Assembly (NCBI GenBank): GCA_018712545.1
Contig: DVGV01000008.1
Location: 1 to 64,000 of the forward strand
Direction of reading: 5' to 3'
DNA: 64,000 bases
Source of the DNA: Candidatus Coprenecus merdigallinarum
Lineage (GTDB): Bacteria > Bacteroidota > Bacteroidia > Bacteroidales > UBA932
Position numbers and translations under genes: made by a program. Positions 1 through 64,000 of the stretch are shown here, piece after piece. The notes beneath the pieces were generated by a model that did no database searches, was not told the origin of the DNA, and saw only the letters and a program-made list of their open reading frames with translations. How positions within the stretch are numbered: position 1 is the first letter of the stretch; each line of letters starts with the position of its first letter.

Positions 1-402
1 GAAGAGGCTCAGGAGGATTTGAGGGCAAATAGGAATCTCGGAACATATAAAGGTGCTGTTTACGAAAATATCGTGGGTGATATGCTTGTAAAGCAGGGAT
101 ACAGGCTTTTCTACTATAACAGTGACAAGCCTTCCCTTGAAATGGATTTTTTTATCAGAGATGCGGATTCGCTGGTTCCTGTAGAAGTTAAGGCAAAAGA
201 CGGAGCGACGCTTTCACTTAACAAACTGACTGAGGACGTGCGGTATCCGGACATAAAGTATGGCATAAAGCTTGGGTATAAGAACATCGGTTATAATGGC
301 AAGTTCTATACTTTCCCATATTTTCTTACCTTCCTGCTGAAAAGATTTCTTTCGAAAAAATCTCTTGAGGAATGTCACCGTTCATTGACTATCTCCTCGT
401 AA
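1..402 (+). CDS. C-terminal part of an AAA ATPase with DUF4143 domain (5' end outside window)
   Basis: The frame is open from base 1, so this is the tail of a longer gene. The visible residues match the C-terminal DUF4143 part of the ATP-binding proteins common in Bacteroidota. There is the LGTYKGAVYEN segment near residue 13, then YYNSDKPSLEMDFF, then VPVEVKA. The spaced acidic residues followed by ExK resemble the nuclease-like fold of that domain. The P-loop AAA part would lie left of the window and cannot be checked. The family is often linked to mobile or defence-like contexts, but its function is poorly known. The last 28 bases overlap the convergent receptor gene. Confidence 0.75.
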   Translation, partial: EEAQEDLRANRNLGTYKGAVYENIVGDMLVKQGYRLFYYNSDKPSLEMDFFIRDADSLVPVEVKAKDGATLSLNKLTEDVRYPDIKYGIKLGYKNIGYNGKFYTFPYFLTFLLKRFLSKKSLEECHRSLTISS

Positions 403-2486
403 CTCTGACTGCCGCTGACCCTGCGAACACTGACTTTCCGGCCTCCTGAGAAGGACCAGAAGACGGACAGCGTGGCGGTCTGCGCGGGTGTCGTGTAGGA
501 GTGGGTGATGATCCGGTCGCCGACCGTACGGTCTATCCGGCGGCGTTTTCCCGCGACGTTACCGGACAGGGCCACCCTGAACCGACCGTCCAGGAATGTC
601 TTGTACACTTGGAGATTGACCGTGTACACTGAGTGGTAGGTGTACCCGAATGTACGGAACGAAGGTTCGTAGACTGCGTTGATGGCCGTTCCCCAGCTCT
701 TGAAGCTGAGCTGGTTGAGTAGCATGTAGAACTGGTGTAGGTTCGTGCCCCTGTAGGTAATCCCGCCGATGGTGCTGTTTTCCACGTTGAAGGTGTATTC
801 GGCGGAGAGTTTCATCCGCCACGGCTTGAGAGGGTTGAGGTTGAGCTCGGCGTTGAGGCCGTAGGAGTTGCGGCGGGGGAGATTGACAGGGGTCTCGTAA
901 AAAATGTCGGGAGAGTCGGGGTCGGCGTGGTTATCCCAGTAAATGGAGTTGCGGGAATGAGTGTAGGAGCCCTGCAGCGTCAGGATATCTCCGAAAAGGG
1001 AGAGGCCTAGCATGATGCGGTCGTGGGTAGGGGCGATCAGGTCCGGATTGCCGACGGAATAATGCCAGGGGTCGGTCCAGCGGACGGTGGTGGAGATGGC
1101 GTCATACGGGATGTTGTCGAGCTGATGCCTGTAGTTCAGTCTCATGGAGAAACGTCCGCGGCTGTCCAGAGGCATACGGAACTGGACGGAGGGGTTGATG
1201 CCCCACTGGATGTTTCTGGAAGTGCTGCCGTCGAGAGGGGAGTATTCTATCCAGTTCATCTGGAGGTTCAGGCCGGCGCTGTACTGGATTCTCCACAATT
1301 TTCCGGAGATGGAGGCATGGGCGAGCGGGGTAAAGGCCCTGGTCCGGGTAGGGATGCTGCTGCTCAGGAATCCTTCTGACGCGGTTTCGGGAGCATACGT
1401 GGAGGTGATGTACTGGGCCGAGGCTCCGTATTCCAGTTCCAATTTTTCTGACAGAGGGTCGGAAAAATCGGCTGCCAGTTTCAGCATGTTGTTCCGGCTC
1501 TCCTGCGCGGACTGCTCCTGCTGCCGGGACGGTTCCTGTCCCGATGTATAGAGGTATTCGGTGGACAGGCTGCGGTTGAGCCAGTCGGCGGTGACGGTCA
1601 TGGATGTGCCGCGGTCATTGAATACCGAGGAGTACTTGAGAGTGGCCTCCTGGGTCAGTCGTCCGCTGTTGTTGAGCATGGAGGTGGAGACGGAGCCTGC
1701 GCGTGTTGCGGTCTCTGTGGAGGAACGGCTCCATCCTGCATAGTAACTGAACCCGATATTGTTCCTTCTGTTGATTTCCTGATTGATGCTGAGACGGTCC
1801 TGAATGCCCCAGAACGGAGAAGAGGTTAGTTCGTCTTTTTCGGAAAGCAGCCCGCCGCCGGAGGTCAGGGTGCTCTGCAGGCCGCGCTCCTTCATTGCTC
1901 CGCCGTTGACGGTGAGGCTGTTGTAGATGCTGGTCGCGCCGTAGCGGGCCTGGAAGAGCATTCCTGCATTGCCCAGACCTCCGTAATTGGCATAGCCTCC
2001 CATGGCGGAGACGCTGCCGGAGTAGCCGCCTTCCGGAATACGTTTCAGGGTGATTTCGATGGTGCCGCCGCTGACGGAGGCGTTCTGGCTGAGCCCTGCG
2101 AGGTAATTGACCCGGACCTTGTCGATTCTGTCCGCCGGGATGTTGTCCAGCTCGTCGAAACTCGTGAGTTTCATTCCGTCCACGTAGATCTCGCTGACAT
2201 CGATGCCGCTGATTCTGTAGACGGAGCCCTGGCGGCTGACACCCGGCAGGAATACAAGGGCGTCCGAAGTGGTTTTGCCCCTGACAATGTCGGAGGAGCG
2301 CAGGTTTACAGTGTAGCCGTCGGCCTGGTGGCGGGTGCGGCGGGCGATGACAACGGCTTCTTCGAGGGTCAGGGTGTCCTGGAGTGTGGATTCGGAGGTG
2401 TCCTGGGGATATGCCGGCAGAGCGGATATGCATAGGAGGGGCAACAGGACTGAAGTTCTGAGAACGGTGAGTAAAATGGGTTTCAT
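375..2486 (-). CDS. Outer-membrane beta-barrel / TonB-dependent receptor-like protein
   Basis: This 703-residue protein begins with a signal peptide (hydrophobic stretch at about residues 8-24, ending near LPAYPQ). A plug-like domain spans about 40-150: LEEAVVIARR looks like a TonB-box region, followed by the VYRISGIDVSEIYVDG and IPADRIDKVRVNYLAG segments. The rest is a long beta-barrel rich in alternating aromatic strands. It lacks the N-terminal CarboxypepD_reg domain and is shorter than SusC proteins, so it fits the outer membrane beta-barrel family (PF14905-like). The substrate cannot be read from sequence. It stands alone, with no SusD partner, next to a membrane-anchored LuxR-type protein. 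Confidence 0.8.
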   Translation of the reverse strand: MKPILLTVLRTSVLLPLLCISALPAYPQDTSESTLQDTLTLEEAVVIARRTRHQADGYTVNLRSSDIVRGKTTSDALVFLPGVSRQGSVYRISGIDVSEIYVDGMKLTSFDELDNIPADRIDKVRVNYLAGLSQNASVSGGTIEITLKRIPEGGYSGSVSAMGGYANYGGLGNAGMLFQARYGATSIYNSLTVNGGAMKERGLQSTLTSGGGLLSEKDELTSSPFWGIQDRLSINQEINRRNNIGFSYYAGWSRSSTETATRAGSVSTSMLNNSGRLTQEATLKYSSVFNDRGTSMTVTADWLNRSLSTEYLYTSGQEPSRQQEQSAQESRNNMLKLAADFSDPLSEKLELEYGASAQYITSTYAPETASEGFLSSSIPTRTRAFTPLAHASISGKLWRIQYSAGLNLQMNWIEYSPLDGSTSRNIQWGINPSVQFRMPLDSRGRFSMRLNYRHQLDNIPYDAISTTVRWTDPWHYSVGNPDLIAPTHDRIMLGLSLFGDILTLQGSYTHSRNSIYWDNHADPDSPDIFYETPVNLPRRNSYGLNAELNLNPLKPWRMKLSAEYTFNVENSTIGGITYRGTNLHQFYMLLNQLSFKSWGTAINAVYEPSFRTFGYTYHSVYTVNLQVYKTFLDGRFRVALSGNVAGKRRRIDRTVGDRIITHSYTTPAQTATLSVFWSFSGGRKVSVRRVSGSQSYEEIVNER

Positions 2487-2619
2487 GGTGATCGGTTTTT
2501 ATCCCAAAAATGGAGGGAATAAAGTTTAATCACAACATGAAAAGTTTAATTTTTAAGGATGCAAATCGTTGATTGTCAGACGTGCGTTATGGAAAAGTTT
2601 CATCTTTCACGGCCGGCGG

Positions 2620-3393
2620 TCATTTGCTGTCCCTGTCGCAGTTTGCGAGCAGGCTGCGGATATAGATGCTGAGGTTCGTGTCGCTTTCCCGCAGGCCGAG
2701 CCTGGCCCGTATCCGGCTGGCGGTGTTGTAGTGGCTGCGGCCTCCGTTGTTGAGCAGGAACGAGATATCCTTGCCGTTGAGCCCCGCGGCGTAAAGACAG
2801 CAGTATCCGGTCTCCTCATCGGTGAGGCCGTGGCTCTGAAGTACGGAGATAAACTCCGGGTGGGTTATACGGTAGGAGCTCAGTACGGCGGAGATGAGGC
2901 TGCGCTTGTCTCCGGCCATCTTTTTCAGGCGTGCGCAGTTCTCCTTGGAAATTCCGCTTTCCGGGTCCTTTTCGGAGAGCAGGCCTGTCAGAAGGGCGGT
3001 CATTTCCTCTATCTTTTTCCGCTCCTGATCTGATACGGGGGATGCGGTACTGTTTCCGTATTTTTTCCTCATGATGACAGTCATTGCAGAGAGCAGCGCG
3101 GTGATGAGTACCGCAGCGGCAGTCCAACCGATGACTCTCCTCGTCCGTACTTTCGGGTCCAGGGCTTTCCGGTACGCGGTCATGGCCTTCTTCTGCCGGA
3201 CGACCTTCTCCTGCACTTCCTCTATCATGCGTCCGGTCTCCTCAATCCTGCGCCCGGCATCCTCTTTCCCGGCCTGCATCGTCTCCTCCAGCTTCAAGCA
3301 GGCAGTTGTGTCCTTGCTCTGTGCCGCGCAGATACTGGCGGAAATGCAGAACAGAATCGTCAGGCAGATTGTTGGGAATTTCGTCATCATCAT
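2620..3393 (-). CDS. Membrane-anchored LuxR-type helix-turn-helix regulator
   Basis: The 257-residue protein has an N-terminal signal or anchor (about 6-23). An extracytoplasmic, coiled-coil-like segment of Glu/Lys/Arg-rich residues spans about 30-80. One transmembrane helix (VIGWTAAAVLITALLSAMTV) lies at about 87-107. The cytosolic C-terminus carries a LuxR-type HTH at about 190-240 (LTDEETGYCCLYAAGLNGKDIS, then YNTASRIRARLGL). Bacteroidota have many such inside-out regulators, often with TPR repeats in the periplasm; here the TPRs are replaced by a short helical stalk. Three consecutive Met codons (3393, 3390, 3387) could start it. A TAATTTTG -7 box lies 18 bases upstream of the first. The signal sensed is unknown. 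Confidence 0.72.
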   Translation of the reverse strand: MMMTKFPTICLTILFCISASICAAQSKDTTACLKLEETMQAGKEDAGRRIEETGRMIEEVQEKVVRQKKAMTAYRKALDPKVRTRRVIGWTAAAVLITALLSAMTVIMRKKYGNSTASPVSDQERKKIEEMTALLTGLLSEKDPESGISKENCARLKKMAGDKRSLISAVLSSYRITHPEFISVLQSHGLTDEETGYCCLYAAGLNGKDISFLLNNGGRSHYNTASRIRARLGLRESDTNLSIYIRSLLANCDRDSK

Positions 3394-3410
3394 AAGTGAG
3401 TGGGTGAGTG

Positions 3411-3418
3411 CAAAATTA
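3411..3418 (-). promoter_or_regulatory. Bacteroidota -7 promoter box for the LuxR-type gene
   Basis: On the minus strand the sequence reads TAATTTTG, matching TAnnTTTG, 18 bases before the first ATG of the LuxR-type gene. A -33 TTTG is not distinct. Confidence 0.5.
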
Positions 3419-3435
3419 TGAAATTTTTCTATTCA

Positions 3436-3451
3436 GTCTGCTTATGCAGAC
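3436..3451 (-). terminator. Short hairpin after the EamA gene
   Basis: GTCTGC-TTAT-GCAGAC is a perfect 6-bp stem just past the EamA stop codon on the minus strand. The T-tract after it is poor, so termination is only suggested. Confidence 0.35.
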
Positions 3452-3458
3452 GCTCTGC

Positions 3459-4508
3459 TCAGATGAAGAACAGCGACGCTCCCGTGACACTGATGACGGC
3501 TCCGATGACCTGTCTGGCGGTTACTTTCTCCTTGTAGATGAGCTTGGAAGGGAGGATGATGAGGATGGGGGTGAGGGCCATGATGGTGGAGGCGATGCCG
3601 GCTTCGGTGTAGTTGACGGCGAGCAGGGAGAGGGAAACGCCGAGGAAGGGGCCGAAAAAGGTGCCGGTGGCGGCGCCCATGGATTTTACGTCCTTGAAGG
3701 AGGCGAGCAGGCTCCGGCCCTTTTTCTGCAGGAACATGATGATCAGGAAACCGGCCAGGCCGGCGATGGCGCGTATCTGGGTGGAGGCGAAGGGGATGAC
3801 GAGGTTGTCCAGGTCGGTGACGGGCGGGGCGGCCTCCATGTAGTGGTTCATGCCTATCTTGCTGAGTACCAGACCGACGCCTTGGCCGATGCCGGCTCCG
3901 ATGCCGAAGAGCACGCCTTTCAGCGGTAGATTGATGCCGATTCTGTGATGATGGTGCAGTCCGTGCGGTTTGCGGTAGTGTCCTGAGGCATGCCCGTGAC
4001 GTCTTTTACTGCTGTCGTGGTCTGCATGATATGTCTTGTCTGTTGTGTCCTCTTGGCCAGTATTTTCAGAGTCCGTCCTGCCGAGAATCGAGATGCCGAT
4101 ACCGGCTACACAGACCAGCATGCCGGCAATGGCTGTCAGAGACATCTTCTGTCCTAAAAAGAAGTAGCCGGCGATGGCGGCTGTAGGCGGGGCGAGGGTC
4201 ATGAACAGCTGGCCGAGGCGGGAGCCGATGACCACATAGGAGTTGAATAGGCAGAAGTCTCCGAAGACGTATCCGACGAGGCCGGAGAGGGCGAGCCACA
4301 GCCAGGCGGCCCCTCCTGCATTGACGGGAAAGGGCGAGCCGGTGACGGCAAGCAGGAAGATTCCGAGCATCACCATGGCCATGATCAGCCTGATGATGTT
4401 GAGAGACAGGGAGCCTACTTTCTTGCTGGCGTATTCGAAACTCAGTGCCGTGAGGGTCCAGGAGACGGCGACGATGAGTGAGATGATCTCTCCGAAATGC
4501 TGGCTCAT
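3459..4508 (-). CDS. EamA/DMT-family transporter with histidine-rich central loop
   Basis: This 349-residue polytopic protein has two halves of about five transmembrane helices each (about 1-145 and 195-349), the pattern of EamA drug/metabolite transporters. The family is typically about 290-310 residues. The extra length is a loop between the halves (about 145-195) holding 10 histidines in residues 161-188, ending in four consecutive His. Such loops usually bind transition metals, so a metal-linked role is possible, but the substrate is unknown. It follows the DUF554 gene with a gap of 3 bases, so the two are very likely co-transcribed. Confidence 0.8.
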   Translation of the reverse strand: MSQHFGEIISLIVAVSWTLTALSFEYASKKVGSLSLNIIRLIMAMVMLGIFLLAVTGSPFPVNAGGAAWLWLALSGLVGYVFGDFCLFNSYVVIGSRLGQLFMTLAPPTAAIAGYFFLGQKMSLTAIAGMLVCVAGIGISILGRTDSENTGQEDTTDKTYHADHDSSKRRHGHASGHYRKPHGLHHHHRIGINLPLKGVLFGIGAGIGQGVGLVLSKIGMNHYMEAAPPVTDLDNLVIPFASTQIRAIAGLAGFLIIMFLQKKGRSLLASFKDVKSMGAATGTFFGPFLGVSLSLLAVNYTEAGIASTIMALTPILIILPSKLIYKEKVTARQVIGAVISVTGASLFFI

Positions 4509-4511
4509 ATT

Positions 4512-5189
4512 CTAAAAAAACGACTTGACAATGTAGAACAGTACGGGTACGAGCAGGGCCGGCAGCATGTTGAGGGTCCTGCAGTCCTTGATGCCGAGGA
4601 TGGAGAGTCCGGAGCTGGCGATGAGGACTCCGCCGACTATCGATATCTCGCACATCAGGCTGTCGGAAATGACGTCACCGGCCAGAGAGGTGACCAGGTA
4701 TATCGACCCTTGGAAGAGAAAGAGCACCGGGGCTGCCAGGACCATGCCTATGCCGTAGGTGCTGGCCAGGACAGTGGATGTCACGAGGTCGAGCATGGCG
4801 TTGGTGAACAGATAGGTATTGTCCCCGTACAGGGCGCTCATCACCGAACCGACCATCGACAGGGTGCCGATGCAGTAGAGCAGGATGCCGGTGGAGAGGC
4901 CTTCGGCCAGCCGCGATTTCGAGTACCTGGAGACCAGTCCGTTGAACCGGTCTGAAATCTTCAGTACCGTACCTGTCAGCGAGCCTATGGCCAGACTGGC
5001 GATGAACAGGACAGGGTATTCGCTCTTGGAAATGTTGGAGACGAAGGCGCCCGTCCCGAGGAGGAGGGCGGCCAGTCCCATCGCGTTGTACAGAGCGTCC
5101 CGGTACTCGGGCTTGATGGCCTTCCGGGCCAGGCTTCCGAGCAGGCTGCCGGCGATGATGCACGAGGTATTGACAATAGTTCCTAACAT
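4512..5189 (-). CDS. DUF554 family integral membrane protein (YdfK-like)
   Basis: The 225-residue protein starts MLGTIVNTSCIIAGSLLGSL and carries NAMGLAALLLGTGA and GSLTGTVLKI, all typical of DUF554. About six to seven hydrophobic segments make it an inner-membrane protein. The length is normal for the family. Function is not established for this family; transport is only presumed. It is first in a two-gene unit with the EamA transporter. A TAATTTTG box lies 17 bases upstream of the start. Confidence 0.82.
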   Translation of the reverse strand: MLGTIVNTSCIIAGSLLGSLARKAIKPEYRDALYNAMGLAALLLGTGAFVSNISKSEYPVLFIASLAIGSLTGTVLKISDRFNGLVSRYSKSRLAEGLSTGILLYCIGTLSMVGSVMSALYGDNTYLFTNAMLDLVTSTVLASTYGIGMVLAAPVLFLFQGSIYLVTSLAGDVISDSLMCEISIVGGVLIASSGLSILGIKDCRTLNMLPALLVPVLFYIVKSFF

Positions 5190-5205
5190 TTTTCCTAAAT
5201 CCGTG

Positions 5206-5213
5206 CAAAATTA
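5206..5213 (-). promoter_or_regulatory. -7 promoter box for the DUF554-EamA unit
   Basis: TAATTTTG on the minus strand matches TAnnTTTG, 17 bases before the DUF554 start codon. Confidence 0.5.
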
Positions 5214-5263
5214 GGAAGGTGTCGGGTTTTTAGCAAGTTATTTTTGACTAGAACGTGTCAGGT

Positions 5264-6208
5264 TCAGTCTACGAGGCCTTTGCAGAAAGTCAGGACATCC
5301 TCCCAGACTGCCTCCTTTCCCTTCTCGTTGAGTATCTCGTGGCGCATGGAGGGGTAGAGGCGGGACCGCACGTCCGTGTAGCCGGCCCGTTGCATGGTGC
5401 GGACGGCCTGGCGGAATTTCTTGGGGCTCAGCAGACAGGGGTCATCCTCGCCGGAGATGAAGAGTACGGGCATGGAGGGGTTGCGGGGCCTCCATCCGGA
5501 GATGCTGTAGGCGTCCTGCATGATGGTGAAGAGGTTGAGGAAGCCGTGGGCCGTGAACTGAAAGTTGCACAGAGGATCGGCGTCGTAGTTGCGTACGATC
5601 TCGGGGTCGGAGCAGACCCAGGCGTTGGGCGAGCCTTCGTGCCGGAAGCGGCGGTTGAACGAGCCGAAGGCGAGGGTCTGGATGATCTTCGGGCGGCATT
5701 TTTCCCCGGCCCGCGCGGCATAGAGCCTGGCCACCAGCTTCCCGATACCGGCTCCGCTGTTGCGGCTGGGACTTCCGCAGACTATCAGGCCCGAGATCAT
5801 GTCGTCGTAACGTTTTGCGAATGAGCGTACAGCCATCGAGCCCATGCTGTGCCCGAGGAGAATCAGCGGCAGGTCGGGATGCTCCATCCTGACCCTTCCC
5901 GTGACAGCCTTGATGTCGTCTATCATGGCCGTCCAGCCTCCATCGTAGAAATATCCGAGGTCTTCGGAGCAGCGCACCGATTCCCCGTGTCCGCGGTGGT
6001 CGTGTATGATGCTGAAGAATCCGTTGGCCGCCAGGTATTCCATGAACGGGATGTACCTCTCCTTGTGCTCGCACATTCCGTGCACTATCTGAACTATGCC
6101 CTTGGGCGTACCGGCGGCGGGTCCGCACAGCAGGATGCTGATCTCCAGTCCGTCGGACTCGGACGCAATCTTCTCTTTCTTGATGATGGCCTGTTTTGTA
6201 TCTGTCAT
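5264..6208 (-). CDS. Alpha/beta hydrolase, monoacylglycerol-lipase-like
   Basis: The protein is about 314 residues from the chosen start MTDTKQAI; an in-frame ATG at 6235 would add nine residues that look non-native. It is a cytosolic serine hydrolase of the hydrolase_4 / monoglyceride lipase type. It has the oxyanion loop VQIVHGMCEHKERY, then HDHRGHGES, and the nucleophile motif GHSMGS. The late Asp lies in FISGEDDP and the His in SMRHEILNE. This composition fits hydrolysis of short esters or lysophospholipids. It lies downstream of another hydrolase on the same strand with a short gap, so co-transcription is possible. A specific substrate cannot be assigned. Confidence 0.82.
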   Translation of the reverse strand: MTDTKQAIIKKEKIASESDGLEISILLCGPAAGTPKGIVQIVHGMCEHKERYIPFMEYLAANGFFSIIHDHRGHGESVRCSEDLGYFYDGGWTAMIDDIKAVTGRVRMEHPDLPLILLGHSMGSMAVRSFAKRYDDMISGLIVCGSPSRNSGAGIGKLVARLYAARAGEKCRPKIIQTLAFGSFNRRFRHEGSPNAWVCSDPEIVRNYDADPLCNFQFTAHGFLNLFTIMQDAYSISGWRPRNPSMPVLFISGEDDPCLLSPKKFRQAVRTMQRAGYTDVRSRLYPSMRHEILNEKGKEAVWEDVLTFCKGLVD

Positions 6209-6265
6209 GATGCAATCTGTCCTATCCAAAAGCATGCCAGCAGTGACGGCAGCGTATGAGGCCTG

Positions 6266-7465
6266 CTACAGCCATTTTTGGAAGAAAACGAGTGTCTCTT
6301 CCTGCATCTGCCGGTTGAAGAAGTGCGTCTCGTCCCAGATTTTGGTGACCAGACGGTCTGATGCTCCGTTGTCCTTCCATGCCTGGCGCAGGACTGTGTA
6401 GGCGTCCTTCACTCCCTCGACAGGGAACAGCTTGTCGCGGCTGCCGTTGAAGAACAGGGCCGGACGGGGACAGGCCAGGACGGCTGTGTGGGGGTAGTCC
6501 ATGTAACGCCGCAGTCCGGGTACAATCATCGAATAAGCCGACCCGCCCTTGTTCTGGTTGTTGCTCATCGTCATCAGGTACTCGGTAGTGTTCATCCAGC
6601 AGACGGATGCGGAGACTGCGATCTGTTCACTTACAGCTGCCAGCATCCACGATCGGTAAGCTCCCATAGAGAATCCCAGGCAACCTGTACGGGCAGGGTC
6701 CACGCAGTCCAGCGAGGCCAGGAAGTCGGCACTGCGCATGTCATCCGCGGTGATGATTCCCCCCCAGGATCCGCCCATCTGCAGCAGATTGGAGGCCAGA
6801 GCCTGCTGAACATCGTAGTCGGCTCCCTCCAGTCTCCCTCTCTCGCCCCAGAACAGGGCATCGACGGCCAGCACTACGAATCCGTTCCGGGCGAAATAAT
6901 CCCCGATGAACACTCCGTCGTAGCATTTTTCAGTCCATGCCTCCGCATCCTCCATTATCCTGTCGGATACACCGAACGGCCTTATCAGCTTCTCTTTGCC
7001 GATGGTGAAGTGCGCTCCGTGGTCATGGAGCATCAGCACCGCCGGAAATGGCCCGTCTCCTTCGGGCACCAGCAGATAGGCGGGTACGCGGCACCACTCA
7101 GATACATTGAACTGTATTTTCAGGGCCGTATAGCCCTCGCGCTGTTCCGAGGCGGCAATCTCCATGTCAAAGGACGCCGGTGCGGGAGGAATGTTCTCCA
7201 GGCACTCCAAGACAATGTTCCGTGCGGTGTCCTTCCACAGGCAAAAGTCCCTGTATCCGGAATGCTCCCATGCCATGGGCCAGGTGAGGGAAGACTTCAT
7301 CTGTGTATAGAACGCTGGCATGAAGCCGCTGACTCCGTATGAAACGGCGGAATCGGGCGCGTCCGTCCTGCTCTGAGCAGAGGCGGTGAAGGAGAATATC
7401 AGGGATATCAAGGCGGCAACGGCGGCTCCCTGGATACATGCTGCGGGGTTTGCTTTGGGGTTCAT
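6266..7465 (-). CDS. Secreted alpha/beta hydrolase (acetylxylan-esterase-like, Abhydrolase_7 type)
   Basis: The 399-residue protein has a signal peptide (to about residue 30, ending TASAQS). Motifs are VLMLHDHGAHFTIGKEK, a Ser nucleophile in GFSMGAYRSW, an Asp region in FFNGSRDKLFPVEG, and a His in WDETHFFNRQMQEE. These match the family of periplasmic esterases often seen next to polysaccharide loci in Bacteroidota. A role in removing acetyl or other ester groups from imported glycans is plausible given the nearby uronate and pectin genes, but this is inference. A strong terminator separates it from the exuT operon upstream. Confidence 0.7.
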   Translation of the reverse strand: MNPKANPAACIQGAAVAALISLIFSFTASAQSRTDAPDSAVSYGVSGFMPAFYTQMKSSLTWPMAWEHSGYRDFCLWKDTARNIVLECLENIPPAPASFDMEIAASEQREGYTALKIQFNVSEWCRVPAYLLVPEGDGPFPAVLMLHDHGAHFTIGKEKLIRPFGVSDRIMEDAEAWTEKCYDGVFIGDYFARNGFVVLAVDALFWGERGRLEGADYDVQQALASNLLQMGGSWGGIITADDMRSADFLASLDCVDPARTGCLGFSMGAYRSWMLAAVSEQIAVSASVCWMNTTEYLMTMSNNQNKGGSAYSMIVPGLRRYMDYPHTAVLACPRPALFFNGSRDKLFPVEGVKDAYTVLRQAWKDNGASDRLVTKIWDETHFFNRQMQEETLVFFQKWL

Positions 7466-7481
7466 GATTGCAATTTCAGAT

Positions 7482-7516
7482 AAAAAAGGCCGGCCGCGTG
7501 CGGAAGCGGCAGGCCT
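7482..7516 (-). terminator. Rho-independent terminator of the kdgK-kdgA-exuT operon
   Basis: On the minus strand AGGCC-TG-CCGC pairs with GCGG-CC-GGCCT around an 8-nt loop and runs straight into six T. It lies 34 bases after the exuT stop codon. Confidence 0.85.
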
Positions 7517-7549
7517 GGGGATGTATGATGATCAGACGTTTTATCGGTT

Positions 7550-9034
7550 TTATTTCTCGATGGGTTTGTACTTGGGCACGAGGGTCTTCATGATGGCCCA
7601 TGCTATCAGGTAAGCTACGGCGCAGATGCAGAAGACTATCATGTACCCTGCAGGTTTGCCGCTGAATCCCAGGAAGGTGAATGCCTCGCCGAGCTCCTCC
7701 GAGTGGGTGAAGAGGGCGCCGGCTCCTTTGTTGATCAGGAAGGAACCCACGCCGCCCGCCATGCCGCCGATACCGGTGATGGTGGCTATGGCCGACTTGG
7801 GGAACATGTCTCCGATGGTGGAGAAGAGGTTGGCGGACCATGCCTGGTGTCCTGCTCCCGCAAGTCCGATGATTACTGCGGGCCACCATGCGGAGATGCC
7901 TCCGAGGGGCTGGGCGAAGAGGGCGAACAGGGGGAAGAAGGCGAAGATGAGCATGGCCAGCATACGGCCGTTATAGGGGTTCATTCCCTTTTTCTCTACG
8001 AACAGTTTAGGTAAGTAGCCTCCGAAGATGGAAAGCACGGTTACGATAGCGTAGAGGGTGAATATCAAGGTGATGGCCTGGCTGGAACTGGAGGCGTACC
8101 CGTATGTGTCCGAGAAATAGGCGGGAGCCCAGAACAGGTAGAACCACCACACTCCGTCGGTGAAGAACTTGCCCACGATGAAGGACCAGGTCTGACGGTA
8201 GGTGAAGCATTTCCAGAAGGGTATCTTCAGTTCGTCTTTCTCCGCAGCGGCGGATACGGCTGCCTTTGAGTCTTCGGCGTCGTCCTGGTGGATGTATTCC
8301 AGCTCGGCTTTGCTGACGTGCTTGGATTTCTCGGGCTTGTCATACATGAACACCCAGAAGCCCATCCAGATGAAGCCGAGGGCTCCGATGATGATGAAGG
8401 CCATCTCCCAGCCGCCGCCCACGCCGCGGTCCTTGAAGAACTGGGCGAGGAGGGGAATGGTGGCGGGGGCCACGAGGGCGCCGATGGATGCTCCGGAGTT
8501 GAATATCGAGGTGGCGAAGGCACGGTCCTTTTTGGGAAAGTACTCGGCTGTCACCTTGATGGCGGCGGGGAAGTTGCCTGCCTCGCCGAGGGCAAGGATG
8601 CAGCGGGCCGCTACGAAGAGCCAGACACTGGTGGAGGCTATGGCCAGGGCGGCTGCCGAGCCGTTCTCGACTGCTGTCATCGCGCCGGCGTTCTCAAATC
8701 CCTCGATATGGACGGTGGCCCAGCCGCAGATGGCATGGAGGCATGCTCCGGCGGACCATACTCCGATGGACCAGAGGTAGCCTTTCTTGGTGCCCATGAA
8801 GTCCACGAACTTGCCTGCGAAGAGCATGCAGATAGCGTAGACTATGGAGAAGATGCCGGTGATGGTGCCGTAGTCACTGTCTGTCCAGTGGAACTCGGGA
8901 GCGATGAAGTCCTTCCAGGTCAGGGACAGGACCTGACGGTCCATGTAGTTGACTGTCGTGGCCAGGAAGAGCAGCACGCACATCCACCACCTCCAGTTGG
9001 TCATGAGTTTTTTGCTTGTGGATTCTTCTTTCAT
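7550..9034 (-). CDS. exuT: Hexuronate MFS transporter (ExuT-like)
   Basis: The 494-residue protein has about 12 transmembrane helices and belongs to the ACS family of the major facilitator superfamily. MDRQVLSLTWKDF in helix 1 and the GEAGNFPAAIKVTAEYFPKKDRA segment near 155 are typical of hexuronate/glucarate transporters in Bacteroidota. A longer cytosolic loop (about 245-275, charged) separates the halves. It imports galacturonate or glucuronate by proton symport, by family analogy. It is the last gene of kdgK-kdgA-exuT (21-base gap from kdgA), ahead of a strong terminator. Membership in an operon with KDG enzymes supports the hexuronate assignment. Confidence 0.88.
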   Translation of the reverse strand: MKEESTSKKLMTNWRWWMCVLLFLATTVNYMDRQVLSLTWKDFIAPEFHWTDSDYGTITGIFSIVYAICMLFAGKFVDFMGTKKGYLWSIGVWSAGACLHAICGWATVHIEGFENAGAMTAVENGSAAALAIASTSVWLFVAARCILALGEAGNFPAAIKVTAEYFPKKDRAFATSIFNSGASIGALVAPATIPLLAQFFKDRGVGGGWEMAFIIIGALGFIWMGFWVFMYDKPEKSKHVSKAELEYIHQDDAEDSKAAVSAAAEKDELKIPFWKCFTYRQTWSFIVGKFFTDGVWWFYLFWAPAYFSDTYGYASSSSQAITLIFTLYAIVTVLSIFGGYLPKLFVEKKGMNPYNGRMLAMLIFAFFPLFALFAQPLGGISAWWPAVIIGLAGAGHQAWSANLFSTIGDMFPKSAIATITGIGGMAGGVGSFLINKGAGALFTHSEELGEAFTFLGFSGKPAGYMIVFCICAVAYLIAWAIMKTLVPKYKPIEK

Positions 9035-9055
9035 ACAGTATAAGGTTAGTTTCAG

Positions 9056-9736
9056 TTATTTCTTGGCGGCACGCGCTTCGGCTATGTAGCCCAGGGCATC
9101 GCGGCAAAGGGCGGTGATGCGGCTCCAGTCGCCGGCGGCTATGGCGTCCTTGGGAAAGAGCTTGGATCCCATGCCCACGCAGCTGACTCCGGCTTTCACC
9201 CACTCGGTCAGGTTCTCTCTGGTGGGCTCAACCGCACCCGTTACTATCAGCATGCTCCATGACATGGGGGCAAGTACATTCTTGACGAACGAGGGACCTC
9301 CTACGTTGCCGGCGGGGAATACCTTGATCAGGTCGCAGCCGGCCTCCTGAGCGAAGCCTATCTCGGTTACGGAGCCGCAGCCGGGAGAGTAGGGGATGCA
9401 GCGGCGGTTGCAGACCTTGGCCACGTCGGGGTTGAAGAGGGGACCCACGATGAAGTTGGCACCCATCTGGATGTAGAGGGAGGCCGTGCCGGCGTCCACT
9501 ACGGTTCCGGCGCCGAGGACCATCTCAGGGCACTCCCTCGCGCTGTACTTCATAAGCTCGGCGAATACCTCGTGGGCGAAGTCGCCTCTGTTGGTGAACT
9601 CGAAGGCTCTTACGCCTCCTTCATAGCAGGCCTTGAGGACCTTCTTGCATACCTCGATGTCGCTGTGGTAGAACACGGGCACCATGCCGGTGCCGGTCAT
9701 GGCCGTGAGGGTCTGTATCTTGTTGAATCTTGCCAT
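9056..9736 (-). CDS. kdgA: KDPG / 4-hydroxy-2-oxoglutarate aldolase
   Basis: The 226-residue class I aldolase cleaves 2-keto-3-deoxy-6-phosphogluconate to pyruvate and glyceraldehyde-3-phosphate, the last step of hexuronate breakdown. The Schiff-base lysine is visible in [11 protein letters not shown] (K138) and the catalytic glutamate in RAFEFTNRG (E46). The family glycine-rich segments VLGAGTV and GANFIVGP are present. Length is typical. It sits between kdgK and exuT with 21-22 base gaps, so it is translated from the same message and shares the palindromic operator upstream of kdgK. Confidence 0.93.
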
Positions 9737-9758
9737 TGTCTTTCCTTCTTTTTTTTAT

Positions 9759-10799
9759 TTATCTGCTTACACGTCCTGAGGCATCGCCCTTCATCAGGTT
9801 CTCCACCTCCTTGACAGTTACCTGGTTGTAGTCACCGAAGATGGTGTGCTTCAGGCAGGAAGCGGCTACTGCGAAGTTCAGGGCCTTCTGGTCGTCTCCG
9901 GTGTATGTGAGCAGGCCGTAGATCAGGCCGCCCATGAAGGAGTCACCGCCGCCGACGCGGTCCACGATGTGGGTGATGTCGTAGCGGGGGGAAGTGTAGA
10001 GTTTCTGTCCGTCGTAGAGGACGCCGCCCCAGGTGTTGTGGTTGGCGTTGATGGAGCCGCGCAGGGTGATGATGACTTTTTTAGCTCTGGGGAACTTATG
10101 CATCAGCTGTGTGCATACGCTCTCGAACTCTGCTGCGTTGACCTTCCCCTCCGTGGCGGCTGCATCGAAGCCCTCGGGTTTGATGCCGAAGACCTTCTCA
10201 GCGTCTTCCTCGTTGCCGAGGATGATGTCGCAGCACTCTACGAGGGCGGGCATTACCTCGGAGGCCTTCTTGCCGTACATCCAGAGATTCTTGCGGTAGT
10301 TCAGGTCGCATGATACCGTTACGCCGAGGCGGTTGGCCGTCCTGACAGCCTCGAGGCAGGCGTCAGCGGCGCCCTGGCTGATGGCGGGAGTGATGCCGGT
10401 CCAGTGAAACCAGGAGGCTCCGGCGAGCACTTTCTCCCAGTCTATCATCCCGGCCTGTATCTCTGAAATGGATGAATGTGCCCTGTCATATACGACCTTG
10501 CTTCCGCGGGTTACCGCTCCTGTCTCCAGGAAATAGATGCCCAGACGGTCTCCTCCGTAGATGCAGTAGTCCGTGCCCACCCCGTAGGAGTGCAGGTCAC
10601 GTACGCAGCTCTGTGCGATTTCGTTCTCAGGAAGTCTGGTTACGAACTGCACGTCTATTCCGTAATTGGCAAGCGATACAGCCACATTGGCCTCGCCGCC
10701 GCCGAAAGTAGCATCAAACTGCTTTGCTTGTGAGAACCTCAGGTATCCTGGGGTCGAGAGACGGAGCATCACTTCTCCGAAAGTAACAACTTTTGCCAT
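9759..10799 (-). CDS. kdgK: 2-keto-3-deoxygluconate kinase (PfkB family)
   Basis: The 346-residue PfkB-family sugar kinase phosphorylates KDG to KDPG. It has the N-terminal GGGEANVAVSLANYG motif, the NYRKNLW segment, and the C-terminal signature DRVGGGDSFMGG with the catalytic base D286. First gene of kdgK-kdgA-exuT; both feeder branches (Uxa and Kdu) end at its substrate. Its promoter faces away from the LacI-family gene, and a perfect 24-bp palindrome lies between them. Some PfkB members use other sugars; the operon context makes KDG the likely substrate. Confidence 0.92.
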   Translation of the reverse strand: MAKVVTFGEVMLRLSTPGYLRFSQAKQFDATFGGGEANVAVSLANYGIDVQFVTRLPENEIAQSCVRDLHSYGVGTDYCIYGGDRLGIYFLETGAVTRGSKVVYDRAHSSISEIQAGMIDWEKVLAGASWFHWTGITPAISQGAADACLEAVRTANRLGVTVSCDLNYRKNLWMYGKKASEVMPALVECCDIILGNEEDAEKVFGIKPEGFDAAATEGKVNAAEFESVCTQLMHKFPRAKKVIITLRGSINANHNTWGGVLYDGQKLYTSPRYDITHIVDRVGGGDSFMGGLIYGLLTYTGDDQKALNFAVAASCLKHTIFGDYNQVTVKEVENLMKGDASGRVSR

Positions 10800-10824
10800 A
10801 ATTAATAGATTAGTTTTCCGCTCA

Positions 10825-10832
10825 CAAAAATA
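10825..10832 (-). promoter_or_regulatory. -7 promoter box for kdgK-kdgA-exuT
   Basis: The minus strand reads TATTTTTG (TAnnTTTG). The expected -33 region, 19-20 bases upstream, falls inside the palindrome at 10846-10869, so a bound repressor would block it. Confidence 0.6.
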
Positions 10833-10845
10833 CGTATTTATTTTT

Positions 10846-10869
10846 ATTTTCGTGCACGTGCACGAAAAT
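10846..10869. promoter_or_regulatory. Perfect 24-bp palindrome: candidate operator of the LacI-family regulator
   Basis: ATTTTCGTGCAC is followed directly by its exact reverse complement. The 14-bp centre is made of two overlapping CGTGCACG units. LacI-family proteins bind even palindromes with a central CpG or GC step, and here the centre step is C-G. It lies between the divergent kdgK and LacI-family genes. It covers the expected -33 of the kdgK promoter and abuts that of the regulator, so it would control both. Close relatives occur at 15350-15373 and 40378-40401. Confidence 0.82.
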
Positions 10870-10895
10870 TTTTTCAGAAAACACTATTTATTTCA

Positions 10896-10903
10896 TATCT
10901 TTG
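10896..10903 (+). promoter_or_regulatory. -7 promoter box for the LacI-family gene
   Basis: TATCTTTG matches TAnnTTTG, 29 bases before the chosen ATG at 10933. The T-rich stretch right after the palindrome is at the -33 distance. Confidence 0.6.
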
Positions 10904-10932
10904 TACCGTAAGACTTGTATTACGTATTTTAT

Positions 10933-11997
10933 ATGGAAGAAGACAACAAGAAAATAACAATATCCGATGTGGCCAAGCTTGCCGGTGTGTCCAAGGGAAC
11001 TGTGGACAGAGTGCTGCACGACCGCGGCGGGGTATCCCGCAAGAGCATGGAGAAAATACGCCAGGTCATAGACGAGCTGGGCTACGAGCCGAATGTCTAC
11101 GCCTCCATGCTGGCCATGCGTAAGGAGCACGTCATAGCCTGCATCCTGCCGGACAGCATAAAGGACGATTACTGGTATCTGGTGCGCGAGGGGGTTGAGA
11201 AAGGCGGGGAGAATATCGCCTCGATGAATATCCGGACCCGGATTTTCCTGTACGACCAGTACAGTCCCGAGTCGTTCCGCAAGGCCGGTATGCAGCTTCT
11301 GGAAAGCAATCCGTCCGGGGTAGTGCTGCCTCCCTTTTTCAAGAACGACGCCTATACTCTCGCGAACGCCCTCAGCCTCCGCGGCATCCCCTACGTGTAC
11401 GTGGACTCCAAGCTGGAGGATGACGGACATTTCGCATATTACGGCATGCCCATGTACAAGAGCGGGTATCTCTGTGCCCGCCTGCTCACTCTTCGGGTTG
11501 CGCCCAAGCAGCTGAAAGGTGTACTGGTGGTCAGGATTATACGCGACAAGATGCGTCAGTCCGACCCTACGCTCAACCGCCGCTCAGGCTTCCTGGACTA
11601 CATGGCCGAGCACTATCCCTCCTGCGGGATCCATAATCTGTTCATTGACCCCCAGGCTCCCAAGGATACTGAACGTCAGCTCAACACATTCTTCAAGGCC
11701 CATCCGGGAATACGTCACATAGTGATGTTCAACTCGCGTGTGCACCTGCTGTCGGACTACCTGTCCCGGAATCCGGATCCGGACCGGGTCGTAGTCGGCT
11801 TCGACAACCTGGAAAAGAATCTCAGTGCGCTGAGCGCAGGACTCGTAAGCGTCCTTATCTGTCAGCACACAGATCTTCAGTCCTATAATGCGGTAATGGC
11901 CCTTTCGGACTATATCATAAAGCACAAGCGCCCGGAGAGAAAGGACAATTTCATGCACATGGACATACTCACTTCCCTCAACATCGACAACTACTAA
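10933..11997 (+). CDS. LacI-family transcriptional regulator, likely of uronate and pectin genes
   Basis: The 354-residue protein starts MEEDNKKITISDVAKLAGVSKGTVDRVLHDRGGV, a classic LacI N-terminal HTH with hinge (ELGYEPNVYASMLA). A periplasmic-binding-protein-like ligand domain follows (about 65-350). An upstream TTG at 10915 would add six residues, but ATG at 10933 fits better behind the -7 box at 10896-10903. The recognition helix residues (KGTVDR) differ from the common TVSR version. It lies between the two uronate operons and next to a perfect palindrome, so it probably represses them and itself. The inducer is not known; KDG or a related keto-uronate would be logical. Confidence 0.85.
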   Translation: MEEDNKKITISDVAKLAGVSKGTVDRVLHDRGGVSRKSMEKIRQVIDELGYEPNVYASMLAMRKEHVIACILPDSIKDDYWYLVREGVEKGGENIASMNIRTRIFLYDQYSPESFRKAGMQLLESNPSGVVLPPFFKNDAYTLANALSLRGIPYVYVDSKLEDDGHFAYYGMPMYKSGYLCARLLTLRVAPKQLKGVLVVRIIRDKMRQSDPTLNRRSGFLDYMAEHYPSCGIHNLFIDPQAPKDTERQLNTFFKAHPGIRHIVMFNSRVHLLSDYLSRNPDPDRVVVGFDNLEKNLSALSAGLVSVLICQHTDLQSYNAVMALSDYIIKHKRPERKDNFMHMDILTSLNIDNY

Positions 11998-12097
11998 CCG
12001 CCGGCCCTTTTCAGCCTTTGAATGCTGACTAGATTTTCCAGGGATGATGGCCTGTCTACTAACTACTTGAAAGAAAGTGAATTGACATTTTAAGCCT
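11998..12097. other. Non-coding spacer after the LacI-family gene
   Basis: About 100 bases between the regulator stop codon and the interlocked repeat. No open frame with coding character, promoter box or clear hairpin is seen here. Confidence 0.4.
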
Positions 12098-12141
12098 CCG
12101 CCGTAAGCGTTTTGAAAAGCCTTACGGCGGGCTTTTCAAAA
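12098..12141. repeat. Interlocked inverted repeats (pseudoknot order)
   Basis: Four adjacent segments occur in the order A-B-A'-B'. A is CCGCCGTAAG (12098-12107), B is TTTTGAAAAGC (12110-12120), A' is CTTACGGCGG (12121-12130) and B' is GCTTTTCAAAA (12131-12141). A pairs perfectly with A' (10 bp) and B with B' (11 bp), but the pairs interleave. Transcribed RNA could form an H-type pseudoknot, or one of two mutually exclusive hairpins. It may serve as the terminator of the LacI-family gene, or be a mobile-element relic. The strand of action is unknown. Confidence 0.7.
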
Positions 12142-12229
12142 GACAATCCATTGCCTATCAATAAATTAACAAAGTAGCTATCTGCCCGACAAAATGTAGT
12201 TGATGCCATCGAAGTATTTTACATTGTTT
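12142..12229. other. Non-coding spacer between the two palindromic elements
   Basis: A 88-base AT-richer stretch with no coding frame. I see no promoter box or hairpin in it. Confidence 0.4.
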
Positions 12230-12356
12230 TAAAAGCGTAATAAAAGGGGCAAAATGCAAGGCGTTGAGGTTCACGGCGAAGGAGTTTACTTAACGTAAAT
12301 GACTGAGCCGTGATACCGAAAACAACGCAGCAGTTTGCCCTTTTATTACGCTTTTA
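12230..12356. repeat. 127-nt compound palindrome overlapping the uxaA stop codon
   Basis: The outer arms are TAAAAGCGTAATAAAAGG.. (12230-12253) and its complement (12334-12356), a 23-bp stem with one bulged G. Inside lie four nested helices: TGC/GCA (12255/12330), GCGTTG/CAACGC (12261/12323), TCACGGC/GCCGTGA (12271/12307) and TTTAC/GTAAA (12285/12295) with loop TTAAC. The last three bases of the right arm are the stop codon of uxaA, read on the minus strand. It could terminate the uxaB-uxaA message and slow transcription from the regulator side. It also looks like a MITE-like dispersed repeat. I have a memory of similar segments in other Bacteroidales genomes but cannot verify it here. Confidence 0.75.
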
Positions 12357-13850
12357 GAGGGTGACGCCGGACTTGAAGATGGCAATCTCGCGGAAATCCG
12401 ACATCTCATTGTTCACCGGCTCGCCCGAGGCAACCTTCAGCACGTAGTGAATGAACTTCTGCAGGAGCTCGTCCCTGGATGTGCCCTCTACGAGCACGCC
12501 GGCGTTGAAGTCTATCCACAGCGGCTTGCGCTCGGCCAGCGGGGTGTTGGTGGATACCTTCATCGTAGGCACGTAGGTCCCGAAGGGAGTGCCGCGTCCG
12601 GTCGTGAACAGCACTATCTGGCATCCGGCAGAGGCGAGGGCAGTAGCTGCCACGAGGTCGTTGCCCGGAGCGCTGAGCAGGTTCAGCCCCTTGATGCTCA
12701 GGCGGTCACCGTACTTGAGGATGCCGTGTACAGTGGATTTGCCGGACTTCTGGGTGCATCCCAGGGATTTCTCCTCCAGGGTGGATATGCCGCCGGCCTT
12801 GTTGCCCGGGGATGGGTTCTCATAGACAGGCTGGCCGTTGCGGATAAAGTACTCCTTGAAGTCGTTGATCATGGATACCAGCGAATCGAATGTGGGGCGG
12901 TCGCAGCAGCGGTTCATCAGCAGGGTTTCCGCACCGAACATCTCCGGTACCTCGGTCAGGACGGTGGTGCCTCCCTGAGAGACAATCCAGTCGGAGAACA
13001 GGCCGAGGAGGGGATTGGCGGTGATGCCGGAGAGACCGTCGGAGCCTCCGCACTTGAGGCCCACTTTAAGCTCAGATACAGGCACATCCTCTCTTCTGTC
13101 ATTGCGGCAGGCTTCAAAGATGCCGCGGAGCTGCTCCAGACCGTAATCTATCTCGTCGCCCTCGACTTTCTGAGTCTCCATGAAGCGGACACGGGCGGAG
13201 TCCACGGGACCGGTCAGTTCGCGGAAAGCGCTCATCTGGTTGTTCTCGCAGCCGAGTCCTACGACCAGTACACCGCCGGCATTGGGATGCAGGACCATGT
13301 CCCTGAGAATCTTGCGGGTATTCTCATGGTCGTCGCCCAGCTGGGAGCAGCCGTAGTTGTGGGGAAATGCCACCACGGCGTCCACGCTGCCCTCCTGGCC
13401 TTCAATTTCCTTGCGGAACAGTTCCTCGAGCCGTTCCACCGTGCCGTTCACGCAGCCTACGGTGGGTATGATCCAGATCTGATTGCGGATACCTACATTC
13501 CCGTTGCTGCGGCGGAAACCTTTGAATGTAAGCTTTTTCTCTGCTTCCGGAATCTCAGTAAGCGCTGGGGTGTAGGTGTATTCCAGCAGACCTTCAAGAT
13601 TGGTCCTGAGCTTCGAGTGGTCGATGCGGGTGCCTGCTGGGGCATCGGCGGTCAGGTGACCTATCGGGAAGCCGTATTTTATCACATTGTCTCCGGTGTG
13701 CAGGTCCCTGAGGGCAAATTTATGTCCTGCCGGTATGTCCTCCGACAGGGTGAGCTGCAGCCCGTCCACCCCGACTGTCTCTCCAGCGGAGAGGGGATGT
13801 ACGGCTACGGCCACATTGTCGGCTGAGTTAATTTTTATGTATCTGTCCAT
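12354..13850 (-). CDS. uxaA: Altronate dehydratase
   Basis: The 498-residue protein removes water from D-altronate to give KDG. An N-terminal SAF-type domain (about 1-95; GFPIGHLTADAPAGTRI near 60) is followed by the galactarate/altronate dehydratase core: GFRRSNGNVGIRNQIWIIPTVGCVN, then FPHNYGCSQLGDDHE, LGCENNQ and LKCGGSDGLSG. Conserved Cys residues fit an iron-dependent dehydratase. Length matches UxaA. It follows uxaB with a 15-base gap. The stop codon TAA falls within the right arm of the large palindrome; the C-terminus (IFKSGVTL) nevertheless looks intact. Confidence 0.93.
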   Translation of the reverse strand: MDRYIKINSADNVAVAVHPLSAGETVGVDGLQLTLSEDIPAGHKFALRDLHTGDNVIKYGFPIGHLTADAPAGTRIDHSKLRTNLEGLLEYTYTPALTEIPEAEKKLTFKGFRRSNGNVGIRNQIWIIPTVGCVNGTVERLEELFRKEIEGQEGSVDAVVAFPHNYGCSQLGDDHENTRKILRDMVLHPNAGGVLVVGLGCENNQMSAFRELTGPVDSARVRFMETQKVEGDEIDYGLEQLRGIFEACRNDRREDVPVSELKVGLKCGGSDGLSGITANPLLGLFSDWIVSQGGTTVLTEVPEMFGAETLLMNRCCDRPTFDSLVSMINDFKEYFIRNGQPVYENPSPGNKAGGISTLEEKSLGCTQKSGKSTVHGILKYGDRLSIKGLNLLSAPGNDLVAATALASAGCQIVLFTTGRGTPFGTYVPTMKVSTNTPLAERKPLWIDFNAGVLVEGTSRDELLQKFIHYVLKVASGEPVNNEMSDFREIAIFKSGVTL

Positions 13851-13865
13851 AATGCAGTTATGCCA

Positions 13866-15302
13866 CTACAGGATTTCCTCTACCGCGGCGCGCATGCCCT
13901 TGGCGGCTATCTTCTCCAGGTCTGCTGTAAGCAGGTCGGTCAGGCCGGGAACTGCGTTGAGGTCCTCGTCCCAGATGTACTTCTCGGCGAGCACTCCCTC
14001 GGCTACCTTGCGGCAGTCGCCTGTGGCCCAGAGCTCTGTCAGGCGGTCGAGTATCTTCTGGTCATCGGCGGGGGTAATGGTGTCCTCACCGCGCTTGCCG
14101 CCCCTGTAGTAGGTGATGATGGCGGCCAGGCCGAATACCAGCCCCTGGGGGAGGTGCCCCTTGCGCTGTAGGAAAATCTTCACGCCCGGCAGGTCGCGGG
14201 TGCGGTATTTCGGGAAGGAATTGAGCATGATGCTGGTGACGAAATGCTTGACGTAGGGGTTGACGAAACGGTCGAGCACATCGCCGGCAAATTTTTCCAG
14301 TTCATCCTTCGGCAGGTCGAGGGTCGTGAGCAGCTCGTCGAACATCACCTTGCGCACGTAGCGTCCGATGAGGGGATCCTCGACGCATTCGCGGACGGTG
14401 TTCAGGCCGCTGAGATAGCCCACGGGGGAGAGAACGGTGTGGGGGCCGTTGAGCAGGGTGACCTTGCGCTCGTGGTAGGGTTTCTCGCTGGGCACGAAGA
14501 GCACGTGCAGTCCGGCCTTGTCGGCTGGGAACTCGGCGGCCACCTCGGCGGGAGCCTCGATTACCCACAGGTGGAAGATCTCGGCCTTCACCACCAGGCG
14601 GTCCTCATATCCGATGCGCTCCAGAATCTCGTTGATGGTATCCTTGGGATATCCGGGCACGATACGGTCTACGAGGGTGCAGTACACTCCGCAGGAGTTC
14701 TCGAACCAGCTCCTGAATCCTTCAGGAAGCTGCCACAGCTCGATGTATTTCTCTATGCATTTTTTCAATTCCTTTCCGTTCAGGAAGATAAGCTCGCAGG
14801 GGAAGATGATGAGTCCCTTGTCGGGAGCGCCCTTGAAGTACTCCCAGCGGTGGTACAGCAGCTGGACCAGCTTGCCAGGGTAGGAGGAGGCGGGGGCGTC
14901 GTCCAGCCTGCAGGCGGGGTCGAAGGCGATGCCGGCCTCGGTAGTGTTGGAGATAGCGAAACGTATCTCAGGCTGCTCGGCCAGTTTCATGTATGCGTCG
15001 AAGTCGCGGTAGGGGTTGATGCCGCGGCTGATGACGTCTATCATCTCTATCGAGTCCACCTGCCGGCCCTCGTCGATGCCCTGAAGGTTCAGGTCGTAGA
15101 GTCCGTCCTGCTCGTTGAGCATGTCCACCATGCCCTTTTCGATGGGCTGCACGACTACAACTGATGCGTTGAAATCGGTTTTCTGATTGGTCTTCCAGAT
15201 AATCCAGTCCACGAATGCGCGGAGGAAGTTGCCCTCGCCGAACTGAATCACTTTCTCAGTGTAGGTGCGGGCCTTGACAGTTGAACGGTTTAATCTTTCC
15301 AT
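13866..15302 (-). CDS. uxaB: Tagaturonate reductase (altronate oxidoreductase)
   Basis: The 478-residue NAD-dependent polyol dehydrogenase family protein reduces tagaturonate to altronate. It starts MERLNRSTVKARTYTEKVIQFGEGNFLRAFVDWIIWK, the Rossmann start typical of UxaB/mannitol dehydrogenases. TLLNGPHTVLSPVGYLSG and NPYVKHFVTSIMLNSFPKY carry the family catalytic Lys/His region. It is first in uxaB-uxaA. Its promoter is divergent from uxaC, and the gap carries a CGTGAACGTGCACG core near-identical to the palindrome at kdgK. This order also makes its product the substrate of the next gene. Confidence 0.93.
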   Translation of the reverse strand: MERLNRSTVKARTYTEKVIQFGEGNFLRAFVDWIIWKTNQKTDFNASVVVVQPIEKGMVDMLNEQDGLYDLNLQGIDEGRQVDSIEMIDVISRGINPYRDFDAYMKLAEQPEIRFAISNTTEAGIAFDPACRLDDAPASSYPGKLVQLLYHRWEYFKGAPDKGLIIFPCELIFLNGKELKKCIEKYIELWQLPEGFRSWFENSCGVYCTLVDRIVPGYPKDTINEILERIGYEDRLVVKAEIFHLWVIEAPAEVAAEFPADKAGLHVLFVPSEKPYHERKVTLLNGPHTVLSPVGYLSGLNTVRECVEDPLIGRYVRKVMFDELLTTLDLPKDELEKFAGDVLDRFVNPYVKHFVTSIMLNSFPKYRTRDLPGVKIFLQRKGHLPQGLVFGLAAIITYYRGGKRGEDTITPADDQKILDRLTELWATGDCRKVAEGVLAEKYIWDEDLNAVPGLTDLLTADLEKIAAKGMRAAVEEIL

Positions 15303-15337
15303 GATATCGTTAAATATTGGTTTGTCACGTTTTCGTG

Positions 15338-15345
15338 CAAAATTA
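15338..15345 (-). promoter_or_regulatory. -7 promoter box for uxaB-uxaA
   Basis: The minus strand reads TAATTTTG (TAnnTTTG). The operator-like site at 15350-15373 starts 4 bases further upstream and covers the -33 distance. An extra half-site TTTTCGTGCA sits at 15330-15339. Confidence 0.6.
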
Positions 15346-15349
15346 CAAA

Positions 15350-15373
15350 AAAATCGTGAACGTGCACGGTTTT
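15350..15373. promoter_or_regulatory. Operator-like site in the uxaB/uxaC gap
   Basis: The 14-base centre CGTGAACGTGCACG (15355-15368) differs from the kdgK palindrome centre by one base; the A/T flanks are less conserved (16 of 24 bases overall). It is placed to overlap the -33 of uxaB and lies close upstream of the uxaC promoter, so one bound dimer could control both. Confidence 0.7.
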
Positions 15374-15398
15374 ATGGTGTCTTTTGAAAATTAATTCT

Positions 15399-15406
15399 TA
15401 CATTTG
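15399..15406 (+). promoter_or_regulatory. -7 promoter box for uxaC
   Basis: TACATTTG matches TAnnTTTG, about 43 bases before the uxaC start codon. The operator-like core ends 31 bases upstream, near its -33 region. Confidence 0.55.
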
Positions 15407-15448
15407 CGTCAGCATTGACCTTAGGAATATCATTTAAAGGTAAAATAT

Positions 15449-16852
15449 ATGGCTTCATTCATCCACAAAAACTTCATGCTCAGCAATGGCACAGCTGAGG
15501 AACTCTATCACGAAAGTGCTGAGAAACTGCCGATTATAGATTATCACTGTCATTTGGTACCCAAGATGATAGCCGAGAACTACCAGTTCCGCGACATCAC
15601 CGAGCTCTGGCTCGGAGGCGACCATTACAAATGGAGAGCCATGCGCGGCAACGGTGTGCCCGAGGAGTACATCACCGGCTCCCGTACCCCCTTCGAGAAG
15701 TTCAGCAAGTGGGCTGAGACCGTGCCTTACACGATGCGCAATCCCCTTTATCATTGGACCCACCTGGAGCTGGCCCGTGTCTTCGGCATCCATGACCTGC
15801 TTAAGCCGGAGAATGCCAGGGAAATCTTCGACCGCTGCAACGAACTTTTAGCCACGGAGGAGTTCCGCGCCCAGGGCCTGATGAAGCGTTTCAACGTAGA
15901 GGTGGTCTGCACCACCGATGATCCCGCCGACTCCCTGGAGTATCACAAGGCCATCATGGACAAGCCCTTCGGAGTGAAGGTCCTGCCTGCCTGGAGGCCC
16001 GACAAGGCCATGGCAATCGAGAATCCCGAGGCCTACATCAAGTATATTGAGAGCCTCGGAGCAGCTGCCGGTATGGAAATCCGCACCTACGACGACCTGC
16101 TGGAGGCCCTGCAGCGCCGCCACAACTTCTTCGCCTCGATGGGCTGCCGTCTCTCCGACCACGGTCTGGAAACATTCTATGCCGCAGATTACACCCAGAA
16201 GGAGGTGGATAAGATCTTCCGCAACACTCTCGACGGCAAAACTCCCGACGCCGAGGAACTGGATAAGTTCCGCAGCGCGATGCTCTATGACTTCGCAGCC
16301 ATGGACGCCGCCAGCGACTGGACCCAGCAGTTCCACGTGGGAGCTATCCGCAACAACAATTCCCGCATGATGGCCCAGCTCGGTCCCGACACCGGCTACG
16401 ACTCTATCCACGACGTACACTGCGCCGCCGCCGGCAACCGTCTCCTCGACCGTCTGGCCTCGGAAGGCAAGCTGGCCAAGACTATCCTCTACTGCCTGAA
16501 CCCCGGAGACAACGAGGTGCTCACCACCATGGCCTACAACTTCAACGACGGCACCGTGCCCGGCAAGATGCAGTTCGGCTCCGGCTGGTGGTTCCTGGAT
16601 CAGGAGGACGGCATGCGCAAGCAGATGAACGCTCTGAGCGCCCTCGGTCTTTTCAGCCGTTTCGTGGGCATGCTCACCGACTCCCGCAGCTTCATCTCCT
16701 ATCCCCGCCACGAGTATTTCCGCAGAATCCTCTGCAGCGTGATAGGCGAGGATGTGGAGAGCGGACGTCTGCCCAAGAGCGAGATGCCCCGGATCCATCA
16801 GATGGTCCAGGACATCTCCTACTACAACGCCAAAAACTTTTTTAATTTCTAA
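15449..16852 (+). CDS. uxaC: Glucuronate/galacturonate isomerase
   Basis: The 467-residue amidohydrolase-fold enzyme converts galacturonate to tagaturonate (and glucuronate to fructuronate), the first step of the pathway. The opening FIHKNFMLSNGTAEELYHESAEKLPIIDYHCHLVP carries the HxH motif. ELWLGGDHYKWRAMRGNG and CTTDDPADSLEYH are family blocks, and FVGMLTDSRSFISYPRHEYFRRIL is the conserved C-terminal block. Length is normal. It is divergent from uxaB-uxaA across a 146-base gap with an operator-like site. It ends at a strong terminator shared with the convergent GH43 gene. Confidence 0.95.
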   Translation: MASFIHKNFMLSNGTAEELYHESAEKLPIIDYHCHLVPKMIAENYQFRDITELWLGGDHYKWRAMRGNGVPEEYITGSRTPFEKFSKWAETVPYTMRNPLYHWTHLELARVFGIHDLLKPENAREIFDRCNELLATEEFRAQGLMKRFNVEVVCTTDDPADSLEYHKAIMDKPFGVKVLPAWRPDKAMAIENPEAYIKYIESLGAAAGMEIRTYDDLLEALQRRHNFFASMGCRLSDHGLETFYAADYTQKEVDKIFRNTLDGKTPDAEELDKFRSAMLYDFAAMDAASDWTQQFHVGAIRNNNSRMMAQLGPDTGYDSIHDVHCAAAGNRLLDRLASEGKLAKTILYCLNPGDNEVLTTMAYNFNDGTVPGKMQFGSGWWFLDQEDGMRKQMNALSALGLFSRFVGMLTDSRSFISYPRHEYFRRILCSVIGEDVESGRLPKSEMPRIHQMVQDISYYNAKNFFNF

Positions 16853-16853
16853 C

Positions 16854-16884
16854 TCATCGCATTTTACCCGTTATAATGCGATGA
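16854..16884. other. Stem-loop just after uxaC
   Basis: TCATCGCATT pairs with AATGCGATGA around an 11-nt loop. No T-tract follows, so it may protect the uxaC message end rather than terminate; the true terminator is the next hairpin. Confidence 0.55.
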
Positions 16885-16896
16885 AGGGGTTGAAAG

Positions 16897-16928
16897 GGAC
16901 CTGTCCGGATAGGGCAGGTCCTTTTTTT
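16897..16928 (+). terminator. Rho-independent terminator of uxaC
   Basis: GGACCTG pairs with CAGGTCC around an 11-nt loop, followed by seven T. The T-tract overlaps the stop codon of the convergent GH43 gene. Confidence 0.9.
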
Positions 16929-18582
16929 ATTGTACCTCGAGGATGTCGAGGGTTCCGCCGTCGTTCTTCTGAATGAATGCGGTGGCGAAGCAGCCGGTCT
17001 TGGCTCCGACCCAGCGTCCGGCCCGGGCGGTGAATGTCTCGCCGATGGGACGGAAGCGCTTGCCGTCGGTGCTGTAGGAGAATGTGCAGACCGAGCGGCC
17101 GTCTATCTCGACGCGGAGGACAATGCCGGGGACGGAGACACCGCTGCCGGAGGAGGGCTGCAGGTCTTCGGGACCGAAGAGGAGGATACGGGCGGTCTCT
17201 GTCTCGGAGGCTCCGGTGTCGGCTCCCTCACAGATGCCGTGGGTCAGGTATACGGAGCCGTCCTCGTAGAGCAGGCTCAGGGCGGCGTAGCTCTCGCCCA
17301 TGACGGTGATGCCGGCGCGGTCACCCCCGTAGGAGGGGTGGAAGTTCAGACGGGCGGTGAAGGAGTCTTCCGGGCCAATGAGCTTGCGCAGCAGCAGGGC
17401 GGGGGAGTCCCAGAGGCTCCGCGAGCCTTCGGGCAGGGGACGGCAGATGAGGCGTAGGCTGCCTTCCGAGGGATTTAGAAAATATTGTCCCACAGCCGGA
17501 TTGGCGGGCCACTGCCAGATAGGGGAGAGTTCCGTGGCGGTGAAGCTGTCGGAGCGTTCCAATGCGTCGGGACCCTTCAACTGCCGGGCGGAGGCGGATA
17601 CGGGAGGACATTGCCATGAAGAGACGGGCTCGCCGGTGCCGTCGCCGTCGGGGTCGGTGCCCATAACGCACCAGCCTTCATCATCCCAGGTCATGGGCTG
17701 GAGATGGACCACCCTTCCGTAGGCGTAGCGGTCCTCGAAGTGGAGGAACCAGTGGCCGCCCTCAGTGTCCTCAACCCATGCGCCCTGATGGGGGCCGTGG
17801 ATGGCTGTGGAGCCCTGGGCCAGGACATTGCGGTACTCGTAGGGTCCGGTGACGCTGCGGGAGCGGAGGACGAGCTGCCACCCTTCCTTGACTCCCCCGG
17901 CCGGAGCGAAAATGTAGTACCATCCGTCGCGTTTGTAGAATTTCGGTCCTTCTACGGTGGGATTGCCGTTGTGCTTGCCGTCGAAGATGAGGATCTCCTC
18001 GCCGACGGGGCCACTGCAGTCCGGAGCCAGCTCGCGGAGGGAGAGGACGCTTTTGAATCCAGCCCTGCTGCCGGCCCAGCCGTGTACCAGCCATACCCTT
18101 CCGTCATCGTCCCAGAGGGGGCAGGGGTCGATCATGCCGCGGCCTTCGATGACCAGATGCGGCGTGCTCCATTGTCCTGCCGGATCTTCGGCTGTGATGC
18201 AGTATATGCCGCGGTCGGGGTCGCCCCAGAATATCCAGTAGAGGCCGTCGTGGTGGCGGATGGCGGGGGCCCAGACACCGTTGCCGTGAGAGGGCAGCGC
18301 AAAATCCTCCTCAGGGCTCATCCTGGGCAGGGCGGCATTGACTATCTTCCAGTGCACTAAGTCGGCCGAGTGCAGGATCTGCAGGCCGGGCACGTGGTTG
18401 AACGAGGAGGCGGTCATCCAGTAGTCGCCGCCGACCCGTATGGCGTCGGGGTCGGAGTAGTCGGCGTGGAGTATCGGGTTGGTGTAGGTGCAGGTATCGG
18501 GGATGATGTCCCGTGCTGCAGCGGGAGTGTCTGTAACGGCAGCTGTCAAGGCGGCCAGCGCCAGCATGGTAAGAGTCTTCAT
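16927..18582 (-). CDS. Glycoside hydrolase family 43 (arabinosidase/xylosidase-like)
   Basis: The 551-residue protein has a signal peptide (to about residue 23, TPAAARD), then a five-bladed propeller domain. The start TYTNPILHADYSDPDAIRVGGDYWMTASSF is typical of GH43. Likely catalytic residues are D44 (base), D152 in MIDPCP and E211 in TVEGPKF (acid). The C-terminal 200 residues form a beta-sandwich of the type seen in larger GH43 enzymes, resembling subfamily 12. It would trim arabinose or xylose side chains, which fits a pectin or hemicellulose diet. It lies between the uronate operons and the main pectin locus, but no operator-like site is visible upstream. Confidence 0.88.
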   Translation of the reverse strand: MKTLTMLALAALTAAVTDTPAAARDIIPDTCTYTNPILHADYSDPDAIRVGGDYWMTASSFNHVPGLQILHSADLVHWKIVNAALPRMSPEEDFALPSHGNGVWAPAIRHHDGLYWIFWGDPDRGIYCITAEDPAGQWSTPHLVIEGRGMIDPCPLWDDDGRVWLVHGWAGSRAGFKSVLSLRELAPDCSGPVGEEILIFDGKHNGNPTVEGPKFYKRDGWYYIFAPAGGVKEGWQLVLRSRSVTGPYEYRNVLAQGSTAIHGPHQGAWVEDTEGGHWFLHFEDRYAYGRVVHLQPMTWDDEGWCVMGTDPDGDGTGEPVSSWQCPPVSASARQLKGPDALERSDSFTATELSPIWQWPANPAVGQYFLNPSEGSLRLICRPLPEGSRSLWDSPALLLRKLIGPEDSFTARLNFHPSYGGDRAGITVMGESYAALSLLYEDGSVYLTHGICEGADTGASETETARILLFGPEDLQPSSGSGVSVPGIVLRVEIDGRSVCTFSYSTDGKRFRPIGETFTARAGRWVGAKTGCFATAFIQKNDGGTLDILEVQ

Positions 18583-18627
18583 GGGGCGAAGTTAGTGAAA
18601 ATATGGGAATAAATCCCTCAAAATGCG

Positions 18628-18635
18628 TATATTTG
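18628..18635 (+). promoter_or_regulatory. -7 promoter box for the PEP-synthase-like gene
   Basis: TATATTTG matches TAnnTTTG. It overlaps the first codons of the longest possible frame (ATG 18623), which argues that translation starts downstream. Confidence 0.5.
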
Positions 18636-18661
18636 AACCTCTTATATCAACGATACCGCAC

Positions 18662-21640
18662 ATGACTATGGACAGGACAGATTCTACGGGCCAGACGAGA
18701 CTGGTGAGAACGGACTATTATTCATTGATGGTAAAGCGCATACGCAGGATACTCATGATATCCAGCAGCTACGATGCCTACATCCTGGAGGAGGACGGGC
18801 AGATAGAGGCTCAGCTTTACCGGGAATATATCGAATTGAACATCAGCAACCCACCAGTTTTTACCTGGGTCAATACCACTCAGGAGGCAATGGAACTTCT
18901 GGAGAAGGATCCGGAGTATGACCTGATAGTGGATATGTTCAATATCCGGGACGCCGCCATTTTCGACCAGTCGCGGCTTATCCGTGAGAAATGGCCTGGG
19001 ATACCGATAGTCATCCTGACCAATTTTTCCAAGGAACTGCTCAAGAAGATTGAGGCCGCCGACCGCTCGGCCATCGACTATATCTTTACCTGGAACGGCA
19101 ACGCCGACCTTATCCTTGCCATAGTCAAGCTGCTTGAGGACAGGATGAACGCCGATGCCGACATCCTTTCCTCAGGAGTGCAGGCCATACTGCTGGTGGA
19201 GGACTCGATAAGGTATTACTCCACCTATCTGCCCGCGCTCTACAAACTGGTGCTCAAGCAGAGTGCGGAGTTTCTGAAAGAGGCCCTGAACGAGCAGCAG
19301 CTCAAGATCCGCAAGCGGGCCAGACCCAAGATACTTCTGGCTACCAACTACGACGAGGCCATGGAACTGTACACCAAGTACCGCAAGAACCTGCTAGGAG
19401 TGATATCCGATGTGGGTTTCGTCATGCACAAGGGGGACAGGCCGGAGATGGAGAAGATAGATGCCGGTATAGATCTGTGCCGCTACATCAGGGAGGACAT
19501 TCCGCAGATGCCCATCATCCTGCAGTCTTCGCAGGGCAGTGTGGCTGAGATTGCCAGGGAGATAGGAGCCGGCTTTATAGAGAAATATTCCAGCACCCTG
19601 CTCATTCAGCTTTCCGAATATATAAGCGAGGAGTTCGGTTTCGGAGATTTCGTGGTCAAGGATCTGGATACTCATCTGGTGATAGCCAGGGCCAAGGACC
19701 TCAAGGAACTGCAGGCCCTGATAGCGGAGATTCCGGACAGGGAGCTGGAGTACTATGCATCCAAGAACCGTCTGTCGAAGTGGATGTATTCCCGCGGCCT
19801 GTTCAGCCTGGGCCGCAGGATACGCAAGGCCAGCCTTTCCGACTTCAGCAGCCCGGAGGATGTCCGGAAGTTCATCATACGGCAGATCAAGGACTACCGT
19901 ATACAGGCGGGGCAGGGAATCATCGCATCTTTCGACAAGGACACCTATACGCACTATATCCGTTTTGCCAGGATGGGAGAGGGCTCTTTGGGCGGCAAGG
20001 CCAGGGGACTGGCTTTCATGAACAGCATTCTGCAGAAATACGGCATGGTGTCCAAATACAGCGGTGTGAGGGTCTCTATCCCTCGGACAGTAGTGGTGGC
20101 CACGGACTATTTTGACCGGTTCATCCTGGAGAACGGCCTGCAGTATGTCATAGACTCCGACATCTCCGACGAGGAACTGCTTTCGGAGTTCGTAAGCTCG
20201 AGGCTGCCGGAGGAGCTGGTGGAGCAGCTCCGGGCCTACATCGGGACGGTGTCCACACCCCTGGCCGTGCGTTCCAGCTCCAAACTGGAAGACTCGCACT
20301 ATCAGCCGTTCGCGGGGATATATTCTACCTACATGATACCTTGCGTCGAGAACAGGGACCAGATGCTCAGGCTGCTCGGCAAGGCCATAAAAAGTGTCTA
20401 CGCCTCCGTCTACCTGGCGGCCAGCAGGGCGTACCTGCGCACTACTGGCAATCTGCTCAGCGAGGAGAAGATGGCCGTAGTCATCCAGGGAGTATGCGGT
20501 ACCGAGGACAGGGGATATTTCTTCCCTACGGCCTCCGGAGTGGCCAAATCCATGAATTTCTATCCCATGGAAGGAGAAAAACCCGAGGACGGAGTGGTCA
20601 ATATAGCTTTCGGTCTTGGCAAATTGGTGGTGGACGGAGGCAAGACCCTGCGTTTCTGCCCCAAGTATCCGGCCAAAGCCGTGCAGATGTCCACGCCCAG
20701 ATTTGCCCTCAAGGACGGGCAGGACACCATGTATGCCCTGGATCTCAAGCCAGAGGAGTTCAAGACCTCGATCGATGACGGTATCAACATCCACAAGTTC
20801 TCCATACCCGAGACCGAAGGTTTCCGCAATCTCTCCAAAGTAGCCTCCACCTGGGATTTCCAGAGTCAGATGCTCAGGCCCGGTACATTCTCTGATGGAA
20901 TGCGGGTGATATCCTTTGCCAATATACTTCAGTACGATGTCATTCCCCTTCCTCAGATACTGACGGACCTGCTGGAGATCTGCCGCCAGGAGCTGCGCTG
21001 CGAGGTGGAGATGGAGTTTGCCCTGGACATGGACGTTCCCAAAGGGGAGGATGCAGTACTCAGTGTCCTGCAGGTAAGGCCGATAGCGGAGTTCGCGGAG
21101 GAACAGTCCATGGACTGGAGCACGGTAAGTACCGACAATGCGCTGATATATTCCGAAAGTGCTCTCGGTGCCGGCTACATCGACGGAGTCACGGATGTGA
21201 TATATGTCCGTCAGGAGGTCTTCGACAAGTCCAGGACGGAGGAGATAGCGTCGCAGATAGAGGAGGTGAATGCAATGATGGCGGCTTCCGGCAGGTCCTA
21301 CATCCTGATAGGACCGGGCCGGTGGGGGTCGAGCGACCCGTGGCTTGGAGTTCCGGTACGCTGGAACCAGATATCCGAGGCAAAGGTGATAGTGGAGTGC
21401 GGCATCGAGGGGTTCTGTATAGACCCGAGTCAGGGAACGCATTTCTTCCAGAACATCACCTCTCTCGGCATAGGATATTTCACTGTCAATCCTTTCCGCG
21501 GCGAGGGCATCTGCGATCTGGAGCGGATCGGACGGGCTGAGGTGGTGGACGAAAAGTCCTTCATCAAGGCTGTCCGCTTTCCCGAACCGCTGACGGTCTA
21601 CATCGACTGCCGTCTTGGAAGAGGCGTCGTGATGTTGTAG
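18662..21640 (+). CDS. PEP-synthase-like ATP-binding protein with receiver-like N-terminal domains
   Basis: About 992 residues from the chosen ATG; a start at 18623 is open but lies under the -7 box, and ATG 18668 or 18728 are alternatives. Counting from 18623: a degenerate receiver-like module spans about 41-175. A second spans about 186-335 and keeps response-regulator residues (E193/D194, D263 in ISDVGF, S302, K321). A linker follows, then a PPDK_N ATP-grasp domain at about 440-870 (GSLGGKARGLAF near 455, TPLAVRSSSKLEDSHYQPFAG near 545). The phospho-histidine and PEP-binding barrel domains of real PEP synthase are absent. It may therefore phosphorylate another target or act as a sensor; the actual reaction is unknown. 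Confidence 0.78.
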   Translation: MTMDRTDSTGQTRLVRTDYYSLMVKRIRRILMISSSYDAYILEEDGQIEAQLYREYIELNISNPPVFTWVNTTQEAMELLEKDPEYDLIVDMFNIRDAAIFDQSRLIREKWPGIPIVILTNFSKELLKKIEAADRSAIDYIFTWNGNADLILAIVKLLEDRMNADADILSSGVQAILLVEDSIRYYSTYLPALYKLVLKQSAEFLKEALNEQQLKIRKRARPKILLATNYDEAMELYTKYRKNLLGVISDVGFVMHKGDRPEMEKIDAGIDLCRYIREDIPQMPIILQSSQGSVAEIAREIGAGFIEKYSSTLLIQLSEYISEEFGFGDFVVKDLDTHLVIARAKDLKELQALIAEIPDRELEYYASKNRLSKWMYSRGLFSLGRRIRKASLSDFSSPEDVRKFIIRQIKDYRIQAGQGIIASFDKDTYTHYIRFARMGEGSLGGKARGLAFMNSILQKYGMVSKYSGVRVSIPRTVVVATDYFDRFILENGLQYVIDSDISDEELLSEFVSSRLPEELVEQLRAYIGTVSTPLAVRSSSKLEDSHYQPFAGIYSTYMIPCVENRDQMLRLLGKAIKSVYASVYLAASRAYLRTTGNLLSEEKMAVVIQGVCGTEDRGYFFPTASGVAKSMNFYPMEGEKPEDGVVNIAFGLGKLVVDGGKTLRFCPKYPAKAVQMSTPRFALKDGQDTMYALDLKPEEFKTSIDDGINIHKFSIPETEGFRNLSKVASTWDFQSQMLRPGTFSDGMRVISFANILQYDVIPLPQILTDLLEICRQELRCEVEMEFALDMDVPKGEDAVLSVLQVRPIAEFAEEQSMDWSTVSTDNALIYSESALGAGYIDGVTDVIYVRQEVFDKSRTEEIASQIEEVNAMMAASGRSYILIGPGRWGSSDPWLGVPVRWNQISEAKVIVECGIEGFCIDPSQGTHFFQNITSLGIGYFTVNPFRGEGICDLERIGRAEVVDEKSFIKAVRFPEPLTVYIDCRLGRGVVML

Positions 21641-21677
21641 GGAGCGGCACAACCATTTTCCCTTTTACTCAAATAGG

Positions 21678-21725
21678 AAGGCTGCCATGAGCACTGTCGG
21701 AGACAACGGTGCGCTTGGCAGCCTT
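21678..21725. other. Long stem-loop between convergent genes
   Basis: AAGGCTGCCA pairs with TGGCAGCCTT, and GCAC-TGTC inside pairs with GACA...GTGC around a GGA loop. No T-tract is present on either side. It lies between the PEP-synthase-like gene and the DUF4861 gene and may end or stabilise either message. Confidence 0.6.
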
Positions 21726-21743
21726 AGATTGATAGTCGGATAA

Positions 21744-21762
21744 AACAGCGGAAGCGGCTGTT
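21744..21762 (-). terminator. Weak terminator at the end of kduD-kduI-DUF4861
   Basis: On the minus strand AACAGC-CGCTTCC-GCTGTT is followed by TTA. The stem overlaps the stop codon of the DUF4861 gene. Six pairs and a short T-run make it a weak candidate. Confidence 0.4.
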
Positions 21763-22633
21763 ACTGAAGTGAGGCGATGAATTCCTGTACGTATCCGTTC
21801 CAGGCCTCGGAGGTGGCTATCCTGTCGCCTCGGGACCAGCAGGAACCGAACCAGTAGGTGATGGGCTGGCCGGGAGTGATGGTCTTGAAGACCAGGGCGT
21901 GGCCGCCTATGCTTTCCAGTTCGGCTTTGTCTGCGTCCGGCATATAGACTGCCAGGCCGAGCTGGCCTTCTTCGGGCTCAATGCTCTGGTCGGAGGCTTT
22001 TTCCCAGATAACAACGAAGTTGTCTCCGGCGGAGGATCCGAGCACTTCGTGGCGGATGATGCCGGCGGCGACGGTCAGGCTGTCAAATGTGCCGGTGTAG
22101 ATATCCTCTGCTTTGCAGAACTGGGTGCCCGGGGTGACGGTGATGCGCTTGGTCAGGGCCACGCTGTCCTCGCCGGCGGCCCATGCGGGATATACCAGCT
22201 CGAAGACCACTTTCTCAGGGGTGTCCTCTACGATGCGGTAGTCTCTGTAGTTGGTCGGAGGATAGGATATACTGCCGTTCACGATAGGAGAGGAGGCTCC
22301 GCCGCCGAGGCTGACGGCCACCTTGTAGCAGTCCTTTCCGCCATGGTCGTGGTGATAGTAGTCGGGGTCGTCCATTGCGCCCTTATACCATTCGTCGGCT
22401 ACCAGTTTGCCGGCTTTCTTGACCCAGACGTCGAAACCGGGGGATGTGGGATTGCCCTCAAGAGCCTTGCCGTAGGCGCGGTAGGCTACCAGGTCGTTTT
22501 CCCATACGAAGTCGTCGGCCCTTTCGGGAACGTAGCGGGCCATTACTTTGTCGCCTTCCTGCGCGTTCCGGCAGGAAACCAGGGCCAGGAGGCCTGCAGC
22601 CGCAGTTGCTGTCAGAATCAGAATCTTTTTCAT
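21761..22633 (-). CDS. DUF4861 family lipoprotein of the pectin locus
   Basis: About 290 residues from MKKILILTATAAAGLLALVSCRN, a lipoprotein signal with the lipid Cys at residue 21. A longer frame to 22765 is open but would overlap kduI, so this start is chosen. The core resembles DUF4861, a beta-rich family often found beside KduI/KduD and unsaturated-uronate enzymes. ENDLVAYRAYGKAL near 50 and the WYKGAMDDPDYYHHDHGGKDCYKVAVSLGGG block near 80-105 look like sugar-binding or catalytic surfaces. It is 17 bases after kduI, so it is the last gene of that unit. A role on unsaturated uronides in the periplasm is likely but not proven. Confidence 0.78.
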   Translation of the reverse strand: MKKILILTATAAAGLLALVSCRNAQEGDKVMARYVPERADDFVWENDLVAYRAYGKALEGNPTSPGFDVWVKKAGKLVADEWYKGAMDDPDYYHHDHGGKDCYKVAVSLGGGASSPIVNGSISYPPTNYRDYRIVEDTPEKVVFELVYPAWAAGEDSVALTKRITVTPGTQFCKAEDIYTGTFDSLTVAAGIIRHEVLGSSAGDNFVVIWEKASDQSIEPEEGQLGLAVYMPDADKAELESIGGHALVFKTITPGQPITYWFGSCWSRGDRIATSEAWNGYVQEFIASLQ

Positions 22634-22650
22634 GGTAACTTCATTAAAGG

Positions 22651-23496
22651 TTAGCGGAGGTCCTTGGGGGAGCACCAGTCCATATCGTTGTAGTCCTGGT
22701 TCTCGCCGCACATGCCCCAGATGAATGTGTAGTTGCGGGTGGCGCAGGCGGAGTGGATGCTCCACTGGGGGGAGATGACGGCCTGCTCGTTGTGCATCCA
22801 GATGTGGCGGGTCTCCTGGGGCTCGCCCATGAAGTGGCAGACGGCGGCGTCCTCGGGCAGCTCGAAGTAGAAATAGGCCTCCATCCTTCGGTCGTGGGTG
22901 TGGGCCGGCATGGTGTTCCAGGTGCTGCCCGGAGCCAGTTCGGTCATGCCCATCTGCAGCTGGCAGCAGGGAGTGACCTCGTTGACCAGCAGACGGTTGA
23001 TGGTACGTTCGTTGCTCTCCTCGAGGGAGCCCATGTGCATGACGATGGCGTCCTTCTTGGAAACCTTCTTGCAGGGATATTCCTTGTGGGCGGGAGCGGA
23101 GTTGAAGTAGAACTTGGCGGGGTGCTCCGCATCGAGGCTCTCGAATACGATGTGTCTGTCTCCGCGGCCGATGTACAGGGCCTCCTTGAACTCGAGCTCA
23201 TAGCGGTCTGAGCCTACGGTTACGGCTCCGCGGCCGCCGACGTTGATGACTCCGACCTCGCGGCGCTGGGTGAAATACTCCGAGCGGAGGATATCGGGGG
23301 AGGTAAGGGTCAGTTTTTCAGCCACGGGCATGGCACCTCCGACGATGATGCGGTCGAACATCGAGTAGCACATGTTGATCTCGTCGGGAGCCATAATCCG
23401 CTCCACGAGGTAGTGCTTGCGGAGGGTGGCGGTATCGTAATGTTTCGCGTCGTCCTGGTGGGAGGGGTAGCGCACTTCTATGTTGATTTTGCTCAT
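22651..23496 (-). CDS. kduI: 5-keto-4-deoxyuronate isomerase
   Basis: 281 residues from MSKINIEVRYPSHQDDAKHYDTATLRKHYLVERIMAPDEIN, the characteristic KduI start. A longer open frame to 23772 is a GC-rich artefact overlapping kduD. The cupin metal ligands lie in MPAHTHDRRMEAYFYF (two His and Glu) and in the later HSA block. It turns 5-keto-4-deoxyuronate, formed from unsaturated pectin fragments, into 2,5-diketo-3-deoxygluconate. It is followed and preceded by kduD and DUF4861 with short gaps, a standard unit for this branch. Confidence 0.95.
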   Translation of the reverse strand: MSKINIEVRYPSHQDDAKHYDTATLRKHYLVERIMAPDEINMCYSMFDRIIVGGAMPVAEKLTLTSPDILRSEYFTQRREVGVINVGGRGAVTVGSDRYELEFKEALYIGRGDRHIVFESLDAEHPAKFYFNSAPAHKEYPCKKVSKKDAIVMHMGSLEESNERTINRLLVNEVTPCCQLQMGMTELAPGSTWNTMPAHTHDRRMEAYFYFELPEDAAVCHFMGEPQETRHIWMHNEQAVISPQWSIHSACATRNYTFIWGMCGENQDYNDMDWCSPKDLR

Positions 23497-23519
23497 ATCG
23501 GGAATTGTATGAAAATGTT

Positions 23520-24314
23520 TTACTGAGGCTGTTTGCCGATGTATGCGAGGATACCGCCGTCCACATAGAGGATGTGGCCGTTGACGAAGTCGGAGGCGGA
23601 GCTGGCCAGGAAGACAGCGGGGCCCTTGAGGTCGTCGGTGGTGCCCCAGCGGGCGGCAGGGGTCTTTGCTACAATGAAGGAGTCGAAGGGATGGCGGGAG
23701 CCGTCCGGCTGTCTTTCGCGCAGGGGTGCGGTCTGGGGGGTGGCGATGTAGCCGGGGCCGATGCCGTTGCACTGGATGTTGTACTCGCCGTACTCCGATG
23801 CGATGTTGCGGGTAAGCATCTTCAGTCCGCCCTTGGCCGCTGCGTAGGCCGAGACTGTTTCACGGCCGAGTTCGGACATCATGGAGCAGATGTTGATGAT
23901 CTTGCCGCCGCCTTTCTTAATCATCGAGGGTATCACTGCTTTGGAAACGATGAAGGGAGCGTTGAGGTCCACGTCGATGACCTGGCGGAACTCCGAGGCC
24001 TTCATCTCGTGCATGGGGATGCGCTTGATGATGCCGGCGTTGTTGACCAGGATGTCGATTACGCCGACTTCCTTCTCTATCCTGGCCACGAGGTCCTGTA
24101 CCTGAGCCTCGTCGGTCACGTCGCAGACGTAGCCGTGGGCCTTGATGCCCAGCTCGGCGTAGGAGGCGAGTCCCTTCTCCACGAGCTCGGGCTTGATGTC
24201 ATTGAACACTATGGTGGCTCCGGCCTCGGCGTAAGCTGAGGCGATGGCGAAGCCGATTCCGTAGGATGCGCCGGTTACCAGCGCGATTTTGCCTTTGAGT
24301 GAGAAATCTACCAT
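23520..24314 (-). CDS. kduD: 2-deoxy-D-gluconate 3-dehydrogenase (2,5-diketo-3-deoxygluconate reductase)
   Basis: The 264-residue short-chain dehydrogenase has the cofactor motif TGASYGIGFA near 15-24, NNAGI near 92, and the catalytic pair in SAYAAAKGG (Tyr and Lys). Length and order before kduI match KduD, which reduces 2,5-diketo-3-deoxygluconate to KDG. A strong terminator lies between this gene and the beta-helix gene upstream, and no TAnnTTTG box is seen in the short leader. Expression may therefore depend on read-through. Confidence 0.92.
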   Translation of the reverse strand: MVDFSLKGKIALVTGASYGIGFAIASAYAEAGATIVFNDIKPELVEKGLASYAELGIKAHGYVCDVTDEAQVQDLVARIEKEVGVIDILVNNAGIIKRIPMHEMKASEFRQVIDVDLNAPFIVSKAVIPSMIKKGGGKIINICSMMSELGRETVSAYAAAKGGLKMLTRNIASEYGEYNIQCNGIGPGYIATPQTAPLRERQPDGSRHPFDSFIVAKTPAARWGTTDDLKGPAVFLASSASDFVNGHILYVDGGILAYIGKQPQ

Positions 24315-24343
24315 ATTTTTAAATCTTAAAGTCCTTACTGTTC

Positions 24344-24377
24344 AAAAAGGAGGGTGTCCTTTTTAGAAACACCCTCC
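24344..24377 (-). terminator. Rho-independent terminator inside the pectin locus
   Basis: On the minus strand GGAGGGTGT pairs with ACACCCTCC around an 11-nt loop and is followed by TTTTT. It sits 38 bases after the beta-helix gene and 30 bases before kduD. The A-rich flank on the other side could make it partly two-way. Confidence 0.88.
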
Positions 24378-24414
24378 AAAAATACTAAATAATCATTACA
24401 AATCTACTGTTTTT

Positions 24415-27400
24415 CTACAGCCATCTTCCGTCACCTGCTCCGGCAGCCTTGACAGCGGCGTCGGTTACGGTGAAGTCTCCGTTGGCCGGATCAGCCAGAG
24501 GGCTGGCCGTGAGGACAGCTCCACCGTTGGCTATGGCCGTGGCCTCATCCATATCCGAGAACCATTCTTCATGGAAGTTGTAGAAGAAATTGTTGGATAT
24601 GTTTACGATATTCTCGGAGGAGGTGTTGCTGTGCACAAACGGGTAATTGCTGCTGAGCATGTCGACGAAGATATTGTTCGAGATGGTTATTCCTCCGGAG
24701 ACAGCTGCTCTGATGCGGGCAAATCCGTTGGAGTTTCCTCCTGTGATGTTGTAGAATGTATTGTTCGATACGACTACTCTGCTGACTCCGGCTACATCGG
24801 CATCGATGCGGAAGAGGTCGCGGCTGCCGTTGTAGACGGTGTTGTTCATCACCGTGAGGCTGCCGGCCGCGCCCTTGCGGATGTCGAAGGAGCCCTGGCC
24901 CGTACCCATGTCGTGAATCAGGTTGCCGGTGAACTCTACGTCACCTACGGAGGATGTCTCCTTGCTGACATAGATGAGGGATTTGCCGTATCCGGATATT
25001 TCGCAGTTCCGGACACTTACGGATGCTGATGCTGTCTCTCCGTCTACATCCTCGATGAAGTTTCCGACAGCTTCGGAAGCACCGTCAAAGTGGATGCCTG
25101 AGAGATAGAGATTTCCCAGTCCTGCACCGATCTTAATGCCGCCGATGACCGTGACATCGCCGTTTCCTCTGAGGGTGAGGTCGGCTGTGGCGGTGTAGAC
25201 TCCGTCCTCGGAGAATCCGTTGGCTCCGGCAGTACGGAAGTCATAGGTGCCGGCGTTGAGGGTAAAGTCAGTGGCTCCGGAGGCTATGGCGTTGACCAGC
25301 TCTTCCATGGTGCTGACCTCTATGGAGGATGCAGGAGGCATGTCGGCCTGAGGATTCCATCTCGGGTCTCCGACCTGCTTGGCCATCAGAACCGCATTGG
25401 TGAGGGTGAAGTCTCCTCCGTCAATGTCTGCGACAGGGCTGGAAGGCAGTACGGCTCCGCCGTTTGCCGTGGCTGTCGCCTCGTCCATGTCTGAGAACCA
25501 GTCCTCGTGGAATCCGAAGAAGTAGTTGTTGGCCACATTGACCGTATTGGCGCTTACAGTGTTGTCGTGAACGAAGGGATAGTTGCTGCTCATCATGTTC
25601 AGGAAGAGGTTGTTGGAGATGGTCACTCCGCCTGCTACGGTAGCCCTGATGCGTGCAAATCCGTTGGAGTTTCCTCCGGTTATGTTGGCGAAAGTGTTGT
25701 CGGCGATTACGAAGCTGCTCATTCCTGCTACATCGGCGTCCGCGCGGAACATGTCGCGGGAACCGTTGTAGATGGTGTTGGCCTGTGCCGTAAAGCTGCC
25801 TACGCTTCCTTTACGCATGTCGAAGGAGCCCTGACCGGTGCCCATATCGTGGATGAGGTTGCCGGTGAACTCGATGCTGCCGATCGACGAGCTGGCCTTG
25901 CTTACATAGATGACGGACTTGCCGTATCCGGAGATTCCGCTGTTGCGTACGATGACGGACTGGGCGGCAGTCTCGCCGTCCACGTCCTCGAGGAAGTTGC
26001 CTATGGCTCCGTTGTTGCCGCTGAAGCTGATGCCGTCGAGTGTGATGTTGCCTGCGCCGGATGCCAGCTTGAAGGCTCCGATAACTGTTACGTCACCGTT
26101 TCCTGTGAGGGAGAGGTCGCTGGAGACGCTGTAGACTCCGTCCTCGGAGAGACCTGTGGCTGTGACGGATGTAAAGTCGTATGTGCCGGCCTCAAGAGTG
26201 AGCTCTGTAACGCCTGCGGAGAGGGCGTTGAACAGCTCCCCGACAGTGGCTACGGATGTTCCGCCGCCCTGTCCGCCGGAAGAGAGGACAGTGAGGGATG
26301 CGTAGCCTGCGGAGGACTGTGTGTTGTAGATGTCGCCTTCAGCGGGATTGGCGAATACTCTTACGGAGTAGCCGCCAGCCTGCAGGAATCCGGTCTGGCT
26401 TGCGGGAATCACATAGGATGTACCGTCACTCACAGTCTCGCTGGCTCCGTTGTTGAAGCTGACTGAGTAGGAACCGGCGTTCTCAACAGGTGTCCAGGAA
26501 ACGTTGATGTCGGTGGCCTGACCCTGTGTCATCATTGCGGGTTCGAGGGTTACTTCAGGAGCTGTCAGCGCGGTATTGACCTGAGCTGTGTCATTGGACC
26601 ATGCCAGCGATTCGATTGCAATGGGGCCGGAGGGGTATAGGTAGATGGAAGCCTCCTCGGCTATGTCGGTGACGATGATCTTCTGGATGTTGCCCATGTT
26701 GACGTTGGTGGCTGCGCCTCCCTTGACCGTGCCGTCGAGGGACACGACTACGTGATTGCCGGTCAGGTCATCATAGTCGGCTGTCCTGATGAGGACGGAA
26801 CCGGGCTTGTTGACCCTGAACTCTACTGCACCGGCCGAGGGGACGCCTGCGCGGCTTACCTCAGCGGCTGCGGTGAACTTGAGCAGGCCGTCCTCGAAGA
26901 GCACTGCGTTCTCTTCCGATGCGATGATGCGGAGCTGGTCCTTGACCTGAGTCACGTCTATCTCGCCGTTGAAGACGGCACCGTCCGTGAAGTCCCATGT
27001 CTTGGTTCCTTCGATGAGGGTCAGGTTGTTGTCGATGGGAGGCTCCACGTATTCTACCAGCCAGCGGGGGTCACCTGTCCGCGATGCGATGAGGTTGGCA
27101 TTGGTAAGGTTGAATATGAGGCCGACGGAGTTGAAACAGGGGTCGGTGGCGAGCACTCCGCCGCCGCCGGCAGTAGCTGTGCCTTCGTCACACTTGGTTG
27201 TGAAGAAGGTCTCGGCTACATTGTAGAAGTAGTTGCCGCCGAATGACATCTGGTCTGCTCCGAGGTTGGCGTCACTGGCGCTGATGAGGGTGGAGTAGCC
27301 GGTCATGTTCAGGAAGAGGTTGTCGGTGATTTCCACAGATCCGGCGGGAGCGGCTGCGCGGATACCGATGACACCCCTGTTGTTGGTGGAGTTGTCAGCG

Positions 27401-28689
27401 GTGCAGAGGCTCATTATTGTGTTGTTCTTCAGGGAAATCTTTCCGCTGAGGGTTACGTCGGCATCGAGACGTATGAAGGTCCTGAATCCATTGTAGACAG
27501 TACTGTTCTGGATGGTCACATTGCCGAGGGTGGTGGTTGCCTGACGTATGTCGAAGCCGTCGCCGCCGGAACCCTGGATGTCATAGACAGTACAGCCGTC
27601 CATGATGTAGTTGTTGAGGGTCATGCCCTGGCCCCACTCGTACATGATGCCCTTGGAGTATCCGGTGACGGTACAGTTCCTGTATGTGATATTGCCTATC
27701 TGTACATCGGAGAGTCCGCCGCCGTTCTTGAGCTGGATAAGGAAGCCGTTGGAGTATCCGTTGCCGTTCCACTCGATGCCTTCGCTGTAGAAATGGTCGA
27801 GGGAGGCGGTGTTGATGTGCACCTCGCCGAGGATTACAGGACGCGTGCCGTCAGCTGTCTCCTCACCGTAGATCTCCATGTCGCCGAGCAGGTCCGCCTG
27901 CCCCAGGTCGTATGGCGAGCCGTCCATGGTAAGTCTTACCTTGGGAGCCTTGTCCGCGAATGCGGCCTGCAGTCCTGCGAGGTCGGAAACGACAGCCTCA
28001 CTGCCGTCGAATGCGGGCATGGTGTAGAGGTCGAGCTCGCCTCGGTTGGCGCTGAGGTAGTACAGTCCTACCGTATAGTTGGTCGAGGGAGTCAGGCCGG
28101 AGACAGTGGCTGTGCCTGTGTTGATGTCGGCCTCAGTGAGGTCGTACCTGTTCTCCACGCCGTCACGGGTAGTGTAGAGGATGTGGGTTACCTCGGGATC
28201 CTGATCCCATGCGATGGAGATCGAACCGGATGTCCTTTCGGTCACTTCGGGGTTGAGGTTGCTGGCTACGGCATATGTCTCGACGGGGTCGATGGAAACG
28301 GACCACTTGGAGGGATCCTTGCTGCCGTCGGATACCTGGGCCTGTACGCGGAAATAATACCTCTGGTCAGCCTCGAGTTTTACACCATAGGGCACTGAGT
28401 CTGCCGATACGGTGTAGCTCTGCACTCCGGCGATGAGCTCGCCGCTCTTATTTTCAAAGATGTTGGTGTCCTTGCGGATCTGCAGGGCGAACAGGTCGGA
28501 GCCCGTTACGAGGTCCCAGCTGAAGAGTACGCTGTCACCGTTCGAGATGCTGGTGGTAAGGTTCAGCGGCTCGAGACAGCGGGTGAGATCGAGTGCGGTG
28601 ATCTCGTCTGCGACGCTGGTGCAGGAGTGGATGGCCGCTCCGAGTATCAGCGCTGCTGCTATTGATATGTTTCTGAATAACTTTTTCAT
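24415..28689 (-). CDS. Large beta-helix lipoprotein, DUF4957/DUF5123 type, putative pectin-binding or lyase
   Basis: 1424 residues with a lipoprotein signal (Cys23 in AAIHSC). Two fibronectin-III-like domains (about 35-145 and 150-215) come first. A parallel beta-helix follows (about 230-540), then a carbohydrate-binding-like part (about 560-690) and another FnIII (about 710-800). Two further beta-helix domains (about 812-1118 and 1121-1424) are close copies of each other, sharing runs such as GNLIHDMGTGQGSFD and YNITGGNSNGFARIR-like blocks. The family recurs in pectin loci of gut Bacteroidota; lyase activity has been suggested but the fold alone does not show it. It is the last gene before a terminator in the SusCD unit. 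Confidence 0.78.
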   Translation of the reverse strand: MKKLFRNISIAAALILGAAIHSCTSVADEITALDLTRCLEPLNLTTSISNGDSVLFSWDLVTGSDLFALQIRKDTNIFENKSGELIAGVQSYTVSADSVPYGVKLEADQRYYFRVQAQVSDGSKDPSKWSVSIDPVETYAVASNLNPEVTERTSGSISIAWDQDPEVTHILYTTRDGVENRYDLTEADINTGTATVSGLTPSTNYTVGLYYLSANRGELDLYTMPAFDGSEAVVSDLAGLQAAFADKAPKVRLTMDGSPYDLGQADLLGDMEIYGEETADGTRPVILGEVHINTASLDHFYSEGIEWNGNGYSNGFLIQLKNGGGLSDVQIGNITYRNCTVTGYSKGIMYEWGQGMTLNNYIMDGCTVYDIQGSGGDGFDIRQATTTLGNVTIQNSTVYNGFRTFIRLDADVTLSGKISLKNNTIMSLCTADNSTNNRGVIGIRAAAPAGSVEITDNLFLNMTGYSTLISASDANLGADQMSFGGNYFYNVAETFFTTKCDEGTATAGGGGVLATDPCFNSVGLIFNLTNANLIASRTGDPRWLVEYVEPPIDNNLTLIEGTKTWDFTDGAVFNGEIDVTQVKDQLRIIASEENAVLFEDGLLKFTAAAEVSRAGVPSAGAVEFRVNKPGSVLIRTADYDDLTGNHVVVSLDGTVKGGAATNVNMGNIQKIIVTDIAEEASIYLYPSGPIAIESLAWSNDTAQVNTALTAPEVTLEPAMMTQGQATDINVSWTPVENAGSYSVSFNNGASETVSDGTSYVIPASQTGFLQAGGYSVRVFANPAEGDIYNTQSSAGYASLTVLSSGGQGGGTSVATVGELFNALSAGVTELTLEAGTYDFTSVTATGLSEDGVYSVSSDLSLTGNGDVTVIGAFKLASGAGNITLDGISFSGNNGAIGNFLEDVDGETAAQSVIVRNSGISGYGKSVIYVSKASSSIGSIEFTGNLIHDMGTGQGSFDMRKGSVGSFTAQANTIYNGSRDMFRADADVAGMSSFVIADNTFANITGGNSNGFARIRATVAGGVTISNNLFLNMMSSNYPFVHDNTVSANTVNVANNYFFGFHEDWFSDMDEATATANGGAVLPSSPVADIDGGDFTLTNAVLMAKQVGDPRWNPQADMPPASSIEVSTMEELVNAIASGATDFTLNAGTYDFRTAGANGFSEDGVYTATADLTLRGNGDVTVIGGIKIGAGLGNLYLSGIHFDGASEAVGNFIEDVDGETASASVSVRNCEISGYGKSLIYVSKETSSVGDVEFTGNLIHDMGTGQGSFDIRKGAAGSLTVMNNTVYNGSRDLFRIDADVAGVSRVVVSNNTFYNITGGNSNGFARIRAAVSGGITISNNIFVDMLSSNYPFVHSNTSSENIVNISNNFFYNFHEEWFSDMDEATAIANGGAVLTASPLADPANGDFTVTDAAVKAAGAGDGRWL
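24430..26255 (-). repeat. Tandem internal duplication, two units of about 900 bp
   Basis: Two adjacent units encode near-parallel protein sequence (residues about 812-1118 and 1121-1424 of the beta-helix lipoprotein). The matching landmarks include GNGDVTVIG, GNF(L/I)EDVDGETA, GTGQGSFD, ITGGNSNGFARIRA and SDMDEATA. DNA stretches such as those around 24900 and 25825 are also very similar, so the copy event is fairly recent or is kept alike by gene conversion. Confidence 0.8.
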
Positions 28690-28707
28690 CGGAAAATAAT
28701 TTGACTG

Positions 28708-30525
28708 TTAGTATCCGTAGTCGTTTACAAGGTATCCCTGACCGTTGGTGAGGGTGATGTCGAAGATGGGCCAGAACTGACGCTCGTCAGGGTTTCTCTG
28801 GTACATGGCTTCGATGGTTTCGGATTCGAGGTGCTCGGGGCTGATGTATTCCTCCTCGAGAATCCACTGGCTGCCTTCAGGGTCGGTCTCGGCCTCGGCC
28901 TGGGAGAATCCCCAGAAAGTGAGGCCCATGCCGTCCTCATTGTAGCAGTAGTAGATGTCTCCGGTCTGGCGGAGCCATGAGAACTTGCCGGTGCGGTTGG
29001 CAAGGGCGTTCATGTCTGCCTTCGCCTCGTCCATCTTGGACTTGAGCATGTTCCATCTGATGAGATCCGCCTTGCGGAGGAATTCGCCCACGAACTCGAG
29101 GGCTCTCTCGTCTACGATGGCGTTGAAGATGTCGTCTTTTGAGGAAAGACCGGCCACATATGTCTCGGCCATTGCCTCATTGCCTGTGTAGGCCCTTCTC
29201 CTTACCTGAAGCAGATAGTCCTTGGCCACCTGGGTCTGTCCCAGCTCATTGGCAATCTCAGCGGCCATCAGTAGAATGTCGGAGTATCTCATTACCACAG
29301 GCTTGATGCCGTCATCGTTACCGCCGCCGAAAGGCTGTGCGTCCATCCACTCGAAGCGGTATTTGCCGAAGTACCACATGTCTATGCCCGCAGGTTCCTG
29401 GCTGTCATCTACCCAGTCGTAGTTGATGCAGCTGATGTCGCGGCGTACGTCCTGAGGCTCATATTTGAAATAGAACGAGGGTACCGGCCCCGCGTCACCT
29501 CCGCGGCTGGCTGCCGTTCCGATGTAGGGTGAGCTTTCGTGGCTGCCTGCGAACGTGTAGTTCCATCTGCCGCGGCCGTCGCTGAAGGGAATCACGTAGA
29601 GTATCTCGTTTCCTGCAGTCAGGTCGAAGTTGTTGAAGTTGTACCACAGGTCGCGGTAGGAGGATACGAGATGCGCCGTACCGCTGTTGATGGCCAGCTG
29701 GAGATATTCGAGGGCCTTGGGGTAGAGTACGCTCTTCTGGAGCTGGGGCTCGTTGGTCATGCGGATGCTTCCGATATTGCCGGTGCCGACCATTCCGTCA
29801 TCGGGACGGAGGGCGTAGCCGGAGGCTGCCAGGGCGATACGGGCATAGAGACCGCATGCGAAGGCTTTGTTGACCCTGTCGGTAGTGGCGGTCTGCGAGG
29901 ACTCGTTGGGCCAGTAGAGGTAGTCGATGGCTTCCTCGAGGTCCTTGAGAATCTGTACGTAGATGGTGTCGCGGCTGGTCTTGGCCATGAAGATGTTGTC
30001 GGATGTGATGGGCTCGAAACGGGCGGGCACGTCTCCCCATGCTTTTGTGAGGTCGTAGTAGATCATGGCTCTGAGGGTCAGGGCCTCTCCGAGGAGGTAG
30101 GCCATCTCAGGGCGGTTCTCGACATCACCGTATGCGCGGAGACCCTCGATGGCCAGATTGGCTCTCTCGATGCCTACGAACATCTCGTTGTAGGGACCGT
30201 TGTCGAGGTTCATCTGGGTGTTGTTGGTGGTGGGGTCGTACTGAGTCAGCTGCTTGCCGGTGGTGTTGGTCCCGTTGTACCACTCGATATCGGTGTTGAA
30301 GCCGTACCAGGGGAGGAAACGGCCGCGGTAGTTGTTGGTGTGGCCGAAAGTCTCCGCGATGGAGAAGATTGCGTACTCTGAGAGGGTATAGTCCGAGTAG
30401 ACGTTGGTCTCGTCTGCAGCCGACGGCGCTTTCACGTCGAAGAACCCGTCCTCGGAGCAGGAGGACAGCGACATTACGGCTGCGGCTGCGAGCATGCTTG
30501 CGAATATCTTGATATTTGTTTTCAT
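28708..30525 (-). CDS. susD: SusD-like outer-membrane glycan-binding lipoprotein
   Basis: The 605-residue protein has a lipoprotein signal (Cys23 in MSLSSCSEDG). It shows the SusD features: TPR-rich helices, LLGEALTLRAMIYYDLTKAWGDVPARFEP near 145-170, and the C-terminal LRKADLIRWNMLKSK segment. It forms the lid of the SusC pore and binds pectin oligomers by context. It follows SusC with a 12-base gap and precedes the beta-helix lipoprotein by 18 bases. Glycan specificity is inferred from the neighbouring pectinases only. Confidence 0.93.
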   Translation of the reverse strand: MKTNIKIFASMLAAAAVMSLSSCSEDGFFDVKAPSAADETNVYSDYTLSEYAIFSIAETFGHTNNYRGRFLPWYGFNTDIEWYNGTNTTGKQLTQYDPTTNNTQMNLDNGPYNEMFVGIERANLAIEGLRAYGDVENRPEMAYLLGEALTLRAMIYYDLTKAWGDVPARFEPITSDNIFMAKTSRDTIYVQILKDLEEAIDYLYWPNESSQTATTDRVNKAFACGLYARIALAASGYALRPDDGMVGTGNIGSIRMTNEPQLQKSVLYPKALEYLQLAINSGTAHLVSSYRDLWYNFNNFDLTAGNEILYVIPFSDGRGRWNYTFAGSHESSPYIGTAASRGGDAGPVPSFYFKYEPQDVRRDISCINYDWVDDSQEPAGIDMWYFGKYRFEWMDAQPFGGGNDDGIKPVVMRYSDILLMAAEIANELGQTQVAKDYLLQVRRRAYTGNEAMAETYVAGLSSKDDIFNAIVDERALEFVGEFLRKADLIRWNMLKSKMDEAKADMNALANRTGKFSWLRQTGDIYYCYNEDGMGLTFWGFSQAEAETDPEGSQWILEEEYISPEHLESETIEAMYQRNPDERQFWPIFDITLTNGQGYLVNDYGY

Positions 30526-30537
30526 ATCTGTGTCTTG

Positions 30538-33500
30538 TTAGAATGTCAGGTTGATGCCGAATACGAATCCTATGCTTCTGGGATATGCGGAATAGTCCAC
30601 ACCAGGAGAGAGGGGAGTGTCACGCCTTGTGTCCACCTCGGGGTCGAAGCCGGAGTAGTTGGTCCAGCAGAAGAGGTTGGTGCCGGTGGCGTAGATACGG
30701 AGCTTGCGGATGTATGCCTTGCTGGTCCATTTCTCGGGGAAGGTATAGCCTATGGTGGCTGACTGGAGTCTCAGGTATGAGCCGTCCTCCACGGCCCAGT
30801 CGGAGAACACTGCGTTTCCGACGGCGGGGGACCACATGGTGGTTCCGGCATTCATGGCCGCGAGTGCTTCGGGATCCGTTACGAGCTCACCGGTCTTCCA
30901 GTCAATGTTGGTCCAGCGGTTTTCGACGTTCATCATCTGGATGAGGTTACGGTTGTAGTATTTTCTGGACGATGTGAACTCGATTTTGTTGGCATTGTAA
31001 ACGTCGTTGCCGTAGCTGTAGGCGAAGTTGGCGGAGAAGTCCACTCCGTAGACATAGCCTGAGAGGGAGAAACCGCCGGCGAACAGGGGATTTGCATCGC
31101 CTATGACTTCCTTGTCGGCTGTGGTGATGACGCCGTCACCGTCGAGATCCTTGAGCTTGAGGGCGCCTGGACGGAGGTAGTCGGAGCCGATGATGGCTGA
31201 GGCGTCAGCCACACCCTCTTTCAGTACCCACTCACCGTCGATGTAGTTGAAGTCATCCACCTCATAGCGTCCGTCATTGCGGTAGCCGTACATGGAACCG
31301 ATAGGACGGCCTACCTCTACGATGTAGTCGGTGCCGATCTCGGTCGAGGCCCACTGTGTGGCGTACTCGATGCGGTCAAGACCTCCGAGGGAGGTTACGC
31401 GGTTCTGGTTGAAAGATATGTTGGCGTTGAAGCTCAGGTCGAAGTTCTGCTTGCGTACGATCGGGAGGTTGAGGCTGACCTCGATACCCCTGTTGCGGGT
31501 CGATCCGATGTTGCGGTACTGGGTCTCGTAGCCGCTGCCTGCGATGGGGAACTCGATGAGCAGGTCCTTGGTGTCGTTCTGGTAGACCTCCACAGAACCT
31601 GCGAGGCGGCCCTGGAAGAAGCTGAAGTCGAGACCGATGTTATGTGTCATGGTGGTCTCCCACTTCAGGTCGGGGTTGCTCATTACCGTACCTGTGGTGT
31701 AGTAGGTGTTGCCCATGCTGATCCAGGATGTGGAGCTTCCGTTGTAGACGCGGTTGATCTGGTTGGCGGGAATGTTGTTGTTGCCTGCGGTACCGTAGCT
31801 GTAACGGAGTTTCAGCTCGTCCAGCCATCCGCTGGCGCCCTGCATCCAGGGTTCTGCCGAGATACGCCATGAGGCGGCTGCCGAAGGGAAGAATCCCCAG
31901 CGGTTGCCGGGACCGAACTTGGAGGAGCCGTCTGCACGGAATGTGGCTCCGATGGAGTAGCGGCGGTCAAATTCGTAGTTGGCCCTGATGAATCCGGAGA
32001 GCAGCCTGTCCTCGGGGTCGTAGTAGTCCTCGTAGGAAATGGGAGTACCGGTGCTCATGAAGTTCCATGCCATGTCAGAATCAAACGAGGCGGGGAAATT
32101 CTCGACCATGGCTGTGATCTGGTTTTCCTTGGTGATGATCATCTCCTCGCCGAGAATGAAGTTGAGGACATGCCTGTCGTCCTTGATGATGTCGGAGAAG
32201 TCATAGCTCAGGGTGTTGGTGTTGCGGTATCTCTGGTATGAGCGGTCGGTGTAGCGGGAGGCGGGCAGGTTCTTGTATGTGGCGGTGTTGGCCACATAGT
32301 AGGTCGTAAGGCCGTAGAAGCGGTTGTCCTTCTGTCTGAAGTCCTGCAGACCGCCTTCTATCTTGAGACGGAGATTGGGGAGGATCTCCCAGGTCATGGC
32401 CGCATTGGCGTTCCACTGGGTGCGGATCCTCTTTGTGTCGTTGTCGGCTACTGAAAGAAGCGGGGGGGCGTTGTCGCCGTAGTCCTCCTCAAGGTCGACA
32501 TTCTGGATAGAGGAAGAGATGGGTATCGGGGTGTAGGATACGGCGTGTTTCAGACGTCCGTTGCCGGAGGTCGAGCCGGCGTCGTTCATGGAGTTGGCGC
32601 CGGAACCGCGGGTCTGCATGTTGCTGTAGCGTACGTTCACGTCGAAAGTCAGGGCCTTGACGGGCTTGAACTGTGCTTTCAGGTTCAGGTTGTCGCGGGA
32701 GTATGAGGAGCCGATCATGATGGCCTGGTCGTCCATGTGGGCGTACCCCAGGGTCCATGTGTAGTTCTCTCCGCCGCCGGACAGGGTGATGTCGGTGTTC
32801 CAGGTCTGGCCTGTGTTCCCGAAGACCATGCCGACCCAGTCGTTTGTGGGCAGACCGTAGTAGAGGTCGATGTCGTCGAAGCTTCCGAAGTAGGGCTCGT
32901 AGTTGTCGGTGATATTGTCCCTGATCATGCCCAGCTCGTACTGGAACTTTACGAAGTTCTCGGAGTCCATGGTGCGGATGGCGTCACGGTTCGCCATCCA
33001 TTTCTGACCGTAGTAGGCGTTGACACTGACAGTGATCTTGCGTCCCTTCTCGCCGCTCTTGGTAGTGATGATGACCACGCCGTTCGCACCGCGGGATCCG
33101 TAGATGGCTGTCGAGAATGCATCCTTCAGGACGTCCATCGAGAGAATCTCGGATGCGGCTATATCGTTGATGTTGTCAACAGGGAAACCGTCTACGATAT
33201 ACAGAGGTGAGGAGTCCTGGGTGATAGAGCCGCCGCCGCGGACACGTATCTTGATGTCGGCATCGGGGTCACCCTCCGTGGTGGTCACGGACACACCGGC
33301 CATTCTTCCGGTCAGGGCCTGGGATACGCTGGTTACGGGCTGTTCGGTGATTTTTTCGCTGCTGATTGACGATACTGAGCCGAGAAGGTCGCGGCGCTTT
33401 ACAGTGGCGTAGCCGATGACTACTGTCTCGTCGAGCATTGTGACGTCTTCCTCCATCGTCACGTCGATGGTGGTGCGTCCGTTTACCGGAATGGTAAGAG

Positions 33501-33744
33501 TCTTCATTCCGATGAAGATAAACTGCAGGCTGGAGGTATTGATGTCAGGCACTTCGATGACATACGAACCGTCCAGGTCTGTCTGAGTTCCAACAGTGGT
33601 TCCGTCGACAATGACGCTGACGCCGGGCAGGGGCTCACCGTTTATGTCGGAGACCACTCCTTTCACTTCCTGTGCGTACAATGCCGTGGACATGCACAGC
33701 AGTGCCGCCAGAAGAAAGCAGAGCTTTGAAGATAATTCTCGCAT
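30538..33744 (-). CDS. susC: SusC-like TonB-dependent outer-membrane transporter
   Basis: The 1068-residue protein has a signal peptide (to about 24), a CarboxypepD_reg-like domain (about 26-100; EVKGVVSDINGEPLPGVSVIV), a TonB-box region (DETVVIGYATVKRRDLLGSVS) and a plug domain (about 120-235; YGSRGANGVVIITTKSGEKG). A beta-barrel follows, ending NLTF. It imports oligosaccharides across the outer membrane using TonB energy. It stands fifth in the operon, behind four enzymes, while susC usually leads such loci. There is only a 35-base gap behind the PL1 gene and no separate promoter box. Confidence 0.95.
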   Translation of the reverse strand: MRELSSKLCFLLAALLCMSTALYAQEVKGVVSDINGEPLPGVSVIVDGTTVGTQTDLDGSYVIEVPDINTSSLQFIFIGMKTLTIPVNGRTTIDVTMEEDVTMLDETVVIGYATVKRRDLLGSVSSISSEKITEQPVTSVSQALTGRMAGVSVTTTEGDPDADIKIRVRGGGSITQDSSPLYIVDGFPVDNINDIAASEILSMDVLKDAFSTAIYGSRGANGVVIITTKSGEKGRKITVSVNAYYGQKWMANRDAIRTMDSENFVKFQYELGMIRDNITDNYEPYFGSFDDIDLYYGLPTNDWVGMVFGNTGQTWNTDITLSGGGENYTWTLGYAHMDDQAIMIGSSYSRDNLNLKAQFKPVKALTFDVNVRYSNMQTRGSGANSMNDAGSTSGNGRLKHAVSYTPIPISSSIQNVDLEEDYGDNAPPLLSVADNDTKRIRTQWNANAAMTWEILPNLRLKIEGGLQDFRQKDNRFYGLTTYYVANTATYKNLPASRYTDRSYQRYRNTNTLSYDFSDIIKDDRHVLNFILGEEMIITKENQITAMVENFPASFDSDMAWNFMSTGTPISYEDYYDPEDRLLSGFIRANYEFDRRYSIGATFRADGSSKFGPGNRWGFFPSAAASWRISAEPWMQGASGWLDELKLRYSYGTAGNNNIPANQINRVYNGSSTSWISMGNTYYTTGTVMSNPDLKWETTMTHNIGLDFSFFQGRLAGSVEVYQNDTKDLLIEFPIAGSGYETQYRNIGSTRNRGIEVSLNLPIVRKQNFDLSFNANISFNQNRVTSLGGLDRIEYATQWASTEIGTDYIVEVGRPIGSMYGYRNDGRYEVDDFNYIDGEWVLKEGVADASAIIGSDYLRPGALKLKDLDGDGVITTADKEVIGDANPLFAGGFSLSGYVYGVDFSANFAYSYGNDVYNANKIEFTSSRKYYNRNLIQMMNVENRWTNIDWKTGELVTDPEALAAMNAGTTMWSPAVGNAVFSDWAVEDGSYLRLQSATIGYTFPEKWTSKAYIRKLRIYATGTNLFCWTNYSGFDPEVDTRRDTPLSPGVDYSAYPRSIGFVFGINLTF

Positions 33745-33779
33745 AAGACGATTTGTTTGTATGGTTAATAAATGAAAAT

Positions 33780-35639
33780 TTAGTTAATAATATCCTTTAC
33801 CAGGTAGTGGAGCCAAAGCTCGAGGTTGGTGTAGCGGCCGGTGGGGTCGAGAGTTTTCGCGGAGCCGTCGGCCGGGTTGTTCCTGTCCAGGTCGAACCTG
33901 TCCTCCCAGTCATCGGGAATGCCATCACCGTCGGTATCGGTCCAGGGCTCGCCGGAGGCGTATTCGGGCCAGCCTCCTACATCGTTCTGTGAGTCGATGA
34001 TGCCGCCGTCGGAGCCTTTGGAACCGGTGAAGGTGTATGCCCCTTCTCTGGTTTCCCGGACAATTCTTCCGTCGACCTCATCCCTGACCAGGGATGCACC
34101 GGCATGGCTGAGGACACTTTCATATGCATCCCCGGCTGACTGGATGTCGATATAGGAACCGTTGTATGATATGTCGAAGGGGGAGTTGGAGCGGATGCCC
34201 GAGATATCGCCGCCTGGCAGGGACGCATTCCCGGTGTTTGGGTGGATGCCGGCCCAGTTGTCGGTGTTGACCTCATCGATGAGGTACAGGTAGTCATCGC
34301 GGAGCTCGGGTGACGAGCCGTCAAACCAGTTGTCGGCTACGTAGAACTTTCCCCAGACTCCCTTTGCGTTGGTGTTCGACCCGTCGTCGGCATTGGGGCT
34401 GAATATCCTGTTGACCAGGACTTTCTTCTCATTTGTGGCCGCTCCGGGCTTGTAGTAGTTGGCTATGAAATTGAAGGAACCGCCCTCGCCGGCATATCCG
34501 GAGTTGTCGGGACCCCAGTTGTAGAATACGTTGTTGACCAGCTCGGTCCTCTCATTCTCAGGCACGCCTGTGTAGCGGCTGCCGCAGAGACGGGGATTGC
34601 GGCTGGAGTTGTGGGCGATCAGGTTGTGGTGGAAGGATGCCGGGGTACCGCCCCAGATGCCCGCGTAGCCGTGATTGCCTTTGGGGTGAACGGAGTTTTT
34701 CAGACTTTCGCTGATGATGCACCACTGCATTGTGAAGTTGGTGTTGTCATAGGCGGAGGCGCATTCGTCCGTGCTCCAGCTGAAGGAGCAGTGGTCGATG
34801 ATGATGTTGCTGTGCTCCCGGATGAAGATGCCGTCTGCGTCTTTCTCCGAAGAGCCGTTGCCGTCACCGGTCCTTACGCGTATGAAGCGGATTATGACGT
34901 TGTCGGCCTTGACGTTTAGGGGATATCCCGCCAGGCAGATGCCGTCGCCGGGAGCGGTCTGGCCGGCGATAGTGATGTCGCCGTCATTGATGTCCAGACT
35001 GCGGGAGAGATGTATCACTCCGCTCACGTCGAAGACGATGGTGCGGGGCCCTTCATGGTCGACGGCCCAGCGGAATGATCCGGTGCCGTTGTCATTGAGA
35101 TTGGTCACGCGGTATACCTTCCCTCCGCGTCCTCCTGTGGTGAACATTCCGCAGCCCTGGGCTGTCGGGAATGCCCTTACAAGACCGTCGTTCTCATCCT
35201 CGGGGAGACCCAGTTCGGCGATGAGGTCGTCTCCGACGTCGGGAGGCTCGGGAAGTCCTCCCGGGGTGCCGGTAACCGGCTCGGAGTATTCCGATTCGAA
35301 GGTGCCGTTGTGGCTGGCGACTGAGAAACTATAGGTTGTTCCCGTGGTGAGGTCTGAAACGGTGACTGTGGTGTCGCGTGTGGAACTGGCCGAATGACGG
35401 GTGCTGTCCGCCTCGAGCAGTCTCCAATAGTAGTAGTCAGCCTCATCCACAGGACTCCATGCAAAAGTCAGGGATGTTTCTGAATAAGAGACCAGACGTA
35501 CGTTCCTGGGCACTCCGTCCGTCTCCCCGCCATCGGGTACAGGGGTCTTGTCGCATCCGCAGAACAGGACTGACGGAACCGCCACGAGCGAGGCAATGGT
35601 GGAGAACCTCCAGAAGTTAAATTTACTGAACTTTTTCAT
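33780..35639 (-). CDS. Pectate lyase, polysaccharide lyase family 1, with fibronectin III domain
   Basis: 619 residues from [12 protein letters not shown], a lipoprotein signal (VLFCGCDK). The longer frame to 35675 would overlap the GH105 gene and is rejected. An FnIII domain (about 30-115) is followed by a PL1 beta-helix: [35 protein letters not shown] and [10 protein letters not shown]. These carry the calcium-site acidic residues and the catalytic Arg region. The C-terminal [14 protein letters not shown] is a calcium-binding thrombospondin-3-like repeat. It cuts polygalacturonan by beta-elimination and feeds the GH105-KduI-KduD branch. Confidence 0.9.
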
Positions 35640-35649
35640 ATCTCTGCTG

Positions 35650-36897
35650 CTAATTAAAAAGTCTGTCGTATTCAAGACTTGCGTTGATGTAGGGACCTAT
35701 TCCCTTGGGATCGTTGCTGCGTCTCTTTTCATTGATGTAGTAGTCGTAGTCGCCGCTGCGGTTCTCCTTGCCGCCGAGTCCCGCCACCTCGCAGCAGTCC
35801 TTGATGGCGGGCAGGCCCTGCTCATCGGTGTAGAGGAAATAGTCGAGGAAGCCCTCGTAGGTGCTCCTGGCCCAGTCCTTGAGATCGGGGGAGAGGTAGC
35901 CCATGCGCACTCCCTTGAGGAGGGAGTAGGAGAACATGGCGGAGCAGGTGGCCTCGAGGTAGTTGCCCTCGCGTCCGGGGCAGTCGAGGACCTGGTACCA
36001 CATGCCTGTGGCGGGGTCAGCGTAGTCGGGCAGTACTTCGTAGATGCCCTGCAGTATGGCGATGAGGGAGTCGCGTCCCTCGGTCCCGGCCGGAATGTAG
36101 TCCAGGGCATCCACAATGCCCATGGTGTACCAGCCCAGGGCCCTGCCCCAGGCGTGGTCGGACTGACCGGTGAGGGAGTCGCTCCAGAACATCTGCCTTG
36201 ACTCGTCCCAGGCATGGCGGTAGAGGCCGGTGGCGGGGTCGTAGGTGTGCCTGGCCACGGTAAGGAAATGATTGATGACGTCCCTGTAGATGGAGTCTCT
36301 GTCTTCAGGGGCGTCGTAAAGGGTCGCATAGTGGGCGTAGAAGGGCTGGGCCATGTACAGGCCGTCCAGCCACATCTGATGGGGGTAGGTCTGCTTGTGC
36401 CAGAAGCCGCCCTCGGAGGTGCGGGGATGGTCCTTGAGCTGGTCGCGCAGGGTCTGCATGGCGGTCATCCAGCGGGCGTCGCCGGTGCGGTCGTAGAGGA
36501 CGAAGAGGGCGTTGCCGGGGCAGACGTGGTCGGTGTTGAAGTTGGACTTCTTGTACTTGTAGATGACGCCGGCGGTGTCCACCGCTCTTTCGTACCAGTC
36601 CTGCACGTAATCGAAAATGTCCTGATACCCGGGAGCCTCGCCGTATGCCTCCCATACTTCGAGGAAGGACATCAGCTCGAGGCCGGTGGTGTAGTTCCAC
36701 TTGAGCCGTCCCTCCATCCCGTCGAGGTATGTGCCGTCGGGGCAGCGGGTCATCTCGGCGCGGACCATGCTCAGGGCATTGGCCTTGCCGTCAATGCGGG
36801 AGCTCCCTGATGAGCAGGATGCGCTCAGCAGGAGGAGTGTTCCTGCCGCCGCTGCTGTGATTATTGATAATATTGATAATGTAGTGTACCGTTTCAT
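35650..36897 (-). CDS. Unsaturated rhamnogalacturonyl hydrolase, family GH105
   Basis: The 415-residue protein has a lipoprotein-type signal (Cys28 in LLSASCSS). The (alpha/alpha)6 barrel motifs are [18 protein letters not shown] (D123/H124), [12 protein letters not shown] with the catalytic D178, and [14 protein letters not shown] near 255. These match GH105 enzymes that hydrate the double bond of unsaturated uronides made by lyases, releasing 5-keto-4-deoxyuronate for KduI. It sits 21 bases after the CE12-CE8 gene and 10 bases before the PL1 gene. Confidence 0.92.
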
Positions 36898-36918
36898 ATT
36901 GTCCTTGCTTGTATTGTC

Positions 36919-38643
36919 CTACCTGTTGTCCTCGGGGTTCCAGGCCCTGGTGTCGGTGTCCTGGTGCATTACCTTCTCAAAGGTGTATTCGGCCGCCTGC
37001 TTCCTGGTCAGCTGGGTAGACCATTTTACCCTGGTGTCAGGAGAGGCGCCGGGACCGTAGCTGCCGTACTCCGCGTAGAATGCGGTGCCCTCACCGGAGG
37101 GCCAGAGTTCCCGGGGCCAGCTCTTCCAGCCGTCGGGATGGATGTGGGAGCCGAGCTCGCAGTCGATGAAGACGGTGTTGGCGTAGGGCCTCCAGGGACG
37201 GCCGAGGTAGACCTTGTCCACGCCCTCGGCGGCGGTCAGGCGGCAGTTGTGGAAGACGTAGCCGTATTTCTGGCCTTCGGGGGTGGAGGCTGCCGTCACG
37301 TAGCTGTTCTTCTTGCTGTGTATAGTACAGTTCTCGAAGTAGGCGACGGAGGGGCCGAAGATGAAGTCGGTGGTGCCCTCGATGTAGCAGTTCAGGAAGT
37401 AGTTGCGGCAGGGACCGCCTTCCTTGTTCCAGCGTCCGTAGGTGTAGATGGTGTCCTGGTTGGCGATGATGCGGCAGTTCTTGAAATAGATGCAGTCGCC
37501 GTTGGTGAAGAGGGCCACTGCCTGGCCTATCTCCTTGCCCTCGCCGGCGGGGTTGAGTATCGTGAGGTTCTCGACGGTCACGTAGGAGGAGTGGATGTAG
37601 AACCCGGCGCTGCCCGATGTGCCGACATTGAAGTCTCTGCCGGGCCACATCTGTTTGGCGTACTTGCCGCAGGAAATGACGGTGCTGTCGGCGCTCTCAC
37701 CGATGATGTGGAGGCGGAACTTGTTGTGGGGGATGGTTACCATCTCGTTGTAGACCCCGTTGCGGATCAGGATCCTGGTAATCTCCTCGTGGGAGTAGTC
37801 GGGGCAGGCGTCGATGGCTTCCTGCACTGTGAAGTAGTCGCCGGTACCGTCCTGGGCCACTACGATATCGTAGTAGACGAAGTGGCGGGCTATCTCGGGA
37901 AGCTGCTTGGCTATCTCGCCGCAGATCAGACTTGCTACCTTGCGGGCACCCCTGGCGTTGGTATGGGTGTTGTCGGTCTTGCCCTCGGGCATGGCGGGAA
38001 CCGTGCCGGGTGCGACCCACATGAAATATTCGCGTGAGGCGGTGTCACCCAGGCTCTTGAGCCAGTCCATGGTGACCTTGGTGATGTCGAGGAGGGTGAC
38101 ATTCTCCTGCTCTGCCACCTGCTTCATGGCCTGGGGATAGTCCTCCAGGCAGGTCTCGTCGAGGGTATCGGCCTTGAACCATCTGCGGGAGACGGGGGTG
38201 AGGAGGACGGGGGTGGCGCCTTTCTCGCGGGCTACCTTTATATAGTGGCGCAGGTTGTCCTGGTAGGCTCCCCATGCGGCGGCGTAGCGGGTGGTGTCGG
38301 ACTGCTTGGAGTCATTGTGCCCGAACTGGATGAAGAGGTAGTCCCCCTTCTTTAGATTGGCCTCGACCTTGGCCCAGTGGCCCAGGGTCATGAAACTCTT
38401 GGTGCTGCGGCCGTTGTGGGCGTAGTTGATGACATTGACGCTGTCATCCAGGAAGTTGGGAAACATCATTCCCCAGCCACGCTCGGGGTTGCCTCCGCTC
38501 AGGTCCTTGGGGGCCATGGTGGAGTCGCCGATGAGGTGGATGGTGAAGCTGCTGCGCTCCTGTTCGGCAGAGGATGTCAGCAGGAGGGAGGCAGCGGCTG
38601 TTGCGAGGATGAGCGTAATAGTTCTGATTGTCGTCTTTATCAT
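36919..38643 (-). CDS. CE12-CE8 fusion: pectin acetylesterase plus pectin methylesterase
   Basis: The 574-residue protein has a signal peptide, then an SGNH acetylesterase domain (about 33-250; GDST with S41, and D224/H227 in DNTHTNARGA). A pectin methylesterase beta-helix (about 258-565) follows. CE8 residues are QDTIY (D397), TTDFIFG (D426) and YLGRPWR (R482, W484). One polypeptide thus removes both acetyl and methyl groups from galacturonan before lyase and GH28 cutting. The two domains are usually separate genes, but such fusions are known in gut Bacteroidota. It lies 62 bases after the GH28 gene. Confidence 0.93.
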   Translation of the reverse strand: MIKTTIRTITLILATAAASLLLTSSAEQERSSFTIHLIGDSTMAPKDLSGGNPERGWGMMFPNFLDDSVNVINYAHNGRSTKSFMTLGHWAKVEANLKKGDYLFIQFGHNDSKQSDTTRYAAAWGAYQDNLRHYIKVAREKGATPVLLTPVSRRWFKADTLDETCLEDYPQAMKQVAEQENVTLLDITKVTMDWLKSLGDTASREYFMWVAPGTVPAMPEGKTDNTHTNARGARKVASLICGEIAKQLPEIARHFVYYDIVVAQDGTGDYFTVQEAIDACPDYSHEEITRILIRNGVYNEMVTIPHNKFRLHIIGESADSTVISCGKYAKQMWPGRDFNVGTSGSAGFYIHSSYVTVENLTILNPAGEGKEIGQAVALFTNGDCIYFKNCRIIANQDTIYTYGRWNKEGGPCRNYFLNCYIEGTTDFIFGPSVAYFENCTIHSKKNSYVTAASTPEGQKYGYVFHNCRLTAAEGVDKVYLGRPWRPYANTVFIDCELGSHIHPDGWKSWPRELWPSGEGTAFYAEYGSYGPGASPDTRVKWSTQLTRKQAAEYTFEKVMHQDTDTRAWNPEDNR

Positions 38644-38705
38644 GGTTCTATGGTCAGTTACAGCGTTCGTGCCGTACCGGCTGTATCAGTCGGTACGGCT
38701 TTCGG

Positions 38706-40337
38706 TTACTTTTCGGTATATTCGTAATTCTCAACTTTGTATGTGATGACGGGCTCTCCCTCCTCAGGATGAATCGTCACGTTGGTAAGGGTCACGTCCT
38801 TGGAGAAGCATATCTGTGCTCCGGTGCGGCTGGAGATGACGCAGTCGGTGACATGGATGTTGGAGACGGGCATCTCCGGCAGGCCGTTGAAGTACATGGC
38901 GCGGGAGGCTCCGTTGCAGACTACGCGCTCGATGTAGATGTCGCGGAACTCCGGAGTGGTCTCGTCCACGGGCATGGGCTCGGGCTCCTTGTAGTTACTC
39001 TGCTGTTTCATGGCGTCTACTGCGGACATGTTGCCGTAGAAGAGGTCGAAGAGCAGGGGCTCGGTTACGATATCGGTCATGTAGATGTCCCGGATGAATA
39101 TGTTCCTGACTACGCCTCCGCGGCCTCTCTTGCTCTTGAAGCGCAGGCCTACGTCGGTGCCGAGGAAGCGGCAGTTGGACACTACTATGTTCTCGACCCC
39201 GCCGGACATCTCGCTGCCGACTACGAATCCGCCGTGGCCGTGGTAGACGAAGCAGTTGTCGATGAGCAGGTTCCTGGTGGGCATGGCCCTGCGGCGGCCG
39301 TCCTCGTCCTTGCCGGACTTGATGCAGATGCCGTCGTCACCTACGTCGAATGACGAATTGGTCAGGATTACGTTCTCACACGACTCGATGTCGATGCCGT
39401 CCCCGTTCTGGGAGTATGCCGGGTTGCGTACGACGATATCGTTCACGATAACGTTGGTGCACATCAGGGGATGTATGTTCCATGCGGGAGAATTCTGGAA
39501 TGTGGGGCCCTCGAGGAGGACGTTCTCGCACTCGCGGATGCTTACCATCACGGGACGGAGGAAGTCCCTGACGCTCTCCCAGAACTCGTCGTCGAACTCG
39601 CCGACAGGGACATTCAGGCCCTTGTCGCTGAGCTGCTCCGCGCGGATGTAGTCCTCGGACGGATACCAGGTGTTGCCCTTATCGTTGAGCACGCCGCCGG
39701 AGGCCACCTTTTCTTTCCACTGGGAAGACGTGACCTTGGATTTCTTCAAAGGTCTCCATGCGTCACCGGAGCCGTCGATCACTCCCTCGCCTGTGATGGA
39801 GATGTTTTTCTCCCTGTAGGCATTGATGGGAGAGGTGCAGCGGCGGGTGTCGAGTCCCTCGAAGGATGTCTCTATGATGGGATATAGGGTTTTGTCGGAA
39901 GAGAACAGGATGACCGCATTCTTGTCCAGATGCAGGTCAATGTTGCTTTTCAGAGTGATGGGGCCGGTGAGCCAGATGCCTGCGGGTACATCCAGATGGC
40001 CGCCTCCCTGTTTGGAAAGAGCGTCTATGGCGCGTGCGAATGCGGCTGTGTTGAGGGTGACTCCGTCTCCGGTGCCGCCGAAGTCGATAAGGGAAACGCG
40101 CCTGTCGGGGATGGAGGGCCTGGTCACGACAGGCATGCTGAAAGGAAGATTTTCATAAAGATAGGCGAATTCATAGCTTACGTCCGTGTTTGTTTCGGGC
40201 ACGTACACGGTGCCGACATGGGGGGCGGACATCCCCTGTGCTTCGGAAGAAGTGGCGCTAAGGGACGATCCCGTCATGCAGAATATGTAGATAGTTAATG
40301 CGTTAGCAAGACGCTTCAAAAGGCTGTAAGATTTCAC
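38706..40337 (-). CDS. Polygalacturonase, glycoside hydrolase family 28
   Basis: The 543-residue protein has a signal peptide and a GH28 right-handed beta-helix. Catalytic Asp residues appear in NGDGID (311-316) and VGDDGICIKSG (332-342), with GHGG (367-370) and the Arg/Lys pair in RFKSKRGRGG (399-408). It hydrolyses polygalacturonan, giving galacturonate for the Uxa branch; the extended N-terminal part (about 40-80) is common in exo-acting members. It is the first gene of the long minus-strand unit and carries the operator-like site in its promoter. Confidence 0.92.
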   Translation of the reverse strand: MKSYSLLKRLANALTIYIFCMTGSSLSATSSEAQGMSAPHVGTVYVPETNTDVSYEFAYLYENLPFSMPVVTRPSIPDRRVSLIDFGGTGDGVTLNTAAFARAIDALSKQGGGHLDVPAGIWLTGPITLKSNIDLHLDKNAVILFSSDKTLYPIIETSFEGLDTRRCTSPINAYREKNISITGEGVIDGSGDAWRPLKKSKVTSSQWKEKVASGGVLNDKGNTWYPSEDYIRAEQLSDKGLNVPVGEFDDEFWESVRDFLRPVMVSIRECENVLLEGPTFQNSPAWNIHPLMCTNVIVNDIVVRNPAYSQNGDGIDIESCENVILTNSSFDVGDDGICIKSGKDEDGRRRAMPTRNLLIDNCFVYHGHGGFVVGSEMSGGVENIVVSNCRFLGTDVGLRFKSKRGRGGVVRNIFIRDIYMTDIVTEPLLFDLFYGNMSAVDAMKQQSNYKEPEPMPVDETTPEFRDIYIERVVCNGASRAMYFNGLPEMPVSNIHVTDCVISSRTGAQICFSKDVTLTNVTIHPEEGEPVITYKVENYEYTEK

Positions 40338-40364
40338 GCGTGTCGAATTTAGTAATTACTGTTA

Positions 40365-40372
40365 CAAAGATA
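40365..40372 (-). promoter_or_regulatory. -7 promoter box for the pectin operon
   Basis: The minus strand reads TATCTTTG (TAnnTTTG), 27 bases before the GH28 start codon. The -33 distance falls inside the operator-like site at 40378-40401. Confidence 0.6.
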
Positions 40373-40377
40373 AGTAT

Positions 40378-40401
40378 ATTTCCGTTCCCGTGCACGAAAA
40401 T
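40378..40401. promoter_or_regulatory. Operator-like site upstream of the pectin operon
   Basis: It matches the kdgK palindrome in 21 of 24 bases; the right half (GTGCACGAAAAT) is exact and the left half has three changes. It begins 5 bases upstream of the -7 box. A further partial half (TGCACGG) lies at 40413-40419. Confidence 0.75.
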
Positions 40402-40428
40402 ATTTAAAAAAATGCACGGCAATTACAC

Positions 40429-40471
40429 AAAAGCAAAATCCGCCGTCGGGGCTGATGTCCCGACAGCGGAT
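40429..40471 (-). terminator. Rho-independent terminator of the metal efflux operon
   Basis: ATCCGC-CGTCGGG pairs with CCCGAC-A-GCGGAT around an 8-nt loop. On the minus strand it is followed by a T-rich run (TTTTGCTTTT). It lies 26 bases after the TolC-like gene. Confidence 0.85.
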
Positions 40472-40496
40472 ATGATTGGGTCAGCGCAACAGAATG

Positions 40497-41708
40497 TTAC
40501 AGCCTGTTCTTGTAGAGTTCAGCCAGCAGCCTGCGGTATTGGTTTTCCAGGGTGAGATAGGTGGAGATGTTGCCGTAGACGTTGTCGGCCTCGACGTAGT
40601 AGTCGATGACAGACATCTGGCCGGCGAGGACAGCGGACTTGAGGGCTTCGAGAGTGCCGTGCATCAGGGGTACGTCGTAGGTCCGGACGGCTGAGTGAAT
40701 CTGCTGCAGCTCGTTGTAGCGGGACTGGAGCTGGGTCTCGGCCTGCAGGCGGGCGTTCTCGAGCTCACTCTGGGCTGCGGTGTGGCGTGCCTCGGCGATC
40801 TTCGTCTTGTTGCGGGAGGAGAAGAGGGGCAGGGAGGCGCCGACCAGGAAGCCGTGGCTGGCCTCTGTCATGGAAGTGTTGCGGCGGTAGCCGACCTCGA
40901 ACTTGGGCAGCCAGTTCTGCCTGTTGACCTTGATTTCCTGGGCGGCGGCTTCTACGGAGGCCTCTGCGGAGAGGATTCCGGCGTCGGTGGCCATTACCTC
41001 GGCGTAGAACTCATCGTAGTTCACTACCTCTGCGGCAGCAGGGTATTGAGCCGTCAGCAGTTCCACGGGGATATTGCCGTTCATGGCCCTGAGGGTCTGG
41101 AGAGTATTCTGCCGTGCAGCCTCGTTCTGGGCCGCGAGGGTGCGGACGTTCATCCGCTCCATTTTCACCTTATTGACCTCTATGATATTTGCGCCTCCCT
41201 CGGAGAAGCGTTTCTCCATCAGGGCGAGGAGTTCGTCGGCGTTGGCCATCCTGGTATCCAGCAGCTCTTTTTCCTGATTGAGCCGGACGAGGTCGAGGCA
41301 CAGGAGCTGGGCCTGCAGGAGGATGTCCCTGCGCTGGAGGGCGTACTGCATGTCGAGGACCTCGTTCTGCAGCTTACCGGATTTGCCCCTCGAGACGTAC
41401 TGCGAGGGGAAGTCGAAGCCCATGGAGACTACGAGCTCGGAGCTGGCGACTCCGTCATAGCCGCGGGTGAAGAAGGGGCTGTAGGATACGGAGAGGTCCT
41501 GCTGGATGTTGTTCTGGGCCTGGATCTCGAGCCGGGAGGCCTCGTTGTTCTGCCGGAGGGCGCGGAGCTCGAGGTTGTTCCTCTCCACTGCTGCCAGCAC
41601 CGAGTCGATGCTCTCCATGCTCTGGGCCCGGAGGCTGCCGCAGGGCATGGCGGAAAGACCCAGCGCTGCGGCGGTCAGAAACGGTAGTATATTGTTCAAT
41701 ATTTTCAT
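40497..41708 (-). CDS. TolC/CusC-like outer-membrane efflux protein
   Basis: 403 residues from MKILNNILPFLTAAALG (signal peptide ending near SLRAQS). An upstream ATG at 41741 is possible but would overlap the CusA gene. Two outer-membrane efflux repeats rich in coiled-coil helices (about 30-215 and 220-400) are present, with the typical AEARHTAAQSELENARLQAE-type helix. It forms the outer-membrane channel of the RND pump encoded just upstream. It has the usual length for the CusC group in Bacteroidota, and a strong terminator follows. Confidence 0.88.
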   Translation of the reverse strand: MKILNNILPFLTAAALGLSAMPCGSLRAQSMESIDSVLAAVERNNLELRALRQNNEASRLEIQAQNNIQQDLSVSYSPFFTRGYDGVASSELVVSMGFDFPSQYVSRGKSGKLQNEVLDMQYALQRRDILLQAQLLCLDLVRLNQEKELLDTRMANADELLALMEKRFSEGGANIIEVNKVKMERMNVRTLAAQNEAARQNTLQTLRAMNGNIPVELLTAQYPAAAEVVNYDEFYAEVMATDAGILSAEASVEAAAQEIKVNRQNWLPKFEVGYRRNTSMTEASHGFLVGASLPLFSSRNKTKIAEARHTAAQSELENARLQAETQLQSRYNELQQIHSAVRTYDVPLMHGTLEALKSAVLAGQMSVIDYYVEADNVYGNISTYLTLENQYRRLLAELYKNRL

Positions 41709-41721
41709 TGTATATGTCGTA

Positions 41722-44700
41722 TTAATTCTTAGCTTGTTCAATGTTCTCGGCCCTGCGCTCGCGGCGGTGCATCCAGTCGTAGACTATCGGTACGATGAAG
41801 CCGTTGAGCAGGGTGGAGGTGAGCAGTCCTCCGAGGATGACCTTGGCCATGGGGCTCTGGATCTCGTTGCCGGGCAGGTCGCCGTTGATGGCCAGGGGAA
41901 TCATGGCGAGGGCTGAGGAGAGGGCCGTCATCAGGATGGGGTTGAGGCGGTCCAGGGAGCCCTGGAGGATGCACTCGCGGACGCTGAGATGCTCCTCGGT
42001 GTGCAGATGGTTGTAGCGGTTGATCAGCAGCATGCCGTTGCGGGTGGCGATACCGAAGAGGGCGATGAAGCCGATGATGGCCGGGATGCTGAGCTCGCCG
42101 GAGGTGATGATCAGGGCAAATACGCCTCCGATCAGGGCCAGCGGCAGATTGAGCAGCACGACTCCGCTCTGGCGGGCGTTCTTGAACTCCATGTACAGCA
42201 GCAGGAAGATGACGATGATGCTCATGATGGAGGTCAGCATGAGGGTGCGGCTGGCGGCCTGCTCGCTCTCGAACTGTCCGCCGTATTCGATGTGGTAGCC
42301 TTCGGGCAGCACGATCTCCTCGTCCACTATCTTCTGGATGTCGTTCACCACTCCGCGCAGGTCGCGTCCGCGGGTATTGGCGGAGATGACGACCTTACGC
42401 TTCACGTTCTCGCGGTTGATGGTGTTGGGGCCCATCGAGGACTCCACGTCCGCTACGTAGGAGAGGGGAATCTTGCAGCCGTCTGCATCGTCGATCATCA
42501 GGTTGCGGATGCTCTCCATGTCACCGCGGTTGTCCTCCGAGGCACGGACCACTAGGTTGAAGGTCTTGCCCTCCTCGTAGACCTGCGATACGGTCTCGCC
42601 GGCCATGTTCACTGTCACGAACTCGGCGAATGCCGGCAGGGAGATGCCGTAACGGGCGAGCATGTCCCGCTTGGGGGTGATCTTGAGCTCTGGACGCTCG
42701 ATCTGCTGCTCGACATTGAGGTCGGCTATGCCCTCCACATCGCTGATGGCGCTCTTGATGCGGTTGCCTATGACGAACATGTCGTTGAGGTTGTCTCCGA
42801 AGAGCTTGATGGCGATGCTGGCCTGGGTGCCGCTGAGCATGGCGTCTATACGGTGGCTGATGGGCTGGCCTATCTCTATATTGGCTCCGGTGATGGTAGA
42901 GAGTTTCTCACGCACCTCATCCAGAACCTCCGCGTGGGAGCGCTCATCCAATATAAAAGGTGCCTCTATCTCGGATACATTGACTCCGAGGGCGTGTTCG
43001 TCCAGCTCGGCGCGGCCGGTCTTGCGGGCTACGGTCTGTATCTCGGGTATGGTCAGCAGCAGCTCCTCGGCCTGCCGTCCTATCCTGTCGGACTCCTCGA
43101 GGGAGACTCCGGGCAGGGAGCTGACGTTGATGGTGAACGAGCCTTCGTTAAATGAGGGCAGGAAGCTGTGGCCGAGGGTGAAGAAGAGGCCGAGGGCGGC
43201 GGCGAAAAGTGCCAGGGTGGAACCGCCTACTATGGCCTTGTGGTTGAGGGCCCAGTTAAGCCCGTTGCGGTAGTGCTTCTTGAGCCATACGGCTACGAAG
43301 GCCTCCTTGGGCACCTTGGTGCTGTGCTTCTTGCCGCCAAGGAGGTAGGAGCAGAGCACCGGCGTCAGGGTCAGGGCCACGATGGTCGAGGCGAAGAGGG
43401 CTACGATGAAGGATATTCCGAGGGGAATGAGCATCCTGCCTTCCATGCCGCTGAGGAAGAAGAGGGGCACGAAGCTGACGATGATGATCAGGGTCGAGTT
43501 CAGAATCGGCATACGCACCTCCTTCGAGGCGTTGAACACCACGTCGACCACCGGCAGCCGCTTGTCGGGCGGCAGGGCCCGGTTCTCCCGCAGATGCTTC
43601 CAGACATTCTCCACGTCCACTATCGCGTCGTCCACGAGGGAGCCTATGGCGATGGCCATACCTCCGAGACTCATGGTGTTGAGGCTCAGCCCGAGGGCAT
43701 CGAGCACGAGAATCGTGACGAGCAGCGAGAGGGGCAGGGTGATGAGCGAGATTATGGTGGTGCGGAAATTGGCCAGGAAGACGAAGAGGACGATGACCAC
43801 GAAGATGGCGCCCTCGTAGAGTGAGCGTTTTACATTGTTGATCGAGTTCTCGATAAATGTGGCCTGACGGAAGATGTCGGTGGACACATGCACGTCGGCG
43901 GGCAGGTTCTTCTGCAGGTCGGCGATGGCTGCGTCCAGTTTCTCGGTCAGCTCGATGGTGCCGGTGTTGGGCTGCTTGGTGACTGTCAGCAGTACGGCCG
44001 GCTTGCCGCGCTCAGAGGCCAGACCGAGCTTGGGCTGCTGGGCGCCGATGCGCACGTCGGCCACATCCTCGAGGGTCACGGGCATCCCGCTCTCGGTGGT
44101 CTTGATGACCGCAGCGGCCATCTCCTGCACGTCCTGGGTCGATACCACTCCGCGCACGATGTACTCGCTGCCGTATTCGTAGATGACACCTCCGTTGGTG
44201 TTCTGGTTCATGCCGCGGGTCACCTCCATCACTTCGCCGAGGGTGACGCCGTAGTGCTTCATCTTCTCGGGATGGATGAGGACCTGATACTCCTTGATGT
44301 CACCTCCGAGCACCGCTACCTGGGCCACACCTCCGGTGGAGAGCAGCCTGGGACGGAAGGTCCAGTCGGCCAATGTCCTGAGGTCCAGCATCGAGGTGCT
44401 GTCGGCGGTCAGGGACACTATCAGCAGCTCTCCGAGGATGGAGGACTGGGGGCCGAGGGTCGGAGTTCCGGAGTTGTCCGGCAGGTCGTCGGCGGCCGCG
44501 GCCAGCTTCTCGGATACAATCTGGCGGGCAAGGTAGATATCAGTGCCCCAGTCGAACTCTACCCATACTACGGAGAATCCGTTGGTCGAGGAGGAACGCA
44601 CCCTGCGCACTCCGGTGGCGCCGTTGACGGCCGTCTCGATGGGGAAGGTCACGAGCTGCTCTACTTCCTCCGCGGCCATGCCGCCCGCCTCGGTCATGAC

Positions 44701-44844
44701 GACTACTGTCGGGGCATTGAGGTCGGGGAAGACGTCTATCTCCGCGTTGAAGGTCCGGTATAGTCCGGCGGCGAAGAGCAGAATGGCCGCGACGAGTATC
44801 AGCAGCCGGTTCTGCAGGGAAAAATGTATAATCTTATTGAGCAT
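41722..44844 (-). CDS. CusA/CzcA family heavy-metal RND efflux pump
   Basis: The 1040-residue inner-membrane pump has a first helix at about 13-30, a large periplasmic loop, and helices at about 340-540 and 860-1020. [27 protein letters not shown] near 390-420 is the HME-RND signature with the charged proton-relay Asp pair, and PLALIGG and [17 protein letters not shown] are typical of the C-half. It drives metal cations (copper, silver, zinc, cobalt or nickel) out of the cell. The exact metal cannot be read; the histidine-rich adaptor suggests zinc or copper. It lies 12 bases after the adaptor gene. Confidence 0.92.
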   Translation of the reverse strand: [1040 protein letters not shown]

Positions 44845-44856
44845 GGCTGTCGGATA

Positions 44857-46140
44857 TTAATGGGTATGGGAATGTGCGGGGATGGCGTTGCTTGCGGAGG
44901 CCAGCTTGACGTGGATTGCGCCGCGGGTCACTACGTTCTCGCCGCCCTTGAGCCCGGAGAGTATCTCATAGCGCTGTCCGTCAGTGGCTCCGAGGGTGAC
45001 CTCCTGCTTCTTGTAGCAGGTCTCGTCCATCTTGATATATACGAAGTAGTGGCCCTGTGCCTCAGTGACTGCCTCGACGGGGAGGGAGATGACTCCGTCC
45101 CTCTCGGCGGAGAGGAGCCATACCTGGGCGAAGGCTCCGGGCAGGATGTCCGAAGTGCCGTTGATGGCAAATGTCACGGGAATGTAGGCATTGGTCTCGT
45201 CGGTCGAGCGGCCGTAGCCGAGCAGACGGCCGCCGAGTTCGGTGGTGCTGAAGACGCGGTCGTTGTAGGAGAGCTTGAAATTGGCTCCGGACACTCCGGG
45301 CAGACGGTTCAGGTAGCGCTCTGAGACATCTGCCTTGAGGTACAGGCTGCTGCCTGACACTACCGAGGCCAGGGGGGTGCCTACTGTCACATAGTTCCCT
45401 TCCTTGACCAGGCAGGCCCCTACATGGCCTCCGAGCGGGGATTTTACCGCAGTCCCGTTTTCGACGCCGTCGGCTGCCAGTGCCTCATAGGTGAGGCGGG
45501 CGGTCTCATACCTGCTCTTTGCGGATTCGTATTCCTGGCGGGACACGATATTGTCCTTCACCAGACTGGCCGCTCTCTCATATTCTTTCCGGGCTGTCTC
45601 AAACTCGATGCGTGCTCTCTGTACGGGGTCTCCGTCCTGCAGGTGACGGGAAGAGATGGTGAACATCGTGCTGCCGGCATTGACTCTGCTGCCTTCTGTC
45701 AGGGGAGATGCGAAGGACACGATGCCGGGGACGCTGGCGACTACAGTGACCTCGTTCCCTGGAGCAGGCATGATGCGGCCGCTTACCTCGAGGACTCCCC
45801 TGAACTTGCCGGGCAATACGGTCTCTGCCGATACTCCTGCCGCAGCGGCGCTCTCGGCGCTGAGGATGATTTCATCGGGATTGCCGCTTTCCTCCTCATG
45901 GGAATGGGCGTCAGTCCCTGCCGTGCCGTGGGCGTCATGGCTGTGTCCGTCATGGCTGTGCCCGTCATGGCTGTGCCCATCATGGTCATGGCTTTCATGG
46001 CTGTGTCCGTCATGGTCATGCATTTCGTGGCTGTGACCATCGTGGTCATGGCCGGTACTTGAAGAGTTGTTGCAGGATGACAGGGCGCAGCATACGGCGA
46101 TGCAGAGCACGCCCGTCAGGAATGTTTTTATTTGTCTCAT
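44857..46140 (-). CDS. RND efflux periplasmic adaptor with histidine-rich N-terminus (CusB-like)
   Basis: The 427-residue lipoprotein (Cys23 in CALSSCNN) links the pump to the outer-membrane channel. Residues 31-81 contain 19 histidines in repeats of the type HDHDGHSH, a metal-binding tail not needed for the adaptor fold. The barrel-sandwich, beta-barrel and hairpin segments follow from about 100 (PGNEVTVVASVPGIVSFASPL and the coiled-coil at about 175-225). The very C-terminus is again His-rich (AHSHTH). It is first of the three-gene operon behind a TACATTTG box and two inverted repeats. Confidence 0.9.
   Translation of the reverse strand: MRQIKTFLTGVLCIAVCCALSSCNNSSSTGHDHDGHSHEMHDHDGHSHESHDHDGHSHDGHSHDGHSHDAHGTAGTDAHSHEEESGNPDEIILSAESAAAAGVSAETVLPGKFRGVLEVSGRIMPAPGNEVTVVASVPGIVSFASPLTEGSRVNAGSTMFTISSRHLQDGDPVQRARIEFETARKEYERAASLVKDNIVSRQEYESAKSRYETARLTYEALAADGVENGTAVKSPLGGHVGACLVKEGNYVTVGTPLASVVSGSSLYLKADVSERYLNRLPGVSGANFKLSYNDRVFSTTELGGRLLGYGRSTDETNAYIPVTFAINGTSDILPGAFAQVWLLSAERDGVISLPVEAVTEAQGHYFVYIKMDETCYKKQEVTLGATDGQRYEILSGLKGGENVVTRGAIHVKLASASNAIPAHSHTH
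45898..46050 (-). repeat. Short tandem repeats coding for the His-rich tail
   Basis: Repeats of 15-18 bases built from CATGACGG/CACAGC-type words encode HDGHSHD units. They sit inside the adaptor frame and keep it open. Such repeats expand and shrink by slippage, so length may differ between strains. Confidence 0.7.
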
Positions 46141-46174
46141 AAGAAAAAAGTATTTCGGTTGTTAATAAACTGCG

Positions 46175-46182
46175 CAAATGTA
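46175..46182 (-). promoter_or_regulatory. -7 promoter box for the efflux operon
   Basis: The minus strand reads TACATTTG (TAnnTTTG), 35 bases before the adaptor start codon. Confidence 0.55.
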
Positions 46183-46194
46183 GATTGTATCCCG

Positions 46195-46209
46195 TGCAAC
46201 TCTGTTGCA
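46195..46209. promoter_or_regulatory. Inverted repeat TGCAAC-TCT-GTTGCA at the efflux promoter
   Basis: Perfect 6-3-6 inverted repeat placed over the expected -33 to spacer region of the efflux promoter. TTGCAA-like palindromes are plausible sites for Fur/Zur-type metal regulators, but no regulator gene is next to it. Confidence 0.55.
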
Positions 46210-46211
46210 AT

Positions 46212-46229
46212 ATACCGGCGGTACGGTAT
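46212..46229. promoter_or_regulatory. Second inverted repeat ATACCG-N6-CGGTAT
   Basis: Perfect 6-6-6 inverted repeat two bases beyond the first, in the gap between the divergent efflux operon and DUF4251 gene. It could be an operator or part of the divergent promoter. Confidence 0.45.
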
Positions 46230-46267
46230 TTGTATTTTCTGGACTGTTGAACCAATAAAACAAAAAG

Positions 46268-46798
46268 ATGATGAGAAATTTTATTCTAATGTTGATGCTT
46301 GTGCTGACAGCATGTGTTTCATCGTCAGCCGCGGACCGGTCTGTCCGTGACCGTGACAAGGACTGGTCAATACTTGACTCTTTGGTGGACATGGCAGTGA
46401 GAGATATGAGCTTTGTCCTCGAGGCGGACAGGCTCACAGTGCCCTCGGGGACCAGCGTGATGGTCTCGTCCGTCATTAATTTTGTATCGGTGAATGAAGA
46501 CAAGGCTGTGGTTCAGGTATCTCCTCTGCGTGGTCCCGGGGTCAACGGGGTCGGCGGAATCACTGTTGAGGGCAATATCTATGACGTCCGCTATGATACG
46601 GACAGATGGGGAAACCTTATCCTGACCATGAGTGTCAGGGGCGCCGCGGTGTCATGCCGCCTCACGTTTACAATCAGCAAGAGCGGAGACAGTGCCAGGG
46701 TACGGGTCGATCCCAATTATTCCTCGGATGACATAACACTGTACGGAACGGTCGTGCCCGCCATGCTGTCAACGGTGCATCAAGCCCGTACGCTTTAA
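46268..46798 (+). CDS. DUF4251 family exported protein
   Basis: The 176-residue protein has a lipoprotein-like signal (MLVLTACVSS, Cys near 16). The rest fits DUF4251, a small beta-rich family common in Bacteroidota: FVLEADRLTVPSG, VNFVSVNEDKAVVQVSP and GVGGITVEGNI blocks, then TFTISKSGDSARVRVDPN. Function is unknown. It is divergent from the efflux operon and 46 bases upstream of the AsmA-like gene. Two adjacent Met codons could start it. Confidence 0.8.
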   Translation: MMRNFILMLMLVLTACVSSSAADRSVRDRDKDWSILDSLVDMAVRDMSFVLEADRLTVPSGTSVMVSSVINFVSVNEDKAVVQVSPLRGPGVNGVGGITVEGNIYDVRYDTDRWGNLILTMSVRGAAVSCRLTFTISKSGDSARVRVDPNYSSDDITLYGTVVPAMLSTVHQARTL

Positions 46799-46844
46799 CG
46801 TTTTTTTTGCTAACTTGCAGCGGAATTTATAAAAGCTGTAAGTT

Positions 46845-49800
46845 ATGCGGAAAGGACTGAAGAAGACACTGAAGGTCTCTCTGGCGGTGCTGGCTTCTGT
46901 GCTGGGGCTGTTTCTGGCGGCTGTCGCCGTAGTGCTGTGGTTCGTGCTTACCCCCTCCAGGCTTACGCCCTTGGTGGAGGAGGCTTCAGCCCGGTATCTC
47001 GACGCTGAGGTCAGGGCAGGCAAGGTTGACGTGACCCTTTTCTCTACATTTCCCCGTCTCACTCTTAGGATTGACGACGGGGAACTCGTTGTCAGAAACA
47101 TGAACGATTCTGTGCGGGCGGCGCTGCCTCACCGGGATTCGCTTCTGAGATTTGCGCGCTGCCGGGTGACCTTCGATCCTGTGGCATATCTGCGGCACAG
47201 GCGTCTGGTCATCCACCGTCTGCTTCTGGACAGTGCATCCGTATATGCATGGAGGGACGCAGACGGCCGTGCCAACTGGAACTTCATTCCTTCGGAGAAA
47301 AAAGGTGCGGAAGAAACCGCTGCGCAGGCTCATACCGCCCAGGATGGTGCCGGTATCGAGGCTGTTGTCCTGAGATCCCTGAGGATAAGGGAGGCGGATA
47401 TAGTCTACAATGACCGCACGACGGATGTATACGCCAGGGTTCACGGTGTGAATACCCGCATGAGGATGGGCGCAGGATCCAGGGGTGCCGCCGCCAATCT
47501 GGATTTTTCCTGTAAGGACGTGCTGCTCCGGCAGCAGGGAAATCTGCTGCTGCGGCGTACGGCATTCTCCCTCAATACATCCGTAGGGTTCAACGCGGAC
47601 AGTATGAAAGTAGTGCTGCGCAATGCTGACCTCGGAATCAATGACGTGCATCTGGCCCTCAGCGGAACGGTGAGAAGGGATACGGTGCGCAAGGCCGCGG
47701 CTATGGATCTGAGTATTGCTGCAGTAGCACCCTCGGTTGAGAAGGCGCTGGCCCTGATTCCTGAATCCGTGGTCCGTCATCGGGACCTGACGGCGGACGG
47801 AAAGGTGATGCTGGAGGGGGGCGTCAGGGGATATTACGGCAGCGGCCTGCTGCCCGAAGTCTCGTTCTGCCTGAAGATCGAGGAGGCTTCAGCCCGCTAT
47901 GAGGGACTTCCCTACGGTATTGACCGCCTCAATGCGGATTTCGATGCCTTTGTCGACCTCATGAGAGAAAAGGACTCCTATCTGGACCTGAAGATATTCC
48001 AGCTTCAGGGCAATGATATGGACGTGCTGGCGGACGCCAAGGTTACGGATTTGTTTATTGATCCTCTTATAGTCCTGAATACCAAAGCGAAGATGGATTT
48101 GGGCAGCATTTCAAAGATATTTCCCCTGCAGTACGGAATATCGCTTTCCGGAAGGGTGGATGCGGACCTCAGGATACGAACGAGGCTGTCGACTGTCAGG
48201 AATCAGGATTTCGGACGGATATTCGCCGCAGGGCTTCTGGACATGGAAGATGTCTCTGTGCGGGATACCTCCAGGGGACTCGATGTGTCCGGGGATATGG
48301 GACTTAAGTTCTTTGGAGCCAAGGCCCTTGGAGTGGACGGAGAGGTCTCGCGCCTGCATTTCAGCAGTCCCAGGGCCAAGGCCGTGGCGGATAGTGTGAG
48401 ACTGAGGGTGATATCTGCACGTCCGGGGGATACGTCCAATGTGTTCCGGATGAAGGCCGATATCACCATGAACCGTTTGGGCGCTTTGGCAGGAGACTCT
48501 CTCAATGTGTTCCTAGGCAAGGGCGGAGTGACGGCGTCCCTGGGACCGAATCCGGAGAGGAAGAACCGTCCGAGGATAGAAGCAGAGGTCGACACAGACT
48601 CTCTGTTCGTCAGGTACGGTGACATCCGCGGCGGACTCAATAAAGGTCAGGTTAGCGTATTGGCCGACAAGCTGCGTGACTCGTTGTGGAGACCCTCGGT
48701 GACTGTTGCCTTCAACCGTCTGCGGGGCGGTACGGGGGACTCGCTCGGAGTCTACTGTCTCAGGGGAGCGCTCGATGCCGTACTGAAACCACGCGGAAGT
48801 GAGCGAAAGCAGCCCAGGCTTAACGTCAATCTGGAAGCGGACTCTGTATATGCCGTGATGGGAGATATCGCCGGTGGCATGAAAAAAGGAGTGGTCAGGC
48901 TTCAGGCGGACAAGGTGAGGGATTCGCTGTGGCTGCCTTCCGGCACTCTGAGATTCAACCGCCTGGTGGCCGATTTGCCTCAGTGTGCGCTTCCTGTGCG
49001 TGTCAACCGTACTGTCGTCAGCTTTGGGGACAGACAGATATCTCTTGAAAAAGCCGTAGTCAGAGTCGGCCGCTCGAATGTCACGCTTTCCGGTACTGTC
49101 CACGGTCTTTACGGAGCATTGAAATATGGGCGTCTGCTGCGGGCTGACCTGGACATAAGTTCCAGAAATCTCAATCTGAACCAGCTTATGAGAGCGTTCG
49201 CTGCGCCGGAGGCTTCCGAACAGGAGGTTGAGGCCGATACCGTATCCTCCTCCCTCCGTCTTTTTGAGGTCCCGGGCAATCTCAGTATCGACCTGACGGC
49301 AGATGTGGACAGGCTGCGTTTCGGCAAGTACGTGTTCAGCGATATTGCGGGGAAAGCTGAGCTGAAGAACAGTCACATCTATCTGGAGAACCTGACTCTC
49401 AATGCACTGGACAAAGCATCCCTGAGCGCATCGCTGATATACAAGGCAGCATCGTCCAAGTTCGGCTATGCCGGCTTTGACTTCAAGGTGCATGACATCG
49501 ACATAGCATCCCTGGTGGAGGCCACTCCTGCCATAGATTCTCTTGTCCCCATGCTCCAGTCCTTCAAGGGCAAGGTTCAGATGGACGTGGCGGCCGAGGG
49601 TGTGCTGGACTCTCTCCTCAATATCAAGATACCGTCTCTGCGGGCCGCTGTCCATATACGGGGAGACTCCCTTGTCCTTATGGACGGCAAGACATTTGCG
49701 GAGATATCCAAGAAGCTGATGTTCAGGAATAAGGAGGAGAATCTCATAGACAGTATCTCGGTCAATATTACCGTAGAGGACGGCAGTGTCAACATATATC

Positions 49801-50228
49801 CGTTCATGGTGGAGATAGACCGTTATCAGGCAGCCGCAGGCGGAGTGCAGAACCTGGACATGAGCTTTGATTACCATATCTCCATTCTGAAGTCACCCCT
49901 TCCTTTCAAAGCTGGACTCAACATCCGGGGGGTGCCGGGAGACATGCGCTTCGGCATAGGAAGGGCAAAATATAAGGACGCAGTTACGCCCGTAGCTACG
50001 CGGAAGGTGGATTCCGCGCGTCTCAATCTCAGCCAGGACATAACTCGGAGGTTCAGGCTGGCCAGTGAGCGGGGCCGTTGGGGAGACAGGGCCTCCAGAC
50101 GTTCGCGTATCGACTGGGATGAGCGCAGGGATTCGGTACGCCGTCACCGTCGGATTGCATTCGAGGGAGATTCCATCCAGTGGGAAAAAGTGGCCCCGCA
50201 ACCTCCTTCGGATCCGGGCGGCCGGTAA
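46845..50228 (+). CDS. AsmA-like large envelope protein
   Basis: The 1127-residue protein has one N-terminal membrane helix (about 8-33, [25 protein letters not shown]) and then a very long beta-rich periplasmic part. The opening [47 protein letters not shown] is the AsmA N-terminal block; the C-terminal 250 residues match the AsmA-2 type ([26 protein letters not shown]). Repeated units lie near 575-635 and 657-716 (GDIxGGxxKGxVxxxADKxRDSLW). Such proteins are thought to bridge the envelope and move lipids. The last residues are Arg-rich, and the frame ends 74 bases before rfbA. Confidence 0.85.
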
Positions 50229-50276
50229 CAGCTGTGGAAAAACAGTGCCATGTATGTTCTGTTCCGGGAATTTTTA

Positions 50277-50284
50277 TAAGTTTG
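50277..50284 (+). promoter_or_regulatory. -7 promoter box for the rfbA operon
   Basis: TAAGTTTG matches TAnnTTTG, 18 bases before the rfbA ATG at 50303. It lies inside the longer frame that begins at 50180, which supports the shorter protein. Confidence 0.6.
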
Positions 50285-50302
50285 CAGTATAACGTGAAAA
50301 AA

Positions 50303-51214
50303 ATGAAAGGAATCGTTCTTGCCGGCGGCTCAGGCACCCGGCTCTATCCCATAACGAAGGGCATCAGCAAGCAGCTGATCCCGATCTACGACAAACCGAT
50401 GGTGTACTATCCGATATCCGTGCTGATGCTGGCCGGTATCCGGGAGATGCTTATAATATCCACACCCGCGGACCTTCCGGCCTTCAGGCGTCTTCTGGGC
50501 GACGGCTCGGATTTCGGCGTGCGCTTCGAGTATGCCGAGCAGCCCTCACCGGACGGCCTGGCACAGGCCTTCATCATCGGCCGTGAGTTCATCGGAAGCG
50601 AAGCCGCCTGCCTGGTGCTGGGAGACAATATCTTCTACGGCAGCTCCTTTACCGTAATGCTGCGCCGTGCCGTTCTCCGTGCGGAGAACGAGGGCCTTGC
50701 TACGGTTTTCGGCTACTGGGTGGCGGACCCGGAGCGTTACGGTGTGGCTGAGATAGACGCCAAAGGCAATGTCCTGAGTATCGAGGAGAAGCCCGCGCAT
50801 CCCAAGTCCAATTATGCTGTGACCGGTCTTTATTTCTATCCCAACGAGGTGGTGGATGTGGCGGCCAATGTCAAGCCGTCAGCCCGCGGCGAGCTGGAGA
50901 TAACCTCAGTCAATCAGGAGTTCCTGGAGCGCGGCAGGCTCCGCCTGGAGACCCTGGGCCGTGGCTTCGCCTGGCTGGACACCGGCACTCATGACTCTCT
51001 TGCCGAGGCCTCGACGTTCATCGAGGTGATCGAGAAGCGTCAGGGCCAGAAGGTGGCCTGTCTGGAGGACATCGCCCTGCGCAGCGGCTGGATAACACCG
51101 GACCATCTCCGTGAGACGGCCAAGCCCATGAGCAAGAACCAGTACGGTCAGTATCTGCTCCGTATCGCTGACGAGGAGGAGCAGAAGCTGGCCAGGAAAC
51201 ATCATAACAAATAA
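50303..51214 (+). CDS. rfbA: Glucose-1-phosphate thymidylyltransferase
   Basis: 303 residues from [24 protein letters not shown], the nucleotidyltransferase signature; the frame upstream to 50180 is under a promoter box and overlaps the AsmA-like gene. [22 protein letters not shown] and LGDNIFYG are family blocks. It makes dTDP-glucose from dTTP and glucose-1-phosphate for dTDP-rhamnose and other O-antigen sugars. rfbB follows 12 bases later; rfbC and rfbD are not in the window. Confidence 0.96.
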
Positions 51215-51226
51215 TAACTTCTGACA

Positions 51227-52339
51227 ATGGAATTCAAGCGCAACATACTGATAACTGGCGGCGCGGGCTTCATCGGGAGCCACGTCGTGCGCCTCTTCGT
51301 GAACAAGTACCCCGAGTACCGTATCGTAAACCTGGACAAGCTGACCTACGCGGGCAACCTGGCCAACTTGAAGGACATCGAGCAGGCTCCGAACTACGTG
51401 TTCGTGCGTGCCGACATCTGCGACTTCGAGACAGTGTGCGGAATCTTTGAGAAATACGGCATCGACGGCGTGATCCACCTTGCGGCCGAGAGCCACGTGG
51501 ACCGCTCGATCAAGGACCCCTTCACCTTCGCGAGGACCAATGTGCTCGGCACCCTGTCCATGCTCCAGGCCGCCAAGCATCACTGGGACGGGAAGTGGGA
51601 GGGCAAGCGCTTCTACCACATCTCTACCGACGAGGTGTACGGCGCCCTTGAGCTGACCCATCCGGAGGGTATTCACTCGGACATCAGCGCCCACGAGGTG
51701 TACGGTGACGAGTTTTTCCGCGAGACCACGCGATACAGCCCCCACAGCCCCTACAGCGCCTCTAAGGCTTCTTCCGACCATTTCGTACGGGCCTTCCACG
51801 ACACCTACGGGATGCCTACCATAGTTACGAACTGCTCGAACAACTACGGCCCCTACCAGTTCCCGGAGAAACTGATACCGCTGTTCATCAACAACATCCG
51901 CCACCGCAAGCCCCTTCCGGTGTACGGCAAGGGTGAGAATGTGCGCGACTGGCTGTATGTGGAGGACCATGCGAGGGCCATCGACCTTATCTTCCACGAG
52001 GGAAAGGTGGCCGAGACGTACAACATCGGCGGTTTCAACGAGTGGAAGAACATCGACCTTATCAAGGTCATCATCAAGACCGTGGACCGTATCCTGGGCA
52101 ACCCGGAGGGTTATTCGGACAGCCTCATCACCTACGTCACGGACCGTGCGGGCCACGACCTGCGGTATGCCATCGACGCCACGAAGCTGCACCGCGAGCT
52201 GGGCTGGAGCCCGAGTCTCCAGTTCGAGGAGGGTATCGACAAAACTGTCCGCTGGTATCTTGACAACCAGGCGTGGATGGACAACATCACCTCCGGCGAG
52301 TACGAGAAGTACTACGAGGACATGTACGGCAACAGATAG
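51227..52339 (+). CDS. rfbB: dTDP-glucose 4,6-dehydratase
   Basis: The 370-residue extended SDR protein has the NAD motif GGAGFIGSHVV (about 10-20), STDEVYGAL (catalytic Thr-Asp-Glu) and the YSASKAS pair (Tyr and Lys). It turns dTDP-glucose into dTDP-4-keto-6-deoxyglucose. It is slightly longer than many family members because of an inserted segment after the STDEVYG block (about 145-165). The gene overlaps none of its neighbours: 12-base gaps on both sides show an operon with rfbA and the ABC-F gene. Confidence 0.95.
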   Translation: MEFKRNILITGGAGFIGSHVVRLFVNKYPEYRIVNLDKLTYAGNLANLKDIEQAPNYVFVRADICDFETVCGIFEKYGIDGVIHLAAESHVDRSIKDPFTFARTNVLGTLSMLQAAKHHWDGKWEGKRFYHISTDEVYGALELTHPEGIHSDISAHEVYGDEFFRETTRYSPHSPYSASKASSDHFVRAFHDTYGMPTIVTNCSNNYGPYQFPEKLIPLFINNIRHRKPLPVYGKGENVRDWLYVEDHARAIDLIFHEGKVAETYNIGGFNEWKNIDLIKVIIKTVDRILGNPEGYSDSLITYVTDRAGHDLRYAIDATKLHRELGWSPSLQFEEGIDKTVRWYLDNQAWMDNITSGEYEKYYEDMYGNR

Positions 52340-52351
52340 CATCACGTCCGG

Positions 52352-54157
52352 ATGAGCAGTTATCTCGAGGTCAACGATGTGTCCAAGTCCTACGGCCCCC
52401 GGGTGCTGTTCGACCATATCTCATTCCATATCGACGAGGGGGACAAGATAGCCCTGGTCGCTCCCAACGGTACCGGGAAGACATCCCTGCTGAGCATCAT
52501 AGCCGGCAGGGATTCTTCTGACGGGGACGGCTCGGTGCATTTTCTCAAGGACATCACCGTGGCCTTTCTGGAACAGGACCAGCATTACGACCCGTACCGC
52601 ACCGTCTCGGAAATTGTCCTCGAAGGGGCCGGGGACCAGACCGTGCCTGAGTACGAGGTGGCTTCGGTGCTTTCCCGCCTGAAGCTGGACGACCCTTCCC
52701 GGAAGGCCGGAACTCTCAGCGGAGGAGAGGCCAAGCGGACCGCCATTGCCGCCGTCCTCATCCGCAAGCCGGACTTTCTGGTGCTGGACGAGCCCACGAA
52801 CCATCTGGACGTGGACAGCATCGAGTTCCTGGAGGACTACCTCACCCGCTCGCGCTGCACCCTGCTGATGGTCACCCACGACCGCTATTTCCTGGACAGG
52901 GTCTGCAACCAGATTCTGGAACTGGACGGCGGTAAACTCTACCGCTACCAGGGCAACTATTCCTACTTCCTGGAGAAGAGGCAGGAGCGCATAGCCAATT
53001 TCAACGCGGCCACTGACCGCGCCCGCAATCTGCTGCGTACAGAGCTGGACTGGATGCGCCGGATGCCCTGTGCCCGCGGCACCAAGGCCAAATACCGTAT
53101 CGATGCGTTCCATGAACTCAAGGACAGGGCGGGGCAGAGGATTGAGGAACGCCAGATGGAGATACGGGCCGGTATGGCCCGTCTCGGCCGCAAGATTATT
53201 AACTGCCGCGGAGTGAGCTATCGCTGGGGCGATTTACCGGTACTAGAGGATTTTACCTACAACTTTGCTCCGGGAGAGAAAATAGCGGTGGTCGGTCACA
53301 ACGGAGTAGGGAAGAGCACATTCCTCGACCTGCTGGCCGGTGTCCTGGAACCTTCTGCGGGAGAGATAGACCGCGGGGAGACCCTCCGCATAGGGTATTA
53401 CCGGCAGGAGGGCATCCGTCTGGACGGCAACAAGACTGTTTTCGAGACCGTCTCGGAGATAGCAGACGTAGTGTCCATAGGCAAGGGGGAGACAGTCTCC
53501 GCGATGACCTTTCTCAACTATTTTCTCTTTCCTCCTTCGATGCACCGCAACAAGGTGGCTCTGCTTAGCGGAGGCGAGCGGCGCCGGCTTTATCTGCTGA
53601 CCGTGCTGATGCGCAGTCCCAATTTCCTGATACTCGACGAGCCCACCAACGACCTGGACCTGATGACCCTCAATGTGCTGGAGGAGTATCTCTCCGGATT
53701 TGCGGGCTCGCTGCTGATAGTCTCCCACGACCGCTTTTTCGTGGACAAGCTGGCAGACCATCTCTTCATCTTCGAGGGCGGAGGCCGGGTCAAGGACTTC
53801 GTAGGCAGTTACTCAGGTTACCGGCAGTACCTCAAGGACAGGGAGGAGGAACGCAGGGCTGCGTCCAAGGAAGCCCGTAAGGCGGCAGCGCCTGAGACTC
53901 CGGCTTCTGCAGCGGACCGCGGAGGGGAGCGCAAGCGCCGTCTGACTTACAAGGAAAAGCAGGAGAAGGCCAGGCTGGAGGAGGAACTGGTCTCCCTTGG
54001 GGATGAGAAGAAGACCCTGGAGGCCCGGCTCTGCTCCGGCACACTGTCTTCCGAAGAGCTGACCGCCGACTCGGTCCGTATCGGGGAGGTGACCCGTCTG
54101 CTCGACGAAAAGGAACTCCGCTGGCTCGAACTCGACGAGATAGAAACCAACTCTTAA
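52352..54157 (+). CDS. uup: ABC-F family ATPase (Uup-like)
   Basis: The 601-residue cytosolic protein has two ABC domains and no membrane part. Domain 1 has APNGTGKTSLL, SGGEAKR and VLDEPTNHLD; domain 2 has GHNGVGKSTFL, LSGGERRR and ILDEPTNDLD. A linker helix pair lies between (about 215-275). The C-terminal coiled-coil tail (about 525-601, KRRLTYKEKQEKARLEEEL) is the Uup mark. ABC-F proteins act on stalled ribosomes; Uup has also been tied to DNA branch handling. It follows rfbB by 12 bases, a pairing with no obvious functional reason. Confidence 0.9.
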   Translation: MSSYLEVNDVSKSYGPRVLFDHISFHIDEGDKIALVAPNGTGKTSLLSIIAGRDSSDGDGSVHFLKDITVAFLEQDQHYDPYRTVSEIVLEGAGDQTVPEYEVASVLSRLKLDDPSRKAGTLSGGEAKRTAIAAVLIRKPDFLVLDEPTNHLDVDSIEFLEDYLTRSRCTLLMVTHDRYFLDRVCNQILELDGGKLYRYQGNYSYFLEKRQERIANFNAATDRARNLLRTELDWMRRMPCARGTKAKYRIDAFHELKDRAGQRIEERQMEIRAGMARLGRKIINCRGVSYRWGDLPVLEDFTYNFAPGEKIAVVGHNGVGKSTFLDLLAGVLEPSAGEIDRGETLRIGYYRQEGIRLDGNKTVFETVSEIADVVSIGKGETVSAMTFLNYFLFPPSMHRNKVALLSGGERRRLYLLTVLMRSPNFLILDEPTNDLDLMTLNVLEEYLSGFAGSLLIVSHDRFFVDKLADHLFIFEGGGRVKDFVGSYSGYRQYLKDREEERRAASKEARKAAAPETPASAADRGGERKRRLTYKEKQEKARLEEELVSLGDEKKTLEARLCSGTLSSEELTADSVRIGEVTRLLDEKELRWLELDEIETNS

Positions 54158-54168
54158 AACACAGCAAT

Positions 54169-54342
54169 ATGAAACGAAACCGCATTCTTGAACTTCTGCA
54201 GTTGCTCGCCCTTGTTCTCATGCTGGTCTACCTGGGCTTTGAGGATGAGGAATGGCTTCTGGTGCTTTCCGCCCTCCTTGTCGCAGGCTCCCTCGTAGTA
54301 AGTTTTGCAGCTGCGGCCAAGGAGAGAAGAAAACAGCAGTGA
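54169..54342 (+). CDS. Small 57-residue membrane protein
   Basis: ATG at 54169, 11 bases after the ABC-F stop codon, gives MKRNRILELLQLLALVLMLV...KERRKQQ. Two hydrophobic helices (about 8-22 and 29-50) are separated by an acidic turn (FEDEEW), with basic ends. The tight spacing, the clean start and the membrane pattern support a real gene at the end of the rfbA operon. I do not recognise the family. Confidence 0.6.
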   Translation: MKRNRILELLQLLALVLMLVYLGFEDEEWLLVLSALLVAGSLVVSFAAAAKERRKQQ

Positions 54343-54350
54343 CTCCCGTG

Positions 54351-55100
54351 CTAGCAGAACTGCAGCCGCTTGAAGAGCAGGTAGGATACGGCCCAGATGC
54401 ATGCGGGGGCGACGAATGAGTAGAGTACGTACAGGATGCCGCTGCTCAGCTCGTCGATCTGGAACATCCCGATGAACACGCCGTGAATTGCGAGCATGGC
54501 GAGTACGGTCATGGCTGTCTTGTGCTTCCGCAGGGCGATATTTCCCAGAATGAATACCGACTGGTACAGGCAGATCTTGCCGAAGTCGGACCAGAACGTG
54601 CGCAGGTCAGTTCCTCCGTTTTCCCATATCAGGCCAGCAAATCCCTTTCCGTTCCCTACCAGCGTAAGCACGCAGTCTATGAGATGTGTCGACAGATAGA
54701 ATCCCAGCGGGACCAGCACTACGGCCACCAGCATCATGACTCCGAATTTCGTCCGTGCCGGAAGAGGCAGCATTGCATAGCAGGCACCGTCTGAGGAATC
54801 GTTGATGTATCCGTATGCTGCGGCCGGGACGCTGAATGAGAAAAACAGCGAGATCAGGTACAGCACGGGGACTCTGTCTACCGGCGGGGCCGTTTTCCCG
54901 GTCATCAGTATTACGGCCCAGTATCCGATGTAGATAAGGGTCATGACGGCCCACACAGGCCAGACTCTGCCGGCACTTTTTTTGATGTCGGAAAGTATCA
55001 GCAGCCAGCATTTTGCCAGTCTCTCCGCCCTTGAACTGGCTTTATTTCCGCCAGTGTCATTATTTGACAGTTTTTGTCGTGTGTATTCTGCAGTTTTCAT
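54351..55100 (-). CDS. ABC transporter membrane subunit (putative)
   Basis: 249 residues from MKTAEYTRQKLSNND, chosen because a perfect AGGAGGT ribosome site lies 4 bases upstream; the frame to 55172 would overlap the ATPase gene. About six transmembrane helices (70-90, 105-130, 145-175, 190-205, 210-228, 232-249). No clear family motif is seen, but adjacency (14-base gap) to an ABC ATPase makes it the likely partner. It resembles ABC-2-type permeases in which the ATPase gene comes first. Confidence 0.6.
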   Translation of the reverse strand: MKTAEYTRQKLSNNDTGGNKASSRAERLAKCWLLILSDIKKSAGRVWPVWAVMTLIYIGYWAVILMTGKTAPPVDRVPVLYLISLFFSFSVPAAAYGYINDSSDGACYAMLPLPARTKFGVMMLVAVVLVPLGFYLSTHLIDCVLTLVGNGKGFAGLIWENGGTDLRTFWSDFGKICLYQSVFILGNIALRKHKTAMTVLAMLAIHGVFIGMFQIDELSSGILYVLYSFVAPACIWAVSYLLFKRLQFC

Positions 55101-55104
55101 TTTT

Positions 55105-55111
55105 ACCTCCT
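55105..55111 (-). promoter_or_regulatory. Strong ribosome-binding site that fixes the permease start
   Basis: The minus strand reads AGGAGGT, followed by AAAA and ATG. Good Shine-Dalgarno sites are scarce in this window, so this one is informative. Confidence 0.75.
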
Positions 55112-55114
55112 TTT

Positions 55115-55960
55115 TTAACGTGATTGTTGTCTGTTCATATAATCTGTAAGACGTCCGTTTCCCGATATGCATGCGTCGAACAGCACTTCCAGGTCTGGTA
55201 CGGAGTTATCCCAGTTGTGCCCGGCTCCAGGTACGATGTTGATGACTCCGGCGGCCGTGCGCTCGCTGAACAGGGCTTCCGGCAGGACGCTGCCGGCCGT
55301 GATGAAGCTGATCCTGGCTCCGAGTTCCCCGAGTGAGCAGTTCAGCATCAGTCTGCCTGAGTCTATGACGGTTATATGGCTGACAATGTCCTCCACATCG
55401 CGGACCTGATGGGTCGAGAGCACGACTGTCCTGTCAGGCCGGATGTATTCGGACAGCAACCTCCGGAAACACAGCTTGGACGGGATGTCCAGACCGTTGC
55501 CTGGCTCGTCCAGCAGCAGAAGGCGGGTGTTCAGCGACAGTGCAAATGACAGCATGGCTTTTTTCTTCTGACCCGCGGACAGTCTCCTGAAGACTGCGTC
55601 CGGCTCCACCTCGAAAGCCTTGAGGTAATCCAGCATGGCATCCCCGTCATAGTTAGAGTAGAACATACCGTAGCTGCCGGCGAATTCGATGACCGGCATG
55701 CCGGGAGCATTGAAGCTCTCCGGTACGAAATAGACATTGTCCAGAAACTCAGGTCTCCGGTCAAACGGGACTTTTCCGTCGACCATGATCCTCCCGCCTC
55801 CGCATCTGAGAAGACCGGCAATCAGCTTCATCAACGTAGTCTTGCCAGCTCCGTTCCTTCCCAGGAGCCCGTATACGGCTCCTTCCTTCAGCTCCAGGTC
55901 CAGACCGTCATATACACGACGACCCCCGTAGCTGAACCTCAGTTCATCTATCTGTATCAT
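55115..55960 (-). CDS. ABC transporter ATP-binding protein
   Basis: The 281-residue cytosolic ATPase has Walker A (LLGRNGAGKTTLMKLIAG, about 32-49), a signature motif written LSAGQKKK instead of the usual LSGGQ, Walker B (LLLLDEPGNGLD) and the H-loop (STHQVRD). The C-terminal 60 residues are a family-variable extension. It pairs with the membrane protein that follows. The cargo is unknown; ABC-2 exporters of this size are common for lantibiotic immunity, but nothing here shows that. Confidence 0.85.
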   Translation of the reverse strand: MIQIDELRFSYGGRRVYDGLDLELKEGAVYGLLGRNGAGKTTLMKLIAGLLRCGGGRIMVDGKVPFDRRPEFLDNVYFVPESFNAPGMPVIEFAGSYGMFYSNYDGDAMLDYLKAFEVEPDAVFRRLSAGQKKKAMLSFALSLNTRLLLLDEPGNGLDIPSKLCFRRLLSEYIRPDRTVVLSTHQVRDVEDIVSHITVIDSGRLMLNCSLGELGARISFITAGSVLPEALFSERTAAGVINIVPGAGHNWDNSVPDLEVLFDACISGNGRLTDYMNRQQSR

Positions 55961-56094
55961 AATGTATGGAATTAAGTGTCTTGTCTCTCGCCGCGGGACG
56001 TTACGGCCGGAACTTATGTCAACAAAGTTGGGACTTTATTCCGGTTTATCAAAATAATGTGTGAAAGTTTTTTACGTAATTGGAAAATTGCTAG

Positions 56095-56102
56095 TATATT
56101 TG
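56095..56102 (+). promoter_or_regulatory. -7 promoter box for tRNA-Ser
   Basis: TATATTTG matches TAnnTTTG, 12 bases before the tRNA start. Confidence 0.55.
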
Positions 56103-56114
56103 CAGCCCTGATCA

Positions 56115-56202
56115 GGAGAGATGCCGGAGTGGTCGAACGGGGCAGTCTCGAAAACTGTTGAACTCCTTGTGGGTTCCGGGGGTTCGAATCCCCCTCTCTC
56201 CG
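56115..56202 (+). tRNA. tRNA-Ser (anticodon CGA)
   Basis: The 7-bp acceptor stem GGAGAGA/TCTCTCC is exact and the T-arm GGGGG-TTCGAAT-CCCCC is clear. The anticodon loop CTCGAAA gives anticodon CGA. A long variable arm places it in the serine class (88 nt). CCA is not encoded. Confidence 0.93.
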
Positions 56203-56231
56203 CTGAATTATCTCAGCGTCTAATCATTTTT
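56201..56231 (+). terminator. Terminator-like hairpin after tRNA-Ser
   Basis: CGCTGA pairs with TCAGCG around a 6-nt loop, with TTTTT about 8 bases on. Its first bases belong to the tRNA 3' end, so it can form only when the tRNA is not folded. Confidence 0.4.
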
Positions 56232-57389
56232 CACAGAACAAATTGTAGAATCGGCCTTTCCGGATGCCAGAAGGGTGAATATCTGTCCGCAGGTATCGGG
56301 AAATGTATTGGAGGCCTGTGCAGCGGTCATGCTGTCGCGGAAAGCGGTGTCGGTGCAGAGGCGGCGGGCGACGGCGACCTGCTGTGCGGTGTCAGTGGTG
56401 CTGTAGGACATGCCGTGGTAGTGGAAGAAGCGGGCGTTGTCGGTCTCGCAGCCAGGTATGGGTGCCGTGTGGATCAGGGGAATGCGCTTGGCTGCTGCTT
56501 CGGTGCTGGACAGGCCGCCGGGCTTGGTGAAGAGCACGTCGCAGGCGTCCATGAGCAGGGGAACGCGGTCGGTGAAGCCGATGGGGTGGACATTGGCATT
56601 TTCGCCGAAATCCTTGCAGAGGCGGTTGCGGAGTTTGGTGTTGCTGCCGCAGACGGCCAGGATTTCCACTCCGCGGCCCTCGGCATCCAGAATTGTCCTG
56701 ATGAGCTCCCCGGTCTTGCCGAAGCCCATGCTGCCGGACATTATCAGATACCAGCCGGCGCTGATGCCGATGTGGCCGCTGCCGGAGAATAGGGCGGCGC
56801 ATTCCTCTCTCGCTGCGCTCTTTTCAACGTGCTTCCAGCATTCCCCGCTGACGGGGATTCCGAATGGATGCAGCAGATCCCGGCGGGCTCCGATGGCGAC
56901 ACATTCTTCTATAAGGTGAGGGTGGGGGATGACGATGCCGTCCACCTCGAGGTCCTTCATCAGTGTCAGCGCATCGTAGTCGGTCTGTACGAAAACGGTC
57001 CTGAGGCCGGAGGACAGCAGACCGGCACGGCGCAGGGCTGTCATGGCCTCTGCCGGGAAGACGTGGGTGCAGATGACGGAGGTGAAACCGCCCTCGAGGA
57101 TGTGGTCGCAGAGGCGCTTGCAGTAGATCTTGTTGGCTATGTAGACGGGAGACTTGACTCTGCGCGAGCGGGGTACGATCTCGCCTGTCCTGTAGATGAC
57201 CTTTATCAGATTGCTCTTGGTGGTGAAGATGTACAGGTCAGACATCGTTCTGGAGAAGTCGGTGCTGATGAATGAGAGGGTGTCGGCTATCTCGCACGGT
57301 ATGCCGTTGTGTTCTCCCCATTGGGCGAGAGCCTTGGCCGCGGAGTTGTGCCCGCCGCCCATGTCGCATGAGAGTATCAGGGTCTTCAT
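56220..57389 (-). CDS. GT28-type glycosyltransferase (MGDG-synthase-like)
   Basis: 389 residues from MKTLILSCDMGGGHNSAAKAL; the start at 57410 lies under a -7 box, so this later ATG is chosen. The N-terminal GGGHNSAAKAL block and the C-terminal UDP-sugar site (ICTHVFPAEAM near 115, FTDRVPLLMDACDVLFTKPGGLSSTEAAAK near 290) match the diacylglycerol glucosyl/galactosyltransferase family. It likely adds a sugar to a membrane lipid. No signal peptide; it would act at the inner face of the membrane. The acceptor is unknown. Confidence 0.82.
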   Translation of the reverse strand: MKTLILSCDMGGGHNSAAKALAQWGEHNGIPCEIADTLSFISTDFSRTMSDLYIFTTKSNLIKVIYRTGEIVPRSRRVKSPVYIANKIYCKRLCDHILEGGFTSVICTHVFPAEAMTALRRAGLLSSGLRTVFVQTDYDALTLMKDLEVDGIVIPHPHLIEECVAIGARRDLLHPFGIPVSGECWKHVEKSAAREECAALFSGSGHIGISAGWYLIMSGSMGFGKTGELIRTILDAEGRGVEILAVCGSNTKLRNRLCKDFGENANVHPIGFTDRVPLLMDACDVLFTKPGGLSSTEAAAKRIPLIHTAPIPGCETDNARFFHYHGMSYSTTDTAQQVAVARRLCTDTAFRDSMTAAQASNTFPDTCGQIFTLLASGKADSTICSVKND

Positions 57390-57407
57390 GTACGTAGTAT
57401 TTTTCAA

Positions 57408-57415
57408 CAAAAGTA
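57408..57415 (-). promoter_or_regulatory. -7 promoter box for the GT28-type gene
   Basis: The minus strand reads TACTTTTG (TAnnTTTG), 18 bases upstream of the ATG at 57389. Confidence 0.55.
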
Positions 57416-57439
57416 GGATATTTTTTCAGAAACAGTTTC

Positions 57440-57447
57440 TAAATTTG
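57440..57447 (+). promoter_or_regulatory. -7 promoter box for the 2-hydroxyacid dehydrogenase
   Basis: TAAATTTG matches TAnnTTTG, 27 bases before the ATG at 57475. This box and the preceding one mark a divergent promoter region. Confidence 0.55.
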
Positions 57448-57474
57448 CTACAGAATTTTAATTTGACCAGCTGT

Positions 57475-58419
57475 ATGAAGATAGTTTTTCTGGATGCCGC
57501 TACTGTCGGCAAGGATGTCTCTTTGGACGGACTCAGGCAGTTCGGAGAGACGGTGTTTTATGATGCTACCAAGCCGGGCGAGGCCGCTTCGAGGGTGGCT
57601 GACTGCGATATCGTGATAACCAACAAGGTGAAGGTTTACCGGGACGAGATAGACGCGGCCCGCAACCTGAAACTTATCTGCGTGGCGGCCACCGGAGTCA
57701 ACTGCGTGGACGTGGACTACGCTGCCTCTAAGGGCATACCGGTCAAGAACGTGCCGGCGTACTCGACCGAGAGCGTCGCACAGGTGTGCTTCATGCACAT
57801 CCTCAACATGGTGGGGCACGGGATGTATTTCAATGAGATCTGCCACGACGGACACTACTCCCGCAGCGGGATGTTCTCCGATGTGCTCAACCCTTTCTGG
57901 GAACTGAAAGGCAAGAAAATGGGTATCATCGGCATGGGCAATATCGGCTTGCGTGTGGCTGAGCTGGCGACGGCCTTCGGAATGGAGGTGTCCTACTACT
58001 CGACTTCCGGTACAGGACACTGCAGGGCCTATCCCTGCGTGAGTCTTGAGGAACTGCTGGGCGGAAGTGATATCGTATCGGTCAACTGTCCTCTGAATCC
58101 TAAGACAAAAGACCTTATCACATACACGGAGCTGGGCCGGATGAAGCCCGGAGCCTACATCGTCAACTGCTCCCGCGGAGGCATCATCAACGAGAGCGAC
58201 CTGGTACGCGCCCTCAACGACGGCCTGATAGCCGGAGCAGCGGTCGATACATTCGAAACCGAGCCCCTGCCCATAGACCATCCTTACATAGCCGGAGTCA
58301 AGGACCCTTCGAGGCTGATTCTCTCACCTCACATCGGCTGGACCAGCATCGAGGCCCGTATCCGCTTAGTGGAAGTCCTCGAGGAGAATATCCGCACCTT
58401 CCTGGAGAGCGGCAAGTAG
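57475..58419 (+). CDS. D-2-hydroxyacid dehydrogenase (glycerate/hydroxypyruvate reductase type)
   Basis: 314 residues from MKIVFLDAATVGKDVSLDGLRQFGE, chosen over an earlier frame start because of the promoter box. The NAD motif GIIGMGNIGLRVAELATAFGMEV lies at about 147-170. VNCPLNPKTKDLI and the Arg in NCSRGGIINE (about 235-245) and the Glu/His pair in VDTFETEPL and SPHIGWTS are catalytic. It oxidises or reduces a short 2-hydroxyacid; the substrate is not clear. Convergent with guaA with a 4-base gap. Confidence 0.88.
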   Translation: MKIVFLDAATVGKDVSLDGLRQFGETVFYDATKPGEAASRVADCDIVITNKVKVYRDEIDAARNLKLICVAATGVNCVDVDYAASKGIPVKNVPAYSTESVAQVCFMHILNMVGHGMYFNEICHDGHYSRSGMFSDVLNPFWELKGKKMGIIGMGNIGLRVAELATAFGMEVSYYSTSGTGHCRAYPCVSLEELLGGSDIVSVNCPLNPKTKDLITYTELGRMKPGAYIVNCSRGGIINESDLVRALNDGLIAGAAVDTFETEPLPIDHPYIAGVKDPSRLILSPHIGWTSIEARIRLVEVLEENIRTFLESGK

Positions 58420-58423
58420 GAAT

Positions 58424-60025
58424 TTACTCCCACTCGATAGTTGCGGGGGGTTTGGACGAGATGTCGTAGACGACGCGGTTCACTCCCCGCACTTTGTTTA
58501 TGATGTCGTTGGAGACTTTCGCCAGGAAGTCGTAGGGGAGGTGTACCCAGTCGGCGGTCATGCCGTCGGTGGAGACCACTGCCCTGAGGGCGATGGTGTA
58601 CTCGTAGGTGCGCTCGTCGCCCATGACTCCCACACTGCGTACGGGAGGGAGGATTGTTCCGGCCTGCCAGATGCAGTCGTAGAGGGTCAGGAAGCCCTCG
58701 CCGGTCTCGGTGCCGCCTGTGGCCGCTGCTCCGGATGCGGGCTGCCAGCCTTCGGGAGCGGGGGTGGAGCGGAGGGCGTCGATGTAGATGGCGTCGGCGT
58801 TGCGCAGTATCTCCAGTTTCTCGCGGGTTACCTCGCCGAGCACCCTGATGCCGAGGCCGGGGCCGGGGAAGGGATGGCGGGAGATGAGGGAGTTCTTGAT
58901 GCCGAGGGCGCGGCCTACGCGGCGGACCTCGTCCTTGAAGAGGGAGCGCAGGGGCTCGACTATCTTAAGGTTCATCTCCTCGGGCAGACCGCCTACGTTG
59001 TGGTGGGACTTGATGGTCTGCGAGGGACCGTTGACGGAGGTGGACTCTATCACGTCCGGATAAATGGTGCCCTGGGCAAGCCAGGATGCGTTCTCTATCT
59101 TATGTGCCTCCGCGTCGAAAACCTCGATGAAGGTGCGGCCGATGGCCTTGCGCTTGGCCTCGGGATCGGAGATGCCCTCGAGGGCCTTGAGGAAGAGCTC
59201 GGTGGCGTCCACTCCGCGGACGTTGAGGCCCATGTCCTGGTAGGAGGCCAGCACGGACTCGTACTCGTCCTTGCGCAGCAGCCCGTTGTTGACGAAGATG
59301 CAGTGCAGCTGCCGTCCGATGGCCCTGTGCAGCAGGACAGCCGCCACGGAGGAGTCGACTCCGCCGGAGAGGCCGAGGATGACATTGTCCTGACCTATTT
59401 TCTCCCTGAGGGACTCGATGGAGCTTTCGATGAAGGAGGCGGGAGTCCAGTCGCCCTTGCAGCCGCAGATGCGCATGGCGAAGTTCTCCAGAATCTGAGG
59501 TCCGTAGGCCGAATGATAGACCTCCGGGTGGAACTGGACGCACCAGGTCTGCTCACCTTTTATATGATAGGCGGCGTTGACCACATCGTCGGTGGAGGCT
59601 ATGACCTCCGCGCCTTCGGGGAGACGGGCGATGGTGTCGCCGTGAGACATCCAGACCTGCGAGTCGGAGGGAATGCCCTCGAACAGGGGGCATTGTTCCT
59701 TGATATGCATGATGGCGCGGCCGTACTCCCGGGCGATGGAGGGATTGACCTCCCCGCCGTAGCGGTGGGCGATGTACTGGGCACCGTAGCAGATGCAGAG
59801 CATGGGAAAGCGGCCCTTGATGCCGGAGAGATCGGGGGAGGGGGCCTTCGGGTCGCGGACGGACCAGGGGCTGCCCGAGAGGACCACGCCGCGGACGCTG
59901 TCGTCGAGGGCGGGTATCCTGTTGAATGGATGGATTTCGCAATAAACGTTCAGCTCCCTGAGTCTGCGGCCGATAAGCTGGGTGACCTGTGAGCCGAAAT
60001 CGAGGATTATGATCTTCTCCGTCAT
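58424..60025 (-). CDS. guaA: GMP synthase (glutamine-hydrolysing)
   Basis: 533 residues from [21 protein letters not shown]; the start at 60085 is rejected because the TACATTTG box lies inside it. The amidotransferase part has [15 protein letters not shown] (nucleophile C79) and [11 protein letters not shown]. The synthetase part has the PP-loop [15 protein letters not shown] and ends KPPATIEWE, as in all GuaA. A Gly/Ala/Thr-rich insert of about 25 residues sits before LYDCIW near residues 415-445, making it longer than the usual 510-525. Confidence 0.95.
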
Positions 60026-60065
60026 GGTGTGTGGTGGGTTACTGTTAAAATTTAATGTCAGGGTG

Positions 60066-60073
60066 CAAATGTA
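60066..60073 (-). promoter_or_regulatory. -7 promoter box for guaA
   Basis: The minus strand reads TACATTTG (TAnnTTTG), about 40 bases upstream of the guaA ATG. Confidence 0.55.
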
Positions 60074-60086
60074 TATAAATTTCAAT

Positions 60087-60094
60087 TAATTTTG
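60087..60094 (+). promoter_or_regulatory. -7 promoter box for typA
   Basis: TAATTTTG matches TAnnTTTG, only 10 bases before the typA ATG, so the leader is nearly absent. Confidence 0.55.
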
Positions 60095-60104
60095 CGCCCC
60101 GAAT

Positions 60105-61907
60105 ATGCAAAACGTAAGAAATATAGCCATCATCGCCCATGTCGACCACGGTAAGACCACTCTGGTGGACAGAATGATATATCAGGCGAAGCTCGTCCGG
60201 GAGGACGGAAAGCACGGGGGCGACCTGATTCTGGACAACAACGATCTGGAGCGTGAGAGAGGCATCACTATCCTCGCCAAGAACGTATCTGTGCCCTACA
60301 AGGGCATCAAGATCAATATTATAGACACTCCGGGCCACGCCGATTTCGGAGGCGAGGTCGAGAGGGTGCTCAACATGACGGACGGAGTGCTGCTGCTGGT
60401 GGATGCCTTCGAGGGCACCATGCCGCAGACCCGATTCGTGCTGCAGAAGGCCATAGAGATGGGCAAGAAGCCTATCGTGGTGATCAACAAGGTGGACAAG
60501 CCCAACTGCCGTCCCGACGAGGTCAACGAGCAGGTCTTCGACCTGATGTTCTCGCTCAACGCCACTGAGGAGCAGCTGGACTTCAAGACTGTCTACGGCA
60601 GTGCCAAGCAGGGCTGGATGTCCCTGGACTGGCGCAAGCCCACGGGTGACATCATCCCTCTGCTGGACACTATCGTGGCTGAGATACCGGCGCCCAAGTA
60701 TGTGGAGGGCACTCCCCAGATGCTGATTTCCTCCCTCGAATATTCGCCCTACGTGGGACGTATCGCGGTGGGCAGGGTCAGCCGCGGAGCCCTGACGGCC
60801 GGCATGCAGATCTCCCTCTGCAAGAAGGACGGCACGGTGGAGAAACAGAAGATCAAGGACCTGATGGTATTCCAGGGACTCGAGAAGAAGAGCGCCGGGA
60901 AGGTGGAGTGCGGGGATATATGCGCTGTAGTCGGCCTGGAGGACTTCGAGATAGGCGATACGGTGGCCGATTTCGAGAATCCGGAGGCTCTGCCGCCCAT
61001 CACCGTGGACGAGCCTACGATGAGCATGCTGTTTACCATCAACGATTCCCCTTTCTTCGGCCGCGACGGCAAGTACGTGACCTCGAGGCATCTGAAGGAG
61101 CGTCTGGAGAAGGAGCTGGAGAAGAACCTGGCGCTGAGGGTAAAGCCCGGTCTGGGTGCCGATTCCTTTATAGTGTACGGGCGCGGCGTGCTGCATCTGT
61201 CGATCCTTATCGAGACGATGCGCCGCGAGGGCTTCGAGCTGCAGGTCGGCCAGCCCAAGGTCATCGACAAGAATATCAACGGGGTACGCTGCGAGCCCGT
61301 CGAGCTGCTGACCATCGACCTGCCCGAGGACATGGTCGGCAAGGCCATAGAGATATCCACCCGCCGCAAGGCTTCCCTGACCCACATGGAGACCCGCGGA
61401 GACAGGGCCCATCTGGAGTTCGACATCCCCTCGAGGGGACTTATCGGTCTGAGAAGCAACCTGATGACCGCCACCCAGGGCGAGGCCGTGGTGGCCCACC
61501 GCTTCAAGGGCTACGAGCCGTACAAGGGCGAGATAGAGAAGCGCAACAACGGCTCCCTAGTCTCCCTCGAGACCGGTCTCTCTGTGGCATACGCCATGGA
61601 CAAGCTCCAGGACCGCGGCCGGTTCTTCATCGATCCGGGCGAGGAGATCTACGCCGGTCAGGTGGTCGGCGAGCACACCAGGGCGAGCGACCTGGCCATC
61701 AATATCTGCAAGACCAAGAAACTGACCAATATGAGGGCATCCGGCTCCGACGAGAAGGTGATGCTGCCGCCTCCCATCAAGTTTTCCCTCGAGGAGGCTC
61801 TGGAGTATATCCAGGAGGACGAGCTGGTGGAGGTGACACCTCATTTCATGCGTCTGAGGAAGATTATTCTGGACGAGAACGAGAGAAAGCGCAGGAGAAT
61901 GCAATAA
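60105..61907 (+). CDS. typA: Ribosome-associated GTPase TypA/BipA
   Basis: The 600-residue GTPase has G1 [11 protein letters not shown]2 RERGITI, G3 DTPGHADF and G4 NKVDKPN. EF-G-like domains III-V follow, and the TypA-specific C-terminus ([33 protein letters not shown]) is present. It helps ribosome assembly and stress growth. Length is normal. It is divergent from guaA across a 79-base gap with two opposed -7 boxes. Confidence 0.96.
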
Positions 61908-61944
61908 AAAAGTGCAAAAGATTTCAGATTATTGAAAAATTTTA

Positions 61945-61952
61945 TATCTTTG
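61945..61952 (+). promoter_or_regulatory. -7 promoter box for yceD-rpmF
   Basis: TATCTTTG matches TAnnTTTG, 20 bases before the yceD ATG. Confidence 0.55.
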
Positions 61953-61972
61953 CCGCCCTTAATTGTCGGGAA

Positions 61973-62425
61973 ATGAATTGCAAGATAGGGATACGCGGGC
62001 TTTCAAACGGAGAACATCCGTTCCACTTCAAGGTAGACGGGAGTTTCTTCGAGGCATACGAGAGCGATACAGTCTCGGATGCTGAACTGGATGTCAACGT
62101 TCTGGTAACCAAGGAATCAGGCCGCATGAGCCTGGACCTTGGAATTACAGGGGACGTGACGGTGAAGTGCGACAGATGCCTCGCGGACCTGAAGATTCCG
62201 GTGGATATTCAGGTGCCTTTCTCGGTGATGTTCTCCTCATACGCAGAGGATGCGGAGGAGGGGATTTCGGACGAGGTGATTCTTCTGGACGGCAGTTCAT
62301 CCGAGATAGACCTGAGTCAGATTATTTACGACTATGTCAATCTCAGCCTCCCGATTAAGAAGGTCCATCCGGACGGCGGCTGCGACCCCGTGATGATGGA
62401 AAAACTGAAGGACATTTTAAAATAG
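61973..62425 (+). CDS. yceD: YceD/DUF177 family protein
   Basis: 150 residues from MNCKIGIRGLSNGEHPF, after the -7 box; the much longer frame from 60908 is a shadow of typA. CDRCLAD near 65 and the C-terminal CDPVMMEKLKDIL are family marks. YceD proteins are thought to assist ribosome or rRNA processing and are nearly always next to rpmF, as here (24-base gap). Confidence 0.88.
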   Translation: MNCKIGIRGLSNGEHPFHFKVDGSFFEAYESDTVSDAELDVNVLVTKESGRMSLDLGITGDVTVKCDRCLADLKIPVDIQVPFSVMFSSYAEDAEEGISDEVILLDGSSSEIDLSQIIYDYVNLSLPIKKVHPDGGCDPVMMEKLKDILK

Positions 62426-62449
62426 AAATAATTAAAATTTAGAATAAAG

Positions 62450-62632
62450 ATGGCACATCCCAAACACAAACTTTCAAAGCAGCGCAGGGACAAACGCAGA
62501 ACTCATGACAAACTGACCCTCCCCGCACTTTCCACATGCTCCAACTGCGGAGCCACAGTACTGTATCACCGCGTATGCCCCGAGTGCGGCTACTATCGCG
62601 GACGTCTGATGGTGGAGAAGAACGTTGAATAA
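62450..62632 (+). CDS. rpmF: 50S ribosomal protein L32
   Basis: The 60-residue protein reads MAHPKHKLSKQRRDKRR..., with the zinc-ribbon CSNCG...CPECG. It is a large-subunit ribosomal protein. Both zinc Cys pairs are kept, so this is the zinc-containing form. The usual downstream lipid genes plsX and fabH are absent; a tRNA-Arg gene follows instead. Confidence 0.98.
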   Translation: MAHPKHKLSKQRRDKRRTHDKLTLPALSTCSNCGATVLYHRVCPECGYYRGRLMVEKNVE

Positions 62633-62655
62633 AACTTACGCTGAAATCAGCGGAT

Positions 62656-62727
62656 GGCCCCATAGTTCAAGGGATAGAATGGAAGTTTCCTAAACTTTAG
62701 ATACAGGTTCGAGTCCTGTTGGGGCTA
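62656..62727 (+). tRNA. tRNA-Arg (anticodon CCT)
   Basis: Acceptor GGCCCCA pairs with TGGGGCT (one G-T at the end). The anticodon loop TTCCTAA gives CCT, and the T-arm ACAGG-TTCGAGT-CCTGT is exact. 72 nt, no encoded CCA. It reads AGG codons and probably shares the rpmF transcript. Confidence 0.92.
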
Positions 62728-62732
62728 CTCTT

Positions 62733-62764
62733 AAGGCTGTAACCGTGCAGGTTACGGCCTTTTA
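62733..62764 (+). terminator. Terminator after tRNA-Arg
   Basis: AAGGC-T-GTAACC pairs with GGTTAC-G-GCCTT around a 5-nt loop, followed by TTT. It ends the yceD-rpmF-tRNA unit and abuts the convergent xerD stop codon. Confidence 0.85.
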
Positions 62765-62766
62765 TC

Positions 62767-63654
62767 TTATCCTCTGGGATGGTGGTCGAGGATGGTGCGC
62801 TGCCATTTGCCTGAGTCGATGTGGGTGTAGATCTCGGTGGTGAGAATACTCTCGTGGCCGAGCATCTGCTGGACGGACCGCAGGTCGGCCCCGTTTTCGA
62901 CGAGATGGGTGGCGAAGGAATGACGGAGGGTGTGGGGCGAGACCTCCTTTGTGATGCCGGCAGCCTGGCACTGTCTCCTGATGATCAGAAAAACCATCTG
63001 GCGGCTCATCTGTCCGCCGCGCCGGTTGAGAAAAAGGACATCCTCGTCTTTCTTCGAGGCGAAGCTGCGACGGGTCTGCGAGATGTACAGCCGTACGGCG
63101 CGTACAGCAGGCTCACCTATCGGAACGAGCCTCTGTTTGTTACCTTTTCCAATGACCCTGATGAACGAATCTTCGAGGAACAGGTCGGAAATGCGCAGCG
63201 AAACCAGCTCGCTGACCCGCAGGCCGCAGGAGTACAGCACCTCGAGGATGGCCCTGTTGCGGTGGCCCTCGGGAGTTGACAGGTCTACGGAGGAGATAAG
63301 GCGGTCCACTTCCCCGACGGAGAGCACGGTGGGGATGTGGCGGGATATTTTAGGGGAGTCAATTTTCTCGGCCGGATTGTCCTGGATCCTGCCCTCTATT
63401 TCCAAAAATCCGTAGAAACTCTTGAGGGAGCTGACCAGTCTGGACTGGCTCCGCTTTGATATGCCGTGTTCCACCTCCGAGGCCAGAAAGGAGCTGAGGT
63501 CATCCGTGGTCAGTTCTTCAGCTCTCTGCCCGGGGTAAGCACCCCTGAGCTTGGCTATGTCGCTCATATAGGAGGCCACTGTGTTCGCGGACAGGGACCT
63601 CTCGATACGCAGGTATGAGCGGTAGTCGGAGAGTATGTCGGGCCAGTCTGTCAT
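62767..63654 (-). CDS. xerD: Tyrosine recombinase XerD
   Basis: 295 residues from MTDWPDILSDYRSYLRIERSLSANT; the frame to 63696 adds residues that overlap nth. The SAM-like N-terminal domain (about 1-90) is followed by the catalytic domain with R146 (CGLRVSE), K170 (IGKGNKQR), H241/R244 (SPHTLRHSF), H267 (LGHES) and Tyr276 (TTEIYTHID). It resolves chromosome dimers at dif with XerC. Its ATG overlaps the nth stop codon (ATGA), so the two are translated together. Confidence 0.92.
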   Translation of the reverse strand: MTDWPDILSDYRSYLRIERSLSANTVASYMSDIAKLRGAYPGQRAEELTTDDLSSFLASEVEHGISKRSQSRLVSSLKSFYGFLEIEGRIQDNPAEKIDSPKISRHIPTVLSVGEVDRLISSVDLSTPEGHRNRAILEVLYSCGLRVSELVSLRISDLFLEDSFIRVIGKGNKQRLVPIGEPAVRAVRLYISQTRRSFASKKDEDVLFLNRRGGQMSRQMVFLIIRRQCQAAGITKEVSPHTLRHSFATHLVENGADLRSVQQMLGHESILTTEIYTHIDSGKWQRTILDHHPRG

Positions 63655-64000
63655 TGTCTTGGCTTTTGGGACAATGCCGGATAGGACGCGCACCACTCAG
63701 TGAGGGGGCATTCTCCGCATTTGGGATTGCGTGCGGTGCAGGTATAGCGGCCGTGGAGGATGAGCCAGTGGTGGGCGATGGCCCGTTGCTCTACGGGTAT
63801 GTGGCTCTCCAGGTCGGCCTCGACTTTCTCAGGAGTTTTTCCGCGGGAGAGTCCCAGCCGGTTGGAAACCCTGAGCACGTGGGTGTCGACAGCTATGACA
63901 GGTTTGTCGTAGAGGATGGAGGCGACTACGTTGGCTGTCTTGCGGCCTACTCCGGGCAGGGTCATGAGGCTGTCTATGTCAGAGGGTATCACGGAATGGA
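63651..64000 (-). CDS. nth: Endonuclease III (5' end outside window)
   Basis: The visible 116 residues are the C-terminal part: helix-hairpin-helix LPGVGRKTANVVASIL, the catalytic Asp in VDTHVLRVSNRLG, and the 4Fe-4S site C-x6-C-x2-C-x5-C (CTARNPKCGECPLTEWC). The frame is open to the last base of the window, so the true start lies beyond 64000. It removes oxidised pyrimidines in base-excision repair. It overlaps xerD by 4 bases. Confidence 0.93.
   Translation of the reverse strand, partial: HSVIPSDIDSLMTLPGVGRKTANVVASILYDKPVIAVDTHVLRVSNRLGLSRGKTPEKVEADLESHIPVEQRAIAHHWLILHGRYTCTARNPKCGECPLTEWCASYPALSQKPRQ

Follow-up and report, generated by a model that had tools for sequence, protein, structure and literature searches.

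In Bacteroides, as described in the parts of the literature cited here, uronate catabolism is predicted to be controlled by the LacI-family regulators UxaR (BT0824), KdgR (BT0487), and UxuR (BT1434) (PMC3878776, PMC4052901), and the KdgR regulon is among those said to include a small set of periplasmic or extracellular genes (PMC3878776). From similar excerpts, ManR (GntR family) and AraR (BT0354, NrtR family) of B. thetaiotaomicron are predicted to act on sugar catabolism together with a SusC/SusD operon (PMC3878776; PMC4666351). The pectin PUL of Gramella flava, as given in a figure legend, contains SusCD, pectinases, uxaC, kdgK, eda, uxaA, and uxaB as well as an annotated hexuronate repressor gene, exuR (PMC5306329). 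For the GntR-family UxaR of Thermotoga maritima, the cited part of PMC3750489 describes a pectin/galacturonate regulon with in vitro binding shown; the uronates tried left binding unaffected.

In the window studied here (i.e., the whole stretch of 64,000 nucleotides of DNA that was analysed), one LacI-family protein probably binds three operators and represses both the predicted uronate genes and a pectin operon running from a GH28 gene to a DUF4957 gene, as judged from sequence and its conservation. Likely binding as a dimer, the protein would repress kdgK-kdgA-exuT, its own gene, uxaBA, uxaC, and the predicted pectin operon; a uronate intermediate (galacturonate, tagaturonate, or KDG) would release it, and this release would turn on uronate catabolism and pectin foraging jointly.

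Gene Content of the Putative Regulon and Its Regulator

The regulator gene (10933–11997, plus strand) encodes a 354-aa protein with a LacI-type HTH and hinge helix (PF00356, 59.5 bits; cut-off 27) and a periplasmic-binding-protein-like sugar domain (Peripla_BP_4, PF13407), for which Foldseek matches include PurR, LacI, and sugar-binding proteins. It is the only PF00356 protein found in its assembled genome (2.2 Mb, 87% complete). The structure model (pLDDT 90; helices at 10–17, 21–28, 36–49, and 55–62) resembles LacI/PurR and 3gbv; the latter, with 34% identity and a by-target TM of 0.93, is the nearest solved structure and represents the LacI-family ligand-binding domain of a Bacteroides fragilis protein listed with no function or ligand. 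Because the modelled chain ends with the sugar-binding domain, with no extra C-terminal helix, the regulator more likely acts as a dimer; looping between operators was considered and set aside.

On the minus strand, next to the regulator gene, are genes encoding a kdgK-like PfkB sugar kinase (9759–10799; PF00294), whose best NCBIfam match, to the kinase half of a KDPG aldolase/kinase fusion, is below the cut-off, the KDPG/KHG aldolase KdgA (9056–9736; NF005499 over the cut-off), and an MFS transporter (7550–9034; PF07690) that we call exuT-like from its neighbours (TIGR00893 was below the cut-off). The uxa genes comprise uxaA (12354–13850, minus strand; altronate/galactarate dehydratase family, PF20629 and PF04295), uxaB (13866–15302, minus strand; tagaturonate reductase, NF002969 over the cut-off), and uxaC (15449–16852, plus strand; uronate isomerase, PF02614). 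The predicted pectin operon, on the minus strand, starts with a GH28 polygalacturonase-like gene (38706–40337; PF00295), followed by genes for a GDSL esterase plus pectinesterase protein (36919–38643; PF13472 and PF01095), which we take to be CE12/CE8-like, a GH88/GH105-like unsaturated uronyl hydrolase (35650–36897; PF07470), an FN3 and pectate-lyase-like protein (33780–35675; PF00041, with NF041900 below the cut-off), a SusC-like TonB-dependent receptor (30538–33744; PF00593 and PF07715), a SusD-like lipoprotein (28708–30525; PF07980 and PF14322), and a DUF4957/DUF5123/FN3 protein (24415–28689; PF17161 and PF16318), which is likely encoded by the last gene. With a SusC/SusD pair and CAZymes, this locus constitutes a PUL.

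A terminator-like hairpin followed by TTTTT (24349–24377, minus strand) lies ahead of kduD and may mark the end of this operon; its fold has a z of −1.5 and was equalled by 17 of 200 shuffles, and the surrounding scan found 16 such hairpins vs. 14.8 in shuffles. No separate operator was found in the window at either kduD-kduI-DUF4861 or the GH43 gene (16927–18582). The original prediction had included the whole pectin locus; this stands for the GH28-to-DUF4957/5123 operon and was too wide for kduD-kduI-DUF4861 and GH43, since the hairpin separates DUF4957/5123 from kduD and GH43 carries no site. At the other end, the neighbouring upstream efflux operon is followed by a terminator-like hairpin (40438–40471, minus strand) that would shield the pectin promoter.

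Three Predicted Operators and Their Promoters

The gap between kdgK and lacI holds operator 1 (10846–10869), a perfect palindrome of 24 bp. Operator 2 (15350–15373), between uxaB and uxaC, has 13 of 14 core bases and is the weakest of the three, while operator 3 (40378–40401), 5′ of the first gene of the pectin SusCD operon, is identical to operator 1 at 21 of 24 bases; no strand is assigned to any of them. All three are of even length with a central CG, as in the rule given for LacI-family sites in the cited part of PMC4052901, with operators 2 and 3 being imperfect palindromes. The half-site score was 20 for operators 1 and 3 and 16 of 20 for operator 2, a value shared by an intragenic place at 34674; the A/T flanks of operator 2 are in the opposite order (AAAA..TTTT), and by eye it has four mismatches to the relaxed pattern used for relatives (see below). 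The unlike half of operator 3 was initially a candidate for decay, a reading dropped when CGTTACC/CGTTATC half-sites were seen to recur in relatives; since several loci show them in the opposite orientation to the gene, we claim no orientation rule.

The 14-bp core by itself was rejected as a search pattern because it is unspecific: with three mismatches allowed, it matched 9 places in the window, where shuffles averaged 3.3 and reached at most 8, and 134 genome-wide vs. 78 for the reversed control. By contrast with these counts, 100 window shuffles gave no match at the stringency of operators 1 and 3, and the core with A/T-rich flanks (≤3 mismatches) matched three places in the assembled 2.2-Mb genome, all within the window and corresponding to the three operators, vs. 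none for the reversed pattern. A looser pattern with one mismatch found operators 1 and 3 and one further place, on contig C68, which is also present in two genus genomes (G007 and G010) and was rejected as it falls within coding sequence.

The operators lie close to promoter-like −7 boxes on either strand. The kdgK box (CAAAAATA / TATTTTTG; 10825–10832, minus strand) and the lacI box (TATCTTTG; 10896–10903, plus strand) are centred 29 and 42 bp, respectively, from the centre of operator 1; the uxaB box (CAAAATTA / TAATTTTG; 15338–15345, minus strand) and the uxaC box (TACATTTG; 15399–15406, plus strand) are 20 and 41 bp from operator 2; and the box of the GH28 operon (CAAAGATA / TATCTTTG; 40365–40372, minus strand) is 21 bp from operator 3. 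The sites, the three minus-strand boxes, and the LacI-family gene beside the perfect copy had all been described in the original prediction and are present as described, the plus-strand boxes being additional; the sites had also been placed over the expected −33 of the minus-strand promoters, and centres 20–29 bp from the box do put them over the −33 or the spacer. Near 61 operators, 75 −7 boxes point outward and 10 inward, and 67 of the 75 sit 20–22, 28–31, or 40–43 bp from the operator, which fits repression. These distances are spaced about one helical turn apart.

Two additional half-sites, neither assigned a strand, were also seen. ATGCACG (40412–40418) lies 22 bp past the distal half of operator 3, with TGCACG kept in all five genus members and its flanks diverging; TTTTCGTGCA (15330–15339) lies 21 bp from operator 2 and overlaps the uxaB −7 box, with TTTYCGTGCA in 5/5 genus members.

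Conservation of the Operators in Relatives

Each of the three flanked sites is found in 5 of 19 genus genomes, the same five that have this LacI, GH28, and UxaC, and the same three promoters bear sites in all five. Invariant columns across these genomes number 23 of 24 in each operator block, compared to 60/109, 88/122, and 52/135 across the rest of the gap for operators 1, 2, and 3, respectively; operator 3 is the best-kept block of its own intergenic region. The operator 2 block is only mildly above its well-conserved gap. As the whole module is jointly present or absent in the genus, co-occurrence there alone does not tie LacI to the sites.

An operator of the same kind is present in 23 of 25 loci with a relative; reported alongside are 13 loci in which the LacI gene is divergent from GH28 and 8 in which it is divergent from kdgK (four of the eight from the same genus). 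Four of the 25 loci (L019–L022) are records that also appear as genus genomes G007, G010, G001, and G017, and eight repeated loci of this sort were removed ahead of the tree. An identical operator, ATTTCCGTGCACGGTAACGGAAAT, adjoins kdgK in G058 and GH28 in G195. At LacI loci, a relaxed pattern gave 25 sites vs. 0 in the control, a result that is not independent because the intergenic regions of L023–L043 had been read before the pattern was drawn up. A better test is provided by the scan of 26 genomes (95 matches vs. 12 with the reversed pattern, a count that also takes in the LacI-side sites used in drawing the pattern) together with unlinked promoters. The best test of a shared regulon is given by operators at orthologous promoters on different contigs: in G020, LacI is beside kdgK on C6 and the pectin operon on C4 has its own operator; in G074, LacI is beside kdgK on C7, with operators also in the uxaB/uxaC gap on C1 and at the pectin SusC on C4; and G196 is the mirror case, with LacI at GH28 on C20 and the kdgK/kduD gap on C25. 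Six g22 genomes likewise have an operator between uxaB and uxaC away from the regulator, and a LacI of 30% identity also adjoins uxaC in two of them. Among 20 picked stretches, nine had a site beside uxaB, uxaC, kdgK, kduI, kduD, or the pectin SusC, and the remaining 11 lie near other or unidentified genes; a match on C1 of G020 was not counted, as it is within a coding stretch.

The coupling to pectin genes varies among relatives. In genomes whose LacI proteins, if any, fall short of 46% identity, none of the six GH28 genes with readable upstream DNA has an operator; where a close LacI is present, 10 of 23 GH28 genes lack one. All ten are in g22, nine with GH28 on another contig plus G171; where the start of SusC was read in g22 (n = 7), the operator is there in four genomes and absent in three. 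Three g14 genomes have just two sites, both between LacI and GH28, and joint control is therefore not universal. Overall, the proposal that one operator type under a LacI protein joins uronate genes and the pectin operon gains support from the conserved sites and the unlinked orthologous promoters, and two of the checks suggested with it, a whole-genome scan and conservation in relatives, came out in its favour.

Alternative Regulatory Models

The same protein could bind all three sites as an activator, or in both roles, with operators near −48 aiding RNA polymerase at lacI and uxaC. There, 41–42 bp separate the −7 box from the operator centre, which lies upstream of the expected −33, and the box distances differ by about one helical turn; at kdgK, uxaB, and GH28, however, the centre is 20–29 bp from the box, over the expected −33 or spacer, and when set against mapped starts, each of 12 Caldicellulosiruptor LacI/DeoR factors overlaps a promoter or 5′ UTR and is read as a repressor in the cited part of PMC8579813. 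We consider activation quite unlikely. That the sites are terminators or chance palindromes is exceedingly improbable and, in our view, ruled out by their distribution: a hairpin scan does flag operator 1 (stem plus T-run; 10 hairpins in the region vs. 6.2 in shuffles), but its flanking genes are divergent, for which the terminator reading was rejected, and operators 2 and 3 were not flagged, while chance is opposed by the genome-wide control of 0, the block conservation, and recurrence at the same promoters across genera.

It is unlikely, too, that LacI governs uronate catabolism alone, with operator 3 of minor effect and the pectin operon mainly under an AraC-type protein, an ECF sigma factor, or a system encoded in the 13% of the genome that the assembly lacks. 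The ten g22 genomes without a GH28 site, in a group that keeps sites at kdgK or uxaB/uxaC, speak for such a division, as do this genome's eight AraC-type proteins (none with a frame longer than 596 aa), its one FecR anti-sigma, and a 402-aa frame carrying two Y_Y_Y matches slightly below the cut-off, and the assignment of B. thetaiotaomicron rhamnogalacturonan loci to HTCSs in the cited part of PMC3878776. On the other hand, operator 3 is the best-conserved block of its intergenic region, and the LacI gene is divergent from the GH28 gene of such an operon in 13 of 25 loci. Moreover, no hybrid two-component system was found in the genome as assembled, extending beyond the window what had been stated for it; in the assembly, no Y_Y_Y match exceeds the cut-off and AraC frames reach 596 aa at most, and the locus does not classify as an HTCS-controlled PUL.

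The regulator is thus most likely a UxaR/KdgR-type LacI repressor with a SusCD pectin operon in its predicted regulon. A bolder version, which we put forward tentatively as possible and slightly doubtful, is that this single LacI is the whole pectin switch and replaces a hybrid two-component sensor, so that SusCD answers to a cytoplasmic uronate intermediate; that in one sister lineage the LacI gene left the kdgK operon and came to lie ahead of the pectin operon, operators being kept at both ends; and that the spacing between operator and −7 box is fixed and in phase with the DNA helix.

Comparison with Known Systems

If so controlled, surface pectin capture would be coupled directly to uronate catabolism by a cytoplasmic LacI, a simpler logic than that of membrane-bound hybrid sensors. 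By sequence, this logic is seen among relatives of Coprenecus and in Bacteroidales of the rumen and gut, and it provides a predicted regulon with exact operators and a natural example of a regulator gene relocating inside its regulon.

Monosaccharide regulators over SusCD operons already have precedents. Like ManR and AraR, in print for mannosides and arabinan in the sources cited above, the protein would be a monosaccharide-level regulator of catabolism and a SusC/SusD operon; those regulators belong to other protein families and act on other sugars, and the AraR operon is described as under dual AraR/HTCS control. T. maritima UxaR, as described, likewise governs pectinases, uptake, and uronate catabolism (with kdgAK) as a single factor; it is from an unrelated protein family, and SusCD is absent. 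In the G. flava PUL, too, SusCD, pectinases, and uronate catabolism share a locus with a hexuronate repressor gene; this PUL is from a flavobacterium, and its figure legend gives neither operators nor the protein family of exuR.

Within the order there are further LacI proteins (32–42% identity), 12 of whose 28 loci adjoin uxaC and/or uxaB; a related site, often CGTGTNCG.ACACG (≤2 mismatches, counted without a control), is present in ten of the 12. The uxaC/uxaB-linked proteins are 34–39% identical, belong to other families, and have no GH28 or SusCD within their ~4-kb loci. Operators 1 and 2 lie upstream of galacturonate/KDG catabolic genes, a feature shared with the UxaR/KdgR group. It resembles UxaR, KdgR, and UxuR of Bacteroides in being a LacI-family protein of the Bacteroidales tied to glucuronate, galacturonate, or KDG catabolism, a likeness drawn from published descriptions; unlike in those systems, a single LacI, the sole one found, would here control the kdg and uxa genes along with a full SusCD pectin operon.

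Predicted Operators in the Window

Three predicted operators for the LacI-family protein were found where the original prediction had placed them, i.e., at 10846–10869 between kdgK and the LacI gene (site 1), 15350–15373 between uxaB and uxaC (site 2), and 40378–40401 before the GH28 gene that opens the pectin operon (site 3). From left to right, the module comprises an exuT-like transporter gene, kdgA, and kdgK (minus strand); the LacI-family gene (10933–11997, plus); uxaA and uxaB (minus); uxaC (plus); GH43 (minus); a PPDK-type gene (plus); and, all on the minus strand, genes for DUF4861, KduI, KduD, a DUF4957/5123 protein, SusD, SusC, an FN3/pectate-lyase-like protein, a GH88/105-type protein, an esterase/pectinesterase, and GH28. 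The PPDK-type gene within the module (18623–21640) encodes a 1005-aa protein in which a response-regulator receiver domain precedes the PPDK/PEP-synthase N-terminal domain; no match is present at the equivalent place in the fetched locus L022. Near the window end (62656–63696), a tyrosine recombinase gene lies after, and convergent to, a tRNA-Arg (CCT) gene.

A genome scan with the flanked pattern (A/T flanks, ≤3 mismatches) gave three matches in the assembled 2.2 Mb, all within the window, while the reversed pattern, a gauge of chance matches, gave none. The core without flanks is too unspecific to make the case. Site 2 is the weakest (flanks AAAA..TTTT), with a half-site score equal to that of one intragenic place.

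Conservation in relatives, the lack of which would have counted against the original prediction, was found in five of 19 genus genomes searched, with three sites per genome and none in the other 14; the reversed control matched once each in two of these 14. The LacI gene (E ≤ 1e-40) and the GH28 gene (E ≤ 1e-60) are confined to the same five genomes, which also carry UxaC; the module (LacI, GH28, UxaC, and sites) comes and goes as one unit in the genus, as if by a single-block gain or loss. In an alignment of these five genomes, three of them closely related, 23 columns are kept in each 24-bp block vs. 60/109, 88/122, and 52/135 remaining intergenic columns at sites 1, 2, and 3 (Fisher p = 1e-4, 0.016, and 9e-8, a guide only given the kinship among genomes). 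The clearest case is site 3, with an unchanged block and a diverged flank; conservation extends to extra half-sites lying 22 bp past site 3 and at 21 bp from site 2.

Regulator and Promoter Geometry

PF00356 matched a single protein in the assembly (87% complete). No Y_Y_Y match above cut-off was found there, and two just below it both fall in one 402-aa frame. The eight AraC-type proteins, whose frames reach no more than 596 aa, are too short to be hybrid two-component systems. The one FecR is encoded on a different contig. An AlphaFold2 model of the LacI protein (pLDDT 90; closest structure, 3gbv) has an HTH, a hinge helix, and a sugar-binding domain, with no further helix for tetramers at the C-terminal end.

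In this phylum, the −7 motif TAnnTTTG is paired with a −33 element. Across 61 operator contexts (duplicates by context dropped, related rows and some unassigned sites retained), 75 TAnnTTTG boxes 15–60 bp from the operator point outward vs. 10 inward; 67 of the 75 lie at 20–22 bp (n = 19), 28–31 bp (n = 35), or 40–43 bp (n = 13). Distances in the window are 29 bp (kdgK), 42 bp (lacI), 20 bp (uxaB), 41 bp (uxaC), and 21 bp (GH28). Predicted operators over the −33/spacer region would suit repression; Caldicellulosiruptor LacI factors, compared with mapped starts, were likewise interpreted as repressors (PMC8579813).

Likely Extent of the Pectin Operon

A terminator-like hairpin between the DUF4957/5123 gene and kduD folds modestly better than shuffles (17/200 equal), and a second lies past the efflux operon, ahead of the GH28 promoter; the region's 16 such hairpins vs. 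14.8 in shuffles represent no excess. Because of the hairpin evidence, and because the window shows no separate site for kduD-kduI-DUF4861 or GH43, these genes are left outside the pectin operon, which likely spans 24415–40337. A strong hairpin between the GH28 and esterase genes, within the operon (38671–38699; minus strand, z −3.9, 0/200 shuffles equal), is possibly a processing or attenuation point.

LacI Relatives and Predicted Unlinked Targets

Among 25 fetched loci with a LacI relative (four of them same-genus records), 13 have LacI and GH28 as divergent neighbours (L026 represented by its GH28 end alone), eight have LacI divergent from kdgK (four same-genus), and one has LacI downstream of kdgK-kdgA-exuT; the remaining three have another neighbour or a cut-off contig. 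In the 13 loci, the genes after GH28, to the extent that the contig covers them, mostly encode an esterase, a GH88/105 protein, a lyase-like protein, and SusC. Sites of the TTYCGTKNNCGNNMACGRAA form, a pattern defined only after inspecting the same gaps, occur in 23 of the 25 loci (25 sites, none within matched genes; reversed control, 0). A 47-protein tree places the 17 GH28-neighbour proteins together on one side of a branch (99/95), amid kdgK neighbours; most simply, the regulator gene would have changed place once, the tree root being unsure. A second LacI clade (~50% identical) adjoins another SusC-like gene at L033, L068, and L072; since the L033 gap near this gene holds two GTGCACGTGCAC-type sites close together, the LacI family may control further PULs.

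LacI relatives (E ≤ 1e-40) were found in 45, and GH28 relatives (E ≤ 1e-60) in 36, of 199 family genomes. The relaxed pattern gave 95 matches vs. 12 reversed in the 26 of these 45 genomes with the closest LacI. Genome G020 carries the regulator on contig C6, where sites lie at kdgK and uxaB|uxaC; a separate site belongs to the pectin operon on C4, ~560 bp upstream of GH28, with a short GH43-like match intervening. G074, with one match to the window LacI at E ≤ 1e-40, has sites at kdgK on C7, at uxaB|uxaC on C1, and at the pectin SusC on C4; G196 has the regulator at GH28 (C20) and an operator at kdgK|kduD (C25). Six g22 genomes have uxaB|uxaC operators distant from the regulator, either on another contig (G191, G186, G074, and G148) or on the same contig at 30 kb (G087) or 45 kb (G181). 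Because a second LacI (~30% identical) adjoins uxaC in G191 and G186, and further LacI relatives lie elsewhere in G087 and G181, the operators in these four genomes may be bound by the window-type LacI or by another relative.

An operator was seen at GH28 in 13 of 30 surveyed GH28 loci, each from a genome whose LacI is at least 46% identical. Ten more such genomes, all g22, have none; GH28 is on another contig in nine (G148, G181, G087, G074, G119, G039, G129, G191, and G186), the tenth being G171. No operator was found at the six loci in genomes without a LacI that close (G041, G040, G078, G131, G116, and G103); the G174 contig stops at the gene, leaving no upstream DNA. At SusC starts read in seven g22 genomes, a site is present in four (G181, G119, G074, and G171) and absent in three (G087, G039, and G129); the three g14 genomes have just two sites, both between LacI and GH28. 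Joint control of catabolism and the pectin operon thus appears to be one arrangement among several across the family, and the one predicted for the window's genus. The g22 pectin operons at L119–L127 and L129 contain an extra ~1440–1510-aa open frame following the esterase gene; they have no operator at GH28, and some have one at SusC.

Comparison with Known Systems

Among the papers that literature searches returned, none announces LacI control of a pectin SusCD operon in its title or the opening of its abstract. In Ravcheev et al. 2013 (PMC3878776), LacI regulators UxaR, KdgR, and UxuR are predicted for Bacteroides uronates, with KdgR, among others, over a limited number of extracellular genes; rhamnogalacturonan loci are placed under predicted HTCS control, and SusC/SusD operons under ManR and AraR. 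A pectin locus of Gramella flava is described as combining SusCD and uronate genes with a repressor annotated as exuR (PMC5306329). In Segatella copri (PMC11784079), a LacI-like gene lies close to genes for an aldolase and a sugar kinase whose expression goes up on pectins; the LacI-like gene and a neighbouring altronate dehydratase gene are described there as not rising. Order-wide, 12 of 28 LacI loci read adjoin uxaC and/or uxaB (LacI 34–39% identical); related sites occur in 10 of these 12. Thermotoga UxaR, as summarized in PMC3750489, follows the same regulatory logic but belongs to the GntR family.
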